From an uncultured Verrucomicrobiota bacterium (lineage in GTDB: Bacteria; Verrucomicrobiota; Kiritimatiellia; Kiritimatiellales; Tichowtungiaceae), in NCBI GenBank assembly GCA_903831085.1, contig CAIKWE010000024.1, forward strand, positions 1 to 58,310: a DNA stretch of 58,310 nucleotides, in the 5' to 3' direction. Each line of letters begins with the position of its first letter. The first letter of the stretch is position 1. This document shows positions 1 through 58,310 of this stretch, piece after piece. Both the position numbers and the translations under genes were made by a program. The notes under the pieces were generated by a model that worked only from the letters and a program-made list of their open reading frames with translations, did no database searches and was not told the origin of the DNA.

Positions 1-1
1 A

Positions 2-82
2 AAATATCACGCCGCCACGGAAGAAGTCCTGCATGAACTGACCCGAACCGGCGCCGCTCAACGGCTATTACAGTCTAAATGA
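2..82 (+). CDS. C-terminal fragment of an unidentified protein
   Basis: An open frame enters from the left edge and runs 26 codons to a TGA at 80-82. The visible tail contains EEVLHELTRTGAAQRLLQSK. I do not recognise the family. It lies on the far side of the integrase from the tRNA, so it is probably cargo of the integrated element. The start is outside the window. Confidence 0.4.
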   Translation, partial: KYHAATEEVLHELTRTGAAQRLLQSK

Positions 83-120
83 TGCCCCGCTGAAAATTTT
101 CTCAACTATTTTTTCAAAAA

Positions 121-136
121 GTTTGATAAATCAAAC
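121..136. promoter_or_regulatory. Short perfect dyad beyond the integrase 3' end
   Basis: GTTTGAT-AA-ATCAAAC is a perfect 7-bp inverted repeat, 32 bp beyond the integrase stop. There is no T-run in the integrase direction, so it may be a protein-binding site (integrase arm or excisionase) rather than a terminator. It overlaps one copy of a 14-bp direct repeat. Confidence 0.4.
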
Positions 137-141
137 GGGGC
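128..141 (+). repeat. 14-bp direct repeat, copy 1 (flanks integrase)
   Basis: AAATCAAACGGGGC occurs here and again, in the same orientation, at 1512-1525. The two copies bracket the integrase gene. They could be integrase arm-binding sites or ends of a minimal integrase module. Confidence 0.55.
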
Positions 142-168
142 TCTGCTCACCTTGTTTCACCGCCCTAC

Positions 169-1464
169 TCAGGCGGCAACGGTGGCAGCCAGTCCTTCGA
201 CTTTTTTGAGCTGTTGTTCATGGATTAGGTCTGGGCACACCTGAACAGCTTGGATAGCTTTTGCCGGAGCCGCGCCGCCGGTGAGCATGTGCGGCATAGC
301 CGTTTCCAGTGCCGTGCGAAAGGCTTCGCGTCCGGGGCGGAAGTAATGTTTCAGCACGACTTCAACGGTGGAGTGGCCGGTGACGCGACGTACCAGCTCC
401 ATCGGAACACCCGCCGACAGCGCCATGGTGATCCACGTTGTCCGCAATGAGTGAAAATCCTTCACGCTGGCCTTATGGCGGGCATCGTCCCGCGCAACTA
501 CGGTTTCTTTGATTTCAGCCGCCTTGAGCGCCTTCTTAAATCGCCATGACAGGCCGTGGATGCTGGTTTTGTACATAGCCGCCGCTTCGGGAAACACGTA
601 TTCACTCACGCGGGGAAGATATTCCAACTCGGCCCGCAACCGCGGAAACAGAGGAATCTCCGCCAGTTCGCCGGTCTTGGAGGTTTTCACCGAAATGAAT
701 CCGTTTTCCAGATCGACGGATTCCCATTTGAGCAGAGAGCAATCGCCACGCCGCATGGCGGTACACATGGCGGTCATAACGACCGGACGGGTTAGCTCAT
801 CACAATGAGTTAAAATCGCGTTGAGCTCATCTTGCGTAAAGGGCTGCCGGTGCATTGTTTTCTTGATTTTGGTCGGACAGCCGGAGAAGGGATTTTTAAT
901 AACCCCGGCTTCGTGGCCGATGCGCTCAAAGAAACCTTTCAGCAGGTGCAACTTGTCGTTGTAAGTGGCGGCAGCATATTTTTTGGTTTCGAGACTGTGC
1001 AACCATTCACGGGCCATTTTCGGAGTGATCTGTGAAATGTACTGCGCGGCAGGATGGTTGTTTTTGATGTAGCTGCTGAAATCCTTCAGCGTGGCGCATT
1101 GGGTTTTTTCCCATGAGGCTGATCTTTCCCGGCGGGTCGGAATCAACAACCAGTGCGCGGATATATCGGCTACCGGCACCCGTTCAATCGATTTACCCGC
1201 TTTGAGTTCATAGAGTTCCTGCAAATGCTTTTCAGCGGACTTATGACTGGTTGCGTCACGAATGAGCTCATTCAGTTTTGCCTGCGCCAACGCCCGGGAA
1301 CACTCAAATGCGGTGCTTCCTGTTTGACGGATGTCGGCAGGCGGTTTGCCCTGCACCTCAACGTCCAGATTGATAAACCGCCGCTTGCCGTTCACGGTGT
1401 AACGTCCATACCACCATTTTGAACGAAGGTTATGATTTGCATCTCTTCTCAGTTCCAGTCCCAT
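169..1464 (-). CDS. int: Tyrosine recombinase (phage/island integrase)
   Basis: This 431-residue protein is a site-specific tyrosine integrase. It has an N-terminal DNA-binding region and a SAM-like core-binding domain up to about residue 200. The catalytic domain shows the Arg box (TAMRRGD, R238/R239), HxxR (HSLR, H338 and R341), the second His (TGHST, H364) and the nucleophile Tyr (HYF, Y374), so all catalytic residues are present. The ATG at 1464 follows a good AAGGAG ribosome site. It sits 152 bp from the 3' end of tRNA-Ala, the usual place for the integrase of an element inserted in a tRNA gene, so the element should extend leftward out of the window. A composite dyad just upstream may mediate autoregulation. 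Confidence 0.93.
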   Translation of the reverse strand: MGLELRRDANHNLRSKWWYGRYTVNGKRRFINLDVEVQGKPPADIRQTGSTAFECSRALAQAKLNELIRDATSHKSAEKHLQELYELKAGKSIERVPVADISAHWLLIPTRRERSASWEKTQCATLKDFSSYIKNNHPAAQYISQITPKMAREWLHSLETKKYAAATYNDKLHLLKGFFERIGHEAGVIKNPFSGCPTKIKKTMHRQPFTQDELNAILTHCDELTRPVVMTAMCTAMRRGDCSLLKWESVDLENGFISVKTSKTGELAEIPLFPRLRAELEYLPRVSEYVFPEAAAMYKTSIHGLSWRFKKALKAAEIKETVVARDDARHKASVKDFHSLRTTWITMALSAGVPMELVRRVTGHSTVEVVLKHYFRPGREAFRTALETAMPHMLTGGAAPAKAIQAVQVCPDLIHEQQLKKVEGLAATVAA

Positions 1465-1472
1465 GATCCGCT

Positions 1473-1507
1473 CCTTGTTAAACGCAGTGCGTTGTTATGT
1501 AACAAGG
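1473..1507. promoter_or_regulatory. Nested dyad upstream of the integrase
   Basis: CCTTGTTA and TAACAAGG form an outer 8-bp inverted repeat. They enclose an inner perfect palindrome, AACGCAGTGCGTT (1481-1493). The site overlaps the integrase ribosome-binding region, so it could be an operator, an mRNA hairpin hiding the ribosome site, or a recombination site. Confidence 0.45.
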
Positions 1508-1511
1508 CGGG

Positions 1512-1525
1512 AAATCAAACGGGGC
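1512..1525 (+). repeat. 14-bp direct repeat, copy 2 (flanks integrase)
   Basis: AAATCAAACGGGGC is identical to 128-141 and lies between the integrase start and tRNA-Ala. It does not resemble the tRNA 3' end, so it is not the expected tRNA-derived core att site. Confidence 0.55.
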
Positions 1526-1616
1526 AAAGCCACACTTTTGCCACACTTCCCGCGAATCAGAGACGAACCAGAAAACAAAAAATCTCCATGGTGCTGAATA
1601 CCAAGGAGATGGATTG

Positions 1617-1689
1617 TGGAGCGAAAGGGGATCGAACCCTCGACCTCCACGTTGCGAACGTGGCGCTCTACCAATTGAGCTATCGCCCC
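1617..1689 (-). tRNA. tRNA-Ala (anticodon CGC)
   Basis: The minus strand folds as a complete cloverleaf. The acceptor is GGGGCGA paired with TCGCTCC, including the G3:U70 wobble that identifies alanine tRNAs. The D arm contains GCTC...GAGC, the anticodon stem is CCACG/CGTGG with loop TTCGCAA (anticodon CGC, reading GCG), and the T arm is GAGGG-TTCGATC-CCCTT. The discriminator is A73, and CCA is not encoded. It probably served as the integration target of the adjacent integrase. Confidence 0.95.
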
Positions 1690-1835
1690 GAAAAGAAGGC
1701 TCGGAATATATCCGCGCCGCCCGTCCGCCGACAAGCGTTTATTGCCTGAAATGCTCTCAGACGGCCTGTTGCCATCAGCTAAAAGTTGACGACTTCCTGT
1801 CTGCGTTCTAAAGTCACTCTAAACCAGAGCGGTTT

Positions 1836-1856
1836 CTGACGGATTACAAACGTCAG
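1836..1856 (+). promoter_or_regulatory. Leader hairpin upstream of the zinc-ribbon gene
   Basis: CTGACG and CGTCAG form a 6-bp stem with a 9-base loop, ending a few bases before the AAAGGAGG ribosome site of the gene at 1873. It could be a weak attenuator or stabilising 5' hairpin. No T-run follows. Confidence 0.3.
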
Positions 1857-1872
1857 CGAAAGGAGGCGCTTA

Positions 1873-2100
1873 ATGAACTACTGCCCGCACTGCGGACACA
1901 AACTGGACGGCAAATATACTCTCTGTCCGAAATGTGAACACCGCCTCAAACTGGCTGACTGCTTCTGTTCGTCTCACGGGTCGCAAACCGTCCCATGCGC
2001 ACAGTGCGGCGGCAAAGGTGAGATTGATACCGGCGGAATGTTTACTTATACCACAAAAACCTGCCCGGCCTGCGGCGGCGCCGGCGTCCAGCGAGTCTGA
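1873..2100 (+). CDS. Small zinc-ribbon protein
   Basis: This 75-residue protein is mostly metal-binding motifs. An N-terminal ribbon has CPHCG and CPKC (residues 4-18), and CAQCGGKGE and CPACGGAG resemble the CxxCxGxG repeats of DnaJ zinc fingers. No other domain is present. The start is well supported by AAAGGAGG seven bases upstream. It converges with thiL, with only 6 bp between stops. DnaJ-like ribbons usually bind unfolded protein or redox partners, but I cannot assign a function. It could be a tRNA-proximal accessory gene. Confidence 0.75.
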   Translation: MNYCPHCGHKLDGKYTLCPKCEHRLKLADCFCSSHGSQTVPCAQCGGKGEIDTGGMFTYTTKTCPACGGAGVQRV

Positions 2101-2106
2101 CCGCGC

Positions 2107-2979
2107 TTATCTGAAATGCTCGAACGCCTTGAGTTCCAGAACGGTGCTGTCGAGCATCAGGATTTCCGGCTGGGCGGTGATGGTTCCAATCCGCGGGAAC
2201 TGCTGGTCCAGATTTTCCAGACATTGGAAATCGAAGTCGGCGGCGTCTTCCGCGCGAACGGTAAAGAGCAGTTCAAAGTCCTCGCCGTCGAACAGTGCCT
2301 GTTCCAGCGTTCCAACCTTTGGAACTTTTTCTGAAACAATGTCCGCGCCGACTTTGGATGCCTTTAGAATGTGGCGCAGGTCGGTGGCAAGGCCGTCGCT
2401 GATGTCCATCATGCAGCGGACGAAACCGGACTGCCGCAGCCATTTGGCTTCTTTGATGCGCGGCATAAAGGTCAGATGTTTGCCGCTCTCAAACGAGCCG
2501 CCGAGCGGGCCGGTAACGTAGATGACGTCGCCGGGACGCGCACCGGAGCGGAGCAGCGCTTTACCTTTCGGTACGCGCCCGACGCCGAAAACATGCAGTT
2601 CAAGGGTCGATCCCTGTGACAGGTCGCCGCCGACGAGATCAACGTCGAAAAGTTTCCGGACCTTGGAAACGCCGGCGTAGATTTTTTCCAAGGTTTGGAA
2701 ATCCTGTTCCGGCGGCGCAACGAGATTGATTAAAAGGTACTGCGGGTCGGCGCCCATAGCGGCGAAGTCGCTCAAGACGCGGGCGGCTGCTTTCCAGCCG
2801 ATCGCTTCGGGATCGGTGCCGGGCACGAAGTGTACGCCCTGAATCAGCGGGTCGGAAGTGAGGATGATGTCGTAGTGCGCGTCGAGCGGCAGGACGGCGC
2901 AGTCGTCGCCGACGGCTTTCAGGTTTGCAGTCAGCGCGGCGATGGCGTTATGCTCCCCGAGTTCTTTCAGAGTTTTCAT
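2107..2979 (-). CDS. thiL: Thiamine-monophosphate kinase
   Basis: ThiL phosphorylates thiamine monophosphate to the diphosphate cofactor with ATP. The 290-residue protein, slightly shorter than usual, has the family motifs in order: GDDCAV (about 24-29), the Mg-binding D43 region, GVHF (48-51), SDFAAMGA (70-77), GGDLSQG (about 116-122) and DISDGLATDL. The coding sequence contains two perfect copies and further near-copies of the genome-wide TTCCAA-N3-TTGGAA palindrome, read as FQTLE, FQCLE or VPKVG. It diverges from the epimerase gene with 28 bp between start codons, so the two share a compact promoter region. Confidence 0.95.
   Translation of the reverse strand: MKTLKELGEHNAIAALTANLKAVGDDCAVLPLDAHYDIILTSDPLIQGVHFVPGTDPEAIGWKAAARVLSDFAAMGADPQYLLINLVAPPEQDFQTLEKIYAGVSKVRKLFDVDLVGGDLSQGSTLELHVFGVGRVPKGKALLRSGARPGDVIYVTGPLGGSFESGKHLTFMPRIKEAKWLRQSGFVRCMMDISDGLATDLRHILKASKVGADIVSEKVPKVGTLEQALFDGEDFELLFTVRAEDAADFDFQCLENLDQQFPRIGTITAQPEILMLDSTVLELKAFEHFR
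2310..2324. repeat. TTCCAA-N3-TTGGAA palindrome, perfect
   Basis: Perfect copy with spacer CCT inside thiL, read as VPKVG. A one-mismatch copy lies at 2215-2229, 95 bp away. Confidence 0.85.
2686..2700. repeat. TTCCAA-N3-TTGGAA palindrome, perfect
   Basis: Perfect copy with spacer GGT inside thiL, read on the minus strand as FQTLE. A two-mismatch copy begins 32 bp away at 2654. Confidence 0.85.
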
Positions 2980-3007
2980 CGGTATAAGGCTAGTTCAGGA
3001 GCGCGGT

Positions 3008-4051
3008 ATGAACAAGAAGGTTTTAGTAACAGGCGGAAGCGGGTTTCTCGGCATTAACATGATCCGCTATCTGCTCCATCAGGGTGTGACCGATATCACC
3101 GTGCTGGATCTTGTCGAGTTCGATTATCCGGAAAGAGACCGGATCAAGGCGGTGAAGGGCGATATCCGTAACACCGAGACCGTGCGCGAGGTGATGAAAG
3201 GCGTTAACTGGGTCATTCATACCGCCGCCGCCCTGCCCCTTTATACGAAAGAAGAGATTTTTTCAACCGACATTGAAGGCACCAAAATCCTGCTGGCCGC
3301 AGCGGAAAAGGGAAAGGTCGAGAGGTTCGTGCACATCTCCTCGACGGCTGTTTACGGCATTCCGGATCACCATCCGCTCAAGGAAGACGACCAGCTGATC
3401 GGCGTCGGGCCGTACGGCATCGCCAAGATCGAGGCGGAGAAAGCCTGCCTGGAAGCCCGAGCCAAAGGGCTGTGCGTTCCGATCATCCGTCCGAAGTCGT
3501 TTGTCGGCCCGGAACGGCTCGGCGTCTTCGCCCTGTTCTACGACTGGGCCAAGGACGGCAAAAATTTTCCAATGATCGGAAGCGGCAATAACCGCTATCA
3601 GCTCCTCGACGTCGAAGACCTTTGCGAAGCGATCTATCTCTGCCTCATCAAAGACGCGGCGGCTGTGAATGATATTTTCAACGTCGGCGCCAGAGAGTTC
3701 ACGACGATGAAAGAAGATTATCAGGCCGTGCTCGACCGCGCGGGCTTCGGTAAAAAGGTGGTCGGTACTCCGGCCAAGCCGCTGATCTGGGCACTGCGTA
3801 TTCTGGAGTTTTTCAAACTCTCGCCGCTCTACAAGTGGGTTTATGAAACCGCCTGCGAGGATTCCTTCGTTTCGACAGAGAAGATCGAAAAGAAACTGAA
3901 CTTCCATCCGAAGTTTTCGAACAAGCAGGCACTGGTGCGCAACTATGAGTGGTATCTCGCCAGCCTGCATACCTTCGCGGGCAAAGGCGGCATCTCGCAC
4001 CGCGTGCCGTGGAGCCAAGGCATCCTGAAACTTTTCAAACTGTTCTTCTGA
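3008..4051 (+). CDS. NAD(P)-dependent epimerase/dehydratase (extended SDR)
   Basis: This 347-residue Rossmann enzyme is of the extended short-chain dehydrogenase type. It has the N-terminal nucleotide motif GGSGFLG (about residues 9-15), a Ser/Thr active-site stretch (STAVYG) and the catalytic YGIAK (YxxxK). Family members epimerise or dehydrate nucleotide sugars or reduce sterol-like ketones; the substrate cannot be told here. I start at 3008 because AGGAG lies just upstream and the protein then begins directly at the Rossmann strand. The downstream LysM lipoprotein gene starts 2 bp after its stop, implying coupled translation. Confidence 0.85.
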   Translation: MNKKVLVTGGSGFLGINMIRYLLHQGVTDITVLDLVEFDYPERDRIKAVKGDIRNTETVREVMKGVNWVIHTAAALPLYTKEEIFSTDIEGTKILLAAAEKGKVERFVHISSTAVYGIPDHHPLKEDDQLIGVGPYGIAKIEAEKACLEARAKGLCVPIIRPKSFVGPERLGVFALFYDWAKDGKNFPMIGSGNNRYQLLDVEDLCEAIYLCLIKDAAAVNDIFNVGAREFTTMKEDYQAVLDRAGFGKKVVGTPAKPLIWALRILEFFKLSPLYKWVYETACEDSFVSTEKIEKKLNFHPKFSNKQALVRNYEWYLASLHTFAGKGGISHRVPWSQGILKLFKLFF

Positions 4052-4053
4052 TT

Positions 4054-4800
4054 ATGAAAAAATTCTTTCTATTCATCACCTGCGCGCTGTTGCTGTCCGG
4101 ATGCGGCCAGAAAAACGGCGCAACGCTCGATACGTCAGACGAAAAGGATTCGCGCGTTTCTAAAGGGCTGGAACTGGTTCAGCAGAAGGACTGGAACGGT
4201 GCCGTTAAACAGTTTAACGACGCGTTGATGAAAAACCCGGAGCTGGGCCGCCCCGAACTGGAACTGGCGATGATTTACCATCAGCAGAAGAAAAATTATG
4301 TCCGCGCAGTTTATCATTATGAGCGCTACCTTGAAAAACGTCCGCTGACCGAAAAGCGCGCGCTGATTCAGGAGTGGATCAAGCAGGCGAAAGTTTCGCT
4401 GGCCGGAGAGGTCGGCGGAGCCGGTGGTGATGTTTCCGAAGAGCTGGTGCGCCTGACGCGCGAAAACAACATGCTTCGCAAACAGCTTGAAGCGGCGGGC
4501 GGCGGAACCGCCGCCACGGTCGCCAACGTCAAAACGATCGTGACCGAACCGCCGCTGTCACGACCCGCTCCTGTTGCGGCGCCGGTTGTCACCCAGGCGG
4601 TGGAAAAAGTTCAGCCGGCGGCCTCGCCCAAACCGGCCCGCACCTATCAGGTTCGCTCCGGCGACACGCTGTCGCGCATTGCTGGTTCGGTTTACGGCGA
4701 CCCGAGCAAATGGCGCAAAATCTACGAAGCCAACCGCGACCAGATGAAAAGTGAAACGGACGTCAAAATCGGTCAGTCGCTTGTCATTCCGAATCTGTAA
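4054..4800 (+). CDS. TPR/LysM-domain lipoprotein
   Basis: This is a 248-residue envelope lipoprotein. Its signal peptide ends in the lipobox LLSGC (Cys about 17). A TPR-like helical segment follows (about 28-105), then a short coiled coil (ENNMLRKQLEAAGG) and a low-complexity Ala/Pro/Val linker. A C-terminal LysM domain (about 200-247, TYQVRSGDTLSRIAG) binds peptidoglycan or similar glycans. The start is placed at 4054 because the signal peptide begins there and the ATG is 2 bp after the epimerase stop. It probably tethers or counts cell-wall components; its exact role is unknown. Confidence 0.88.
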   Translation: MKKFFLFITCALLLSGCGQKNGATLDTSDEKDSRVSKGLELVQQKDWNGAVKQFNDALMKNPELGRPELELAMIYHQQKKNYVRAVYHYERYLEKRPLTEKRALIQEWIKQAKVSLAGEVGGAGGDVSEELVRLTRENNMLRKQLEAAGGGTAATVANVKTIVTEPPLSRPAPVAAPVVTQAVEKVQPAASPKPARTYQVRSGDTLSRIAGSVYGDPSKWRKIYEANRDQMKSETDVKIGQSLVIPNL

Positions 4801-4938
4801 CATGCTGATATCGCCTGAAAGGCGGTGATGGCGACAGATTCTTCCCAGCGAGTTACACTTTTTTCTAAGCTATCTGCGTTCTCTGTCATATACTTAATGT
4901 AGTTCTCTTCTTGAACCAGACTGGAAGGAGTGTCTGCT

Positions 4939-6669
4939 ATGTGTTCGTACCGTTCGTGTTCTGCAGCATGGGTCGCTGTATTTCTCATAGCAACATCGTT
5001 GGGCGGCCTGCGGTTGTCCGCACAGGTTTCTGATGCCGACCAGCAAACCGTTCCTCCGGCCGCACCGGCTCAGGAGCAACCCGAAGTTCTGAGCCGCGGC
5101 CCGGTGCATGAAGCGTTTGCCGAGCCTGTTGTCATGCAACTTCAGCCAGGACTGATCGCGCCGCAACAGCCGCCGCCTAATATTCAGGAAGTCCCGCCGG
5201 CAGAGCGGCCCCAAGGTCAGCAGTTTGTCTGGATTCCGGGATACTGGTCGTGGGATGCGGATAGAAGCGGCTACATCTGGGTCAGCGCCTGCTGGCGCGC
5301 GGCTCCGCCGAAAATGTCCTGGGTCCCCGGCTACTGGGTGCAGGGGTCCGCAGGATGGGAATGGATTGCCGGCTACTGGGCGCCGGGCGCCGCAAAGGAA
5401 ATTGTCTATCTGCCGGCTCCGCCGGAAATCCAAGATGTAGAACCGGTCACGATCCAGCCGTCGCCGGACACCATCTGGGTTCCTCCCTGCATGTACTGGT
5501 CTAACGGTCAGTATATCCGGCGGGCCGGGTACTGGCTGACGGCTCAGCCGGACTGGATCTGGGTGCCGTCTCACTACGTCGTGACGCCGCGAGGCTACAT
5601 TTTCGCCGAGGGACACTGGGACTACTCACTGGAGCGCCGCGGCGTTTTGTTTGCGCCGGTCTATTTCCCGGCTTCAGTCTATCTCCGCGCAGGCTTCACA
5701 TTCTCCCCAGGTATTGTCGTCGACACAGGCCTGCTGCGGGTCAGCCTGTTCACCTATCCGGGCTACTGTCATTATTATTTCGGAGATTACTACGACAGCG
5801 TCTATCTGAGCATCGGCATCTTTCCGTGGTTTGAAGGTCATCGCCATCACATCTGGTACGACCCGATCTACGAGCATGACCGCTGGCACCATCGATCCGA
5901 CGCGCGGTGGGAGGAGCGCGAGCGGGACGAGTACCACCGCCGTTGCGACGATAAAGACCTCCGTCCGGCGCGCACATTCCGTGAGCAGGAATCCCGGATG
6001 GCCAGGCTGCCCGAATCGCATCGCCAGGATTCTCAACTGGTTCGGCGCATAGGGGAAACTGCTGGCACCGGACAGAAGACCTTGCAGAAGTTCGAGAGGA
6101 TTGACATCGATACGCGGCAGAAAATTTCCAGGCAGGCCGACGCTGTTCATAAGTTCGGCGACGACCGGAACCGCTGGGAGTCGCCGGCCGCAGTTCGCAA
6201 GACAGTCCAGCCGTCTGTGGAAAAAAAGACTGATGGTACGCCTTCGCATGAACCTAAGCGGACCATCCAACCGGTCGAAGAGAATCAAACAACCGTGACC
6301 CCGGCGGGTAACCACCGCGTCCAGCCTGCCGCAGAAAACAAAACCGGCGGAGGAGCCTCGGAGGGCGTCAGGAGAACGATTCAACCAGTCGAAGAGAATC
6401 GAACAACCGTGACCCCGGCGGTTAATCACCGACAGACCATTCAGCCGACTGAAGAGCGCAAGGCTGTGCTGACAGCGCCGGAGTCACAGCGCGAACGCAC
6501 ATTCAGTTCACGTCGGGAAACTCAGGTTTCCCAGCCGGAACGGGTGCAGATTCCGACATCACCTATTGTCGGGAAAGCCGACAAGCAAAGCTTCTTTCGT
6601 AAAGGTCAGCCGGCCCAACCCGCCGACGAGTCCAAAGATTACATGGATACGGATTCCCGCCGGAGATAG
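4939..6669 (+). CDS. YXWGXW-repeat secreted protein with repetitive C-terminus
   Basis: A signal peptide (about residues 1-29) precedes several Trp-rich repeats such as WIPGYWSWD, WVPGYWVQG and WIAGYWAPG (about 95-220), the YXWGXW-type repeat of PVC and proteobacterial envelope proteins. A His/Tyr-rich region follows (about 270-330). The last 200 residues are charged and disordered, with near-identical units built on TIQPVEEN-TTVTPA, repeated at the DNA level near 6260 and 6378. The ATG at 4939 is chosen because AAGGAG lies 8 bp upstream; a GTG nine bases earlier overlaps that site. Function unknown; it is probably an outer-surface or periplasmic structural protein. Confidence 0.8.
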   Translation: MCSYRSCSAAWVAVFLIATSLGGLRLSAQVSDADQQTVPPAAPAQEQPEVLSRGPVHEAFAEPVVMQLQPGLIAPQQPPPNIQEVPPAERPQGQQFVWIPGYWSWDADRSGYIWVSACWRAAPPKMSWVPGYWVQGSAGWEWIAGYWAPGAAKEIVYLPAPPEIQDVEPVTIQPSPDTIWVPPCMYWSNGQYIRRAGYWLTAQPDWIWVPSHYVVTPRGYIFAEGHWDYSLERRGVLFAPVYFPASVYLRAGFTFSPGIVVDTGLLRVSLFTYPGYCHYYFGDYYDSVYLSIGIFPWFEGHRHHIWYDPIYEHDRWHHRSDARWEERERDEYHRRCDDKDLRPARTFREQESRMARLPESHRQDSQLVRRIGETAGTGQKTLQKFERIDIDTRQKISRQADAVHKFGDDRNRWESPAAVRKTVQPSVEKKTDGTPSHEPKRTIQPVEENQTTVTPAGNHRVQPAAENKTGGGASEGVRRTIQPVEENRTTVTPAVNHRQTIQPTEERKAVLTAPESQRERTFSSRRETQVSQPERVQIPTSPIVGKADKQSFFRKGQPAQPADESKDYMDTDSRRR

Positions 6670-6712
6670 CGCGGCGAATAAAAGAACCGACATTCCGGAA
6701 AGGCAGACGAGC

Positions 6713-7153
6713 TTGTCATTACGGCTCTTGGAAATTGAGACGACCTGGGGGCTCATCACGCTGACGCTGGATGGCAGAGGAAATGTCGTTACGCTGGATC
6801 TGCCTCCACTTAAAAAACCACCGCGCAAGCCTTTCTCTATTGAGCGTTTCCAAACCTTTGAAAATCTGGCGCAGGAATTTCCAACCATTGGAATTCCCAA
6901 AGGCACTGAATTTCAGCAGGCGGTATGGAAGGAGCTGAAAAAGATTCCACGCGGACAGACGCGAACGTACGGTGAAATTGCTACAGCCATTGGAAAACCG
7001 AAAGCCGTTCGCGCAGTCGGCTCAGCCTGCGGCGCGAATCCGCTGCCGGTTTTTATTCCCTGTCACCGCGTGGTCGCCAAAAACGGACTCGGCGGTTTCG
7101 GCAGCGGCCTTCCGTGGAAGATCCTGCTTCTGAAAACGGAAGGCGCGCTTTAA
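6713..7153 (+). CDS. ogt: Methylated-DNA-[protein]-cysteine S-methyltransferase
   Basis: This enzyme removes O6-alkyl groups from guanine in a suicide reaction. The C-terminal active-site motif PCHRVV (Cys nucleophile) and the DNA-binding helix with GEIATAIGKPKAVRAVG are intact. The open frame extends back to 6566, but that part overlaps the previous gene in another frame and looks non-coding. A TTG at 6713, preceded by GGAAAGG, begins just before the conserved TxWG strand, giving 146 residues. One perfect and one near TTCCAA-N3-TTGGAA palindrome lie 31 bp apart in the coding sequence. It converges with the EIIA gene, overlapping it by 4 bp. Confidence 0.85.
   Translation: MSLRLLEIETTWGLITLTLDGRGNVVTLDLPPLKKPPRKPFSIERFQTFENLAQEFPTIGIPKGTEFQQAVWKELKKIPRGQTRTYGEIATAIGKPKAVRAVGSACGANPLPVFIPCHRVVAKNGLGGFGSGLPWKILLLKTEGAL
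6879..6893. repeat. TTCCAA-N3-TTGGAA palindrome, perfect
   Basis: Perfect copy with spacer CCA in the ogt coding region (read as FPTIG). A one-mismatch copy is at 6848-6862, 31 bp away, read as FQTFE. Confidence 0.85.
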
Positions 7154-7998
7154 ACGATGGTTTTCTTGGTGGCTTTGACCAATACCTTCCAGAGTTCTTC
7201 CTGCGTTTTGGCCGTAAGCAGAGCATCGCGGGCTTCTTTGGTGTCAAAACTCTGCGCAAGGCCGGAAAGCAGCTTGAGGTAGAAAGCGCTCGCGGCGGTC
7301 GGAATGACCATGTAGAAGAAAATTTTAGAAAGCTTGCCGCCGTCCGCGCCGAATTTAACGCCCTTTTTGCTGATGCCAAGCGTAAGGGTCAATCCGCCGC
7401 CTTCAACACCGCGTACGTGCGGAAAGGCAATGCCGTGTTCAACGGCGGTTGAAATAATCGCTTCGCGGCGAAGCGCGGCGTCGTGCAGGTCGTCACAGCT
7501 CTCAACATAGCCCTGCTCGCGCAGGTTGTTGCACATCTCGAGCAAAACTTCCTCTTTGGTGGTTCCTTTGAGCGATGGAATCATCAGCTCCGGCGAGGAA
7601 AAGCGCTCCATGCCGCGTTTGACGGGATCGCCCCAGCGGCGGCGCGGCGTATTGCGGGTGAGAGGCACGTCGGGCGCATAGAGAATACGTGTGCAGTTGG
7701 GGCAGCGGTTGAGTTCATCGCCGCCGTTGATGCTGTTGACCATCGTCTTGGTCAGAGCGTAGCCGCAACCGGAGCAGTTTTCTCCGGTGATCGGAACGAT
7801 CGCCTCGATGTTCTTTTGCAGAAGCCGATTGAAGTGCGTTTTGAGTTCGACCGGCAGTTCGCCGGCCAGCGTGGCAACGCTTTTGTCGAGCTGCTGCAGG
7901 CGCGCGGTCGGCATGGAGGCCTGTTGCTGTGCGCGGGCGACGATCAGATCCTGCAGCTGGATCAGATGCTTAATTGTGTGTCTTTCTTTGCGAACCAT
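7150..7998 (-). CDS. Zinc-ribbon protein fused to a PTS EIIA (fructose/Ntr type) domain
   Basis: This 282-residue protein has two parts. The N-terminal half has a coiled-coil helix (about 1-60) and a C4 zinc ribbon (CSGCG...CPNC, about 75-105). The C-terminal half (about 135-282) is a PTS EIIA type-2 domain with the phosphorylatable His in AFPHVRG. No PTS permease is nearby, so a regulatory role, as in EIIA-Ntr, is more likely than sugar transport. I start at 7998, after AAAGGAG; the longer frame overlaps thrH. It lies 19 bp downstream of thrH and is probably co-transcribed. Confidence 0.82.
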   Translation of the reverse strand: MVRKERHTIKHLIQLQDLIVARAQQQASMPTARLQQLDKSVATLAGELPVELKTHFNRLLQKNIEAIVPITGENCSGCGYALTKTMVNSINGGDELNRCPNCTRILYAPDVPLTRNTPRRRWGDPVKRGMERFSSPELMIPSLKGTTKEEVLLEMCNNLREQGYVESCDDLHDAALRREAIISTAVEHGIAFPHVRGVEGGGLTLTLGISKKGVKFGADGGKLSKIFFYMVIPTAASAFYLKLLSGLAQSFDTKEARDALLTAKTQEELWKVLVKATKKTIV

Positions 7999-8017
7999 GA
8001 GACTTGTACTCCTTTTC

Positions 8018-8626
8018 TTACATCTTTGCAGCGGCTGAGACGAACATACTGTACAGTTCATCGTACGTTTTTGTGACAGGAAACTGCGGGAATTGTTCAA
8101 TAACATTTTGCGGCGGGCGAAACAGAATGCCCGCGTCGGCCTCAGCCAGCATGGCGGTATCATTATAGGAATCGCCGGCAGCGATCACCTTGAACTTCAG
8201 GTAATGCAGTGCCTTGACCGCCTCGCGTTTCTGGTCGGGCATGCGCAGGTGATAGTCGGCCACGCGCCCGACGGCATCAATTTTGAGACGGTGGCACAGG
8301 AGCGTCGGATGACCGAGTTGCTTCATCAGCGGCGCAGCGAAATCGTAGAAGGTGTCGGACAGGATGATCACCTGAAACTTTTCGCGCAGGCGGTTGAGGA
8401 AGTCGTGCGCACCGGGCAGCGGCCCCATGCCGGCGATAACCGCCTGAATATCGGCGAGCTTCAAATGGTGTTCATCGAGGATGCGCAGGCGCTGACGCAT
8501 CAGCGCATCATAGTCCGGAACATCGCGGGTTGTGGCGCGCAGTTCCTTGATGCCGGTACGCTCCGCCACGTTGATCCAGATCTCCGGAACAAGCACTCCT
8601 TCTAAATCTAAACAGGCAATCTGCAT
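8018..8626 (-). CDS. thrH: Bifunctional phosphoserine phosphatase/homoserine phosphotransferase
   Basis: A HAD-superfamily enzyme of 202 residues, closely matching the ThrH family. It has the nucleophile motif [11 protein letters not shown] at residue 7, the Ser/Thr motif ILSDTFYDF, and the metal-binding GDSYNDT. ThrH dephosphorylates phosphoserine and can move phosphate to homoserine, linking serine and threonine synthesis. DLEG in place of the canonical DxDxT is normal for this family. It is upstream of, and probably in an operon with, the zinc-ribbon/EIIA gene. Confidence 0.93.
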
Positions 8627-8775
8627 GAATTTCCTTTCCGCCTCCGAAAGCGCCTCATTTTAAATTCCAATTTATTTATGGCAAAATAATTAGGAAACCT
8701 TTTTAATGCCACCCCTTCTCAAAGGACAAGCCGCCCGAGGCGGAAAGTCCGGAATATTAACCTGAAATCGAGTCT

Positions 8776-10305
8776 ATGCCTTCTTTTATCGAAAAAATCG
8801 GAAAACTGTTCAAAAAGCAGGAAACCTACCGTCCCTCGCAGTCCAAAGTCGCCGCGAAGCCAGCCGCTGATTCAAAAAAACCAGCCGCCAAACGGCCTCC
8901 ACAGACCGATGCGCCCCGCAAACACGGCCGCGGAGAACACCGCAAGCCCGCCAGCGTACCGCAAAAGGAACGGGCGCCGAGCCCTGCGCCCGTCCGAAAA
9001 GGCTCCCAACCTTGGAACCCCGATTCCTTCCAGGTTGAACCGCAGGAAGGCAAAACCCGTTTCCGCGATCTCGAACTGCCTATTGACCTGCTCCACGCCA
9101 TCGCCGACCTGAAATTCCAGTACTGCACTCCGATTCAGGCGGAAATCCTTCCGTCCGTCCTCGCCGGTAAAGATATGGCGGGCAAAGCGCAGACCGGTAC
9201 CGGCAAAACCGCCGCCTTCCTGCTGGGCATCTTCACCCGCTTCATCAAAAACCGGCAGGAAGCGCCCAAACCCGGAACGCCCCGTGCGCTCATTCTCGCC
9301 CCGACGCGCGAACTCGCCATGCAGATCCGCGACGATGCCGAAAAGCTCAGCACCTACACTCCCTTTACCACCGTCGCCATTTACGGCGGCATCGACTACG
9401 ACAAACAGCGCCGCATGCTCGAACAACCCGTCGACATCATCGTTGCCACGCCGGGCCGTTTGATCGACTTCGCCAATCAGGGTGCCCTCAACCTGCGCGA
9501 AGTCGAAGTGCTCGTCATCGACGAAGCCGACCGCATGCTTGACATGGGCTTCATTCCCGATGTCCGAAAAATTGTCTACAAGACCCCGCCCAAGGAAAAC
9601 CGGCAGACCCTGCTCTTCAGCGCCACCCTCGACGATGAAGTTATGCGCCTCGCCTCCGCCTGGATGACCGATCCCGGCAAAGTTGAAATTGAGCCGGATC
9701 ATAACGCCACCGAACTGATCGACCAGCAGGTCTACCTCGTCACCGACGATCAAAAATTTGCCCTGCTCTACAACATCCTCAAAAAAGAGGTTGGCGACAG
9801 CTCCGCGCTCATCTTCACCAACCGCCGCGACCAGACCGAACGCCTTGCCGACGCCCTCTTCCGCTACGGGATAGACTGCGAGATCCTCTCCGGCGCCGTT
9901 GCCCAGAACAAGCGCCAGCGCATTCTGGCCGACTTCAAAGACGGACGCTGTAAACTCGTTGTCGCCACCGACGTCGCTGGCCGCGGCATCCACGTCGATG
10001 ACATAACCCACGTCGTTAACTTTAACATCCCGTCGCAGGCCGATGACTACGTCCACCGTATCGGCCGCACCGGCCGCGCCGGCAAAAAAGGCATCTCAGT
10101 CACTTTCGCCTGCGAAAAAGAATCGTTCGAGCTTCCCGCGATTGAAGAACTGCTCGGCAAACGCCTGCCCTGCATCCAGCCCGAACCGAACATGCTTGTC
10201 CTGCCCCAGCCGGTGCGTAAAGCGCCCTTCCGCGAAAGCCGTCCGCCGCAACGTAGCGGAGGCGGACGCCCGCCGCCTCGCCGCTCCGGCCCTCCGCGCC
10301 GCTAA
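8776..10305 (+). CDS. rhlB: RhlB-like DEAD-box ATP-dependent RNA helicase
   Basis: This 509-residue RNA helicase has a basic, disordered N-terminal extension (about 1-90) before the helicase core. Motifs seen are the Q motif (YCTPIQAEIL), I (AQTGTGKT), Ia (PTRELA), Ib (TPGR), II (DEADRMLDMGF), III (SAT), IV-V (ATDVAGRGIHV) and VI (YVHRIGRTGRAG). The phrase around the Q motif is most like RhlB, the degradosome helicase. The tail is Arg/Pro-rich and probably binds RNA. Its last ten codons (10273-10305) recur at 18001-18030, beyond the lipid operon. Confidence 0.9.
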   Translation: MPSFIEKIGKLFKKQETYRPSQSKVAAKPAADSKKPAAKRPPQTDAPRKHGRGEHRKPASVPQKERAPSPAPVRKGSQPWNPDSFQVEPQEGKTRFRDLELPIDLLHAIADLKFQYCTPIQAEILPSVLAGKDMAGKAQTGTGKTAAFLLGIFTRFIKNRQEAPKPGTPRALILAPTRELAMQIRDDAEKLSTYTPFTTVAIYGGIDYDKQRRMLEQPVDIIVATPGRLIDFANQGALNLREVEVLVIDEADRMLDMGFIPDVRKIVYKTPPKENRQTLLFSATLDDEVMRLASAWMTDPGKVEIEPDHNATELIDQQVYLVTDDQKFALLYNILKKEVGDSSALIFTNRRDQTERLADALFRYGIDCEILSGAVAQNKRQRILADFKDGRCKLVVATDVAGRGIHVDDITHVVNFNIPSQADDYVHRIGRTGRAGKKGISVTFACEKESFELPAIEELLGKRLPCIQPEPNMLVLPQPVRKAPFRESRPPQRSGGGRPPPRRSGPPRR

Positions 10306-10347
10306 CCAACTGCGCTGGGGCTTACAGTTTCCCCATACACACAGAAG

Positions 10348-10375
10348 CCGCCCCTTTTCCCGGGCGGATTTTCCC
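10348..10375 (+). terminator. Putative rhlB terminator
   Basis: CCGCCC (10348-10353) pairs with GGGCGG (10362-10367) around an 8-base loop and is followed by a T-rich stretch. It lies about 45 bp after the rhlB stop, consistent with intrinsic termination. Confidence 0.55.
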
Positions 10376-10409
10376 GTTTTTCAATAGCCGAAACTTTTTC
10401 TGCCGTTTT

Positions 10410-10424
10410 TTCCAAGGTTTGGAA
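10410..10424. repeat. TTCCAA-N3-TTGGAA palindrome, perfect
   Basis: Perfect copy with spacer GGT in the rhlB downstream gap. A one-mismatch copy is 42 bp further on (10452-10466). Confidence 0.85.
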
Positions 10425-10497
10425 AAGCACAGGCTGGCCGGATCATTCAACGTCCAATGCTTGGAAAACCAGACGGCAATCGGCTATGCTCCGGCTC

Positions 10498-10566
10498 ATG
10501 CGAAAACCCAACCCAATCCGAGACCGCCTCTACGAAATTATTTTTGAGGCCGCTATCCGCGTTTAG
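10498..10566 (+). pseudogene. Remnant of an ion-channel gene 5' end
   Basis: An ATG opens 22 codons reading NPIRDRLYEIIFEAAIRV before a TAG. From memory of the family, RxRLYEIIFEA followed by xTPAG is the N-terminus of voltage-gated K+-channel-like membrane proteins, and here it stops where the first membrane helix should begin. A further open stretch (10567-10650) has no obvious relationship. It looks like a gene truncated at the left edge of the acquired operon. Nothing else codes between 10306 and 10729; that gap otherwise holds the terminator and two palindromes. Confidence 0.4.
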
Positions 10567-10729
10567 AAAATATCCGTTGGCAACTGGCGATACCCTCACG
10601 ATCCGCAGACCTATGCCGAAGTGGAGTTAAATGTAGAAACTGCTCTTCAATAAACCACTCGTTTTCTTAAAATCCGTGGTCTACTCTAACCACGATTTTG
10701 AAAGTACATTCGACAACGAAAGAAAAGAT

Positions 10730-11710
10730 ATGAATACAGTCAAGGCCATCCGGTTCGTAAGGGCATATATCAAATCTATGCGGCTTTACTATGCGTTTAT
10801 CACGGGAATCGCAGGATGGATCGGGGTCTCGTTTTACAATTTCTGCATGCCGGGACAATACAGTTGGACGAGAAACACGCTGTTGCTGGTCATGCTTTTC
10901 CTGAGCTGGGGAATCAACCAGATCATCAACGATTACCTCGGTCTTCCTGAAGACAGAATCAATGCACCGAACCGCCCGATGGTTACCGGCGAACTCAACC
11001 CCCGCATAGCCATGTGGGTATCCACAATTTTGATGACCGGCGTAATCGGAATCTCATGGGTGCTGAGCCCGTGGGCGATTATTCCGGTTATTCTAGGTGC
11101 CGTTTTAAATGTTGTCTATGAACACGCAAAAGCGTGGTCTTTAGCAGGAAATGTGATCTTCGGCTTGTCGATTGCCATGTGTACCGCATACGGCTTTCTG
11201 GCAGCAGGACCATTGCCGTCTCCAGTCTTTACCAGCCAGCGCATCTGCGTCCTGGTTCTGGTTGCGCTTCTCAACGGACTGATGACCTACTACACTTACT
11301 TCAAAGATTATGCTGGGGACAAGGCCGCAGGAAAACACACCTTCGTCGTTCGATACGGACTGAATGTGGCCCGCTATGCGGGTCTTTTGGGGGCTTTTCT
11401 ACCCACCATCACCTTTTTCATTTTTGTACAGACCAGATGGTTTCCCCTGGAATCCATTTTGTATCACCGCGATTTTGTTTTCTGCGGCATCATGACGCTC
11501 TTCCTGCAATTGTGGACGGCACTGCTGTTCTTCAGGCATCCGGAGGGAGATCGCACCTATTTCAGTCTGGCGACAAATATCCGCGCCTGCGTGGCGGGGC
11601 AAATCACTCTGATTGCCATCTTTAACGGAACGCTGGCGCTTTATTTGCTGTCGGCCAGTTATGTTTTTATCGGGTTCCTGTTTGATCAATACAAGGACGC
11701 AAAATCATGA
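10730..11710 (+). CDS. UbiA-family prenyltransferase
   Basis: An integral membrane prenyltransferase of 326 residues with about eight or nine hydrophobic helices. The two Asp-rich diphosphate-binding motifs are visible: NDYLGLPEDRIN (about 74-85) and the later YFKDYAGDKAAGK (about 205-217). UbiA enzymes attach polyprenyl chains to aromatic or glycerol-phosphate acceptors. The acceptor cannot be inferred from sequence. I start at 10730, where the cytosolic N-terminal helix begins; the ribosome site is weak. It is the first gene of a tightly packed operon and overlaps the radical SAM gene by 4 bp. No quinone genes are nearby, so a lipid role is favoured. Confidence 0.88.
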   Translation: MNTVKAIRFVRAYIKSMRLYYAFITGIAGWIGVSFYNFCMPGQYSWTRNTLLLVMLFLSWGINQIINDYLGLPEDRINAPNRPMVTGELNPRIAMWVSTILMTGVIGISWVLSPWAIIPVILGAVLNVVYEHAKAWSLAGNVIFGLSIAMCTAYGFLAAGPLPSPVFTSQRICVLVLVALLNGLMTYYTYFKDYAGDKAAGKHTFVVRYGLNVARYAGLLGAFLPTITFFIFVQTRWFPLESILYHRDFVFCGIMTLFLQLWTALLFFRHPEGDRTYFSLATNIRACVAGQITLIAIFNGTLALYLLSASYVFIGFLFDQYKDAKS

Positions 11711-12993
11711 GTAAACAGCACTTCCGGACCGGCCTGCTAAAAGGGTTGATTTACCTGCGCATCATCCTGCACATCCCTTTTCACTATGGATTTCGTCCGC
11801 ATTTTTTTTCATCGCCCGTTGCCTACATCCGGTTTCTGCGCCGGGCGCTACAACTGCTGCTCGTATTCCGGCACAACAAGATCGTCCGCGTATTTAACGG
11901 TTACAAACTCCACCTCTACCTTCCGGCCTACCCGTCCAAGGCCTTCTTTTACGCAATAGAAAGCAAGCTGCTGAAATCCCCTCCCGGCCCGACCACTGTT
12001 GTTTTCTCCATGACCAAAGCCTGCCCGTACCATTGCGAGCATTGTTATCAGAAAAAAGACGGCGCTGCGGATTTGGACGAATCCCTGATGATTCAAACGG
12101 CGCTGGCCGTAAAAGACGCCGGCGTAGCGATGTTTGATATTGAGGGAGGAGAGCCGTTTGCCCGTTATTCCAGGCTGCTCAAGCTGGTGCAATCGCTCGA
12201 TGAGCGCAGCGAAATCTGGATTAACACAACCGGCGCACTGGTCAAACCGGGGATGTTCAACGAACTGAAAACCTCCGGTTTATTCGGCATTATGGTTTCA
12301 ATCCACTCGCCGGATCGCGCAAAGCATGACGCCTTTACCGGCGTTCCGGGCTCTTTTGATGCGGCCTGCGCCATCATGAAATCCGGTCGGAGTGCGGGAC
12401 TTGTAACCGCGTGCAATTCCGTTCTCTCGGAGGAGGATATTCGACATGGCGAGCTGGATCGCCTCATGGAGCTCACGCGCGAGCTGAACTGCGATTTTGT
12501 GCAACTCATCCATCCCAAGCCGTCCGGGCTGTGGATCGGAAAAAAAGACGGGATGCAAACGGATCCCGCAATGATCCAGACCATTCAGCAGGAGCATGTC
12601 CGGTATAACAGCCGCGCCATGAATGCCTATCCGGCACTGGCGGCGCAGGTCTTCGAGGAACAGCGAAGCGTGCTGGGATGCACAGCCGGAGCCGCCGACC
12701 GCTACTACATCGGAGCCGGCGGAGAAGTCCAGCCGTGCGAGTTCCTCAATATTTCCTTCGGCAATGTGAAGGAAGATTCCTTCGGCGTCATCTTCGCTCG
12801 CATGCGTTCTGTCTTTAAAGTCCCCTGTTCGGACTGGCTCTGCTGCACGCAAGCCGACGCCATTCAACAGCTTTTTATTCAACACGATATAAAACAAACC
12901 CCTCTTCCGTGGAAGATCACGCGAGAACTGGTGGAAAGCTGGGATCGGGGAGAACCAACCCCCATCTATAAGAAACTCGGCATCTACTCATGA
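11707..12993 (+). CDS. Radical SAM protein with SPASM-like C-terminus
   Basis: A 428-residue radical SAM enzyme. The first 95 residues are hydrophobic and basic, suggesting membrane association. The [4Fe-4S]/SAM motif CPYHCEHC (CxxxCxxC) follows TKA at about residue 103, and IEGGEP is the SAM-contacting GGE motif. The C-terminal region has Cys residues (GCTAGA, QPCEF, CSDWLCC) like SPASM auxiliary clusters. It overlaps genes on both sides by 4 bp, so it is translated with UbiA and the lipid kinase. Substrate unknown; the context suggests modification of a lipid intermediate rather than a peptide, as no small peptide gene is evident nearby. Confidence 0.88.
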   Translation: MSKQHFRTGLLKGLIYLRIILHIPFHYGFRPHFFSSPVAYIRFLRRALQLLLVFRHNKIVRVFNGYKLHLYLPAYPSKAFFYAIESKLLKSPPGPTTVVFSMTKACPYHCEHCYQKKDGAADLDESLMIQTALAVKDAGVAMFDIEGGEPFARYSRLLKLVQSLDERSEIWINTTGALVKPGMFNELKTSGLFGIMVSIHSPDRAKHDAFTGVPGSFDAACAIMKSGRSAGLVTACNSVLSEEDIRHGELDRLMELTRELNCDFVQLIHPKPSGLWIGKKDGMQTDPAMIQTIQQEHVRYNSRAMNAYPALAAQVFEEQRSVLGCTAGAADRYYIGAGGEVQPCEFLNISFGNVKEDSFGVIFARMRSVFKVPCSDWLCCTQADAIQQLFIQHDIKQTPLPWKITRELVESWDRGEPTPIYKKLGIYS

Positions 12994-13901
12994 GCATCAA
13001 ACTCATCATGAATCCGTCATCCCGTTCCGGAAAAGGACGGCAGCTCTGGCCCCTCTGGGAGGCTGAACTTCGCAGAAGGGACGTTTCATTTGAATCGATC
13101 ATCACGTCGGGGCCGGGTGATGCTTTTCAACTTTGTAAAAACTCTACAGGTGACGAGACGCTGATCGCCGCAGGCGGCGACGGAACGATTAACGAAGTGC
13201 TCGATGGAATCATTCAGTCCGGAAACCCTTCTCTGCGAATGGGCGTCCTGTACGCAGGAACCAGTCCGGATTTTTGCCGATTCCACGGAATCCCGACCGA
13301 TCCGATCGCGGCCGTTCAGCATCTGCTGACCGGATCGATTCGGCACGTTGATGCTGTTCAAATCGAGCATGCGGACGATGCGGGCGCTCCGCACATCGCA
13401 ACGTTTGCCTGCGGCTGCAACATTGGACTCGGCGCCGCCGTGGCAGATTTTGCCAATCGACGCCGCCGCCTGCTGGGAGATCGGCTTGGCACCGGCCTGG
13501 GAGTACTTCGCGCCCTGATGCGAACCATTCCAATTGATCTGGATATAGAGATCGACGGGGAAAAGCTGCACCTACCTCAAGTCAATAATCTTTCTATCCT
13601 TAAAAATCCGCACATTGCGTCGGGCCTGAAGCTTAATGTTGAACTGCAACCAGATGACGGCAAACTGGTGCTGGTTGCCATCCATGGACAAACCCGACCC
13701 GGACTTTGCAAACTCCTGCCGGGATTCTGTTCAGGGAACGCCGCCGACTCGGAAGCGGTTCTCGTAAGAGAATGCACTTCTGTCCGCGTTTGTTCCGTCG
13801 CACATCAGGCGATTGAATTCGATGGCGATCCCCGCGGGACACTGCCAATCACAGCACGAATTCTTCCTCGCGCACTCAACCTGATCGGAGGAACCTCATG
13901 A
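12990..13901 (+). CDS. Diacylglycerol/sphingosine-type lipid kinase
   Basis: A 303-residue DAGK-catalytic-domain protein. The N-terminal MNPSSRSGKG and the ATP-binding signature GGDGTINEVLDGI (about residues 55-67) define the family that phosphorylates lipid hydroxyls (diacylglycerol, ceramide, sphingoid bases). The usual GTxNDFAR is replaced by GTSPDFCRF, so the substrate pocket may differ. It overlaps both neighbours by 4 bp. Beside a serine palmitoyltransferase-like gene and a reductase, it most plausibly phosphorylates the lipid made by this operon. Bacterial ceramide kinases belong to the same broad superfamily. Confidence 0.87.
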   Translation: MSIKLIMNPSSRSGKGRQLWPLWEAELRRRDVSFESIITSGPGDAFQLCKNSTGDETLIAAGGDGTINEVLDGIIQSGNPSLRMGVLYAGTSPDFCRFHGIPTDPIAAVQHLLTGSIRHVDAVQIEHADDAGAPHIATFACGCNIGLGAAVADFANRRRRLLGDRLGTGLGVLRALMRTIPIDLDIEIDGEKLHLPQVNNLSILKNPHIASGLKLNVELQPDDGKLVLVAIHGQTRPGLCKLLPGFCSGNAADSEAVLVRECTSVRVCSVAHQAIEFDGDPRGTLPITARILPRALNLIGGTS

Positions 13902-14890
13902 CCGAAATTGAAATCATCCGCATGATCTCAGGCAAGTTCCCACGAAGCGATCAACAACTGAACAAGCTGTTTGAATGCGATGCGGAGCTGCTCCGCATCG
14001 GCGAGCAAATCTGGGGACTTTCCATGGATGAATTCAGCCCCGGGGAGGATTTTTTCACATCGGATCAACCCCGGGTTCTTGGCGCAAATCTGGCGGTAGC
14101 GACACTCAGTGATCTTTTTGCCGCAGGGGTTGAGCCTCGGTTTTTTATGCACTCGCTCTCCGTTCCGAAAACTGTGAGTTCATTTTTTCTGAAAGAGTTG
14201 ACTGATGGCATTCAGTCGGTGCTTGGTCAGGCGAGATGCTTTCTTTGCGGAGGCGATCTGGGAACCGCCGACACCTGGCGGTACTGCGGTTTTGCCATGG
14301 GTCCGGTCGGTGCCGCAGCTCCTATCACCCGCAAGCTGGCCGGCACCTCGAAAACACTCTGGATTACAGGACAGCTGGGCGATGCCAATCTGGCCGTTCT
14401 GAACCAAACATCCACCCCGGCGTTTGAATTGCGGCTCAGGGAAGCAGAACTGATTCGAAAGTATGCGAATGGATGCATCGATACCAGCGGAGGCCTCATG
14501 GATGCGCTCTGGACGCTGCACCTCCTGAACCCGCAGTTGCAGATCAATCTTCATGCCGAAAAAATCCCCTTTGCACACGCGCTCCGCGCGTACCCTCTGC
14601 CGCCGGGCATTCCTCTTGAGGCCGCACTCGTTGGCGGCGCAGGCGAGTACGAATTGCTGTTCGCAACTCCAGACGACCTGTCCAGCACGGCCAGAGCCGG
14701 ACTGGAATCAATGGACATAACCGCCATTGCCGATCTCTCCATCAACGCGACACCCGGCCTGTTCATCTGCCGAAATAATGAACCCCTTCGCGCCATGACA
14801 ACCCCGCCGCCCTGCCCGCGGGAAATTGAATCGATAACAGAGTACGTCCACGCAGTCGCGGGCTTTGCCGCCAATTTATTCAAGGGATAA
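13898..14890 (+). CDS. ThiL/AIR-synthase-like ATP-dependent enzyme
   Basis: This 330-residue protein has the PurM/ThiL/HypE/SelD fold. Its segments GEDFF, ATLSDLFAAGVEP, CGGDLGTAD and DTSGGLMDAL correspond in order to ThiL's substrate and Mg motifs (compare SDFAAMGA, GGDLSQG and DISDGLATD in the real thiL at 2107-2979). It is clearly a paralogue rather than a second thiamine kinase: the GDD Mg motif is altered and thiL is already present. The family activates phosphate, carbonyl or amide groups with ATP. In this operon it may phosphorylate or cyclise a lipid precursor. It overlaps the kinase gene by 4 bp. Confidence 0.78.
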   Translation: MTEIEIIRMISGKFPRSDQQLNKLFECDAELLRIGEQIWGLSMDEFSPGEDFFTSDQPRVLGANLAVATLSDLFAAGVEPRFFMHSLSVPKTVSSFFLKELTDGIQSVLGQARCFLCGGDLGTADTWRYCGFAMGPVGAAAPITRKLAGTSKTLWITGQLGDANLAVLNQTSTPAFELRLREAELIRKYANGCIDTSGGLMDALWTLHLLNPQLQINLHAEKIPFAHALRAYPLPPGIPLEAALVGGAGEYELLFATPDDLSSTARAGLESMDITAIADLSINATPGLFICRNNEPLRAMTTPPPCPREIESITEYVHAVAGFAANLFKG

Positions 14891-14897
14891 ACCGCAA

Positions 14898-14987
14898 ATG
14901 ACACCATGCGAATCCATAGCAGACGGCGGAATGTTTGCGCGATCCAGTACGACAGTTCGCAGCCACTTCGATGCGCTCAACATATGA
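14898..14987 (+). CDS. Possible 29-residue ORF in the operon gap
   Basis: Between the ThiL-like stop and the oxoamine-synthase start, an ATG opens 29 codons containing CESIADGGMFARSS and ending DALNI. The stop TGA lies at the start of the next gene's ribosome site. It has no clear Shine-Dalgarno of its own, but fills the only sizeable gap in the first six genes of an otherwise overlapping operon. It may be a leader or coupling peptide, or chance. Confidence 0.3.
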   Translation: MTPCESIADGGMFARSSTTVRSHFDALNI

Positions 14988-15000
14988 AAAAGGAACAACG

Positions 15001-16266
15001 ATGACAGAATCGCATTCCCAGACAAAAAACTTCGAGAATTTCACCTCCCGAAACGGCCAGGCGGATATCTTTCAGAAAGCATATGATCTGGACGCGTTTT
15101 TGCGCTCCACCACACCGGGCTATCTGGATGGTCTAGGCCTTCAGATTTTGGGACCCATGACCAGCACCGTTACGATTCAGGAAAATGACAACGTCACCCA
15201 CGACGTTATCATGATGGGCTCCAATTCATATCTATCGATCACCACGCATCCTCGCGTCATCGAAGCCTGCAAAGCCGCTGCAGATCAATACGGGTACGGC
15301 ATGGGGGCCGTTTCCCTGTACGCAGGTACCAGCCCGTTGCACCGCAAACTGGAATCCTTGATCGCCAAATTCTATGGAACCGAAGATGCCGTTCTGTTCC
15401 CTTGCGGATACTCGGGAAATATCGGCGTCATCTCGGCACTCTGCGGCCCCGGCGATGTGATCATCAACGACACCGCAAATCATGCCTCTATTTTTGATGG
15501 TTGCGCGCTGTCCGGTGCCGAAATCAAACTGTATCTCCATCGCAACATGCGCCATTTGGAAAAAATCCTCAGACGGCTGCCCGCATCACAACAGGGACGT
15601 CTGATTGTGACGGACGGAGTGTTCTCTATGCATGGAGATCTCGCCCCGCTGGACGAAATCGTTGCGCTCGCCCGCCAATATAACTGCCGCATAATGATCG
15701 ACGAAGCGCACGGCGTCGGAGTTGTCGGCCCGACGGGGCGCGGTACTGCGGAACACTTCGGGTGCACCCGAGATATCGATGTAATCTATGGCACACTGAG
15801 TAAAACACCTGGCGCCATTGGCGGTTATTGTGCAGGCTCCATCGCACTCACTCGCTATCTCCGTTATTATGCCCGCACCTATTTCTTTTCTACCAGCATC
15901 CCCGCACCCATCGTGGCGGGTCTGATCGAGGTGTATAAACTCATGATCGAAGATACCGCCGGGCGAAAAGAGCTCATGGAAAACGTGCGGTATATGCTGA
16001 CAGGTCTTAAAGCTCTCGGATTCAACACCGGAGAAACCCAATCGGCCATCATCCCACTGATTGTCGGCGACGAAGAAAAGCTGGGCGCCTTCCAAAATGA
16101 TCTTCGGCGAAACGGACTCTTCACCAATGTCGTAACCTATCCAGCCGTGCGCCGCAAAGAGTGCCGCCTCCGCCTGAATATTATGAGCACGCTGACCCGC
16201 GAGGAAATGGATCGCGCACTGAACCTCCTGAGAACCTTCGGAAAAAAATATTTCATCATCCCATGA
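15001..16266 (+). CDS. Serine palmitoyltransferase-like alpha-oxoamine synthase
   Basis: A PLP enzyme of 421 residues that condenses an amino acid with an acyl thioester to a 2-amino-3-ketone. Motifs include SNSYLSITTHP, NDTANHASIFDG, DEAHGVGVVGPTGRG and the PLP lysine in TLSKTPGAIGGY. The family includes BioF, KBL, HemA and SPT. No biotin or heme genes accompany it; the lipid kinase and reductase neighbours favour an SPT-like role making a long-chain ketobase. AAAAAGGA lies 6 bp before the ATG at 15001, so the longer frame is rejected. It overlaps the reductase gene by 4 bp. Confidence 0.87.
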   Translation: MTESHSQTKNFENFTSRNGQADIFQKAYDLDAFLRSTTPGYLDGLGLQILGPMTSTVTIQENDNVTHDVIMMGSNSYLSITTHPRVIEACKAAADQYGYGMGAVSLYAGTSPLHRKLESLIAKFYGTEDAVLFPCGYSGNIGVISALCGPGDVIINDTANHASIFDGCALSGAEIKLYLHRNMRHLEKILRRLPASQQGRLIVTDGVFSMHGDLAPLDEIVALARQYNCRIMIDEAHGVGVVGPTGRGTAEHFGCTRDIDVIYGTLSKTPGAIGGYCAGSIALTRYLRYYARTYFFSTSIPAPIVAGLIEVYKLMIEDTAGRKELMENVRYMLTGLKALGFNTGETQSAIIPLIVGDEEKLGAFQNDLRRNGLFTNVVTYPAVRRKECRLRLNIMSTLTREEMDRALNLLRTFGKKYFIIP

Positions 16267-17294
16267 AACACGTATTCATAACCGGGGCCGCCGGATTTAT
16301 CGGCGGATATATCGTTAACCAGTTTGTCGACGAGGGCTGGCATGTGCTGGCTCTTGTCCATCGCCGCACATCGCCATCCCTTGATGCCCTTGTAGCAAAG
16401 GGCCGGGTCACGATCCTTCGTGGCGATCTGAAAAACATGCCGCCCATAGGAGCGTCGTTAGTCGCGGAGCTGAACTCGCGCCAAGCGGCTCTTGATGTCA
16501 TCGTCCACTGCGCCGGGCGCGCCTCGGATGTCGGATGGCGGAGCGCATTTCGAAAAGCCAACTATGATTCGGTTCGGGAACTCGTTCAGATTTCAAAAAC
16601 GATGAATGTCCAACGCTTTGTCTTCATATCGACAACCGACGCGTACGGGCTGTCCGACTTCCACGGCGAAGCGGAGGACGAACTGCCCCTGAAAGCAAGG
16701 CCCTCCAATCCTTATCCGGAATTCAAAATCAAAGCGGAACACATGATTCGTCAGGAACTCTCCCCTGAGCAATTCGTCCTCATTCGTCCGGCGCAGGTGT
16801 GGGGTGTTGGAGATCGAACCCTGACCCCCCGAATTGTCGATTTTCTAAAAACATCGCCATGGATCGTTCATTTTGGAAAATGGCGCGGACAGAACCGCTG
16901 GCCACTGGCACATGTTCGAAACGTTGCATTAACAACCTTCCTGGCATCCGTCGATCCCGACATCGGCGGCCACGCCGTAAATGTCGTTGATGACGAACAA
17001 ACCACAATGGATGAGTTCTACCATATTTTGGCCGCCCTCTACCTTCCTCATAAACGCTTTCGCACAGTCACGCTTCCATTTTGGGTTGGCCAAATGGTCT
17101 CTTCACTCATCTCCTGGATATCCAACTGCCTGAATCTGGACACCCCTTTTACGGATCCCTCCTTCTACGCCCTGTATTCAGTCAGTCACAATCTTGACTT
17201 CAGCAATCATCGAATGAAAAAGCTTATCACTCAGGAAAACCGCCACCTGTTCACCCGCGATGAGGGTGTCAAAGAACTAGCGGATATAATTTAG
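16263..17294 (+). CDS. NAD-dependent epimerase/reductase (candidate 3-keto-lipid reductase)
   Basis: An extended SDR protein of 343 residues with Rossmann motif TGAAGFIGG (about 7-15), the Ser/Thr site FISTTDAYG and the catalytic pair YPEFK (YxxxK). The start overlaps the preceding stop as ATGA. In Caulobacter-type sphingolipid synthesis the 3-ketosphinganine reductase CerR is an epimerase-like SDR of this general kind, so a reductase acting directly after the oxoamine synthase is plausible. That is inference from neighbourhood; sugar or sterol substrates remain possible. The C-terminal third is hydrophobic (LPFWVGQMVSSLISWI), suggesting membrane contact. Confidence 0.82.
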   Translation: MKHVFITGAAGFIGGYIVNQFVDEGWHVLALVHRRTSPSLDALVAKGRVTILRGDLKNMPPIGASLVAELNSRQAALDVIVHCAGRASDVGWRSAFRKANYDSVRELVQISKTMNVQRFVFISTTDAYGLSDFHGEAEDELPLKARPSNPYPEFKIKAEHMIRQELSPEQFVLIRPAQVWGVGDRTLTPRIVDFLKTSPWIVHFGKWRGQNRWPLAHVRNVALTTFLASVDPDIGGHAVNVVDDEQTTMDEFYHILAALYLPHKRFRTVTLPFWVGQMVSSLISWISNCLNLDTPFTDPSFYALYSVSHNLDFSNHRMKKLITQENRHLFTRDEGVKELADII

Positions 17295-17304
17295 AAAGCA
17301 CCTG

Positions 17305-17997
17305 ATGAACAATCCAATCCGCCGCAAAGCACTACTCGCCCTCTGTCTTCTGATTCCGGCGCCCACGCTCGGGGTGCTGTTCGGGATGATCTGGTTTCCA
17401 GACACCCCCCTCGGCACAGGCCTCTTCTTTTTTTGTAAAATCTGGTTGCTGACACTTCCGTTGCTCTGGCGACTTTTCGTCGACAAAAAACGGATCAGCC
17501 TCTCTCCGACCCGCAAGGACGGATGGCTGGCCGGGATCGGCACCGGCCTGCTCATTTTCGGCGTTATCCTCGCCTTCTGGTTTCTGCTCGGCCCAAAACT
17601 AATCAACCCCGAATTCGTCCGCGAAAAAATGACGGCCGTAGGCCTGACCAGTCTGCCTCGCTATCTCGGCATGATCGCCTACTGGATTCTGATCAACTCC
17701 CTGCTGGAGGAATACGTCTGGCGCTGGTTCGTCACCGAAAAATTTCACACCCTCTTCCGCCACTCGTGGATTGCGATTGTGCTCTCGGCCGCCGCCTTCA
17801 CCCTGCATCACATCATCGCGATGACCACCTTCTTCAACGGCACCGTCACTGCCCTCTGCGCGCTGTTCATCTTCATCGGCGGAGCCATCTGGTCGACGCT
17901 CTATTTGCGCTACGAATCCATCCGCCCCGCCTACATCAGCCACGTATTCGCCGACCTTGCCATCTTCCTCATCGGCGGACGCATTCTCTTCTCATAA
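17305..17997 (+). CDS. CPBP (CAAX/Abi) family membrane protease
   Basis: A 230-residue membrane protein with about six hydrophobic helices. The glutamic intramembrane protease motif EEYVWRWF (EExxxR) and the later His motif FTLHHIIA are present. Family members cleave prenylated or other membrane proteins, or act in bacteriocin immunity. It follows the reductase by 10 bp and is the last gene of the operon. Its stop codon is only 3 bp from a second copy of the rhlB 3' end, so it marks the right edge of the acquired block. A second, unrelated-looking CPBP protein is at 25356-26234. Confidence 0.85.
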   Translation: MNNPIRRKALLALCLLIPAPTLGVLFGMIWFPDTPLGTGLFFFCKIWLLTLPLLWRLFVDKKRISLSPTRKDGWLAGIGTGLLIFGVILAFWFLLGPKLINPEFVREKMTAVGLTSLPRYLGMIAYWILINSLLEEYVWRWFVTEKFHTLFRHSWIAIVLSAAAFTLHHIIAMTTFFNGTVTALCALFIFIGGAIWSTLYLRYESIRPAYISHVFADLAIFLIGGRILFS

Positions 17998-18000
17998 GCG

Positions 18001-18030
18001 CCGCCTCGCCGTTCCGGCCCGCGCCGCTAA
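18001..18030 (+). pseudogene. Remnant of the rhlB 3' end
   Basis: These 30 bp match the last 33 bp of rhlB (10273-10305) with one mismatch and one 3-bp deletion. In the same frame they read PPRRSGPRR-stop, against PPRRSGPPRR-stop in the intact gene; the mismatch (CGC to CGT) is synonymous. The seven-gene operon thus lies between two rhlB ends. The match is short and Arg/Pro-rich, so convergent low complexity is a weaker alternative. Confidence 0.65.
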
Positions 18031-18152
18031 GAGCACTTTCTGTTCAATTTGTCGCAACAAGGCAGGCGGGACGCCTGCGATACGTACCGCCGCCGTCTCG
18101 GCGGCCTTGTCTTCGACCCTGATATTGCGACCAACTATCTCAAAAGTGCTCT
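18030..18152. mobile_element. MITE-like element with 10-bp terminal inverted repeats
   Basis: AGAGCACTTT at 18030-18039 and AAAGTGCTCT at 18143-18152 are perfect inverted repeats about 100 bp apart. Between them are two GC-rich hairpins, GCAGGCG-gga-CGCCTGC and GCCGCCG-tct-CGGCGGC. There is no coding capacity. It is immediately downstream of the rhlB remnant, whose stop codon its left end touches. Confidence 0.5.
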
Positions 18153-18156
18153 AAAC

Positions 18157-18186
18157 GAAAAGGCCGTCCTTCCGGGCGGCCTTTTT
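18157..18186. terminator. Bidirectional terminator between the lipid operon and ftsH
   Basis: GGCCGTCC (18162-18169) pairs with GGGCGGCC (18174-18181) around TTCC. A T-run follows on the plus strand and an A-run precedes it, so it can end both the rightward operon and leftward ftsH. Confidence 0.75.
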
Positions 18187-18188
18187 GT

Positions 18189-18203
18189 TTCCAATGTTTG
18201 GAA
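18189..18203. repeat. TTCCAA-N3-TTGGAA palindrome, perfect
   Basis: Perfect copy with spacer TGT, directly after the terminator and 11 bp from the ftsH stop. Confidence 0.85.
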
Positions 18204-18213
18204 TACTTCTGCG

Positions 18214-20211
18214 TTATTCCGCTTTTTCTGCGGGAGGAACTTCTTCCACCTTCACCTCTTCCGGCACGGTGGGCGTTTCCGTGTGACCGTTGCCGTTTTT
18301 GAGCAACGCTTCGGGAACTTTGCCGGTTTCGAGAATTTCCATCACCTGATCGCCGTCGAGCGTTTCATATTTGATGAGCAGCCCGGCGATCAGTTCCAGA
18401 CGGTCGCGATGATCCTTCAGAATATTCCCGGCGGTTTCATGCGCCTCTTTGAGGATGTTGTCGATTTCCACGTCGATCAGCTGCGTGATCTTTTCGCTGT
18501 GCTTTTCATTCCGGCTGATTTCGCGGCCAAGGAACATGTGCTCCTGATCGGAACCGTAGTTGCGCGGACCCAGAACCTCACTCATACCGAATTCGCAAAC
18601 CATGGCGCGGGCGATGCGGGTGGCGCGTTCGATATCGTTCTGCGCGCCGGTGGTGACGTCACCGAAAATCAATTCTTCGGCGGCGCGGCCGCCCATCAGG
18701 CCGATCAGCATTCCCATCAGCCGCTTACGGCCCTGCGTGTAGCGGTCTTTTTCCGGCAGTTGCATGGTCGCACCCAGCGCACGGCCGCGCGGAATCACGG
18801 TGACCTTGTGCACCGGTTCGGTCTGCTCGGTCTTCGCCAGCACGATGGCGTGACCCGCTTCGTGATAAGCCGTCAGCTTTTTCTCTTCGGCGTCAAGCAT
18901 GTGGCTGCGACGCTCGCGGCCCCATGACACTTTGTCGCGCGCTTCTTCAAAGTCGGGCAGTTCCACGGCTTCCGCGCCGCGCCGCGCCGCGAGCAGCGCC
19001 GCTTCGTTGACGAGGTTCATGATATCCGCGCCGGAGAAGCCGGGCGTGCCGCGCGCCACTTTGGAGAGATCGGTGCCTTCGGCCACTGTGACGCGCTGGA
19101 TGTGGATCTTAAGAATCTCTTCGCGCCCTTTGAGATTCGGCAGGTCAATGAAAACCTGACGGTCGAAACGGCCCGGCCGCATCAGCGCGGGGTCGAGCAC
19201 ATCGGGACGGTTGGTGGCGGCGATGATGATTACGCCTTCGGTGGTATCAAAGCCGTCCATTTCAACCAGCAGAGCATTCAGCGTCTGCTCGCGTTCGTCG
19301 TGTCCGCCGCCCATACCGGAAAACCGGCTGCGGCCCACAGCGTCGATTTCGTCGATAAAAATAATGCACGGCGCGCTCTTGCGGCCCTGCTCGAACATAT
19401 CGCGCACACGGCTGGCGCCGACGCCGACAAACATCTCGACGAAGTCCGATCCGCTGATCGAGAAGAACGCCACTTCGGCCTCGCCGGCAACGGCGCGGGC
19501 AATCAGCGTTTTGCCGGTACCCGGCGAGCCCGCCAGCAGAACGCCCTTGGGCATTTTACCGCCGAGCCGCTGGAACCGTTTCGGGTTCTTCAAAAACTCG
19601 ACCACTTCCTGCAGTTCTTCTTTCGCCTCATCCACGCCGGCGACATCGGCAAAGGTGGTGCGGTTTTTATCGTCTCGCTGAAGCAGTTTGGCGCGGCTCT
19701 TGCCGAAGCTCATCGCGCGGCCGCCCGCCATCTTCATCTGCCGGAAGAAAAAGAAATAGATGACCAGGAAGCCGATAATAAACGGTGCCACGTTCCAGAA
19801 CACCTGCCAGAACGGCGAAGCCGCGCGCACCTTGAAGGTAACGTTTTGTTCCTGAAGCATTTTCAGCAGGTCTTCGGTGACCACCACATCGACGCGGAAC
19901 TTTTTGGACTTGCCGGTTTTGCCGTCCAGATCCTTCAAATCGCCGGTGATGTAATCATTGCCGGAGGTTTCGCGCACGATATCGCAACTGATAATGCGGC
20001 CTTCCTTGGCCATCTGAACAAAGCCGGGGTTATAGTCCAGCTTCTCCTGCTGTTCCGGCTTCTGGAAAAGCTGCAACCCCATCAGCACCAGTGCCATCAT
20101 CAGGAGCCACATCGCGAAGCCCTTCATCGGCATCGGCGGCTTCACCACCGGCGACTTCTTGCGCGGCTCTTTTTTCTCAGGGGTTTCGGGAATATCCGGT
20201 TTGTCGTCCAT
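18214..20211 (-). CDS. ftsH: ATP-dependent zinc metalloprotease FtsH
   Basis: A 665-residue membrane AAA protease that degrades misfolded membrane and short-lived regulatory proteins. An N-terminal Pro/Lys-rich cytosolic stretch precedes a membrane helix (about 28-46), a periplasmic domain and a second helix (about 125-145). The AAA module has GSPGTGKT and [12 protein letters not shown], plus the second region of homology (RPGRFDRQ). The peptidase domain has the zinc motif HEAGH. I start at 20211, where AAGGA is 7 bp upstream; the longer frame adds an unlikely leader. The C-terminus is Glu/Pro-rich. It is transcribed alone, leftward. Confidence 0.96.
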
Positions 20212-20391
20212 AATTAAATCCTTATCGGCGGAGACCATAGCATTGGCCTGCGCCCAAATCAACAGATTGAGGCGCGGGAGAATAGCCGCCGAACCCGCGA
20301 AAAGACAGCAAGAAAAGGTGGAACGCGCCAGAAGAAGTTCTGTGGGTGCGGACGGCGGCCGCACCTCTCCTGACCCAACCTTCCGGGGCCA

Positions 20392-20563
20392 CCGGCCCCG
20401 GCTACAGAAGACCGAGGCTACAATCCCATCGCCTTATGAAGTCGTTGTTTTGGATTGTGCGCCTTTCCATCGGCGGCTAGTCTGCCGACTTAGAAGAAAG
20501 AGACATTCCTGAAACAGCGGATTTGAAGTCCGCTCAATAGAATTCTAGAGAAAGGGGAAAAGA
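20392..20563 (+). repeat. Cassette leader repeat, copy A1
   Basis: About 172 bp closely similar to 20909-21082, with the same landmarks in order: a CCGGCCCCGG start, a CCCATCGCCTTATGAAGTCGT segment, a GCGGCTAGTCTGCC dyad and CATTCCTGAAACA. It ends exactly at the start codon of the small gene at 20564. The gap from the ftsH start to here (20212-20391) shows nothing else coding. Confidence 0.75.
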
Positions 20564-20761
20564 ATGAATTACACACTTTTTGCTATCGCATGCTACATAG
20601 TCATGCGTGGGCTACAGGTTTTATTTGAAGAGGATCTCCAGACCAAATGGTGCAAGATCCTGATCAAAACCGTGACCGGTATAATGCTGTACGCCGCTCT
20701 CGCGAGCCTATTCGTATGGTACAACGAGATATCTTTCTTAGGATTCAATCCCAACAAGTGA
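20564..20761 (+). CDS. Small membrane protein (cassette 1 cargo)
   Basis: A 65-residue protein with two hydrophobic segments (about 4-20 and 34-52) separated by an acidic EEDLQTKW stretch. GAAAGGGG gives a good ribosome site six bases upstream. I do not recognise a family. It lies between leader repeat A1 and a remnant of the tilS 3' end, forming the first of two tandem cassette-like units. Its base composition is more AT-rich than tilS. Like the cargo of the second unit, it is small and membrane-associated. Confidence 0.6.
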   Translation: MNYTLFAIACYIVMRGLQVLFEEDLQTKWCKILIKTVTGIMLYAALASLFVWYNEISFLGFNPNK

Positions 20762-20816
20762 TTCTGTTTCCGAAAGAAAAACGGACTCATTGGTGAGTAG
20801 CTTCGGCAACAAACAA

Positions 20817-20909
20817 ATGCAGGGCCGGTTCGGAATCTGATGACAGTTCCCAGCCGCGGGCGATGCGGTAGCCGGGGAGCCAGATAATTTCTCCGCCGCA
20901 TTCGACGAC
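20817..20909 (-). pseudogene. Remnant of the tilS 3' end
   Basis: These 93 bp align without gaps to 21658-21750 of tilS, with six differences. On the minus strand all six are synonymous (for example ATT/ATC, CGC/CGT, GCC/GCT, CTG/CTC). The frame stays open past the homology and ends with a different tail (VAEATHQ rather than SDEG). It is therefore the end of a diverged tilS allele, not a recent copy. Confidence 0.85.
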
Positions 20910-21082
20910 CGGCCCCGGCTACAGAAGACCGCGGCTGCAGTCCCATCGCCTTATGAAGTCGTTATTTTGGATTGTGTACCTCTCAGACGGCGGCTAGTCT
21001 GCCGACTTCGATGAAACAGATATTCCTGAAACAACGAAATTGAAGTGCGTTCAATAGCACTGTTAGCGAAGACGGGTAGACC
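20909..21082 (+). repeat. Cassette leader repeat, copy A2
   Basis: The second copy of the about 173-bp leader found at 20392-20563. It begins exactly where the tilS remnant stops and ends at the start codon of the YcxB-like gene. The two copies are clearly homologous but have many point differences, so the duplication is not recent. Confidence 0.75.
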
Positions 21083-21628
21083 ATGCACATTGAATATGAA
21101 ACGACGCTTGATGAGATTGCGGACGCGCATCTCCGCATTGCCACTCGCTCGAAACTCGCAAAGCGCACACGCTGGCAGGCCACATTCTGGGGCGCTTTAT
21201 ATACCGGAATCATTCTGTTCATGTGTCTGACCCTTCTTGGAGCAGCGTTGCCTGAACGCTTTATCGTCGTGGGTATTGGCATCACCGTGGGAGCGGGCGG
21301 GTACTGGATGAACTACCGTCGAAGCATGAAACGTCGCATGATGGAGTACCTGCGTGAACGAATGCCGTCCGATTGCCCGCTCCACTTTGTTGCGGAACTG
21401 CGGGAAGACTGCATCTGGACGAAACAAGGTGGTACCCAGTTGTCCTTTGATTGGACAAACGTGGCTGAGATTGCTGATGCCGGAGACGCAATCGAATTCC
21501 GCATGCGCGACGGCGGGTTTGTGATCGTGCGGAATAAAGGTTTTGCAACAGAGGAGAACCGAAGAGAGTTCATGGAATTCGCTAACCAGCGCCTGAATGG
21601 TACGGCTCGCAAGTTCGCCGTCCTTTAG
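21083..21628 (+). CDS. YcxB-like membrane protein (cassette 2 cargo)
   Basis: A 181-residue protein with an N-terminal amphipathic region, two membrane helices (about 37-55 and 60-78) and a basic loop (YRRSMKRRMMEYLRERM). A soluble C-terminal domain (about 95-170) alternates beta strands with FDWTNVAEI and GFATEENRREFMEF, the pattern of YcxB-like domains. The function of that family is unknown. It lies between leader repeat A2 and the intact tilS 3' end, with 8 bp to the convergent tilS stop. Confidence 0.7.
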   Translation: MHIEYETTLDEIADAHLRIATRSKLAKRTRWQATFWGALYTGIILFMCLTLLGAALPERFIVVGIGITVGAGGYWMNYRRSMKRRMMEYLRERMPSDCPLHFVAELREDCIWTKQGGTQLSFDWTNVAEIADAGDAIEFRMRDGGFVIVRNKGFATEENRREFMEFANQRLNGTARKFAVL

Positions 21629-21636
21629 ACGCGGCG

Positions 21637-22938
21637 TTAACCCTCGTCCGAAAACAGATGCAGCGCCGGTTCGGAATCCGATGAGAGTTCCCAGCCACGA
21701 GCGATGCGGTAGCCGGGGAGCCAGATGATTTCTCCGCCGCATTCGACGACGGGCCAGCTTTCGCGCTGAGCTTTTGGGATTTTCAGATCGGTGAAAATAT
21801 CCTGAAGTTTTTTTGATCCTTCCATGCCGTACGGTTCCATGCGATCGCCGGGCTTCGCAACACGGACGGTCACTTCCCGGCCCGCGACTTTAGCGAGCGA
21901 AACAGAGGCGCACCACGGTCCACGCAGAATTCCAACGCCTTCTTCGATTCTGACGGAGAAACGCGACGAGGGCGTCGCGTCTACTTTCAACACCCCGTAT
22001 TCGTTGATGATGCGGAGACCTTCGAGATCGAGGAACTGCGTTCCGCATGTTTTTTCGGAAAAAGAAACAACCTTTTCCACCGCATCAAAGGTTGGCTTGG
22101 CGCCGTGCTCGATCAGCCAGTCGCGGATTTCGCGCCGCCGGGCCGCTTTTTCGGGATGATCTTCTTCGTCGCGCAGAATATCCATGGTGCGCAAAAGGTT
22201 TTCGGCGGCGCGGTCGTTGAGCTTTCCAAACATTGGAAGAAGCTGACGGCGGACAAAATTACGCGAAATGGTTTCGTCGGTGTTGGTGGCGTCTTCGCGC
22301 CACTCGATTTTTTCTTTTTCCAACCATTGGATAATTTCTGTCCGCCGGATTCCAAGCATTGGACGAACCAGCGTCAGTGTTCGGGATCGTAGACGCGACG
22401 CCCCCGTCGCGTCCGCAGTGTCTGGGAAACGCGACGAGGGCGTCGCGTCTACGTTTTCCAAACATTGGAAAGAGCGCATTCCACCGAGACCAGACGGGCC
22501 GGTGCCGCGCGCTGCTCTCAAAAAAAACGTCTCCAATTGGTCATCTGCATGATGAGCGAGGGCGATAAGAAAACCTGAAACCTGAAACTTGAAACCTGAA
22601 ATAAGGGAACGGAAGAAATCGTGGCGGGCTTCGCGGGCGGCCATTTCGAGCGAGATGCCTTTTTCTTTGGCGAGCGCGGGAACATCCACCTTGGCGGTGA
22701 CACATTTGATCCCGAGTTTTTTGCAGAGGGCTTTAACGAACGCTTCGTCGCCATCGGCTTCCGCGCCGCGAATGGAATGGTTCATGTGCGCGGCGGTCAG
22801 TTGGTATCCGAGGCGATGCAGGATGTGGAGCAGTGCGACAGAGTCGGCTCCGCCGGAAACACCGACGACAACATGCGCGTCTTCAGGAATCAGGTTTTCC
22901 CGTTCAATCGCCGCTTTGACTTTTTCGATCAGGTTCAC
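21637..22938 (-). CDS. tilS: tRNA(Ile)-lysidine synthetase
   Basis: TilS converts the wobble C34 of tRNA-Ile(CAU) to lysidine, allowing AUA decoding. The 433-residue protein has the N-type ATP pyrophosphatase P-loop SGGADS (28-33), HMNHSIRG, HHADDQLETFFLRAARG and a C-terminal TilS domain. Three places look like in-frame insertions of repeat DNA: SGFKFQVSGF (about 114-123) from TTTCAGG heptamers, and VDATPSSRF at about 163 and 319, both encoded by the same 27-bp sequence. It also holds two perfect and two near copies of the genome palindrome. Its 3' end is duplicated at 20817-20909. Confidence 0.93.
   Translation of the reverse strand: MNLIEKVKAAIERENLIPEDAHVVVGVSGGADSVALLHILHRLGYQLTAAHMNHSIRGAEADGDEAFVKALCKKLGIKCVTAKVDVPALAKEKGISLEMAAREARHDFFRSLISGFKFQVSGFLIALAHHADDQLETFFLRAARGTGPSGLGGMRSFQCLENVDATPSSRFPDTADATGASRLRSRTLTLVRPMLGIRRTEIIQWLEKEKIEWREDATNTDETISRNFVRRQLLPMFGKLNDRAAENLLRTMDILRDEEDHPEKAARRREIRDWLIEHGAKPTFDAVEKVVSFSEKTCGTQFLDLEGLRIINEYGVLKVDATPSSRFSVRIEEGVGILRGPWCASVSLAKVAGREVTVRVAKPGDRMEPYGMEGSKKLQDIFTDLKIPKAQRESWPVVECGGEIIWLPGYRIARGWELSSDSEPALHLFSDEG
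21958..21984. repeat. 27-bp repeat inside tilS, copy 1
   Basis: Identical to 22426-22452; its core is the hairpin CGCGACGAGGGCGTCGCG. On the minus strand it encodes VDATPSSRF in frame. Confidence 0.85.
22224..22238. repeat. TTCCAA-N3-TTGGAA palindrome, perfect
   Basis: Perfect copy with spacer ACA inside tilS, read as LPMFGK. Confidence 0.85.
22389..22452. repeat. Twin-hairpin repeat element inside tilS
   Basis: About 64 bp with inverted ends GTAGACGCGACG and CGTCGCGTCTAC, containing two GC-rich hairpins back to back. The right half is the 27-bp repeat also found at 21958. On the minus strand it reads VDATPSSRF...GASRLRS, an apparent in-frame insertion between conserved TilS regions. Confidence 0.75.
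22456..22470. repeat. TTCCAA-N3-TTGGAA palindrome, perfect
   Basis: Perfect copy with spacer ACA inside tilS, read on the minus strand as FQCLE, abutting the twin-hairpin element. Confidence 0.85.
22573..22602. repeat. TTTCAGG-type heptanucleotide tandem repeat inside tilS
   Basis: About four units of CCTGAAA/CTTGAAA in tandem. On the minus strand they encode the FKFQVSGF stretch. A similar run occurs between genes near 57294-57320. Confidence 0.7.
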
Positions 22939-22982
22939 AACCGCAAATTACCGCCAATGCGGTCAAATAGACAAGCGTGCAG

Positions 22983-23033
22983 TGTGGAAGCGGCTTCCAG
23001 CCGCTGGCTCCGCGGCAGGGATGCCGCGGCCAC
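22983..23033. repeat. Twin-hairpin REP-like element, copy 1
   Basis: Two adjacent hairpins, GCGGCT-tcc-AGCCGC and CGCGGCA-ggga-TGCCGCG, in the tilS/serS gap. The same architecture and most of the sequence recur at 44723-44773. Confidence 0.75.
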
Positions 23034-23039
23034 CTTTGC

Positions 23040-24311
23040 TCAGCCGAGTTTAGTGAGGCCGCCGACGTAGGGGCGCAGGGCCTCGGGAATGGTGACGGTG
23101 CCGTCGGCGTTCTGGTTGTTTTCGATGAGCGCGACGACGAGTCGCGGCAGAGCGACGCCGGATCCGTTCAGGGTATGCAGGAATTGCGGCTTGCCATCTT
23201 CGCCACGGCAGCGGATGCGGGCGCGGCGCGCCTGGTAGTCCCAGAAGTTGCTGACCGACGACACTTCGAGCCATTTTTCGACGCCGGGTGCCCAGAGTTC
23301 GATGTCGTAACATTTGGCGGCGCTGAAGCCGATGTCGGCGGTGCAGAGTTCGATGACGCGATAGTGCAGTCCGAGTTTCTGTAAAACTTTTTCGGCTTCG
23401 CGGACGAGAATTTCGTGCTGCTTTTCGGAATCTTCCGGCTTCACGAAGTTGACCATTTCAACTTTGTCGAACTGGTGCAGGCGAAGCAGTCCGCGCGTGT
23501 CGCGGCCGGCGGCGCCAGCTTCGCGGCGGAAGCACGGCGTGTAGGCCGTCAGTTTGAGCGGCAGTTTTTCTTCGATGATTTCGTCGCGGTAAAGATTGGT
23601 GACGGGCACTTCGGCGGTCGGCACCGGATAAAGTTCGTCGGTGCTGATGTAGTACATGTCTTCGGCGAATTTCGGAAGCTGGCCGGTGCCGGTCATGGCG
23701 TCGGCGTTGCAGACGAACGGCGGCTCGACCTCGGTGTAGCCGTGTTCGGTGGTATGCAGGTCGAGCATGAACTGAATGAGTCCGCGCTGGAGACGCGCAC
23801 CCTGCCCGGTATAAACGGGAAAGCCGGTGCCGGTGATTTTTGTGCCGCGTTCGAAGTCGACCAGCTTGAGCGCTTCGCAGATGTCCCAGTGCGGCTTGAC
23901 TTTGAAATCAAATTTTTTCACTTCGCCCCAGGTGCGGACGACGACGTTATCGTCGGCGCTTTCGCCGACCGGAACTCCGGCGAGCGGCAGATTGGGAATA
24001 AAAAGAAGCGTGTTGAGAATTTTTTCGTCGAACTCGCGCACCTGTTCATCGAGGGAGGTGATGCGGTCGCCGATCATGCGGACTTCTTCTTTGGCGGTTT
24101 CAGCTTCCGCTTTCTTGCCTTCTTTCATCAGGCCGCCGATCGCTTTGGAGGCCGCGTTCCGTTCGCCTTTGAGTTCTTCCGCTTTGGTAATAGCGGAGCG
24201 GCGGGCGGCGTCAAGAGCGAGCAGACCGTCGATGTCGGCATCGGCTTTGCGAGTGGCGAGCGCCTTTTTTACGGCGGCGGGATTTTCTCGGATGAATTTG
24301 ATGTCGAGCAT
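23040..24311 (-). CDS. serS: Seryl-tRNA synthetase
   Basis: A class II aminoacyl-tRNA synthetase of 423 residues charging tRNA-Ser and tRNA-Sec. The N-terminal coiled-coil arm (about 30-105, rich in Lys/Glu/Ala) binds the tRNA long arm. Motif 2 (PCFRREAGAAGRDTRGL) and motif 3 (NGSGVALPRLVVALIEN) are present. I start at 24311, giving the canonical MLDIKFIREN start with AAAGGA upstream; the longer frame overlaps the ROK gene. It is 4 bp downstream of the ROK kinase gene, so the two are probably one transcript. Confidence 0.97.
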   Translation of the reverse strand: MLDIKFIRENPAAVKKALATRKADADIDGLLALDAARRSAITKAEELKGERNAASKAIGGLMKEGKKAEAETAKEEVRMIGDRITSLDEQVREFDEKILNTLLFIPNLPLAGVPVGESADDNVVVRTWGEVKKFDFKVKPHWDICEALKLVDFERGTKITGTGFPVYTGQGARLQRGLIQFMLDLHTTEHGYTEVEPPFVCNADAMTGTGQLPKFAEDMYYISTDELYPVPTAEVPVTNLYRDEIIEEKLPLKLTAYTPCFRREAGAAGRDTRGLLRLHQFDKVEMVNFVKPEDSEKQHEILVREAEKVLQKLGLHYRVIELCTADIGFSAAKCYDIELWAPGVEKWLEVSSVSNFWDYQARRARIRCRGEDGKPQFLHTLNGSGVALPRLVVALIENNQNADGTVTIPEALRPYVGGLTKLG

Positions 24312-24315
24312 GGTG

Positions 24316-25281
24316 TTATCCTTTGTTCGAATGGCGGACACCAGCGATGGCGATCGCGATGGCGCTGAGTTCGCCGATATTGGTGAGTGCGCTGGCTTCG
24401 ATCCGGCAGACATCGAGGGCGCTCTTCCAGGCATACTTAGGAATGCGCTCGAGCATCTGCGGCATGAAAAGGTCGCCGCCGTGAATGGCCAGCGTTCCCA
24501 TGACAATGGCTTCGGGATTAAATGACTGAAGCAGGATGCCGACGGCGTGGGCCATCTTCTCAATGAACACATCCCACTTTTTACAGGCATAAGGATCGCC
24601 GGTGCGAATGGCGGCGCGGACTTCCTGCATCCCGATTTTCGCCGGGTCGCCGCCCGCCTCCTTGAGAATCGAAGTCTGCACGCCCTTGGCGATGTCCGCC
24701 CGCACTTGATCAGCGAAGTTTTTGCCGCCGCAGTAGGATTCCCAGCAGCCGGTTTTGCCGCAGCCGCACAGCGGACCGCTGAGGTCGAGCGTCATGTGAC
24801 CCACTTCGCCGCCGAGGTCGTTGACCCCGGCCATCAACAGTCCGTTACAGATGATGCCCGCACCGATGCCTGTGCTCATGGTGAGGTAAATCAGGTCTTT
24901 GCCTTTGCAGGATCCAAACCAATATTCAGCCAGTCCCGCGCCGTTGGCGTCGTTCTGCATAAAGGTCGGCCGTTTGAAATGATTTTCGATGAAGTCGCCG
25001 ATTTTGACGTGATCCCAGCCTTTCATGTTCGGGGTTGTCAGGATCATGCGGCGTTTCGAGCACATCGGACCGGGCGCGCTGATGCCGATCGCGTCGATCT
25101 GCTCGACGGTGAGTCCGGCTTTGGCAATCAGTTCTTCGGCGACCTGAACCGCCTGGGTCAGCGTTTTCTGCGCATTGTCCGGATCGGTGGGGAACCGCTG
25201 ATCAACAAGGATTTCGCCGCGCTCGTTTCCAATGGAAAGGGCCGTCTTGGTTCCGCCGATATCAATGCCCAGTAAATTCAT
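24316..25281 (-). CDS. ROK-family sugar kinase (glucokinase-like)
   Basis: A 321-residue ROK protein. The ATP motif GIDIGGTK is at residues 5-12, the catalytic loop at QNDANGAG, and the ROK zinc site at CGCGKTGCWESYCGG. There is no N-terminal helix-turn-helix, so it is a kinase rather than a ROK repressor. Glucose is the commonest substrate of this group, but N-acetylmannosamine or fructose cannot be excluded. The start at 25281 fits the conserved MNLLGIDIGGTK and follows AGGAGA. It precedes serS by 4 bp. Confidence 0.9.
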   Translation of the reverse strand: MNLLGIDIGGTKTALSIGNERGEILVDQRFPTDPDNAQKTLTQAVQVAEELIAKAGLTVEQIDAIGISAPGPMCSKRRMILTTPNMKGWDHVKIGDFIENHFKRPTFMQNDANGAGLAEYWFGSCKGKDLIYLTMSTGIGAGIICNGLLMAGVNDLGGEVGHMTLDLSGPLCGCGKTGCWESYCGGKNFADQVRADIAKGVQTSILKEAGGDPAKIGMQEVRAAIRTGDPYACKKWDVFIEKMAHAVGILLQSFNPEAIVMGTLAIHGGDLFMPQMLERIPKYAWKSALDVCRIEASALTNIGELSAIAIAIAGVRHSNKG

Positions 25282-25355
25282 ATTTCTCCTAATCCAGTAA
25301 ATGAAGTCCTGTTTTCTCCCATCTGCCACAGGCTTTCAATCAAAATATAGATTCA

Positions 25356-26234
25356 TCAACCCATCAGCAGAAGCAGCGCCACCGTGACGCCGTTAAAAGC
25401 GGCATGCATTCCCATCGGCACGAGCAGTGACTGCGTGCGGGCGTAGGCCAGGCTGAACACCACCGACAGCAGAAAGAGCGGCAGGAGCGACGGCAGGTGA
25501 AAATGCATTCCGCCGAAAACCGCTGAAATCAGCACGATGCCCGGCCAGAAGCCCGTGCGGCGAACCGCGAACGGAAGCAGGATGCCGCGAAAGACAATTT
25601 CTTCAAAAACCGGCGCCACGATAATCATGATAAAGTAGAGCGCCGCGCGAACCGGCCACGTCATCGGCGCCGTTAAGATCTGAGCGACATCCTGCAGATA
25701 GAAATCAAAGCCGAACTGACTGAGAAGGATCTGATAGAGCGCACTGTAGAACCAGAGTAACGGAAGCGCCGCCAGATAGAAGAGCACGGAGAGGCCCAGC
25801 ATCGCGGGCATTTTTTTCCAGTGCAGACCGAACAGTTCGCGGCCCTGAATTCCGGCAATATGAAACAGCCATGCGAGCAGACCCAACACCGGCAAATGAA
25901 ATAACAGCGTTTGGAAAATCACCGTCTGCGGTTCAATTTCCCCGCCCGGAAACATCAAGAGATAAATCCAGGAAGCCAGCAGGTAGAACCCGATCACGAT
26001 GCCGAAAAAAACAAGCACCAGCTGCCACGGCAGCACGCGGGAAGTGAGCCGCTCGGCCAGCTCCGGCAGGCGAACGGGCCGTTTGAGCCAGTGCAGCACC
26101 AGCCCGACGTCCGCGGCGATGCCGAGGCAAACCAGCATTAGAAAAAAAAGGCCCGCGGCCATCATTCCGGCGGGCGGATGGCTGTACTCCCAGAAGGGGC
26201 TGGTCTGCGGAAGGATTTCGGCTAAAAACGTCAT
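25356..26234 (-). CDS. CPBP family intramembrane glutamic endopeptidase
   Basis: A 292-residue polytopic membrane protein with about eight hydrophobic segments. The CAAX-protease/Abi motif EEIVFRGILL (EExxxR) is followed by FGGMHF and HAAFNG, supplying the conserved His and Asn residues. Such proteases process membrane-anchored proteins; bacterial targets are mostly unknown. It is divergent from asd (79 bp between starts) and stands about 70 bp upstream of the ROK gene on the same strand. It is longer than the CPBP protein in the lipid operon and is not obviously a paralogue by recent duplication. Confidence 0.86.
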   Translation of the reverse strand: MTFLAEILPQTSPFWEYSHPPAGMMAAGLFFLMLVCLGIAADVGLVLHWLKRPVRLPELAERLTSRVLPWQLVLVFFGIVIGFYLLASWIYLLMFPGGEIEPQTVIFQTLLFHLPVLGLLAWLFHIAGIQGRELFGLHWKKMPAMLGLSVLFYLAALPLLWFYSALYQILLSQFGFDFYLQDVAQILTAPMTWPVRAALYFIMIIVAPVFEEIVFRGILLPFAVRRTGFWPGIVLISAVFGGMHFHLPSLLPLFLLSVVFSLAYARTQSLLVPMGMHAAFNGVTVALLLLMG

Positions 26235-26313
26235 AGTTTGTGGACAATAGCGGCTTGCGTTCAGTTTTTAAATCAAATACCGTGACCGCCTTTTAATCTG
26301 GGAGAAGCATACG

Positions 26314-27417
26314 ATGAAAGTTGGTTTAGTAGGATGGCGCGGCATGGTCGGCTCGGTACTGATGGAACGCATGCTGGCGGAAAATGATTTTGCGGGAATT
26401 GAGCCGGTCTTTTTCACGACATCCCAGGCGGGACAGCTCGCGCCGAACGTCGGAAAAGGCGCGTCGGTTCTTCTCCATGCCGACGATCTCGACGCGCTGG
26501 CATCCATGGATGTCATTCTGACCTGCCAGGGCGGCGATTATACTCAGGCGGTTCACGGCAAACTGCGCGCCACCGGCTGGAAAGGCTACTGGATCGATGC
26601 CGCATCGACTCTTCGTATGAGCAAAAATGCCGTCATCATTCTCGATCCGGTCAATCGTCCGGTCATCGACAACGCGCTGGCGGACGGCAAAAAGGATTTC
26701 ATCGGCGGGAACTGCACCGTCAGTCTGATGCTAATGGCGATCGGCGGACTGTTCAAAGCCGGGCTGGTCGAGTGGCTTTCTTCGATGACCTATCAGGCGG
26801 CCTCCGGCGCCGGCGCGCAGAATATGCGCGAACTGCTCAGCCAGATGGGCGCGCTGCATCAGACCGCTTCCGCCGATCTGCAAACGCCCTCTTCCGCCAT
26901 TCTCGACATCGACCGCAAAGTGACCGCCAGCCTGCGCAGTAAAGAAATGCCGAAAGAACACTTCGGCGCTCCGCTGGCGGGCTCGCTGATTCCGTGGATC
27001 GACAAAGCGGTGGATGACGGCCAGACCAAAGAGGAATGGAAAGGCTTTGCCGAAACCAACAAAATTCTGGGAACGAAAACCGCCATTCCGATTGACGGTC
27101 TCTGCGTGCGGATCGGCGCGATGCGCTGCCATAGTCAGGGGCTCACCATCAAGCTCAAGAAGAACGTTCCGGTTGAAGAACTCATCGCAATCATCCGCAA
27201 CGACAACGAGTGGGTGGATGTGGTCGGCAACACCAAAGAAGAAACTCTGGCTCGTCTGACGCCCGCCGCGATTTCCGGTACGTTGACAGTTCCGGTCGGC
27301 CGCATTCACAAGATGAAGATGGGGCCGGAATATCTCACCGCGTTCACCTGCGGCGACCAGTTGCTGTGGGGCGCGGCCGAGCCGCTTCGCCGGATGCTGC
27401 GCATCCTGCAGGGATAA
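26314..27417 (+). CDS. asd: Aspartate-semialdehyde dehydrogenase
   Basis: Reduces aspartyl phosphate to aspartate semialdehyde, the branch point to lysine, diaminopimelate, threonine and methionine. The 367-residue protein matches the long, Gram-negative type: N-terminal [19 protein letters not shown], the catalytic Cys in [10 protein letters not shown] and the [11 protein letters not shown] stretch. GGGAGAAG precedes the ATG. It is a single gene between the divergent CPBP gene and a convergent small lipoprotein gene; no lysC or dap genes are in the window. Confidence 0.96.
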
Positions 27418-27439
27418 GGCTCACGGGATTCGAAATCCT

Positions 27440-27607
27440 TTATTCGTATCCGCCCAGACCGGGAATGTTGACACTGCCTTCCCAGCTGGCGGGCGTGTTC
27501 CAAGGCATATCGGAATATTCTTTTTTCGTGCCGTCTTCATACGTCGGCGTTGAACACCCAGCGAGCGCGGCGGCGAGCAGAATTAAAACTGTGAGCTTTC
27601 CAAACAT
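27440..27607 (-). CDS. Tiny lipoprotein (55 residues)
   Basis: On the minus strand an ATG opens a 55-residue protein with a classic lipoprotein signal: MFGKLTVLILLAAALAGC, where LAGC is the lipobox. The mature part is about 38 residues, rich in Gly, Pro and Trp (SDMPWNTPASWEG). It sits between asd and metF. The start codon is inside a near-perfect copy of the genome palindrome (27598-27612). Small lipoproteins like this in the Lpp/entericidin size range stabilise envelopes, but no family is recognised. Confidence 0.72.
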   Translation of the reverse strand: MFGKLTVLILLAAALAGCSTPTYEDGTKKEYSDMPWNTPASWEGSVNIPGLGGYE

Positions 27608-27650
27608 CGGAAGAAGTTTTGCTCTTTTTCCCAGCTATTGGAAACAAATT

Positions 27651-27665
27651 TTCCAATGTTTGGAA
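27651..27665. repeat. TTCCAA-N3-TTGGAA palindrome, perfect
   Basis: Perfect copy with spacer TGT between metF and the tiny lipoprotein gene, 53 bp from the one-mismatch copy at 27598-27612. Confidence 0.85.
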
Positions 27666-27672
27666 CAATCCG

Positions 27673-28560
27673 CTACCGGCCGCGGACGCGGGAGAGGCAG
27701 GCGAAGAGTTCCGGATAAAACGCGGTCTGGGCGCGGTTGAGCAAATAGAGATGGATGCCCGGAGCGCCGCCTTCAACAAGTTCCGAAATCTGTTCGCTTG
27801 CCCAGGAAAGGCCGGTGCGCTCCATCTGCACCGGATCGTTCTGCGCCGCTTCCAGATTTTTCAGCAGTTCGGCCGGCACATGGAAATCGCAGAACGTGCG
27901 CATGCGGTTAATCTGTTCGAGGGAAATAACCGGGAGAAGCCCCGGCACAATCGGAACAGTGATGCCCGCCGCGCGGCATTTTTCGACAAACTCGAAATAA
28001 GCTCGGTTGTCTAAAAACAGCTGTGTGGTGATGAAGTCGGCGCCAGCATTCACCTTTTCTTTCAGATGAAGAATGTCCGTCTTAAGATCCGGAGCCTCCG
28101 GATGTTTTTCAGGATAACCGGCGGTGCCGATGCAAATCTTCGGATGCCGTTCGCGCAGGAAAGAAACCAGCTCGGCGGCATAGCGGAATCCGTCCGCCGC
28201 CGGTTTGAAAAGTTTTTCTCCGCGGGGCGGATCGCCGCGCAGCGCCATGATGTTCTGAAAACCCTGCGCCGCAATTTCATCGGTTGAGCGCGCCAGCTCA
28301 GCGCGAGACATGCCGACACAGGTGCAATGCGGCATGACGGAATCATAGCCGAGTCCCCGCAACCGTTTTGAGATTTCGAGTGTGGGGCCTGCGGCGGAGC
28401 CGCCCGCGCCGCACGTGACGGAAACAAAGTCGGACTTGAGGCCGGTCAGTTCGACAGCTCCCTTGGTAAAAATATCCTGCGCGGCTCCGGTCTTCGGCGG
28501 AAAAAATTCCACGGAAATAAGCGGATGCTTTGCGGTTTTAAGTTTTTGGATAACGGTCAT
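27673..28560 (-). CDS. metF: 5,10-methylenetetrahydrofolate reductase
   Basis: An FAD-linked TIM-barrel enzyme making 5-methyl-THF for methionine synthesis. The 295-residue protein has the N-terminal SVEFFPPKTG, VTCGAGG, the flavin-contacting LRGDPPRGE and GADFITTQLFLDN. The start at 28560 gives the normal N-terminus; the longer frame adds only a short leader. It is downstream of hup on the same strand, but a strong terminator separates them. Methyl-cycle partners in the window are ahcY and its ArsR-like neighbour, 26 kb away. Confidence 0.95.
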   Translation of the reverse strand: MTVIQKLKTAKHPLISVEFFPPKTGAAQDIFTKGAVELTGLKSDFVSVTCGAGGSAAGPTLEISKRLRGLGYDSVMPHCTCVGMSRAELARSTDEIAAQGFQNIMALRGDPPRGEKLFKPAADGFRYAAELVSFLRERHPKICIGTAGYPEKHPEAPDLKTDILHLKEKVNAGADFITTQLFLDNRAYFEFVEKCRAAGITVPIVPGLLPVISLEQINRMRTFCDFHVPAELLKNLEAAQNDPVQMERTGLSWASEQISELVEGGAPGIHLYLLNRAQTAFYPELFACLSRVRGR

Positions 28561-28600
28561 GGAAATCTGTCTATCCGGCTGAATGAAACTGTTCAAGCGC

Positions 28601-28630
28601 AAAAAAAACAGCCCCGGCGAACCGGGGCTG
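28601..28630 (-). terminator. hup terminator
   Basis: CAGCCCCGG and CCGGGGCTG form a 9-bp perfect stem around a four-base loop. On the minus strand it is followed by eight T residues. It lies 18 bp beyond the hup stop. Confidence 0.92.
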
Positions 28631-28647
28631 TGAATCGCGGAAGCGTA

Positions 28648-28929
28648 TTAGCCAAGGACAGCGTCTTTGGCCGCTTTAGCGATGCGGAATTTGAGAACAG
28701 TCTTGGCTTTGATCTGGATCTGCTCGCCGGTGGCCGGGTTACGACCCAGACGGGCTTTGCGTTTCACTTTGACCAGCTTGCCCAAACCGGGAACTGTGAA
28801 TCCGGCTGCAGCGCCTTTATAAGCCTGCACGATGATGGATTCGAGGGCGGCTTTCGCCTGTACTTTGCTGACGCCGGCATCTTCGGCGATCTTGGCGATG
28901 ATCTGAGACTTGGTTGCTGCTTTTGCCAT
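28648..28929 (-). CDS. hup: HU-family DNA-binding protein
   Basis: A 93-residue histone-like protein. The HU/IHF signature runs from AAAGFTVPGLGKLVKVKRKARLG through the DNA-binding arm RNPATGEQIQIKAKTVLKF. These dimers bend DNA non-specifically and organise the nucleoid. AGGAGAATCC precedes the start, and a strong terminator follows, so it is a single-gene unit between atpC and metF. The N-terminal MAKAATKSQIIAKIAEDAG is slightly extended relative to E. coli HU, common outside Proteobacteria. Confidence 0.95.
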   Translation of the reverse strand: MAKAATKSQIIAKIAEDAGVSKVQAKAALESIIVQAYKGAAAGFTVPGLGKLVKVKRKARLGRNPATGEQIQIKAKTVLKFRIAKAAKDAVLG

Positions 28930-29080
28930 TTTCGGATTCTCCTGTTACACTTTGTTTACTGATTCCGGCCGTTGTATCGGCCCCGATTTGTTGGGGGATT
29001 CTTACTGCAAACGCATAATGTGCGCAAGGTGAAATGCGATAATAATTAAGTATAGCTAGGGGTTCGTGAAATCTGCGTAC

Positions 29081-29356
29081 CTACGCACTCACTGTCTGAA
29101 CAGGCTGAATCGTATCAATGAGCAGGCTGACCTCATCCTGCGTCACGCGGAAAAATCCTTCGTCCGCCTTGAAGCAGACCGGCGCAACGCCAGGATTTTC
29201 GATCCGGATAATCCCTTGCACAACACGCGCCAGCACCGGAATGTGGCCTTGATACACCTGCATTTCACCAATCTCTGCCGGTACGGTAACGGCCAAGGCT
29301 GTTCCATCGTAAGCGATTTCCTTCGGCGTAATGATTTTAACCCTCAGCAAAGCCAT
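29081..29356 (-). CDS. atpC: ATP synthase F1 subunit epsilon
   Basis: The epsilon subunit sits on the central stalk and links gamma to the c-ring. The 91-residue protein contains only the N-terminal beta-sandwich (LRVKIITPKEIAYDG..., EIGEMQVYQGHIPVLARV). The C-terminal two-helix inhibitory domain of the E. coli protein (139 residues) is missing, so epsilon-type autoinhibition is unlikely. It is the last gene of the atp operon, 2 bp after atpD. Confidence 0.93.
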   Translation of the reverse strand: MALLRVKIITPKEIAYDGTALAVTVPAEIGEMQVYQGHIPVLARVVQGIIRIENPGVAPVCFKADEGFFRVTQDEVSLLIDTIQPVQTVSA

Positions 29357-29358
29357 GA

Positions 29359-30774
<1,416 letters not shown>

Positions 30775-30825
30775 TTACCGCCTCGTTTCCTGAATATTAT
30801 TTCGTTTTAAAATTTTACCGTCCGG

Positions 30826-31722
30826 CTATCCGTCCGCTCCGGCGGCTGCGCCGATTTCCAAAAGCTCTTTCGTGATGGATGCCTGACGCAGATTGTTATG
30901 AACTAACTGCAGCTTATTGTTCATATCTCTGGCGTTATCCGTCGCCTGCTTCATCGAAACCATGCGCGCACTGTGTTCGCTGGCGCGAACCTCGCGCATG
31001 ATTTGCAGCAGCTGATAATCCAGACTGCGTAATAAAAGCGATTCATAGACGGCGCTCACATTCGGCTCGAAATCGAATTCTCCGATATCTTTGACGCTCT
31101 TCTGCATCTCCGCCGTTTTAGTGCGCCTCAGCGCCTCGGGCATTCCGTCGAAAAACTCCTGCGACTGTCCCGCCGGCAAAAAGCGCCACGTCAGCGGAAC
31201 CTGTTTGAAGGTCGACACGTAATCGCTGAATACAATATCGGCGCTGTCGATTTCGTCATCCAGGAAAAGTTGCGCCACGAACCGGCAGACCATCCGGGCT
31301 TCGGAAAGTTTCGGCGAGTCGCTGTAGTTAAAATCTACAATCAGCAACCGTCCGGTTTTCTGCACGAAATGTGCCGCCTTGGCTCCAAGGGTTACAAACA
31401 GCGTGGTGTCGCGGTCATATTTGGCAACCTCCCGGAAAATATTGGTGTTCAGTGAGCCGCACAGTCCGCGGTCCGTGCCTACCAGGATGATTAATTTGCG
31501 GTCGCCGGTCCGCTGCTCCATCAATCCGTGCTGATAGGTGCCGGCATATTGCGTTACCTGAGTCAGAATATCGCTAAGCATGTCGGCGTACGGTATGCCG
31601 AATATCGCCGCCTGCTGGGCGCGTTTCATTTTGGAAATCGACACCATCTGCATGGCCTTGGTGATTTTGGCCATGGAGCGGATTGATCTGATGCGCCGTC
31701 GGATGTCGCGTAAATTTGCCAT
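30826..31722 (-). CDS. atpG: ATP synthase F1 subunit gamma
   Basis: The central rotor shaft, 298 residues. The N-terminal helix MANLRDIRRRIRSIRSMAKITKAMQMVS and the C-terminal helix (ATDNARDMNNKLQLVHNNLRQ) form the coiled coil that turns inside F1; GTDRGLCGSLN is the conserved middle motif. It lies 9 bp downstream of atpA and 51 bp upstream of atpD. Confidence 0.97.
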   Translation of the reverse strand: MANLRDIRRRIRSIRSMAKITKAMQMVSISKMKRAQQAAIFGIPYADMLSDILTQVTQYAGTYQHGLMEQRTGDRKLIILVGTDRGLCGSLNTNIFREVAKYDRDTTLFVTLGAKAAHFVQKTGRLLIVDFNYSDSPKLSEARMVCRFVAQLFLDDEIDSADIVFSDYVSTFKQVPLTWRFLPAGQSQEFFDGMPEALRRTKTAEMQKSVKDIGEFDFEPNVSAVYESLLLRSLDYQLLQIMREVRASEHSARMVSMKQATDNARDMNNKLQLVHNNLRQASITKELLEIGAAAGADG

Positions 31723-31731
31723 AGCTGTCTA

Positions 31732-33261
31732 TCAGGCCAAACTTTGATATTCGGCCAGCACTTCCTCGAGGCCCTTCTTGATTTCCGGCGTCAGCTGCTT
31801 CTGCTGCGCAATATTTTTCAGCAGATCCTTTCGCCGCATGCGGACGAATTCGAGAAGTTTAGCGCGGACTTCGCGCGTTTTCTCAACCGGCGTGCTGCCA
31901 AAAAATCCCTGCTGGGCGGCCCACAGTTGAACCACCTCTTCTTCCATCGGGAAGGGATTATATTGAACTTGCTTGAACAGCTCAGTGATCCGCCGTCCGT
32001 GTTCGATCTGCGCGACAGTTTTCGCATCCAGATCCGAACCGAACTGCGCGAATTCCTTCATTTCATAATACTGCGCCAGTTCCAGCTTCACTTTTCCGGC
32101 CACCTCTTTCATCGCCTTGGTCTGTGCGGCGGATCCGACACGCGACACGGAAATCCCGATCGACATCGCCGGACGTATCCCTTGATAAAACAGATCGCTT
32201 TCCAGATAAATCTGCCCGTCGGTGATGGAAATAACATTGGTCGGAATATAGGCGGACACGTCCCCGGTCTGCGTTTCAATAATTGGAAGCGAAGTGAGTG
32301 TGCCGCCGCCGTGCGCTTTCGACATACAGGCCGAGCGTTCCAGCAAACGGCTGTGCAGATAAAAAATGTCGCCCGGATACGCTTCGCGGCCGGATGGCCG
32401 GCGCAAAACCAGCGACATCTGCCGGTAGGCCACCGCGTGCTTGGAGAGATCGTCGTACACCACCAGTGCATCCATGCCGTGATCCATAAACCACTCGCCG
32501 ACAGCCGTACCGCTGAACGGCGCCAAATATTGCATCGCCGCTGAATCGGACGCCGTGGCCGCCACGATCACCGTATATTTCAACGCGCCGCGCTCCTCCA
32601 GCACGCGCACCACCTGCGCCACGCTGGACTGCCGCTGTCCGATCGCCACATAAACGGAAAACACAGGATATGTTTTGGTGTCCCCGGCGATTTCGGCTTC
32701 ATGGTTCAACCGCGCCTGATTGATAATGGTATCCACCGCGATAGTCGTCTTGCCGGTTGAGCGGTCTCCAATAATCAGTTCGCGCTGTCCTCGCCCGATC
32801 GGAATCACCGCGTCAATGGAGAGAATCCCGGTCTGCAAGGGCGCGGAAACTGACTGCCGTCCGATAATCCCGGGCGCCGGACGCTCCACCGGATTCCGCT
32901 CTTTAGCATCAATGGGGCCCTTGCCGTCGAGCGGGCGACCGAGAGGATCCACCACGCGACCCAGCATAGCGCGTCCGCAGGGAATTTCGAGCAGCCTGCC
33001 GGTCAGGCGGACGGTTTGTCCCTCGCGCACATTTTCTGCACCGCTCAGCACCACCGCGCCCACGCTGTTTTCCTCAAGGTTCAGCACGAGTCCTGTTACA
33101 CCGTCTCCGAAGTCAATCATTTCGTTCAGCCGGACATTGCGCAACCCCTCAATCCGGGCCACGCCGTCGCCGACCTCCATGACTTTGCCGGTCTCTTCGC
33201 TATGCGCTTCCGGATGGAATTGCGCAATAGTCTGTTCGATGTCCGCCACGATAGATTGCAT
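31732..33261 (-). CDS. atpA: ATP synthase F1 subunit alpha
   Basis: The non-catalytic nucleotide-binding subunit, 509 residues. Walker A is GDRSTGKT, where Ser replaces the more common Gln. The arginine-finger region SVSRVGSAAQTKAMK is intact, and GRVVDPLGRPLDGKGPI and EAYPGDIFYLHSRLLERSA are typical. It is in the standard H-A-G-D-C order. Confidence 0.97.
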   Translation of the reverse strand: MQSIVADIEQTIAQFHPEAHSEETGKVMEVGDGVARIEGLRNVRLNEMIDFGDGVTGLVLNLEENSVGAVVLSGAENVREGQTVRLTGRLLEIPCGRAMLGRVVDPLGRPLDGKGPIDAKERNPVERPAPGIIGRQSVSAPLQTGILSIDAVIPIGRGQRELIIGDRSTGKTTIAVDTIINQARLNHEAEIAGDTKTYPVFSVYVAIGQRQSSVAQVVRVLEERGALKYTVIVAATASDSAAMQYLAPFSGTAVGEWFMDHGMDALVVYDDLSKHAVAYRQMSLVLRRPSGREAYPGDIFYLHSRLLERSACMSKAHGGGTLTSLPIIETQTGDVSAYIPTNVISITDGQIYLESDLFYQGIRPAMSIGISVSRVGSAAQTKAMKEVAGKVKLELAQYYEMKEFAQFGSDLDAKTVAQIEHGRRITELFKQVQYNPFPMEEEVVQLWAAQQGFFGSTPVEKTREVRAKLLEFVRMRRKDLLKNIAQQKQLTPEIKKGLEEVLAEYQSLA

Positions 33262-33293
33262 AGTAAATTAACCAGCCTTTCCGTCCGAAAAAT

Positions 33294-33695
33294 TCATTTC
33301 CCTAGTAGTTTGTTCTTCAGTATTTCCAGTTGCCGCACAAGGGTCGCATCCGTCACCTGATACCCTTTTTCCACCCGCAGTCCGCCGATGACGGCAGGAT
33401 CAACGGAAAAATTGATTCCGGCTTTCGCCGCTTCTGTTTCGCGGAACAGTCCGGAGAGCTGTTCCTGCTGCCGGGCAGAAAGCCGGTCCGCGCTGACCAC
33501 GCCGATTTGGTTTGCGCGGATATAAACTTCCAGCCGTTGCGCGAAACACCACAGCACCGCTTCGGCGGCTCGCCCTTCGAGCTGTCGTACGGCCTGAACA
33601 GCCTCCCGGATGCGATCGGCATCCGGCGCGCCGTTAATAGAAACGGATTGCCAGAGCAGACGGGCGTTTCGGCGATGCTGGCGGGTAAGTTTCAT
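33294..33695 (-). CDS. atpH: ATP synthase F1 subunit delta
   Basis: The delta subunit joins the peripheral stalk to the top of F1. At 133 residues it is clearly shorter than the E. coli protein (177). The recognisable part is the C-terminal module (FSVDPAVIGGLRVEKGYQVTDATLVRQLEILKNKL); the N-terminal six-helix bundle is reduced. Assignment rests on that motif and its position between atpF and atpA. Confidence 0.85.
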   Translation of the reverse strand: MKLTRQHRRNARLLWQSVSINGAPDADRIREAVQAVRQLEGRAAEAVLWCFAQRLEVYIRANQIGVVSADRLSARQQEQLSGLFRETEAAKAGINFSVDPAVIGGLRVEKGYQVTDATLVRQLEILKNKLLGK

Positions 33696-33701
33696 AACTG
33701 T

Positions 33702-34289
33702 TTATTTCTGCGAAGGTTCGTCGGCGATTTCTTTAACTGCCGCCTGCAGCAGTCGATCTCGGTCGGCAGCAGTGAGATTCATTTGCGCCAGTTTCGCGGT
33801 GAGACTGACAATCATCGTCGCGAGTTCAGCCTTAAGCTCTGTCTTCAGGCGCGCCTGATCAAGCCGGGCATCCTCGCGGGCCTTGGCCAGCATTTCATTG
33901 CCCGCCAGTTCGCACCGGATTTTTTCCTGCTCCAGCAGTTCCGCCGCATTGGCTTTGGCTGTGGAAACAAATTGCTCGGCCTGTTCGTGCGCTTTGTGCA
34001 GAACCTCTTTACGCGTCTCCTCAACAGCCTGAAGTTCACGGCGCGCCCGGTCGTTGTTGGCCGCCGCATCCTCCGCCTCCCTGCGCCGGTCGGCCACCAT
34101 CTTCATCACCGTCTTGAATACAAACTTATTCAAAATCCACGCGATGATCAGAAAGGCGACGGACTGCGAGATGAAGTCGGCCCAGTTAACGCCGAATTTC
34201 GGCAACGGGTTTTCGATAGCGGCCAGCAAAGGAAATCCCGCCGCGCCGTTAAACAACCCGTTCCCGGCTTGCATGAACCATGTGCTCAT
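33702..34289 (-). CDS. atpF: ATP synthase F0 subunit b
   Basis: The peripheral stalk subunit, 195 residues. One membrane helix (about residues 35-55, ISQSVAFLIIAWILNKFVF) is followed by a long charged, Ala-rich coiled coil to the C-terminus, as in subunit b. It lies between atpE and atpH. The helix is preceded by about 33 residues, more than in E. coli, so the true start may be internal. Confidence 0.93.
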   Translation of the reverse strand: MSTWFMQAGNGLFNGAAGFPLLAAIENPLPKFGVNWADFISQSVAFLIIAWILNKFVFKTVMKMVADRRREAEDAAANNDRARRELQAVEETRKEVLHKAHEQAEQFVSTAKANAAELLEQEKIRCELAGNEMLAKAREDARLDQARLKTELKAELATMIVSLTAKLAQMNLTAADRDRLLQAAVKEIADEPSQK

Positions 34290-34310
34290 AATGCTCCGTC
34301 CGCCATGTGC

Positions 34311-34496
34311 TTATTTCAGGAAGATGGCGTAGAACACACAGGCTTCGGCAAAGGCAATTGCCAGAATCGCCTGCACCATGATCTTCGCGCTCGCGCCGGG
34401 ATTCCGGCCCACGGCCATTACAGCGCCCAGCCCGATAAGGCCTACGCCGATCGCACCGCCAGCTGCCGCAACACCGATATGCATTGATGGATCCAT
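34311..34496 (-). CDS. atpE: ATP synthase F0 subunit c
   Basis: The ring-forming proteolipid, only 61 residues (most are 70-90). It has two hairpin helices: a Gly-rich first helix (AAAGGAIGVGLIGLGAVMAVG) and a second with the ion-carrying Glu in AIAFAEACVFYAIF. The loop RNPGASAK matches the conserved RNP. There is no Gln in helix 1 and Ala follows the Glu, so the Na+-binding signature is absent and proton coupling is more likely. Confidence 0.95.
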   Translation of the reverse strand: MDPSMHIGVAAAGGAIGVGLIGLGAVMAVGRNPGASAKIMVQAILAIAFAEACVFYAIFLK

Positions 34497-34514
34497 TTTT
34501 TCTCCTCTTTCAGT

Positions 34515-35525
34515 TTAATGTTTTTGTGTATCCGGATCGGGCTCCTCTTGTTCCGGATGTTCCCCTGTGCCCTCGTGCTTGCAAATCAACATAATAAAAA
34601 CGGCGGAAAGCAATGTGAAGACCAGCGCCTGAATGATCCCGACCAGCACTTCCATCAGATAAAACGGAACCGGCAGCAGCCAGCTGATCGCGGGAATCTT
34701 ATGCAACATGGTGTCCATCATCACCTCGCCGGCAAAAATATTGCCGTACAACCGAACCGCCAGCGAAAAGGGGCGGATCATGATCGATATGATTTCGAGC
34801 AGCCCGACCGCCAGAAAAACCACGACCATCACAAAATACATGATGCCCTTCGCATCACCCTGAGGCGCAAAGATGTGCTTGAGAATTCCAACGGGACCGT
34901 TTTCTTTCCACGCCCAAATAAACCAAAAGAAGAAAAACAGCGCACCCAGCGCCAGCGTGGTGTTCAGATCGGCGTTGATTCCGCGGAACAGCGGCTGCGA
35001 CACTTTAAACATATGTTCTGTTTCGTGCCCCCAGCCGATACTTCCGATACCTGGAAACAGTCCCAACACATTGGAGCAGAGAATAAAAATGAAGAAGGAT
35101 CCCAGCAGCCAGAATGTCTTTTGCGCCAGTTTCCCTCCCATGATGTCTGTGAGAAATCCGTGCAGAAAAATTACCAGCGATTCAACGATACCGGTAAACA
35201 TTGTGCTGCGTCCGGCCCGAACCTGCTGGCGAAACCGCACCGAGACAACGATCAGGATAAACGCGGCGAGCCAGCCGGTAATCATGGAATTGGTAACCGG
35301 CACACCGCTGGCCGTAAAAATCACCGGAGCCTGAGCAGACAGGTGTTCTCCGCCCTCTTCTTCTACGGCTGATGTTTTTGTGATGGATTCCGGCACACTG
35401 GCAGCAACATTAGCAAACGACAAATCGGTGGCGACGAACACAAATGTAAGAAGCAACACGCACATCCGGCGGCCGGCCGGGTTCAAACCGTTCATGAGAG
35501 GCCGATTGGATGTTTTTTTTCGCAT
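34515..35525 (-). CDS. atpB: ATP synthase F0 subunit a
   Basis: The stator channel subunit, 336 residues. The essential Arg lies in the penultimate helix (IMIRPFSLAVRLYGNIFAGE), and the last helix segment LVGIIQALVFTLLSAVFI is typical. An N-terminal extension of about 75 residues contains a signal-like hydrophobic stretch (CVLLLTFVFVATDLSFA) and an acidic linker before helix 1. Long N-termini occur in several PVC and Bacteroidetes subunits. The start follows the EIIA stop by 3 bp and lacks its own ribosome site, so translation is probably coupled. Confidence 0.94.
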   Translation of the reverse strand: MRKKTSNRPLMNGLNPAGRRMCVLLLTFVFVATDLSFANVAASVPESITKTSAVEEEGGEHLSAQAPVIFTASGVPVTNSMITGWLAAFILIVVSVRFRQQVRAGRSTMFTGIVESLVIFLHGFLTDIMGGKLAQKTFWLLGSFFIFILCSNVLGLFPGIGSIGWGHETEHMFKVSQPLFRGINADLNTTLALGALFFFFWFIWAWKENGPVGILKHIFAPQGDAKGIMYFVMVVVFLAVGLLEIISIMIRPFSLAVRLYGNIFAGEVMMDTMLHKIPAISWLLPVPFYLMEVLVGIIQALVFTLLSAVFIMLICKHEGTGEHPEQEEPDPDTQKH

Positions 35526-35528
35526 GGG

Positions 35529-35993
35529 TTAAATGCCCGTGTCCGTCATAATCTTAAAGACGGTCTCCGCATCCTTTGCTGCCAGAATTTTTTTGCGGTT
35601 GGCCTCCGACTGTAACAGCCGTCCGATCTCCGCCAGACAGCGCATATGCGGCCCGACCTGCGTTGCGGACGACAGAATTAAAATGATGATTTTCGACGGC
35701 TGACCATCGGCGCTTTTAAAATCAATACCTTTCTGTTTCAACCCGACTGCCACCAGCAGCCGGTCAATCGACGCGGGCTTCCCGTGAGGAACGGCGATGC
35801 CGTTTTCCAGACTGGTGCTCATCTTCTGTTCGCGTTCCATCACCACGTTTATGGCATCTTCCGGATTGCGCAAACGATGCTTTGCGTGGATCAGACCGAC
35901 GAGTTCGCGAATGGCCTCGTCCCGACGGGTTGAATTTAACTCAATCCGAATACAGGCGGGATCCAGACCGCTCTTTAAAACTTCATTAGACAT
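35529..35993 (-). CDS. PTS EIIA (fructose/Ntr type) leading the atp operon
   Basis: A single-domain EIIA of 154 residues. The phosphorylatable His is in GIAVPHGKP (about 65-73), with LILSSATQVGPHMRCLAEIGRLL the usual C-terminal half. It is most like EIIA-Ntr, a regulator rather than a sugar carrier. It occupies the place usually taken by atpI, with its stop 3 bp before atpB, so it is the first cistron of the ATP synthase operon. A link between phosphotransferase state and ATP synthase or ion balance is inferred. I start at 35993 after GGAAAG; 36026 is possible. Confidence 0.85.
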   Translation of the reverse strand: MSNEVLKSGLDPACIRIELNSTRRDEAIRELVGLIHAKHRLRNPEDAINVVMEREQKMSTSLENGIAVPHGKPASIDRLLVAVGLKQKGIDFKSADGQPSKIIILILSSATQVGPHMRCLAEIGRLLQSEANRKKILAAKDAETVFKIMTDTGI

Positions 35994-36203
35994 GGCCGAT
36001 CTTTCCGGGAAAAACGCCGGCTGCATGGTGTGTTCATGTACCGTTTACAGGCTTTCCCCTGTCGAAAAAATAGAAAACCACGGTGGGTTTATACCAACGC
36101 CTATTTCAGGTCAATTGGTTTCTCTTTTTTTGTCCCGATTTTTCATTGACCGTCTGCCGATGAAGAGCAGAATGCCGCTTTCATTTTTTATTCGGAACCC
36201 ATC

Positions 36204-36650
36204 ATGAATCTAAAAAAGATTCTCACTAAAGATACGATCCTGCCGGAGCTGAAAGCGGATACTAAACAGGGTGTTATCGAAGAAATAATCGCCTTTATGG
36301 CCGCCGCAGGAAAACTCACCGGCCGCGAGGCGGCGGCGCAGGCCGTATTGGCCCGCGAAGCCAAGATGTCAACCGGTATGCAGAACGGTGTGGCTATCCC
36401 GCACGGTAAAACGGACGCAGTGGATCATCTGGTTGCCGCCATCGCCATTCACCACAGCGGTGTTGATTTCGCCGCCATGGACGGTAAGCCTTCCCATATT
36501 TTCATCACGACGCTTTCTCCCGAAAATCGCGCGGGACCGCACATTCAGTTTCTGGCGGAAATCAGCAGGTTGCTAAGCCAGCCGGAGTTGCCCGGAAAGT
36601 TGCTGGACGCCGCCACCGCCGATGAAATTCTCCATCTTCTGACCGCTTAA
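36204..36650 (+). CDS. PTS EIIA (fructose/Ntr type) upstream of kup
   Basis: A single-domain EIIA of 148 residues with active-site His in GVAIPHGKTD and the C-terminal ENRAGPHIQFLAEISRLLS. It resembles the divergent EIIA at 35529-35993, so the two are ancient paralogues sharing a 210-bp intergenic region that must carry both promoters. In E. coli, EIIA-Ntr controls potassium uptake and the K+-sensor kinase. Here the gene is followed by a small ORF and the potassium transporter kup, which suggests the same job. Confidence 0.87.
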   Translation: MNLKKILTKDTILPELKADTKQGVIEEIIAFMAAAGKLTGREAAAQAVLAREAKMSTGMQNGVAIPHGKTDAVDHLVAAIAIHHSGVDFAAMDGKPSHIFITTLSPENRAGPHIQFLAEISRLLSQPELPGKLLDAATADEILHLLTA

Positions 36651-36660
36651 AGGAATCGCT

Positions 36661-36780
36661 ATGCTTCCTGCCGCCAATCCCCTTGAGCCCGCCCCTGTTG
36701 CTGTTCGGGCAATGGTCGATTTTTATTCCCTTGCGTACCGGCTTCTGATACACGAACTCTCTTTTGCTCTCCATGACTAG
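36661..36780 (+). CDS. 39-residue ORF between EIIA and kup
   Basis: AAAGGAATCGCT precedes an ATG 10 bp after the EIIA stop, opening 39 codons that end 12 bp before kup. The peptide has a Pro/Ala N-terminus and an amphipathic helix-like C-terminal half (VDFYSLAYRLLIHELSFAL). The good ribosome site and exact fit in the gap argue for translation. No family recognised; it may couple kup translation or be a small transporter partner. Confidence 0.5.
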   Translation: MLPAANPLEPAPVAVRAMVDFYSLAYRLLIHELSFALHD

Positions 36781-36792
36781 AAAAGTAAAACT

Positions 36793-38673
36793 ATGCAAAC
36801 AGCCGAAATAAGCCGCCAGAGAACAGCCGGCCTGGTGGTGTGCGCACTGGGCGTGGTGTTCGGAGACATCGGCACCAGTCCGCTATACGCCTTGCGCGAG
36901 TGTTTCCACGGGGCCCACGGATTGACCCCCTCGGCACCGCATGTGCTGGGCGTGCTTTCGCTGGTTATCTGGACTCTGATCCTGATCGTTTGTCTGAAAT
37001 ATATGTCTTTCGTCCTGCGGGCGGACAACCACGGCGAAGGTGGCATTTTAGCGCTGTTCGCTCTCACCCGCGCCGATGAGGCCGGACAGGGGAAACGCCG
37101 GACTATCCTGGTGCTGACCGGCCTGCTGGGAGCCAGCCTGCTCTACGGCGACGGCATGATAACCCCCTGCATCACCGTGCTCGGCGCGGTGGAGGGGTTG
37201 AATGTCGCCACACCCTTTTTCGAACCTTGGATTATTCCCCTGAGCCTTGGTATTCTGATCGCCATCTTCGCCGTGCAGCACAAAGGCACCGGCAAAGTCG
37301 GCGGAGTGTTCGGCCCGATCATGCTGGTCTGGTTCATCGCCATCGGCCTGCTCGGTCTGCGCGGAATCCTGATGGCTCCCGAAGTGCTGGCCGCGCTTTC
37401 GCCCTGGCATGGCATCGATTTCCTTTTGCACAGCGGCAAAATCGGTTTCGTGGTTATGGGCGCGGTATTTCTGGCGGTGACCGGCGCGGAGGCGCTCTAT
37501 GCGGACCTCGGCCATTTCGGCCCACGCCCCATCCGGCTGGGATGGTTTCTTGTCGCGTTCCCGGCTCTGGCTCTGAATTACTTCGGACAGGGCGCACTGA
37601 TTCTGAAACAGCCGGAGGCGCTGGCCAATCCGTTCTACATGCTCGCTCCCGGCTGGGCGCTCTATCCGCTCGTCGTGCTCGCTACCGTCGCCTCAGTCAT
37701 CGCATCACAGGCGCTCATCTCCGGCGCGTTTTCCCTGACCATGCAGGCGATCCAGATGGGCTATCTCCCCCGTATGGAAATCCGTCACACCTCGTCTGAA
37801 CAGCGCGGCCAGATTTATATTCCGACCATCAACAACTTCCTGCTCTTCTGCTGCCTCGCGCTGGTGCTCGGCTTTCGCTCCTCCAGCAACCTGGCCTCGG
37901 CTTACGGTGTCGCCGTCACGCTGACCATGATCTCCACCACCGTACTGCTTTTCATCGTGGCGCGCAGACGCTGGGGCTGGAATGTGCTGGGAACCGGCGC
38001 GTTATGCGCGGGTCTTCTCCTGGTGGAAATTATTTTCTTCGCCGCCAACGCCCTGAAAATCTGGCGCGGCGGTTGGCTCCCGCTGGTGGTCGCCGCCGGA
38101 TTCCTGGCTGTCATGACTACATGGCGGACGGGCCGGCGACTGCTCAGCCGGCATATGAAAGAAGGCCTGCTGCCGCTGGAAACCTTCCTCGACGACCTGA
38201 GTCTTGGTCATGCGATGCGGGTGCCTGGCACGGCGGTCTATATGTACGGCAATCTTCTCGGCACACCGCTGGCTCTGCTTCAGAATTTCAAACTCAACCG
38301 CTCTGTGCATGAACGCGTGGTTCTTCTCACGATTCTGGCCACCGAAGAACCCTACGTGGATCCCGCCGTGCGGCTGCAGGTGGAAACTCTAACGAGCGGA
38401 TTTCACCGGGTCATCGCCCGCTACGGGTTCATGGAAAAAGCCGCCATCGGGGAAATCTTCTCCGGCTGCCGCGAACGCGGCCTTGATCTGTCTCCGAACG
38501 CCTGCACCTTTGTCCTCAGCCGCGAAACGCTGGTGAGAACACCGTCCAAAGGAATGGCCATGTGGAGAAAATATCTCTTTACGCTCATGTCCCGCAACGC
38601 CCAGTCGGCCACCGCCTTCTTCGGCCTGCCCGCCAACCGCGTCGTCGAAATGGGCATGCAGATCGAGTTTTGA
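36793..38673 (+). CDS. kup: KUP-family potassium uptake protein
   Basis: A 626-residue K+/H+ symporter with about 12 membrane helices in the first 430 residues and a soluble C-terminal domain. The family signature GVVFGDIGTSPLYALRE is at residues 17-33; DNHGEGGILALFALTR and LLYGDGMITPCITVLGAVEG are also typical. It is inner-membrane located. It follows EIIA and the 39-residue ORF on the same strand, so transcription with a regulatory EIIA is likely. Confidence 0.97.
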   Translation: MQTAEISRQRTAGLVVCALGVVFGDIGTSPLYALRECFHGAHGLTPSAPHVLGVLSLVIWTLILIVCLKYMSFVLRADNHGEGGILALFALTRADEAGQGKRRTILVLTGLLGASLLYGDGMITPCITVLGAVEGLNVATPFFEPWIIPLSLGILIAIFAVQHKGTGKVGGVFGPIMLVWFIAIGLLGLRGILMAPEVLAALSPWHGIDFLLHSGKIGFVVMGAVFLAVTGAEALYADLGHFGPRPIRLGWFLVAFPALALNYFGQGALILKQPEALANPFYMLAPGWALYPLVVLATVASVIASQALISGAFSLTMQAIQMGYLPRMEIRHTSSEQRGQIYIPTINNFLLFCCLALVLGFRSSSNLASAYGVAVTLTMISTTVLLFIVARRRWGWNVLGTGALCAGLLLVEIIFFAANALKIWRGGWLPLVVAAGFLAVMTTWRTGRRLLSRHMKEGLLPLETFLDDLSLGHAMRVPGTAVYMYGNLLGTPLALLQNFKLNRSVHERVVLLTILATEEPYVDPAVRLQVETLTSGFHRVIARYGFMEKAAIGEIFSGCRERGLDLSPNACTFVLSRETLVRTPSKGMAMWRKYLFTLMSRNAQSATAFFGLPANRVVEMGMQIEF

Positions 38674-38724
38674 CGAGTCCGGTAAATTTCTTCCAACTCT
38701 TGAAAATTTGACTACACTCCCCGC

Positions 38725-41538
38725 ATGAGCAAAAAGCTATTTCTCCTCGACGGCATGGCGCTGGTTTACCGGTCTTACTTCGCCTTCATGCGCAACCCGA
38801 TGATCAATTCGAAGGGTCGTAATGTTTCCGCCGTCTTCGGTTTTCTTAACACCCTGCTCGAACTGCTCGAAAAGCAGAGCCCGACGCACATCGCCGTCGC
38901 TTTCGACGTTTCCGGCCCGACCTTCCGCCACGACAAATTTCCCGAATACAAAGCGCAGCGCGAAGAAACCCCCGAGGAGATCCGCGCCGCCGTTCCCTGC
39001 ATTCAGGAATTCCTGAAAGCGTTCAATATTCCGATCATCACTGCGCAGGGTTTTGAAGCTGATGACCTGATCGGCACGCTCGCCCGCCTCGCCGAAAAAG
39101 AAGGCTTCGACACCTACATGGTCACGCCCGACAAAGATTTTACCCAGCTCGTCGACGCGCACACTTTCGTTTACAAACCCGCCAAGAGCGGACTGCCGCC
39201 GGAAATCATGGGCGTTCCCGAAGTGCTCAAATACTGGGAGATCGAGCGCATCGATCAGGTCACCGACATTCTCGGCCTCGCGGGCGACGCCGCCGACAAT
39301 ATTCCCGGCGTGCCGGGCGTCGGCCCGAAGACCGCGCAGAAACTGATCGCGCAGTACGGCTCGATCGAAAACCTTCTCGAACACACCGGCGAACTGAAGG
39401 GCAAGCTCAAGGAAAACCTCGAAGCCAACAAGGAACGCGCCCGGCTCTGCAAATGGCTCGTCACCATCAAAACCGATTCGCCGGTCGACTATGATCCGGA
39501 CGGACTGCACCGCGGCAAACTCGACGAAGAAAAACTCGCCGCCCTCTTTTCTGAATTTGAATTCTCATCCTTCTCCAAACGGCTCTTCGGCAAACCCGCC
39601 GCGCCGGTGGTACGGGCGACATTCATGTCGGCCCCTACCACCACCCCGGGCGGACAAGGCGATCTGTTCTCCTTTGCCCTTCGGCAAGACTCAGGGCAGG
39701 CGGCGCAACCGGATGAGGCTCCGGTTTACAAAACCATCGACGACGTAAAACACTCTTACCGCCTCGTCCAGACCTTGGAAGAACGCAAGGCGCTGGCGGA
39801 AAAATTGGGTCAAGCGGCACGCTTGTGCTTTGATACCGAAACCACCGGACTCGATCCGCGCGCCTCGCGGCTTGTCGGCATGTCGTTTTCCGTAAAACCG
39901 CACGAAGCGTGGTTCGTCACGCTTCCGCCCGACGATGCGGAGCGGCAAAAGGCGCTCGAACTTTTCAGGCCGCTCTTCGAAAACGAACAGATCGAAAAGA
40001 CCGGCCACAACCTGAAGTTCGATATTGCCATGCTTCGCGCCGCCGGAATTGAAGTGCGCGGAAAATTGTTCGACACGATGCTCGCCCATTACCTACTCGA
40101 TCCCGACCAGCGCCACGGACTCGACAAGCTGGCCGGAACGCACCTCGGCTACGCGCCGGTTCCGATCACCGCGCTGATCGGCGAAAAAAAGAGCGAACAG
40201 CTCTCCATGGCCGACGTGTTGATCGATAAGCTCAGCGACTACGCCTGTGAAGATGCCGACGTCACCATCCAGCTCCGCAAAATCCTCGAGCCGCAGCTTG
40301 AGAAACAGAAACTCACCAACGTCTTCGACACCATCGAGTGTCCGCTCATTCCGGTGCTGGTCGAAATGGAAGCCAACGGCATCGCGCTCGACACCGCCGC
40401 GCTGAAAGAAATTTCCAACAAGCTGGCGGTCGAAATCGCGGAACAGGAAAAGCGTATCTATCAACTGGCCGGACGCGAATTCAATCTCAACTCGCCGAAG
40501 CAGCTCGGCGAAGTGCTCTTCGATGAACTAAAGCTGGCCGACAAGCCGAAGAAAACCAAGACCGGGCAGTACACCACCAACGAAGAAGTGCTCGACCAGT
40601 TGGCGACCGAACATGAAATCGCCCGCGTCCTGCTCGACTACCGCACCGCGAGCAAACTCAAAAGCACCTACGTCGATGCCCTGCCGGAATTCATTTCCAA
40701 AAAAACCGGCCGCATCCATACCTCGTTCAGCCAGGCCGTCACCACCACCGGACGGTTGGCGTCGAGCGACCCAAACATTCAGAACATTCCCGTCCGCACC
40801 GAACAGGGACAGGAAATCCGCCGCGCCTTCGTCGCCGGTTCCAAGGAATTCACTTTGCTCGCCGCCGACTATTCACAGATCGAACTGCGCATCATGGCGC
40901 ACCTCAGCGGCGATCAGTACATGAAGCAGGCTTTTGTCAGCGGCGAAGACATTCACACCGCCACCGCCGCGCGCGTCTTCGGCGTCGCGCTGGCCGACGT
41001 CACCTCCGACATGCGCCGCAAAGCCAAGATGGTCAACTTCGGCATCATCTACGGCATCTCCGCCTTCGGCCTCGCCCAGCGCCTGCGCATTCCGCGCAAA
41101 GAAGCGGCGGAAATTATCGAGAGCTATTTCAAACAGTATCCGGCAGTAAAAGCCTGCATGGACGGCATCATCGAAACTGCGCGCAACAAAGGCTACGTCG
41201 AAACCATCGCCGGACGACGACGCCACATCCGCGACATCAACACCGCCAACGGCACCGTGCGTGCCGCCGCCGAGCGCTACGCCATCAACGCGCCGATCCA
41301 AGGCTCCGCCGCCGACATGATCAAGATCGCCATGATCCGCATCCACGCCCTGCTGAAACAGAAGCACGCCAAAACCCGGCTCCTGTTGCAGGTTCATGAC
41401 GAACTCGTCTTTGAACTGCACAAGGACGAACACGCTCTCATCGAAGAAATCCGCGAGCTGATGAGTTCCGCCCTGCCGTTATCCGTTCCCGTCGTCGTCG
41501 ACTGCGGCACCGGCAACAACTGGCTTGAGGCGCATTAG
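38725..41538 (+). CDS. polA: DNA polymerase I
   Basis: A 937-residue repair and Okazaki-fragment polymerase. The N-terminal 5'-3' exonuclease has FDVSGPTFRH and GLAGDAADNIPGVPGVGPKTA. The 3'-5' proofreading domain is active-looking (FDTETTGLDP, HNLKFDIAM, YACEDADVT). The polymerase domain has motif A DYSQIELRIMAHLSGD, motif B RRKAKMVNFGIIYG and motif C QVHDELVFE. A REP-like repeat (GCCCT...AGGGC, 39676-39697) is inserted in frame in the linker before the proofreading domain. The final 71 bp are duplicated at 42905-42975. No ribosome site is evident before the ATG. Confidence 0.98.
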   Translation: MSKKLFLLDGMALVYRSYFAFMRNPMINSKGRNVSAVFGFLNTLLELLEKQSPTHIAVAFDVSGPTFRHDKFPEYKAQREETPEEIRAAVPCIQEFLKAFNIPIITAQGFEADDLIGTLARLAEKEGFDTYMVTPDKDFTQLVDAHTFVYKPAKSGLPPEIMGVPEVLKYWEIERIDQVTDILGLAGDAADNIPGVPGVGPKTAQKLIAQYGSIENLLEHTGELKGKLKENLEANKERARLCKWLVTIKTDSPVDYDPDGLHRGKLDEEKLAALFSEFEFSSFSKRLFGKPAAPVVRATFMSAPTTTPGGQGDLFSFALRQDSGQAAQPDEAPVYKTIDDVKHSYRLVQTLEERKALAEKLGQAARLCFDTETTGLDPRASRLVGMSFSVKPHEAWFVTLPPDDAERQKALELFRPLFENEQIEKTGHNLKFDIAMLRAAGIEVRGKLFDTMLAHYLLDPDQRHGLDKLAGTHLGYAPVPITALIGEKKSEQLSMADVLIDKLSDYACEDADVTIQLRKILEPQLEKQKLTNVFDTIECPLIPVLVEMEANGIALDTAALKEISNKLAVEIAEQEKRIYQLAGREFNLNSPKQLGEVLFDELKLADKPKKTKTGQYTTNEEVLDQLATEHEIARVLLDYRTASKLKSTYVDALPEFISKKTGRIHTSFSQAVTTTGRLASSDPNIQNIPVRTEQGQEIRRAFVAGSKEFTLLAADYSQIELRIMAHLSGDQYMKQAFVSGEDIHTATAARVFGVALADVTSDMRRKAKMVNFGIIYGISAFGLAQRLRIPRKEAAEIIESYFKQYPAVKACMDGIIETARNKGYVETIAGRRRHIRDINTANGTVRAAAERYAINAPIQGSAADMIKIAMIRIHALLKQKHAKTRLLLQVHDELVFELHKDEHALIEEIRELMSSALPLSVPVVVDCGTGNNWLEAH
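39676..39697. repeat. REP-like palindrome within polA
   Basis: GCCCT and AGGGC bracket TTCGGCAAGACTC-like sequence. The CCTTCGGCAAG...CTCAGGGC pattern is a known kind of intergenic REP in many genomes. Here it encodes ALRQDSGQA in the variable linker of polymerase I. Confidence 0.5.
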
Positions 41539-41552
41539 GGCCGGATCGCCAG

Positions 41553-41621
41553 CTTGCAATTAGCCGACGCCAACACTTGCAATTAGCCGAAATAAGAACT
41601 TGCAATCAGCCGACGCTAAGC
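41553..41621. repeat. Three 23-bp tandem repeats downstream of polA
   Basis: Units starting CTTGCAAT at 41553, 41576 and 41599 share the core CTTGCAATTAGCCGA, with period exactly 23. They lie between the polA stop and the ATPase gene, inside the inserted block. They could be a regulator-binding array or a recombination site. Confidence 0.8.
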
Positions 41622-41638
41622 GCTAACTGTGTCTAGCC

Positions 41639-42880
41639 ATGGAAACAACGTCGATCTATCCAAGATTTCTTCTGCCCCGTGTCCGTGAGGCGCTTCGCGA
41701 CACGCCAGCCGTTCTCATTCACGGCCCGCGACAATGCGGAAAAACCACTTTAGCTCGATTGATAGATCGCCGTTATTCTTATGTTACTTTTGATGACGAA
41801 AACAAACTAGTCGCAGCAAAAGAAGACCCCATTGGTTTCGTAGACGCGCTTCCCGCGCGAACCGTCTTGGACGAAATACAACGGGCTCCGTTTCTTTTCA
41901 CGGCATTGAAACGTTCCATTGACGAAAATCGTCGGCCCGGCCGCTTCTTGATGACCGGTTCAGCCAATCTGATGCTGTTGCCGCAAGTGACCGACTCGTT
42001 GGCTGGTCGCCTCGAAATTCTCCGGCTGTTTCCTCTTTCGGAGTGTGAGATGGGACAGAAAAATTCCGGGCTGGCAAAGCGCCTGTTTAAAAAGCCTTTT
42101 TCCTTCACCGGAGAGGGGATCCCCGAAGAAGAACTGATTCAGCGTGTTATTCGCGGCGGCTTTCCGGAAGCCGTGCTGCGCAGCACTCCGGCCCGGCGCA
42201 GACAATGGCACACCAATTATATCGAAGCCATTATCCAGAGGGATATTCAGGACGTGGCCAGAATTTCCGCGCTGGATCAAATTCCGAAACTGCTGCTCAT
42301 GCTCAGCAATCAAAGCGGACAACTCGTAAATGTGAGCGAAATAGCCAAAGCCTTTCAGTTGAGCCGGCCCACGTTGGATCACTATATCGCCCTTCTGAAA
42401 AAACTGTTCCTGCTGGAACTTCTGCCGCCCTGGTTCAGCAATCAAAATAACCGCTTGGTAAAAACGCCGAAAGTCCATCTGGCCGATACCGGTCTGGCCT
42501 GTGCCACGCTGGGAACAAATGAGCGCCACCTTGCTCAAACCCGTCCATTATGGGGCCGAATGCTGGAAACCTTCGTCTTCAACGAACTCCGTCGTCAGGC
42601 AAGCTGGTGCGAAGAACCCCTGCGCTTCTTCCACTACCGGGATCGCGACGACTATGAAGTGGATATCGTGATCGAAAATCAGTCGGGAGAACTGACTGGA
42701 ATAGAAGTTAAGTCGTCCGCAACCGTTCAGGCTCACGATTTCAAAGGATTGAAACAACTTCAGCGAACAGCCCCCGGCGCGATGAAACAGGGGATTCTCC
42801 TTTATCGCGGAAAAGAAACCCTTTCCTTTGGACAAGGCATGATCGCCCTGCCTATTGATGCGCTATGGAATATCAAATGA
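41639..42880 (+). CDS. AAA ATPase with DUF4143 (nuclease-like) C-terminus
   Basis: A 413-residue protein of the AAA_14/DUF4143 type. Walker A is GPRQCGKTTLARL (about residue 30), Walker B TVLDEIQRAP, and the sensor-like MTGSANLMLLPQVTDSLAGR follows. A winged-helix segment (VSEIAKAFQLSRPTLDHYIALL) precedes a PD-(D/E)xK-like end (DYEVDIVIENQSGELTGIEVKSS). These proteins are frequent, highly mobile accessory genes in many bacteria and archaea; their role is unclear. The gene lies between the intact polA and a duplicate of the polA end, so it was acquired as an insertion. The genome palindrome is absent from it. Confidence 0.9.
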   Translation: METTSIYPRFLLPRVREALRDTPAVLIHGPRQCGKTTLARLIDRRYSYVTFDDENKLVAAKEDPIGFVDALPARTVLDEIQRAPFLFTALKRSIDENRRPGRFLMTGSANLMLLPQVTDSLAGRLEILRLFPLSECEMGQKNSGLAKRLFKKPFSFTGEGIPEEELIQRVIRGGFPEAVLRSTPARRRQWHTNYIEAIIQRDIQDVARISALDQIPKLLLMLSNQSGQLVNVSEIAKAFQLSRPTLDHYIALLKKLFLLELLPPWFSNQNNRLVKTPKVHLADTGLACATLGTNERHLAQTRPLWGRMLETFVFNELRRQASWCEEPLRFFHYRDRDDYEVDIVIENQSGELTGIEVKSSATVQAHDFKGLKQLQRTAPGAMKQGILLYRGKETLSFGQGMIALPIDALWNIK

Positions 42881-42904
42881 GAATTCTCCGCCACCCAATA
42901 CTCG

Positions 42905-42975
42905 CCGCCCTGCCGTTATCCGTTCCCGTCGTCGTCGACTGCGGCACTGGCAACAACTGGCTCGAAGCTCACTAA
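42905..42975 (+). pseudogene. Remnant of the polA 3' end
   Basis: These 71 bp align without gaps to 41468-41538 with six differences: ACC/ACT, CTT/CTC, GAG/GAA, GCG/GCT, CAT/CAC and TAG/TAA. All are synonymous, including the stop. The encoded tail (VVVDCGTGNNWLEAH-stop) is identical to that of polA. This is the end of a diverged polA allele stranded downstream of the ATPase gene. Confidence 0.92.
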
Positions 42976-42990
42976 TATGAAATAAACATC

Positions 42991-43665
42991 ATGAAAACGA
43001 TTCTGTTCATTCTGCTCGCGGCGATGATCCTGCTGTTTGCTGTCCGGAGGCTTCACGCCGGAGAACTGGCGGCATCCGCTTCGGCGATTCGCGTGGCGTG
43101 TGTCGGCGACAGCATCACCTACGGCGCGAGGATTCTTAACCGCGAGGCGAAGTGCTATCCGACGCAGCTCGGCGTGATGCTCGGAACCAATTATGCGGTA
43201 AGAAATTTCGGTGTGAACGGTGCGACGCTGTTGAAGCATGGCGATATTCCGTACTGGAAAACGCGCACCTTCAAGGCGGCGCAGGATTTTAAGCCGGATG
43301 TGGTGATCATCAATCTCGGCGCCAACGATGCCGCGATTTACAACTGGATTTATAAATACGAATTTGTGAAAGACTACATGGAGCTGGTCCGGGGCTTTCA
43401 GTCGAACGGTTGCACGACCGTCTGGATCTGTTGTCCGGCGCCAACCTATCCCGGCCCGTATGATTTTACCGATCCGATTGTCGTCAACGAAATCATTCCG
43501 ATGATTAGCGAAATCGCGCAACAGACCGGTGCAAAGATTATCGACTTGTACCGCCCGCTGAGCGGCAGGCCGGAGCTTTTCCCGGATACGGTGCATCCGA
43601 ACGCTGAAGGCGCGCGGCTGATGGCTGAGACCGTCTTCGCCGCGATCGCGGCAAAGGCGGATTAA
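42991..43665 (+). CDS. Secreted SGNH/GDSL-type hydrolase
   Basis: A 224-residue esterase-like protein. A signal peptide (about 1-25, ILLAAMILLFAV...HAGEL) precedes the SGNH blocks: GDSITYG (Ser nucleophile, about 37), the Gly block near NFGVNGATL, GANDA (Asn) and the C-terminal DTVHPNAEG (Asp/His). Substrates in this family include acylated sugars and lipids; in PVC bacteria many act on polysaccharides. It starts 15 bp after the polA remnant, so before the insertion it was the immediate downstream neighbour of polA. Confidence 0.88.
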   Translation: MKTILFILLAAMILLFAVRRLHAGELAASASAIRVACVGDSITYGARILNREAKCYPTQLGVMLGTNYAVRNFGVNGATLLKHGDIPYWKTRTFKAAQDFKPDVVIINLGANDAAIYNWIYKYEFVKDYMELVRGFQSNGCTTVWICCPAPTYPGPYDFTDPIVVNEIIPMISEIAQQTGAKIIDLYRPLSGRPELFPDTVHPNAEGARLMAETVFAAIAAKAD

Positions 43666-43708
43666 GTATTTTCTTTTCTTCGCCTGAATCAGTAGTCTCG
43701 GCGGCCTG

Positions 43709-43921
43709 ATGAAAAAGAAACCTCTCATTCTCGAAGAACTCATCATCTGGCTGCGCGGACGGTTCACGCTGACCGACGAGGAAAAAACCTGGATGCTACT
43801 CATCCTCATCATCTGCTGGGTCGGCCTGGCCGGACGCTACTTCTACTTGAAGAATCAGTCGCCGGAGGCGACTAAAATAATGATAAGCGATGAAAAATTT
43901 TCACAGAAGGAAACAAAGTAA
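43709..43921 (+). CDS. Small single-pass membrane protein, C-terminus from a repeat
   Basis: A 70-residue protein with a charged N-terminus (ELIIWLRGRFTLTDEEKTW), one membrane helix (about 29-47, MLLILIICWVGLAGRYFYL) and a short tail. It starts without a clear ribosome site. The last residues (SQKETK) and the stop are encoded by a palindromic repeat (43898-43964), so the native C-terminus was probably replaced when the repeat inserted. No family assigned. Confidence 0.6.
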   Translation: MKKKPLILEELIIWLRGRFTLTDEEKTWMLLILIICWVGLAGRYFYLKNQSPEATKIMISDEKFSQKETK

Positions 43922-43964
43922 ACGAAGGCCGTGTCCTTTGTGACCTTCGTTACCTTCTGTAAAA
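43898..43964. repeat. TTTTCACAGAAGG palindromic repeat, copy 1
   Basis: Inverted ends TTTTCACAGAAGG and CCTTCTGTAAAA, with further internal pairing between GTAAACGAAGG and CCTTCGTTAC. Related sequence at 45258-45343. It overlaps the 3' end of the gene at 43709. The following 90 bp to the HAD gene show nothing coding. Confidence 0.75.
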
Positions 43965-44053
43965 TATCCGGGGTTAATTTTTCGTGTCCATTCGTGTTTT
44001 TCGCCTGTCCGCCATAGCTTGATAAAGCGACGGCGGATGGTTAAACTCTCGAA

Positions 44054-44695
44054 ATGATTTCAGCAGTGATATTTGATTTCGACGGCATCATCGTGGATTC
44101 CGAACGGCTCCACTGGGCGGCGTTCAACAAGGTGCTTGAGCCGCTCGGCCGGAAAATTTCGTGGGCGGAATACATCAAAACGTTCATTGGCTTCGACGAC
44201 CGCGATACGTTCCGGCACGCGTTTCCAAACTTCGGAAAGAATGAACTAGCTGGCTTGATCGAGAAGAAAGCCGCCGCGTTTCAGGAACTGCTGGAGTCTG
44301 ACGGGGCCGCCGCCCTGCCCGGCGCGGTGGATCTGATTAAACATCTCTCGGGAAATATCCCGCTTGCCATCTGCTCCGGCGCGCTTCGTGCCGACATTCT
44401 TCCGATCCTTGGAAGTCTCGGTATTGAAAATGCCTTCGACACCATCGTCACCGCCGACGACACGCACATCAGCAAGCCCGATCCCGCGCCCTATAAACTG
44501 GCGGCAAAGAAACTCGGCGTAACCAGCGGCCTGGCGATCGAAGATACTCAGGCGGGCATCGCCTCGGCCAAAGGCGCAGGACTGAAGGTGCTGGCCGTCA
44601 CCAACAGTTATCCAGCAGAAGCGCTCACACAGGCCGACGCTGTTGTCGCCTCGCTCGAAGGCCTCACGCTCGAAAAGTTAAACAAAATGTTTTAG
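44054..44695 (+). CDS. HAD-superfamily hydrolase (beta-phosphoglucomutase/phosphatase-like)
   Basis: A 213-residue HAD subfamily IA protein. It has motif I FDFDGIIVDSE (residues 7-17), an alpha-helical cap (about 18-80), motif II ICSGA, the Lys in SKPDP and motif IV AIEDTQAGIASAKGAG. The second Asp after motif I permits phosphatase or phosphomutase chemistry; the cap resembles beta-phosphoglucomutase and sugar phosphatases. The substrate is not determinable. Two near-copies of the genome palindrome lie in the coding sequence (44223, 44400). It stands alone between repeat elements. Confidence 0.87.
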   Translation: MISAVIFDFDGIIVDSERLHWAAFNKVLEPLGRKISWAEYIKTFIGFDDRDTFRHAFPNFGKNELAGLIEKKAAAFQELLESDGAAALPGAVDLIKHLSGNIPLAICSGALRADILPILGSLGIENAFDTIVTADDTHISKPDPAPYKLAAKKLGVTSGLAIEDTQAGIASAKGAGLKVLAVTNSYPAEALTQADAVVASLEGLTLEKLNKMF

Positions 44696-44722
44696 CCGCA
44701 AAAGTTCACATGGAACACAAAT

Positions 44723-44773
44723 GTGGAAGCGGCATCCTGCCGCTGGCCACGCGGCAAGGATGCCGCGTTCACT
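44723..44773. repeat. Twin-hairpin REP-like element, copy 2
   Basis: Hairpins GCGGCA-tcc-TGCCGC and CGCGGCA-agga-TGCCGCG, homologous to 22983-23033. It lies between the HAD gene and the convergent 3D-domain gene. Confidence 0.75.
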
Positions 44774-44779
44774 CTTTCA

Positions 44780-45214
44780 TCAGTCGCGGAGATACCAGAC
44801 CTTGACGCGTTTGGTCCGTTCTCCCCAATTCGCGGCGTTGCGGTGCTGGAAGAAGTAGAGATCAAGTTCACGCCCTCTGATTCCGCCAATATCTTCGGCA
44901 ATTCCCCAGCCATAGCCGGGAATGTAAAATTTGGTTCCCGGCGAAAAGACCTTCGGATCAACGGCGATAATCCCGGGGCGGGCCATGTGTCCGCCAGAGG
45001 TTTCGCCAATGACTTTAGGTTTCCCGTTCTGCGAAACAGGCAGTCCGAGCCAGTTGAATTTCCAGCCGCTGCATTTCGGGCAGGCGCAGTAGCCGGTGGT
45101 TTTGATCGTGACGACGGCATCGGCGCGGCGTAGCGGCGGAAAAACCCAATGACATTGCGTGAGCATCAGCAATACAAGGATGCCCGCCGCCCAGAGAATA
45201 GTCCGCCGTTTCAT
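44780..45214 (-). CDS. 3D-domain (double-psi beta-barrel) secreted protein
   Basis: A 144-residue protein with an N-terminal membrane anchor or signal (about 5-22, ILWAAGILVLLMLTQC) and a 3D domain (about 75-140). The domain is named for three Asp residues, seen here in AVDPKVF, IAEDIGG and ELDLYF. It is the fold of MltA and RlpA-like lytic transglycosylases and cell-wall-binding proteins. A CACPKC motif (about 43-48) could bind metal. It probably acts on peptidoglycan. It is transcribed alone, with a repeat element upstream. Confidence 0.82.
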   Translation of the reverse strand: MKRRTILWAAGILVLLMLTQCHWVFPPLRRADAVVTIKTTGYCACPKCSGWKFNWLGLPVSQNGKPKVIGETSGGHMARPGIIAVDPKVFSPGTKFYIPGYGWGIAEDIGGIRGRELDLYFFQHRNAANWGERTKRVKVWYLRD

Positions 45215-45257
45215 GCGGACACTCTAATCGGGAATGATCCATAAAAACAGAAGAGAG

Positions 45258-45343
45258 TTTTACAGAAGGTAACAAAGGGGAACGGAGAATGTTCCGAGAA
45301 GCTGTCTTCCCTTTGTTTTCCTTCGTTTCCTTCTGTGAAAAAT
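45258..45343. repeat. TTTTCACAGAAGG palindromic repeat, copy 2
   Basis: Starts TTTTACAGAAGG and ends CCTTCTGTGAAAAA, with an AACAAAGGGGAA/TTCCCTTTGTTTT inner stem. Related to 43898-43964 and slightly longer. It lies between the 3D gene promoter and the acyl-CoA dehydrogenase terminator. Confidence 0.75.
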
Positions 45344-45348
45344 CTAAT

Positions 45349-45376
45349 AAAAAAGCCGCCCCGTTTCCGGGGCAGC
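45349..45376 (-). terminator. Terminator of the etf-trxB-acyl-CoA dehydrogenase operon
   Basis: GCCGCCCCG and CGGGGCAGC form a stem around TTTC. On the minus strand six T residues follow. It lies about 60 bp beyond the last stop of the operon. Confidence 0.82.
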
Positions 45377-45434
45377 TTCCGTTTCCAAGGTTTGCCAGCC
45401 GCTTGCTCGCGCAAGCGAGTGACGCGGGAACCTT

Positions 45435-46604
45435 TTAGCGGGCTCTGGAGGCGTACTCTTTGATGAGCGCCGCGCCGATGACGTCGCGCTGAATCTGGTT
45501 GGTGCCTTCGTAGATCTGGAGGATCTTGGCGTCGCGCATCATCTTTTCTGCCGGATACTCTTTCATGAAGCCGTAGCCGCCGAGAACCTGCAAGGCATCG
45601 GTGGTGACGGACATGGCCACATCGCCGGCATAGCATTTGCACATGGCGGAGATTTTGGAGACATCCTTTTCGCCGCCGTCGATGGTGTTGCAGGCAACGT
45701 AGGTGATGGCGCGCGCGGTTTCAACCTTCATGGCCATGTCGGCGAGCATCCACTGCAAGCCCTGGTTGGCGATGATCGGTTTGCCGAACTGGTGGCGGAC
45801 GCGGGCGTAGTCGACGGCCATATCCAGAGCGCCTTGCGCCAGACCGACGCCCTGCGCGGCGATACCCGGACGGGAAATGTCAAACGTCTTCATGGCGAGC
45901 AGAAAGCCCATGCCTTCTTTGGCGATGAGGTTTTCCGCTGGAACTTCGCAGTCTTGGAAGATGAGCTCGCGGGTCGCGGAAGCGCGGATGCCTAGCTTGT
46001 CTTCTTTTTTGCCGAAGCTGAAACCGGGCATGCCTTTTTCAACAATAAAGCAGGAAACGCCGCGGGCGCCCTTCGCTTTGTTGGTGACAGCCAGAATCGT
46101 GTAGGTGTCGGCTTCGCCGCCGTTAGTGATCCACTGCTTGGTGCCGTTGAGGATGTATTTGTCACCCTTCTTGACGGCGGTGGTGGCGATGCCGCCCGCG
46201 TCGGAACCGGCGTTCGGTTCAGTCAAACCGAAGGCGGCCCATTTTTCGCCGCTGGCGAGCGGAGAAAGATATTTTTTCTTCTGCTCTTCGGATCCGCCGA
46301 TGATGATCGGGTCGGCGCCAAGGGCGTTGGCGGCGTAGGAAACGGAAACACCGATGCAATATTTGCTGAGGGTTTCAACGGCGATGCAGAAACCGAGGTG
46401 GCCGACGCCCATGCCTCCGTAGGCTTCGTCAATGTAGAGGCCCATCATGTCCATCTGCGCCAGCTCTTTGAGCAAAGCGGAGGGGAAGATGCCTTTTTCG
46501 TCGAGTTCGGCACGTACCGGCACGATGCGTTCTTTGCCGAATTCGTCGAGCATGGCCCGGATTTCGAGTTGCTCCTCAGTCAGTCCATAATTGATTTCGC
46601 CCAT
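45435..46604 (-). CDS. Acyl-CoA dehydrogenase
   Basis: A 389-residue flavoenzyme introducing the alpha-beta double bond of acyl-CoA. Conserved parts include the FAD/substrate segment AFGLTEPNAGSDAGG, KQWITNGGEADTYTILA, GVGLAQGALDMAVDYARVR, LQVLGGYGFMKEYPAEKMMRDAKI and the catalytic-base region QIYEGTNQIQRDVI. It resembles short/branched-chain (butyryl-CoA-type) dehydrogenases. It is the last gene of an operon with etfB and etfA, its expected electron acceptor. GGAGAACTGT precedes the ATG. Confidence 0.95.
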   Translation of the reverse strand: MGEINYGLTEEQLEIRAMLDEFGKERIVPVRAELDEKGIFPSALLKELAQMDMMGLYIDEAYGGMGVGHLGFCIAVETLSKYCIGVSVSYAANALGADPIIIGGSEEQKKKYLSPLASGEKWAAFGLTEPNAGSDAGGIATTAVKKGDKYILNGTKQWITNGGEADTYTILAVTNKAKGARGVSCFIVEKGMPGFSFGKKEDKLGIRASATRELIFQDCEVPAENLIAKEGMGFLLAMKTFDISRPGIAAQGVGLAQGALDMAVDYARVRHQFGKPIIANQGLQWMLADMAMKVETARAITYVACNTIDGGEKDVSKISAMCKCYAGDVAMSVTTDALQVLGGYGFMKEYPAEKMMRDAKILQIYEGTNQIQRDVIGAALIKEYASRAR

Positions 46605-46618
46605 ACAGTTCTCCTTAG

Positions 46619-47544
<926 letters not shown>

Positions 47545-47558
47545 GGTCTGGAACCTTC

Positions 47559-48557
47559 CTAGCTTCTCAGCGCGTTAATCTGTTTGGTGAATTCCGGTAC
47601 GATCTTGTGCAGGTCGCCAATCAGACCGAAGTCGGCCACGTCGAAGATCGGCGCGTCCGGATCTTTGTTGATGGCGATGATGAGATCCGCGCTCTGCATA
47701 CCGGCCAGATGCTGAATCGCGCCGGAAATACCGCAGGCGACATAGACCAAAGGACAAACCGTTTTGCCGGTCTGTCCGACCTGATGATGGTGCGAAATCC
47801 AGCCCGCATCGACGGTGGCGCGCGAAGCGCCGACCGCACCGCCGAGTGCGCCGGCCAGCCCTTCGATTACCTTAAAGTTTTCCGGCGAGCCGACGCCGCG
47901 TCCGCCGGAGACGATGTAGTCGGCGGCCTTGAGGTCAACGGTGTTGACTTCTTCCACGACGCTTTCGACCCGCTTCATACGCTCTTTGACGCCGGAGAGG
48001 TCGATCTTCACTTCGACGACTTCGCCGGTTTCGTTTTCGCTGACGCGTTCTTTTTTGAACACGTTGGAACGGACGGTCGACATCTGCGGACGGTGGTCGG
48101 GGCAGATGATGGTGGCCATGATATTGCCGCCAAAGGCCGGACGCGTCTGCAGTAAAATCTGGCGTTCGGTGTCGAAGTCGAGTTCGGTGCAGTCGGCGGT
48201 GAGGCCGGCCCAGCCCATGACGGCGACGGTCGGCGCGAGGCTGCGGCCGATGGTGCTGGCGCCGTAGAGGACGATTTCCGGATTTTCTTTTTCGATCAGG
48301 CTGTAGACCACTTTGGAAAAGTAGTCGTTCTGATACGTCTGCAGCCGGGGATCCTCAACGTTGTAAATTTTCTTCGCGCCGTAGTTGAACAGCTCCTGAT
48401 GCATCGGCTTGCCGCCGGCGGAAGGCAGCACCGCGCAGAGGGTGTAGCCCGATTTGGCCGCCAGCTTGCGCCCTTCGGAGAGAAGCTCAAAGACCACGCC
48501 GGCCAGTTTGCCGTTTTCCTGTTCCGCAAAAACCCAGATTTCTTTTTTGGCGCTCAT
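47559..48557 (-). CDS. etfA: Electron transfer flavoprotein subunit alpha
   Basis: The FAD-binding subunit of ETF, 332 residues. The C-terminal FAD domain shows GRGVGSPENFKVIEGLAGALGGAVGASRATVDAGW and VGQTGKTVCPLVYVACGISGAIQHLAGM, the ETF-alpha signature. ETF carries electrons from acyl-CoA dehydrogenase. It overlaps etfB by 4 bp, and trxB starts 14 bp after its stop. Confidence 0.97.
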   Translation of the reverse strand: MSAKKEIWVFAEQENGKLAGVVFELLSEGRKLAAKSGYTLCAVLPSAGGKPMHQELFNYGAKKIYNVEDPRLQTYQNDYFSKVVYSLIEKENPEIVLYGASTIGRSLAPTVAVMGWAGLTADCTELDFDTERQILLQTRPAFGGNIMATIICPDHRPQMSTVRSNVFKKERVSENETGEVVEVKIDLSGVKERMKRVESVVEEVNTVDLKAADYIVSGGRGVGSPENFKVIEGLAGALGGAVGASRATVDAGWISHHHQVGQTGKTVCPLVYVACGISGAIQHLAGMQSADLIIAINKDPDAPIFDVADFGLIGDLHKIVPEFTKQINALRS

Positions 48558-49339
48558 AGAACCTTCTTCTCCCGCAGTTTGTAAATCAGTTCCTTGACCA
48601 TATCCGCTGGCTCGCCGGAGAGGATTTCCTTATTGAGTTTCACCGGCGGCGCAAAAACCTTGTTCACTTTGGTCGGAGAACCGCTCAGACCGATTTTGGT
48701 TTCGTCGGGCTGAAGCTGTTCGGCGCCCCAGACCGGAATCTCGGCCTTTTTAGCGGCCATCTTTTTCTTGAGCGAAGGCATGCGCAACTGGTTGGCTTCT
48801 TTGACCACGGTCAGCGCAGCCGGTTTTTCGACATCCCAGACGTTGTACCCGTGGTCGGTCACCTGCTGAACGCGGAAACCGTTCTCCGTCACTTCGCAGG
48901 ATTTGGCGTAGGTGATCATCGGTACGCCAAAGAAGTGGGCAACGCCCGGGCCGACCTGCGCGGTGTCACCGTCAATGGCCTGTTTGCCAAAGAGAATCAG
49001 ATCAACCGGATCGGCCAGCTTTTTGAGCGCCAGCGTGATGGTGTAAGAGGTGGCCCAAGTGTCGGCGCCGCCGAATTTGCGGTCCGAAATCAGAATGGCT
49101 TCATCCGCGCCGTGCGAAAGCGCGGTGCGCAGCGCCTCTTCAGCCTGCGGCGGGCCCATGGAGATGACGGTGATTTTTCCGCCATGCTTGTCCTTGAGCT
49201 GAAGCGCCATCTCGAGAGCGTTTTCATCGAAGGGGTTGATAATGCTCGGCACACCGGCGCGGTTGAGACGGTTTGTCTCGCGGTCAATCGTGACCTTATC
49301 CGAATCCGGGACCTGTTTAATACAGACCACAATGTTCAT
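48554..49339 (-). CDS. etfB: Electron transfer flavoprotein subunit beta
   Basis: The AMP-binding partner of EtfA, 261 residues. N-terminal MNIVVCIKQVPDSDKVTID and the middle segment FGKQAIDGDTAQVGPGVAHFFGVP are characteristic. It is first in the etfB-etfA-trxB-acyl-CoA dehydrogenase operon; GGAACC lies just upstream of the ATG. I cannot tell from sequence alone whether this ETF is of the simple or electron-bifurcating type. Confidence 0.97.
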   Translation of the reverse strand: MNIVVCIKQVPDSDKVTIDRETNRLNRAGVPSIINPFDENALEMALQLKDKHGGKITVISMGPPQAEEALRTALSHGADEAILISDRKFGGADTWATSYTITLALKKLADPVDLILFGKQAIDGDTAQVGPGVAHFFGVPMITYAKSCEVTENGFRVQQVTDHGYNVWDVEKPAALTVVKEANQLRMPSLKKKMAAKKAEIPVWGAEQLQPDETKIGLSGSPTKVNKVFAPPVKLNKEILSGEPADMVKELIYKLREKKVL

Positions 49340-49484
49340 AGAGGTTCCTTTCCATGCGAAAAAAGAGGCATTTGTTATAAGGACATGAGCCCCCTATCTC
49401 AAGCCGAAACACCCGATTTATCGGTTGCCTGAGCCCGATGACTCGACTACCTTGTTCTCGCCAAAAATGAAAAGGAACTGAACC

Positions 49485-50099
49485 ATGAACAAAGGTCTGC
49501 TTTTAACTATTGCGTCTGTCTTTTTAGTCGGGTGTTCGACAACAGACACCACCCCGCCGCCCTCATCAGCGCCCGCAGTAGCGGTACAAGCGCCTGAGCA
49601 GCCCGGGCCGTCTGAGCAACCGGCGACTCAGCCGATGCTGCTGGAAGAGACGCAGAAGATCGCGGCCGGAACCGTGGAAGCCGGCGGATTGGCCGTGGTC
49701 GGTATCAGCAAATCGAAAAGCCTCGAACTGGCCCTCGACAAAGCCAAGATAAACGGCCGCATCGAACTCGCCCGGATGCTGGATGCCCGGTTCGAAGCAC
49801 TTGAGAAGGCCTTTTCGGCGGAAACCGGAATTCCGTACGACTCCCTGCTCCTGTCCGGCTTTAATGCCTCCGCCAAAATAATTAAACAACAGATCGCCGG
49901 CAGCGTGGCGCAGACGTTGAAATATGAAACCGTCGGCGAAATTTCCACAGCTTATGCGGTCATGGCGCTTGATCCGAAAATAATCGCCGACCAGCTCTCC
50001 AAGGAAACGGATCTCTATGCCCGCCTCCAGAAAACCAAAGCCTTCGCGGCGCTGACTCAGGAAATCAAGACCTACGCAGCCTTCAAGACGGCGCAGTGA
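49485..50099 (+). CDS. LPP20-like lipoprotein
   Basis: A 204-residue lipoprotein. The signal peptide ends at lipobox FLVGC (Cys about 17), followed by a Pro/Gln/Ala-rich linker (about 20-55). The folded domain (about 60-200) begins GLAVVGISKSKSLELALDKAKINGRIELARML, the pattern of LPP20/SIMPL-like outer-membrane lipoproteins. AAAGGA precedes the ATG. It is monocistronic and divergent from etfB. Function unknown; the family is surface-exposed in some pathogens. Confidence 0.75.
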   Translation: MNKGLLLTIASVFLVGCSTTDTTPPPSSAPAVAVQAPEQPGPSEQPATQPMLLEETQKIAAGTVEAGGLAVVGISKSKSLELALDKAKINGRIELARMLDARFEALEKAFSAETGIPYDSLLLSGFNASAKIIKQQIAGSVAQTLKYETVGEISTAYAVMALDPKIIADQLSKETDLYARLQKTKAFAALTQEIKTYAAFKTAQ

Positions 50100-50131
50100 A
50101 GGTGCGGCCCGTTTTCCAAACATAGGAAGAA

Positions 50132-51394
50132 TCAGCGTCCGCGCTTTTCCGGCGGCACCCAGTCGATCGGCATGTGCAGCACCGCGCGGACAATCCCGTT
50201 GCTGACATGGAAAAGCATTACGAAGCCAACGGTGTAGGAAGCAAAAATCAGTTTGCCCGCTCCGCGGACTCCGAATCCGCTGGAAAAACCGGCGCAGATG
50301 GTTGCCACCAGCGCGCCGCAGGAAATAACAATCCGCCAGAGGTTGCCGACGGTTCCCTGCACGGAAACCTGCAACGAGGCGTCCATGTGGCCGACTCCTT
50401 GCACCAGCATTTGAGCGAATCCAAGCATGGTGCTGATGAACACCAAAAAGCTGACGGCGTAGCCGGAGCTGACAACCGTGGCGGCGATTTTATTGCCGAG
50501 AGTGGCCTTGCGGGAACCGTAGAGCGCGCGACTGCGTTTGAGTGTGGTTTCAACTACGCCGTAGGCCCAGCGTTTCTGCTGGCGGAAAAGATCGTGCGCC
50601 GTATGCGGAACTTCGCAGTCGCAGGTTACGTCGGGACAATAGGCGATGCGGTGGCCGTTCGTAAAAAAGCGGAAGCTAAGATCGATGTCCTCGATCATGG
50701 TGCGGGTTTCCCATCCGTTCATTTCGGCCATGGCCTGCCGCTTAATGAGCATGGCCGAACCGCAGAGAAAACAGGTTTTCATGAAGCGGTCAAACAGCGG
50801 CAGCATAATGAAATGGGTTACATTGATGATGCCTGCGCCGAGCAGGGTCGTCAGGCTTTCGTGCGCGTCGGTGATGTGCCAGCGCGCCTGAACCGCGGCG
50901 AGGCCTGGGTCGGCGACGGCGTGCGCCGCCAGCCGGCGCAGAAAGTCCGGTTCCGGCAGGAAGTCGGAATCCATCACCAGGATGTATTCGCCGGTCGTAT
51001 GTTCATTGACGTGATTCAAGTTGCCCGACTTAAAACCGATCCGGTTCGTGCGGCGCAGAACTTTGACGCGCGGGTTGTGTTCCGCAAAGTGGTCGATTTC
51101 CTGCATGATGTTCGGGTTGTTGCTGTCATCCCCGAGCAGAATTTGAAGTTTGTCTTCGGGATAATTAAACGCCATGCAGCGGCGGGCGCAGTCGAGCGCC
51201 ACCAGTTCGTTGCGGGAGGTGATCTGCACGGTCACAGTCGGCAGCCGCTCATCCGGCGCCGGAGGACTGCTTCTTTTCCGGCGGCAGGCCAGCACAGAGA
51301 CCAGTGTAGAAATGAAATAAATCAAAGAAATAACTGTGACCAGCGAGAAAAGGATTTTCGACAGCCCGTCAATTATTTCGCCCAGCATAAGCAT
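50132..51394 (-). CDS. Family 2 glycosyltransferase (membrane, cellulose-synthase-like)
   Basis: A processive-type GT2 of 420 residues. One N-terminal membrane helix (about 11-33) precedes the GT-A domain, and about three or four helices follow (about 290-400). Catalytic features are all present: GDDSNNP (DD), VMDSDFLPE (DxD), the acceptor Asp in MIEDIDLSFR, and QQKRWAYG (QxxRW). Relatives make cellulose, hyaluronan, beta-glucans or glucosylate lipids. GGGAG lies 8 bp upstream of the chosen ATG. It is 18 bp downstream of the Minf_1886 gene. Confidence 0.88.
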   Translation of the reverse strand: MLMLGEIIDGLSKILFSLVTVISLIYFISTLVSVLACRRKRSSPPAPDERLPTVTVQITSRNELVALDCARRCMAFNYPEDKLQILLGDDSNNPNIMQEIDHFAEHNPRVKVLRRTNRIGFKSGNLNHVNEHTTGEYILVMDSDFLPEPDFLRRLAAHAVADPGLAAVQARWHITDAHESLTTLLGAGIINVTHFIMLPLFDRFMKTCFLCGSAMLIKRQAMAEMNGWETRTMIEDIDLSFRFFTNGHRIAYCPDVTCDCEVPHTAHDLFRQQKRWAYGVVETTLKRSRALYGSRKATLGNKIAATVVSSGYAVSFLVFISTMLGFAQMLVQGVGHMDASLQVSVQGTVGNLWRIVISCGALVATICAGFSSGFGVRGAGKLIFASYTVGFVMLFHVSNGIVRAVLHMPIDWVPPEKRGR

Positions 51395-51412
51395 CGTTTC
51401 GTCTCCCGAAAA

Positions 51413-51811
51413 TCAGTTGGGCCGCTTTCCGGCGCGCGGCACGGCGGCAGGACGAAAGGGTTTGCAGAAGGCCTCATCGAAATCGTAACCGGCGGCGAAA
51501 TCGGCGCGGCTGTCCTTTTCGGTTTTTCCAAGCAGTCCCGTTTCGACCATGTTGAAGACAATTTCGCCAACATCTTCGGTGCGCTGAAGACCCCAGCCCT
51601 TCAAAACGGTCCGGGTCATGGGGCCGAATTCGGTCAGCGCGAATTCACGGATGCCGTCGAGCAGTTCCTGCCCGCTAACATGACGCGGTTTTTCGAGACG
51701 GCGCACGGTGTAGTCGAGTCCGGCGCGCACAAAAACATAGGCCTCGGACGCATAGCGCGGGTCGCGGGCCATAATTTTCTGCAGAAGTTCTTCGGCGTTC
51801 GGGTGTTTCAT
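51413..51811 (-). CDS. Minf_1886 family protein
   Basis: A 132-residue protein matching the Minf_1886 family, known chiefly from Verrucomicrobia and related phyla. Characteristic stretches are DPRYASEAYVFVRAGLDYTV, GQELLDGIREFALTEFGPM and TVLKGWGLQRTEDVGEIVFNMVE. No function is known. It is all-alpha in appearance and soluble. It overlaps the HIT gene by 4 bp and precedes the GT2 gene by 18 bp, so the three probably form an operon. Its presence supports a PVC-superphylum origin. Confidence 0.85.
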   Translation of the reverse strand: MKHPNAEELLQKIMARDPRYASEAYVFVRAGLDYTVRRLEKPRHVSGQELLDGIREFALTEFGPMTRTVLKGWGLQRTEDVGEIVFNMVETGLLGKTEKDSRADFAAGYDFDEAFCKPFRPAAVPRAGKRPN

Positions 51812-52221
51812 CCGTTCAGTCCTTCGCGGATTTTCGAGGCAAGCTTTTCCATTTCGCCGGGGTTGTCATACTTTTGGGCATGCCAATTCCAGTGATGTCC
51901 GTCGCCCTCAAACCGCGGAATGACGTGGAAATGGATGTGCGGCACGACCTGTCCGGCGGACTTGCCGTTGTTCTGAATAATATTAACGCCGTCCGCGCCA
52001 AGTCCCTTGATCTGCGCGGCGGCAACGCGCTTGCAGACCAGCATCAGGTTGGCGAGCACGACGTCGGGCGTTTCGGTAACGGGATCATAGCAGGTTTTAG
52101 GAATAACCAGCGTATGTCCTTTGATAACCGGGCCGATGTCCATGAAAGCCAGCGTATCTTCGTCTTCATAGACAATCGTTGCCGGGATTTCTCGGCTTAC
52201 GATTTTTTCAAAAATATTCAT
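51808..52221 (-). CDS. HIT-family nucleotide hydrolase
   Basis: A 137-residue histidine-triad protein. The triad is HIHFHVIPR, with FEKIVSREIPATIVYEDEDTLAFMDIGPV at the N-terminus as in HinT-type purine phosphoramidases. The enzyme cleaves adenosine phosphoramidates or AMP-lysine. It is the first gene of the HIT-Minf_1886-GT2 operon, overlapping the second by 4 bp. Confidence 0.93.
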   Translation of the reverse strand: MNIFEKIVSREIPATIVYEDEDTLAFMDIGPVIKGHTLVIPKTCYDPVTETPDVVLANLMLVCKRVAAAQIKGLGADGVNIIQNNGKSAGQVVPHIHFHVIPRFEGDGHHWNWHAQKYDNPGEMEKLASKIREGLNG

Positions 52222-52269
52222 GGGCGCAGTGTAACCGGATTCAGGAAATTTTCCAATGGTTGAAAAAAT

Positions 52270-52298
52270 AAAAGCGCCCCGGCGAACCGGAGCGCTTT
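52270..52298 (-). terminator. Terminator of the PEP-CTERM gene
   Basis: AAAGCGCCCCGG and CCGGAGCGCTTT pair around CGAA with one mismatch; A and T runs on both sides allow termination in either direction. A one-mismatch genome palindrome (52251-52265) abuts it. Confidence 0.82.
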
Positions 52299-52317
52299 TG
52301 GCTATTCACAAAACAGG

Positions 52318-52977
52318 CTATTGTCGCGCTGTGCGGCGAATAACCAGCGCTGTCAGCCCGCCGAGTCCAAGCAGAACCAGTGTCGCCGGTTCAGGGACTG
52401 CCGTAATTTGCAAGTTGTCCTGACGGTAGGTTCCGGTGCCGCTACCTCCGGTGAAGTTCGAAAGGCGAAACTGAACAGAGGTCTGATTTTCAATGGCAGA
52501 AATGGACGAAATGTCTTTCACATATTCGTGGTAGCTTGAGTCGCGGGTGAAACTGGCGGTTTCGATAAGCGTCCAAATCCCGGCTCCCACTTTATATTCC
52601 AAGGAAGCTCCAGAAGGGCCGGTTGAAGTCACCCGATAATCCCAACGGATTGTCAGGTCTTGATAGCCTGTCAGATTCACATCGAGAACCCATTGCTGAT
52701 CGCCATCATTCACACCGCTCGCCCAGGAAAGCGCCTGTCCCGCCGCGTGACTGTTTCCGGCCGCATCCGTAAATACCACTCCGCCGGAACCGCTGGTAAC
52801 ATAGCCGGTTCCTGCAGACATCCCGGTAAGCGCCGGTATTCCAATCGCGTTCTCAATGGATACCGTTTCTGTATATCCCGCCGCATCCGGGCCGAAGTCC
52901 CAGTACGTCACGATGATGTCCGCGCCCGCAATAAAAGAAACGGCCATCACCAGAGCTATAATCAACGTTTTTCTCAT
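52318..52977 (-). CDS. PEP-CTERM sorted secreted protein
   Basis: A 219-residue exported protein. The signal peptide (about 1-19) precedes a beta-rich body with many Gly, Ser and Thr, and the end is the sorting signal VPEPATLVLLGLGGLTALVIRRTARQ: PEP motif, membrane helix and Arg cluster. Exosortase recognises and cleaves this signal in bacteria that make surface polysaccharide. No exosortase is in the window. The body is not a recognised enzyme and is probably a surface or matrix protein. Confidence 0.88.
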   Translation of the reverse strand: MRKTLIIALVMAVSFIAGADIIVTYWDFGPDAAGYTETVSIENAIGIPALTGMSAGTGYVTSGSGGVVFTDAAGNSHAAGQALSWASGVNDGDQQWVLDVNLTGYQDLTIRWDYRVTSTGPSGASLEYKVGAGIWTLIETASFTRDSSYHEYVKDISSISAIENQTSVQFRLSNFTGGSGTGTYRQDNLQITAVPEPATLVLLGLGGLTALVIRRTARQ

Positions 52978-53083
52978 TCCATCCCCCCGCCATCAAACAT
53001 GGGCTTTTAAAGGTGTTGGCGGGCATAATACTCCTGAGATTAACTTTGTTAAGAATTTTCTTACTTTTTTTAGCGTGGAAGAT

Positions 53084-53554
53084 TTACCAGCTTTTAAAAG
53101 GCTTCCGGGCGAGCGCGGCGTTGGTGTAACGACGGTCTAAAGAAACTTCCTCACCCAGCCAAACCGGTTTTTCGAAAGGCTGATCTTCCTGCTCCAGCTC
53201 AATTTCGGCCACAATAAGCCCCGCGTTTTCTCCGGAAAATTCGTCGATTTCCCACCGCGATCCGTTGTGGATCAAATTATACCGCGCTTTTGAAACAAGC
53301 CCGCCGCTACAAAAATGCGCGAGCATATATTCGGCGTCAGCCGCCGAAATTTCATATTCCATTTCAGAGCGGGAAACTCCCCGGGTCGGCCCTTTGATCG
53401 TTAAAAACCCCTGCTCGCCCAGCAGGCGGACACGCACCGTGACGTTTGACGGGCCGACGGTCATATAGCCCTGCCGGCAGGAAATTCCGGCCCCAGCCTC
53501 CTTGCGCCAGCCATCGCCGGTCACCAGAAATTTTCGTTCGATTTCCTGCTTCAT
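53084..53554 (-). CDS. CYTH-domain protein (triphosphate tunnel enzyme family)
   Basis: A 156-residue CYTH protein. The family signature EIERKFLV (ExExK) is at residues 3-10, with alternating Arg/Lys/Glu strands (VRVRLLGEQGFLTIKG, SEMEYEIS, RWEIDEFSGE, IVAEIELEQED) forming the tunnel. Members hydrolyse inorganic triphosphate or, rarely, make cAMP. Such short stand-alone forms are usually tripolyphosphatases. The gene is divergent from pyrF, with about 70 bp between starts. Confidence 0.9.
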   Translation of the reverse strand: MKQEIERKFLVTGDGWRKEAGAGISCRQGYMTVGPSNVTVRVRLLGEQGFLTIKGPTRGVSRSEMEYEISAADAEYMLAHFCSGGLVSKARYNLIHNGSRWEIDEFSGENAGLIVAEIELEQEDQPFEKPVWLGEEVSLDRRYTNAALARKPFKSW

Positions 53555-53625
53555 GAACTAATCCTTGCTTTCGGTCTGCTGTTCGGGGATTTTTAGCGCA
53601 ATGGATTTTGAATGAAAGGACTAAA

Positions 53626-54321
53626 ATGAAACCTGCACTGATCGTCGCGCTGGATGTCCCGACTATAAAAGAGATGGAAGAAGTTCTCGGCCGCCTTCCG
53701 GACTCCATCGAGTGGTACAAAGTGGGTCTTGAGCTTTTCTGCGCCGGAGGGCCGGCCATTCTTGAGCCTCTGAAGAAACGGAATAAAAAAATCTTTTTGG
53801 ATCTCAAGCTTCATGACATTCCACACACGGTTGCCAATGCGGTGAAAACCGCCGCCAGCCACGGGGTCAGCCTAATGACGGTTCATGCGATCGGCGGGCG
53901 GGCTATGCTGGAGGCCGCCGCCGAAGCGGCGCGCGAATGTTCTAATCCGCCGAAACTGGTCGCCGTGACAACGCTGACCAGTCTGTCGCAGGAGGACTTT
54001 ACCGATCTCGGAATAACCCGCAGTGTATCGGATCAGGCTCTGGCGCTGGGTGAACTGGCGATTTCGTCCGGCATCGACGGACTGGTGACCAGCGCGCACG
54101 AAGCGGGGGCTTTGCGGAAAAAATTTCCGCAGGCGCTGCTGGTAACCCCCGGCATTCGCATGCCGGGCGGCGATGTGGCCGACCAAAAGCGTGTGGCGAC
54201 TCCCGCCTTCGCCGTGCAGCAGGGCGCAACGCATCTGGTCGTGGGGCGGCCGATTCTGCAGGCCGAAAATCCTTCGGCCGCCGCCGCCGCGATTTTCGCC
54301 GACATAAAAAACGCCTCGTGA
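53626..54321 (+). CDS. pyrF: Orotidine 5'-phosphate decarboxylase
   Basis: Final step of UMP synthesis, 231 residues. The catalytic cluster is FLDLKLHDIPHTV (Asp-Lys-Asp), with N-terminal ALIVALDVP and the phosphate loop LVTPGIRMPGG and VVGRPILQA. The start at 53626 has GAAAGGA upstream and the conserved N-terminus; the longer frame is rejected. The stop codon lies inside the terminator stem, so no other gene can be co-transcribed. Confidence 0.96.
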   Translation: MKPALIVALDVPTIKEMEEVLGRLPDSIEWYKVGLELFCAGGPAILEPLKKRNKKIFLDLKLHDIPHTVANAVKTAASHGVSLMTVHAIGGRAMLEAAAEAARECSNPPKLVAVTTLTSLSQEDFTDLGITRSVSDQALALGELAISSGIDGLVTSAHEAGALRKKFPQALLVTPGIRMPGGDVADQKRVATPAFAVQQGATHLVVGRPILQAENPSAAAAAIFADIKNAS

Positions 54322-54335
54322 ATACGAGGCGTTTT
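54307..54335. terminator. pyrF terminator overlapping its stop codon
   Basis: AAAACGCCTCG and CGAGGCGTTTT make an 11-bp perfect stem around TGAATA. The loop contains the pyrF TGA. T and A runs on either side suggest bidirectional action, also serving the convergent RHH gene. Confidence 0.9.
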
Positions 54336-54376
54336 CCCAAATATTTTCAGAGAAAATATCTGTCGAAGCAGGATCC

Positions 54377-54559
54377 CTACTTCTTTTCAGCAAGCGTCAG
54401 CTTCTTGCCTGACTGCAGCCACTGCTGAAGAACGATTTTGCAGTACTTGCTCTTGGAAATGTGCATTGAATTCGCACGTTTTTCCAGATCTTCCGCCATT
54501 CCCTTCGCCATGTTAATGCCGATAGTCTTGGTGCCTTTTCCTATGGGGTTTGTTGCCAT
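54377..54559 (-). CDS. Small ribbon-helix-helix-like DNA-binding protein
   Basis: A 60-residue basic protein. A short strand (TKTIGINMAK) is followed by two helices (GMAEDLEKRANSMHISK and SKYCKIVLQQWLQSGKK), the ribbon-helix-helix layout of Arc/CopG-type regulators. The ribosome site AGGAGG is strong. No toxin gene accompanies it, so it is not an obvious antitoxin. The AT-rich, dyad-containing region upstream (54590-54730) may hold its own operator. Confidence 0.7.
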   Translation of the reverse strand: MATNPIGKGTKTIGINMAKGMAEDLEKRANSMHISKSKYCKIVLQQWLQSGKKLTLAEKK

Positions 54560-54599
54560 ACCAGCCTCCTTTGCTGTTTGTTGGCCGATACCCTACTAA

Positions 54600-54735
54600 A
54601 AAAGTTTCTCATAAACAAATAAAAATTAAAATATATCTTGGTATATACGTGGAAGTTACAGGCATTTTATCTTTAAATTAGATAAAATAAAGGCCTGCAC
54701 AAACACAGACGTATCTTAATATATATTATTTGCTG
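54600..54735. promoter_or_regulatory. AT-rich dyad region upstream of the RHH gene
   Basis: This stretch is far more AT-rich than the rest of the window. It contains a perfect 9-bp dyad (ATTTTATCT at 54664-54672 and AGATAAAAT at 54680-54688), plus TATATCTTGGTATATACGT and ACGTATCTTAATATATATT, themselves roughly inverted. It is likely a promoter with operator sites. No gene is visible between 54560 and 54822. Confidence 0.55.
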
Positions 54736-54769
54736 GGTGGGTCGGCGCGGAAAACAAAGTCTCTCTTTC

Positions 54770-54803
54770 AAAAAAAATGCCTCGCCCCATGCGGGAGCGA
54801 GGC
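54770..54803 (-). terminator. ahcY terminator
   Basis: GCCTCGC and GCGAGGC form a stem with inner CCCC/GGGA partial pairing. On the minus strand eight T residues follow. It lies 20 bp beyond the ahcY stop. Confidence 0.9.
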
Positions 54804-54822
54804 AAAAGCCGCCCGACCAGGA

Positions 54823-56241
54823 TTAATAGCGGTAATGAGTCGGCTTAAACGGTCCGTTCGGCGAGATGCCGAGATATTTGGCCTGCGCACGCGACAGCCT
54901 TTCAAGCTTCACTCCGATTTTCCCCAGATGAAGGCGGGCAACCTCTTCATCTAGATTCTTGGGCAACGTATAAACGCCAACCGGATATTTGCCGGGATTG
55001 CAGTAGAGCTCCATCTGCGCCAGCACCTGATTGGTGAAGCTGTTGGACATTACAAAGCTCGGATGGCCCGTGGCGCAGCCGAGATTCACCAATCGTCCTT
55101 CAGCCAGCAGCAGAATGCTCTTCTTGTTCGAGAAGGTGATCTTATCCACCTGCGGCTTGATGTTGGTCCATTTATATTTCTTCATCTTCTCGACCTGAAT
55201 TTCGCTGTCGAAGTGGCCGATATTGCAGACGATCGCCATGTCTTTCATCTTCCGCATATGCGTTTCGGTGATGACGTCGCAACAGCCGGTCGTGGTGACA
55301 AACAGGTCGCCGATGGCGCAGGCCTCGTCCATCGTCATCACTTCATAGCCTTCCATCGCGGCCTGCAACGCGCAGATGGGATCAATTTCCGTGACGACAA
55401 CCCGCGCGCCCTGCCCTTTGAGCGACTGACAGCAACCTTTACCCACATCGCCGTAGCCAGCCACCACCGTAATCTTGCCGGAGAGCATCACGTCCGTGGC
55501 GCGCATAATACCGTCCACCAGCGAGTGGCGGCATCCGTACAGATTATCGAACTTCGATTTGGTCACTGAGTCGTTCACATTAAACGCCGGGAACAGCAGT
55601 TCGCCGCGTTCCATCATCTGGTAAAGACGGTGTACGCCTGTGGTCGTCTCTTCGCTGACGCCAATAATGCCTTTGGCCATGCGGGAGAAGCGTTTCGGAT
55701 CTTTTTTGAGCGCTTTTTTCAACTGCGCCAAAAGGATTTTCTCTTCGGGATTCCCCGGCTTGCGGTTCAGAATCGACGGATCGCTCTCCGCCTGTAATCC
55801 GAGATGTACAAACAACGTTGCGTCGCCGCCGTCGTCGAGAATCATGTTCGGGCCTTTGCCGTTGCCCCAGTCAAGGATGCGGTCGGTGTAGTCCCAGTAT
55901 TCTTCCAGCGTCTCGCCCTTCACCGCGAAAACCGGTGTGCCAGTGACCGCAATAGCGGCGGCGGCGTGATCCTGCGTCGAAAAAATATTGCAGCTCGCCC
56001 AGCGGACTTTGGCACCGAGAATCTGCAGCGTCTCAATCAGCATGGCCGTCTGAATCGTCATGTGCAGCGATCCGGTGATCCGCGCGCCTTTAAGCGGCTT
56101 TTCTTTGCCGTATTTTTCGCGCAAGGCCATCAGGCCTGGCATCTCATATTCTGCCAGCTCCATCTCTTTGCGGCCGAACGGCGCCAGAGAGAGGTCTCTA
56201 ACAAGGTAATCCTGCTTTTTTGAAATCACTTTCTTTGCCAT
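54823..56241 (-). CDS. ahcY: Adenosylhomocysteinase
   Basis: Hydrolyses S-adenosylhomocysteine to adenosine and homocysteine, relieving product inhibition of methyltransferases. The 472-residue NAD enzyme has [29 protein letters not shown], the NAD motif [10 protein letters not shown] and the C-terminal KPTHYRY. The inserted segment (about 150-190) marks the longer bacterial form. It starts 2 bp after the ArsR-methyltransferase stop, so the two are translated from one message. Confidence 0.98.
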
Positions 56242-56243
56242 AA

Positions 56244-57191
56244 TTATTTACTCCGTTTCTTTTCTTCTTTCGTTGCAACAATCATCACGACTGAAAAGGC
56301 CGGCGTCGGCCCTTCCAGAGTTTGGAAAATCTCCATTTTCAAGCCGGTGCCGGCCAGCCAGCCGCGCAATTCGCGCTCGTCAAACCCGAGCCACTGATCC
56401 GCCCACTCGCTGCGCACCCACTCCTGATCATGCTGGGCGAGATCGAGCAGAATCAGCCGACCGCCCGGTTTCAAAATGCGCGCCGCCTCGGTCAACGCCT
56501 TCTCCGGCCTTGCGGCATGGTGCAGCACCTGACTCACAAAGGCCGCGTCCATACTGTCTGATTCCAGCGGCAGTTTTTCCAGGTCGCCCTTGCCCACCGT
56601 CACGCGCCGCGCCACGCCCGCTTCTTCGGAACGTTCCTGCACCACGCGCAGCATCTGGGCGGAAAGATCAACCGCCACCACCCGCTTCGCAAAACGCGCC
56701 AGCAGCAGTGTCAGGTCACCCTCGCCGCAACCGATATCGGCAACCGTCTGTCCGACAAATCCGGCGGCCAGTGCCGCGGCCATCGCCTGCCAGCCGCCAC
56801 CCGGTTGCGTAAGCGAACCGTAGCGTCCGGCGATTTCGTCAAAAAATTTCGTACTCTCTTTCCGGCGCAGTTCAATGGCGCGGTCCACCGCCGCACGGTC
56901 GCGGCTTGCCCCGCGCAATTCGGCCAGTTTTTCGCTCATTAGTTGCGCGAAGACCGTATCCTGGAAAACCGGGCCGCGCCGGTAATAAACCGAGGTGCCC
57001 TCGCGCCGTGTATCGAGGAGCCCGCTGTCGCGCAACGGCTTGAGGTGGCGGCTTACCGACGACTGCGGCATTTTAAGAGCCTCCACGATTTCGGCCACCG
57101 ACAGCTCAGAAATCTCCACCGCGCGCAGAATCCGCAGCCGCCCTTCGTCGCCCAGCGCTTTAAATACTTCGAGAATGTTGGTTTCGGTCAT
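56244..57191 (-). CDS. ArsR-type HTH fused to a SAM-dependent methyltransferase domain
   Basis: A 315-residue two-domain protein. Residues 1-90 are a winged-helix ArsR domain ([40 protein letters not shown]). Residues about 130-310 are a class I methyltransferase with motif [17 protein letters not shown] and [13 protein letters not shown]. No metal-binding Cys pair is seen in the HTH. SahR, the SAH-responsive regulator of the methionine cycle described in Proteobacteria, has this same domain pair; its place directly before ahcY makes the same role likely. A dyad overlaps its promoter. The start at 57191 is chosen at the HTH N-terminus. Confidence 0.87.
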
Positions 57192-57198
57192 ACTCCAT

Positions 57199-57224
57199 TT
57201 ATCCGCTTGTCCGGATAAAAGGAT
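57199..57224. promoter_or_regulatory. Candidate operator upstream of the ArsR-methyltransferase gene
   Basis: TTATCCG and CGGATAA form an inverted repeat around about six bases, ending a few bases before the start codon, with a related GGATATTTGGTCGGAT beyond it. Position and symmetry fit an autoregulatory ArsR-family operator. Confidence 0.5.
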
Positions 57225-57248
57225 ATTTGGTCGGATGAAGCAAGGTTT

Positions 57249-57263
57249 TTCCAAGGGTTGGAA
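57249..57263. repeat. TTCCAA-N3-TTGGAA palindrome, perfect
   Basis: Perfect copy with spacer GGG, beside the rubredoxin-gene terminator. Confidence 0.85.
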
Positions 57264-57294
57264 AAAAGAAAGGGCGCGCCATCCGGCGCGCCTT
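57261..57294 (-). terminator. Terminator of the rubredoxin-like gene
   Basis: GGGCGCGCC and GGCGCGCCT form a strong GC stem around ATCC; on the minus strand it is followed by a T-rich run. TTTCAGG-type heptamers (about 57294-57320) lie between it and the gene. Confidence 0.85.
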
Positions 57295-57328
57295 TCAGGT
57301 TTCAAGTTTCGGGTTTCAGCCCTCTCTC

Positions 57329-57664
57329 TCAGCCCCACTTGCCTTTTTTCATGTGCAGCTGCTGTTCGGTCATAGAAAGCTTCATCATCTGCCACGCAAT
57401 GGCGCGGGATTTGGTGAAGACGTCCACGCAACCGGGGTCCAGATCGTCTTTGATGCCGTCGTTACAGATGGCCTCGGCCTGACGGGCCAGATCGATCACG
57501 CGGGCATGCAGGGTGTTGGTGTGGCGCGAACGCTCAACCAGTTTGGCCGCAGCTTCATCGAGTTGCTTGAACTGTTCTTTCGCCGCCCCGCATTTCGGGC
57601 ATTTGGCGGGCGCTTCATCGCCATCGTGAATATATCCGCAGGATTCACATTTCCATTTCTTCAT
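57329..57664 (-). CDS. Rubredoxin-like domain protein
   Basis: A 111-residue protein. The N-terminal 35 residues are a rubredoxin-like iron/zinc knuckle (WKCESCGYIHDGDEAPAKCPKCG, two CxxC pairs). The remainder is helical, with no recognised active site (HTNTLHARVIDLARQAEAICNDG, TEQQLHMKKGKWG). Its partner and role are unknown; rubrerythrin-type electron transfer or oxidative-stress defence is possible. It is separated from the ArsR gene by a terminator. Confidence 0.78.
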   Translation of the reverse strand: MKKWKCESCGYIHDGDEAPAKCPKCGAAKEQFKQLDEAAAKLVERSRHTNTLHARVIDLARQAEAICNDGIKDDLDPGCVDVFTKSRAIAWQMMKLSMTEQQLHMKKGKWG

Positions 57665-57863
57665 CCGTAGCTCCTCCCTTTAGGGTTAAACCATTATCGT
57701 TGCTGGAGCTTACACTGCCGCGCACAAAACTCAAAGTGTTTATCCAACCCTTGGAAACCTTCGCCCCGCCGGAAAAAGAGTCGTTTCATTCCCCGGAATT
57801 TGCCCTTGACCCTCCCCCGTCGGAAGCGTAACTTTCCGGCTTTGCAGTTGGTCTTTGGACAGA

Positions 57864-57890
57864 GAGTGGGCCCCCGGTCCGCTCTTTTTT
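57864..57890 (+). terminator. Leader terminator/attenuator upstream of nusA
   Basis: GAGTGGG and TCCGCTC pair (two G-U) around a C/G-rich loop, followed directly by six T residues, about 45 bp before the nusA start. It could attenuate the nusA operon, a known target of NusA autoregulation. The region 57665-57863 shows no gene. Confidence 0.5.
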
Positions 57891-57936
57891 GCTCCAAGGC
57901 CTTGTTGTTTGAGCTTTTTGAAATCGGGAGGGGACG

Positions 57937-58310
57937 ATGAACAGCGAACTGAGTGCCGTTGTGGAATACATGGAACGCGAACGCGGAGTCGATCGCGAAA
58001 CCATTATTGAGGCGATTGAATCCGCTTTGCAGAATGCCGCGAACAAGAGCATGACCGATGCCGAGGATCTGCGCGTTGAAATCAGCCGGGAAACTCTTGA
58101 TATCAAAGCCTTTGCGCGCAAAAAAGTCGTCATGTCCGTCAGTGACCGTTACAACGAGGTCAGTCTGGCCGAAGCTCGCCGCACCAACCCGTCCGCGCAA
58201 CTCGACGAGACGATTGAAATCGAGTCTACGCCGCGTAATTTCGGCCGTATTGCCGCCCAAACCGCCAAACAGACGATCCTTCAGAAAATCCGTCAGGCGG
58301 AAAAAAGCCG
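57937..58310 (+). CDS. nusA: Transcription termination/antitermination factor NusA (partial)
   Basis: The first 124 codons of NusA, running off the right edge. The N-terminal RNA-polymerase-binding domain is recognisable: YMERERGVDRETIIEAIESAL, then RNFGRIAAQTAKQTILQKIR, which is near-universal. GGGAGGGG precedes the ATG. No rimP gene lies directly upstream, unlike many bacteria, so the nusA-infB operon probably begins here, behind a leader hairpin. The downstream S1 and KH domains are outside the window. Confidence 0.96.
   Translation, partial: MNSELSAVVEYMERERGVDRETIIEAIESALQNAANKSMTDAEDLRVEISRETLDIKAFARKKVVMSVSDRYNEVSLAEARRTNPSAQLDETIEIESTPRNFGRIAAQTAKQTILQKIRQAEKS

Follow-up and report, generated by a model that had tools for sequence, protein, structure and literature searches.

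Each of three intact housekeeping genes in the stretch of DNA analysed here (58,310 nt, hereafter the window), rhlB, tilS and polA, is followed by cargo and then, on the strand of the gene itself, by a partial copy of its own 3' end, which we call a scar. The scars are best explained by a known, rarely catalogued way of bacterial gene uptake, and we hold with moderate confidence that this is homology-facilitated illegitimate recombination (HFIR), with homology anchoring the incoming DNA in the shared gene and an illegitimate join placed in the last ~100 bp of that gene. The initial annotation of this DNA had reported the same geometry with cargo of one to seven genes; all three cases were recovered close to where it had placed them, with seven cargo genes behind rhlB and one each behind polA and tilS, and the first of the two mechanisms it named, homologous recombination combined with an illegitimate join, fits best.

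The largest block lies between rhlB and the convergent gene ftsH and comprises the following features.

8776..10305, + strand: rhlB-like DEAD-box helicase, intact anchor gene 1 (ORF; Pfam DEAD, Helicase_C)
10306..10675, no strand: spacer between rhlB and cargo (GC-rich hairpin and T run, dissimilar to the native terminator)
10676..11710, + strand: cargo, UbiA-family prenyltransferase (Pfam PF01040)
11707..12993, + strand: cargo, radical SAM/SPASM protein (Pfam; 89% identical in G004:C149, in a different context)
12990..13901, + strand: cargo, diacylglycerol kinase-like (Pfam PF00781)
13898..14890, + strand: cargo, AIR synthase / thiamine-phosphate kinase-like (Pfam PF00586; TIGR01379 below cut-off)
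14935..16266, + strand: cargo, BioF / serine palmitoyltransferase-like enzyme (Pfam PF00155; NCBIfam matches all below their cut-offs)
16263..17294, + strand: cargo, NAD-dependent epimerase/dehydratase (Pfam PF01370)
17305..17997, + strand: cargo, CAAX (Rce1-like) protease (Pfam PF02517)
17999..18030, + strand: scar 1, second rhlB 3' end including the stop codon (32 nt, only 44.6 bits)
18031..18151, no strand: MITE-like insertion with 9-bp inverted ends and TAA flanks (from sequence; absent in G008)
18214..20364, - strand: ftsH, convergent neighbour with its native terminator retained (Pfam M41/AAA)

The rhlB protein is 72-85% identical over its full length in 10 relatives of the genus, and in the closest relative, G008, rhlB and ftsH are adjacent and the seven cargo genes are absent. 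In another, G004, the seven-gene block sits elsewhere, on a contig that stops inside it, and its cargo homologue has no match to the window upstream of position 10715; the spacer that precedes the cargo in the window is probably donor-derived, judging from its sequence. No donor of the seven-gene block was found among the relatives compared. Scar 1, whose stop codon is abutted by the MITE-like insertion, shows one synonymous base change and one 3-nt indel relative to the intact rhlB end. Its final 22 nt are also present 3' of the intact rhlB in G008, ahead of the native terminator, and this extra rhlB end could be a small local duplication.

The second block extends from ftsH to tilS, which is read on the opposite strand to rhlB and polA.

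20391..20540, + strand: D1a, native copy of the region upstream of ftsH (87% repeat D1; collinear in G008)
20564..20761, + strand: allele-a cargo, 65-aa ORF convergent to tilS (from sequence; no Pfam match)
20809..20914, - strand: scar 2, second tilS 3' end (92% over 104 nt)
20908..21057, + strand: D1b, second copy of the ftsH-upstream region (87% to D1a; joined to scar 2)
21083..21628, + strand: allele-b cargo, YcxB-like protein convergent to tilS (Pfam PF14317, E 2.6e-5)
21637..22938, - strand: tilS, intact anchor gene 2 (TIGR02432/TIGR02433)

Repeat D1, whose second copy the initial annotation had not mentioned, is accounted for as the region upstream of ftsH and, read in this order, the block is a putative allele a (ftsH, D1a, 65-aa ORF, tilS end) joined to a putative allele b (D1b, YcxB, tilS). 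This is the only junction at which both parents are visible. Scar 2 and D1b meet at a microhomology of 2-7 nt. Against the intact allele, 2 nt match without a break and 6 of 7 positions agree in alignment; the full 7 nt would apply if the parent of the scar read like the relative G009. By eye, the ORFs between ftsH and tilS differ among the genome carrying the window (G000), G008 and G009.

The polA block contains a single cargo gene.

38725..41538, + strand: polA, intact anchor gene 3 (Pfam; 91% in G008)
41639..42880, + strand: cargo, AAA_14/DUF4143 ATPase (Pfam)
42905..42975, + strand: scar 3, second polA 3' end including the stop codon (93% over 70 nt)
42991..43665, + strand: SGNH/GDSL hydrolase, conserved downstream neighbour (Pfam; collinear in G008 and G009)

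The polA slot holds different cargo in each relative: the DUF4143 ATPase in G000, in G008 a gene that matches Y1_Tnp weakly, and in G009 a SEC-C protein together with a 226-aa ORF. A short leader repeat behind polA was found nowhere else.

In agreement with the synonymous differences noted in the initial annotation, scar 2 differs from the intact tilS end at eight positions and scar 3 from the intact polA end at six, all of them synonymous. With 14 synonymous and no amino-acid changes, both copies look like recently functional alleles, and duplication followed by decay was rejected for tilS and polA, since decay should add many non-synonymous changes and 0 of 14 were seen. Divergence of the coding type extends to other scars of the genus: over seven scars from G000 and G008, a count that leaves out the rhlB and G004 scars, 38.5 synonymous changes face 19.5 non-synonymous ones (pN/pS 0.17; binomial p = 6e-11 against random change, a value too strong as a test of decay because changes in the intact gene are under selection). 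Another kind of duplication, in tandem from inside the 3' end of the gene, after which the copies would diverge and other cargo would take the place of the first, would yield exactly such a partial 3' end at the join. It could account for a scar behind a UPF0047 gene elsewhere in G000, where the cargo genes flanking the scar are paralogues of 51-57% identity and the scar itself has 97% identity. As an account of the scars it is nevertheless improbable, the 14 to 0 ratio at tilS and polA being unlike that of a decaying duplicate and the cargo on either side of the tilS scar being unrelated by eye despite flanks that are 87-92% identical.

For the scan of the genome, the terminal 150 nt of each gene were compared with the following 10 kb, with a cut-off of 45 bits in the main scan and of 33 bits in a first sample outside the window; 826 kb of G000, or 39% of the genome, were covered. 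Scars were called by protein comparison and inspection of the matches, and matches of 5' ends were judged mainly from listings, two of them being compared as proteins. The 826 kb include 606 genes encoding 150 aa or more, for which 14 low-copy 3'-end matches lay on the same strand within 10 kb downstream, as compared to 0.14 expected by random placement. The excess over shuffled positions that the initial annotation had anticipated is present for the matches as a whole, but about half of them are paralogues: six of the 14 matches are scars, another seven come from tandem paralogues or tails shared between genes (in one case as an antisense ORF), and the last is due to an antisense ORF that covers the polA scar. 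In G000, 13 same-strand downstream 3' matches were inspected, of which seven were dropped (tandem paralogues, antisense ORFs, repeats) and six, behind five genes, were kept; with the rhlB scar, which falls just below 45 bits, seven scars behind six genes result. In the 33-bit sample (267 genes in 20 stretches outside the window) the raw count of seven 3'-downstream matches is not clearly above the same-strand controls (3'-upstream 5, 5'-upstream 4, mid-gene 5, 5'-downstream 6), so that an excess is visible only after removal of paralogues and repeats by inspection. No opposite-strand 3' matches of at least 45 bits occurred in the four genomes sampled.

Scarred genes are concentrated in the window (3 of 55 genes versus 3 of 640 elsewhere; Fisher p = 0.008). 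The specificity for gene 3' ends assumed in the initial annotation is weak: outside the window, 3' scars lie downstream of four genes and 5' copies upstream of two (p = 0.69), and the overall preference of seven versus two is not significant (p = 0.18). The neighbour on the far side of the scar is convergent in 7 of 9 scars by hand count, as compared to 38% of genes (p = 0.02, for scars that are not all independent).

Besides the UPF0047 gene, G000 carries scars behind a glycosyltransferase-looking gene without Pfam family and behind lplA, which has two scars in G000 and a single one in G004, around a ParE/antitoxin pair; in G008, lplA has no cargo and ~0.3 kb separate it from the next gene. 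Some of the slots recur among relatives with different contents, G008 lacking cargo at rhlB and lplA and having different cargo at tilS and polA. The genes rhlB, tilS, polA and lplA themselves are intact and orthologous to those of relatives, the gene being unbroken across the entry point. One of two matches in G008 was kept, a scar behind a pseudouridine synthase. Elsewhere the yield was low: among 124 related loci the scan returned only the polA scar of the window and one weak 36-nt candidate in G025, and from the two single-contig genomes, each sampled over 400 kb, none was kept, neither of three matches in G010 (one from a pair of paralogues, one from a dubious ORF of 116 aa, one from an ORF that overlies a broken regulator copy) nor of 12 in G023 (ten high-copy in an array, one high-copy elsewhere, one of 25 nt). 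The "general process" of the initial annotation is partly right: scars recur at other genes and in relatives, with none in the sampled parts of G010 and G023 or in 31 isolate loci from other phyla.

Genomic islands borne by integrases also consist of an intact gene, cargo and a leftover 3' end of the target gene, and some bring a replacement 3' end of that gene, so that their geometry is the same. If an integrase that was supplied in trans, or has been lost since, had inserted the cargo site-specifically into the 3' ends of genes, the 43-nt identical stretch shared by the polA scar and the intact polA end could be read as a core site. Yet the cases differ from such islands in that no integrase family was seen, no core is common to them, the anchors are diverse and the cargo is very small. 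The initial annotation had held that the blocks contain no integrase or transposase, and Pfam detected no such family among the nine cargo proteins of the window that were scanned; the 65-aa ORF matches no family. Likewise, no tyrosine or serine integrase family was detected in any of the cargo proteins scanned, in the window or at the other scar loci. The nearest findings come from G008, where the polA cargo has one weak match to an IS200-type transposase family, below cut-off, and the cargo behind the pseudouridine synthase, without Pfam match, has what we take by eye to be the look of a REP-type transposase; an enzyme may be involved at these two blocks. Junction sequences, compared by eye only, lie in unrelated sequences of different genes and show no shared target motif or common core, including the transposase-type motif that the initial annotation had named as counter-evidence. 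Moreover, no scar at the flavobacterial loci is shorter than the overlap between the neighbouring genes in relatives, a pattern not expected of a fixed site, and together these data make site-specific integration very unlikely. A mobile element in the window was rejected, there being no recombinase family in the scanned cargo and no common junction motif. Transposon insertion does not fit either, as a short identical target duplication is lacking and the flanking copies are 32-104 nt long, diverged and gene-specific, nor does a T6SS/Rhs displacement array, the window cargo belonging only to enzyme, ATPase and YcxB families without effector or immunity genes.

Under HFIR, DNA of a relative carrying the 3' part of the gene and other downstream cargo would pair homologously within the conserved gene, and its non-homologous far end would join by chance microhomology into the same gene of the recipient, a few dozen bases before the stop codon. 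The product would read gene (with donor 3' end), donor cargo, leftover native 3' end and native downstream gene, and the scar would mark the place where two alleles of the variable slot that follows a conserved gene were stacked. The join would lie near the gene end because a join farther downstream would cut the neighbour or the terminator, whereas the gene end has already been supplied by the donor. The direction of transfer, a crossover in the gene body and natural transformation as the route are steps that we infer. No clear mosaic switch was seen along the intact rhlB, tilS and polA genes. Compared with G008, the intact polA end matches at 68 of 71 positions and the scar at 62 of 71, the reverse of the simple expectation; at tilS the values are 95 of 104 for the intact end and 97 of 104 for the scar, and the tilS and lplA comparisons favour neither end as native. 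ComEC is present in the genome, in a search that was also positive in 10 of 14 control genomes, and a genome search for Ku was negative.

HFIR is known mostly from laboratory constructs, and its far join uses short microhomology of a few nt. It has a homologous anchor on one side, an illegitimate join on the other and foreign DNA in between (PMC3240628, PMC2884548), and it is described for three competent species (pneumococcus, Acinetobacter, Pseudomonas stutzeri) and for E. coli conjugation (PMC3240628), with the layout proposed here for the window. What differs here is that the evidence is comparative, that several housekeeping genes provide slots and that the far join falls within the anchor gene itself, in its final ~100 bp. 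HFIR has also been proposed for stacked T6SS effector-immunity arrays of Vibrio cholerae and for orphan Rhs tips, where a conserved anchor receives a new module and the older 3' part ends up farther downstream (PMC5361080); in that case the anchor is an effector locus and the selective reason lies in retained immunity genes, whereas the window has housekeeping anchors and retains a gene end. The remark of the initial annotation that it knew of no described system with exactly this signature is therefore not borne out. Similarly, dimorphic loci of E. coli, S. aureus and S. pyogenes hold small segments at one site that differ from strain to strain, and homology-assisted illegitimate recombination was proposed for them (PMC2884548), although leftover gene ends do not serve as a signature of the event in the portion of that report consulted. 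No paper on gene-end scars behind housekeeping genes was found in the open-licence PMC literature.

The same end product would result from homologous recombination into a larger duplication holding two alleles, most of the second copy then being deleted. Transformation is reported to yield merodiploids in pneumococcus (PMC3784515), and partial copies of other genes in G010, namely a methyltransferase copy without its first 50 residues downstream of the intact gene (L211) and a broken regulator copy (L223), might be intermediates. None of the seven scars in the 826 kb exceeds ~106 nt, which argues against this merodiploid route, and we regard it as improbable, too.

Gene entry without integrases or transposases has mostly been inferred from laboratory transformations. 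If the scars are genuine, a simple scan of 150 nt against 10 kb would find natural events, date them by synonymous differences and show which slots are reused. Only tentatively do we suggest that gene ends beside tightly packed neighbours are general, enzyme-free capture slots across bacteria, in which repeated insertions anchored by homology leave datable stacks of 3'-end scars; in that case a single genome could reveal how often illegitimate gene capture happens in nature, from which donors and how long ago.

From other phyla, 73 loci were collected, of which five Verrucomicrobia-like ones were removed before scanning; among the remaining 68, 31 are isolate loci (counted from record titles) and gave no scar. 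Five matches occurred in three loci, all at dsbD, one being an antisense ORF and one a scaffolding artefact. In five of eight loci of the flavobacterial type, dsbD and the flavin reductase gene overlap by 36-39 nt; in the other three they lie apart, with extra dsbD ends whose matches span 43, 43 and 73 nt, longer than the overlap retained by the relatives. One of these three, L305, is a scaffolded MAG locus with 10 N between the ancestral allele and a second allele that begins with a 59-nt dsbD end of 97% identity. Scaffolded MAGs can thus mimic the scar signature, which calls for caution in scans of this kind. An assembly chimera, in which contigs of two co-occurring strains, with and without cargo, were joined and what looks like a partial gene end is the beginning of the second allele, would agree with this identical geometry, with the MAG origin of the genus members G005, G009, G011 and G012 and of all three scarred flavobacterial-type loci, and with the absence of scars from isolate loci and single-contig genomes. 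We nonetheless consider it unlikely for the scars as a whole, as N is absent from the window and from the further scar loci checked in G000, G004 and G008, the 2-7 nt shared by the tilS alleles are too short for a k-mer join, and scars at the same slot occur in separate genomes (G008 rhlB, G004 lplA, L303 and L326 dsbD), most of them adjoining the native neighbour.

The dsbD scars of L303 and L326, loci without N, carry mostly non-synonymous changes in the dsbD frame (3 synonymous and 7 non-synonymous in L303, 0.7 and 4.3 in L326), an excess that may reflect constraint by the flavin reductase gene on the opposite strand. The dsbD case suggests a testable rule for where scars survive, namely that the leftover must not be shorter than the stretch by which the gene overlaps its neighbour.

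The direct-repeat search of the window, which is contig C24 of the study genome (2.14 Mb in 60 contigs, 95% complete), yielded the following copies:

D1 (copies D1a and D1b), 20391-20540 and 20908-21057: an additional repeat of 150 nt
D2, same strand as tilS: a copy of the tilS end, 104 nt, 92% identical
D3, same strand as polA: a copy of the polA end, 70 nt, 93% identical
D18, same strand as rhlB: a short copy of the rhlB end

The initial annotation had described cargo genes inserted behind rhlB, tilS and polA, with a diverged partial 3' end left at the far side, and this shared geometry was borne out, as every end copy lies downstream of its gene and on the same strand, with other genes between. 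Here, such leftover ends are called scars. The cargo is a YcxB-like protein in the case of tilS, a single AAA_14/DUF4143 ATPase in the case of polA and seven genes in the case of rhlB, encoding UbiA, radical SAM/SPASM, diacylglycerol kinase-like, AIR-synthase-like and BioF/SPT-like proteins, an epimerase and a CAAX protease. This lipid-type block occupies positions 10676-17997 of the window and 3047-9718 of the fetched locus L359. With its radical SAM protein as query, a close copy (89%) was found among 57 other genomes only in the relative G004, where the block stands in another genomic context and contains extra sequence. Immediately after the rhlB scar's stop codon comes a MITE-like element of about 120 bp (18031-18151) with 9-bp inverted ends and TAA flanks, which the relative G008 lacks. 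Ahead of the DUF4143 ATPase gene (41551-41614), three tandem units, each containing a TTGCAATTAGCCGA core, stand 23 bp apart, and no further site was found in the study genome at ≤1 mismatch.

The 3' ends of genes were compared with the next 10 kb in 826 kb of the study genome (the window and 40 stretches, 39% of the genome), 430 kb of G008 and 400 kb each of two single-contig genomes, G010 and G023 (family f2). For genes of at least 150 aa, low-copy matches on the same strand within 10 kb downstream numbered 14 in the study genome, compared to 0.14 expected at random, and protein comparison together with inspection sorted them into six scars, seven tandem paralogues or shared tails and one antisense ORF over the polA scar. 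The scar of a UPF0047 gene, which is below the gene-length cut of that count and may be a plain tandem duplication, was added separately, giving seven scars in six genes: rhlB, tilS, polA, lplA (two scars), a glycosyltransferase-like gene of no Pfam family and the UPF0047 gene. In G008 one scar was above a cut of 45 bits, downstream of a pseudouridine synthase, and after inspection none was left in the 400 kb each of G010 and G023. Opposite-strand 3' matches at that cut were found in none of the four samples. The excess implied by the general process of the initial annotation stands against random placement but not clearly against same-strand controls before inspection, since outside the window 3' ends searched upstream, 5' ends and gene middles gave 4-6 matches compared to 7, because tandem paralogues occupy all classes. 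A 3'-end bias was not significant either, with 4 scars versus 2 copies of 5' ends outside the window (p = 0.69) and 7 versus 2 overall (p = 0.18). Scarred genes made up 3 of 55 in the window and 3 of 640 in the rest (p = 0.008), and therefore the earlier reader had met an unusually dense stretch.

Other partial copies were also seen. Mirror cases, in which a gene is preceded at a distance of about 0.8-0.9 kb by a short copy of its own 5' end, occur in G008 (L170, 4430-4482) and in the study genome (contig C1, 22413-22450). Longer partial second copies in G010 are a methyltransferase copy without its first 50 residues (L211, 10461-10610) and, ahead of its intact gene, a broken regulator copy (L223, 10859-11166). 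In G023, short ORFs are arrayed together with a ~52-bp repeat that has several 100% identical copies (L240, about 6900-19000), and this region looks like an integron-type cassette array.

The most telling case is tilS. The left half of its block consists of ftsH, D1a (the ftsH upstream region), a 65-aa ORF and the final 104 nt of a tilS, and the right half of D1b (a second ftsH upstream copy), an unrelated ORF and a complete tilS. In the relatives G008 and G009, the same slot reads ftsH, D1, a different small ORF and tilS, so that the block consists of two alleles of a single slot stacked end to end. At the join, D1 and intact tilS have 2 contiguous nt in common; the overlap would be 7 nt if the parent of the scar read like G009. 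Short sub-repeats in the D1 region and in its flank match about 40 other places in the genome. Palindromic repeats within the open tilS frame (21951-21987, 22218-22242 and 22419-22474; of the TTTCCAAACATTGGAAA type and of a GC-rich hairpin type) look like palindromic elements inserted in a coding gene, and tilS matches of several relatives are broken around residues 160-187. A TTTCCAA...TTGGAAA palindrome, a candidate REP, terminator or operator, is repeated at 22218, 22450, 27592 and 50108 and in intergenic regions of relatives.

Codons were compared between scar and intact end for seven scars (one each of tilS, polA, the glycosyltransferase-like gene, UPF0047 and the G008 pseudouridine synthase, and both of lplA; those of rhlB and G004 were left out), giving 38.5 synonymous and 19.5 non-synonymous differences (pN/pS 0.17; p = 6e-11 versus random change), with 14 versus 0 for tilS and polA combined. 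These ends therefore resemble alleles of working genes. Of the two lplA scars, the nearer one seems older and decayed, with 4.5 synonymous and 9.5 non-synonymous differences.

Slots are reused across relatives. The polA slot contains a gene weakly matching Y1_Tnp in G008, and a SEC-C protein and a 226-aa ORF in G009; an SGNH hydrolase follows further downstream in both and in the study genome. At lplA, the distance to the next gene is about 0.3 kb in G008; the study genome has two scars there, and G004 has one, behind an addiction-module pair. The rhlB slot of G008 is without cargo, yet between its intact rhlB and the native terminator lie 22 nt that match the end of the study genome's scar exactly, which could also stem from a small local duplication. 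An automatic scan of 124 related loci returned only the polA scar of the study genome and a weak 36-nt candidate behind polA in the related genome G025, and it overlooked the G004 scar, so its sensitivity was limited.

The simplest account would combine homologous pairing within the gene body on one side with an illegitimate join within the last bases of the gene on the other. No clear mosaic switch was seen along the intact genes. This account predicts that the intact end would be the foreign one, and the affinities to G008 are mixed: the tilS scar is slightly closer (97/104) than the intact end (95/104), and at polA the intact end matches better than the scar (68/71 versus 62/71). ComEC is present in the study genome but is common in control genomes, and hence is no proof of competence; Ku was searched for there and is absent. 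Such homology-facilitated illegitimate recombination (HFIR) is documented for three competent species as well as for conjugation in E. coli (PMC3240628) and has been proposed as the origin of dimorphic loci (PMC2884548) and of the stacked arrays of effector and immunity genes of Vibrio cholerae, including an effector-gene 3' end that was shifted back (PMC5361080). The remark that no described system with exactly this signature is known was thus mistaken. Among open-licence PMC papers, none was found on such scars behind housekeeping genes.

Outside the phylum, 73 loci were fetched for tilS, and removal of five Verrucomicrobia-like ones left 68 (1.24 Mb, 1,023 genes). The scar geometry is present in three of these, each time behind dsbD and in a flavobacterial MAG, and none of the 31 loci titled as isolates has it. 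One of the three carries less weight, since in L305 a scaffold gap of 10 N (3629-3638) links the alleles of two strains at the dsbD slot and creates a false gene-cargo-partial-end geometry. The dsbD/flavin reductase pair is present in eight flavobacterial-type loci (one labelled Bacteroidota only); in five the convergent genes overlap by 36-39 nt, and in three they are apart and each gene keeps a separate copy of the overlap sequence, the additional dsbD end matching over 43, 43 and 73 nt. The leftover end is thus never shorter than the overlap in relatives, which suggests a reason for where scars survive: the join would have to lie upstream of the last base of the neighbour gene. Flavobacterial-type scars break the synonymous rule (3 synonymous to 7 non-synonymous, and 0.7 to 4.3); there, the opposite strand of the dsbD copy codes for the end of the neighbour gene, which might be the cause. 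Among the genus scars, 7 of 9 have a convergent neighbour, compared to 38% of genes (p = 0.02; hand-counted cases that are not fully independent).
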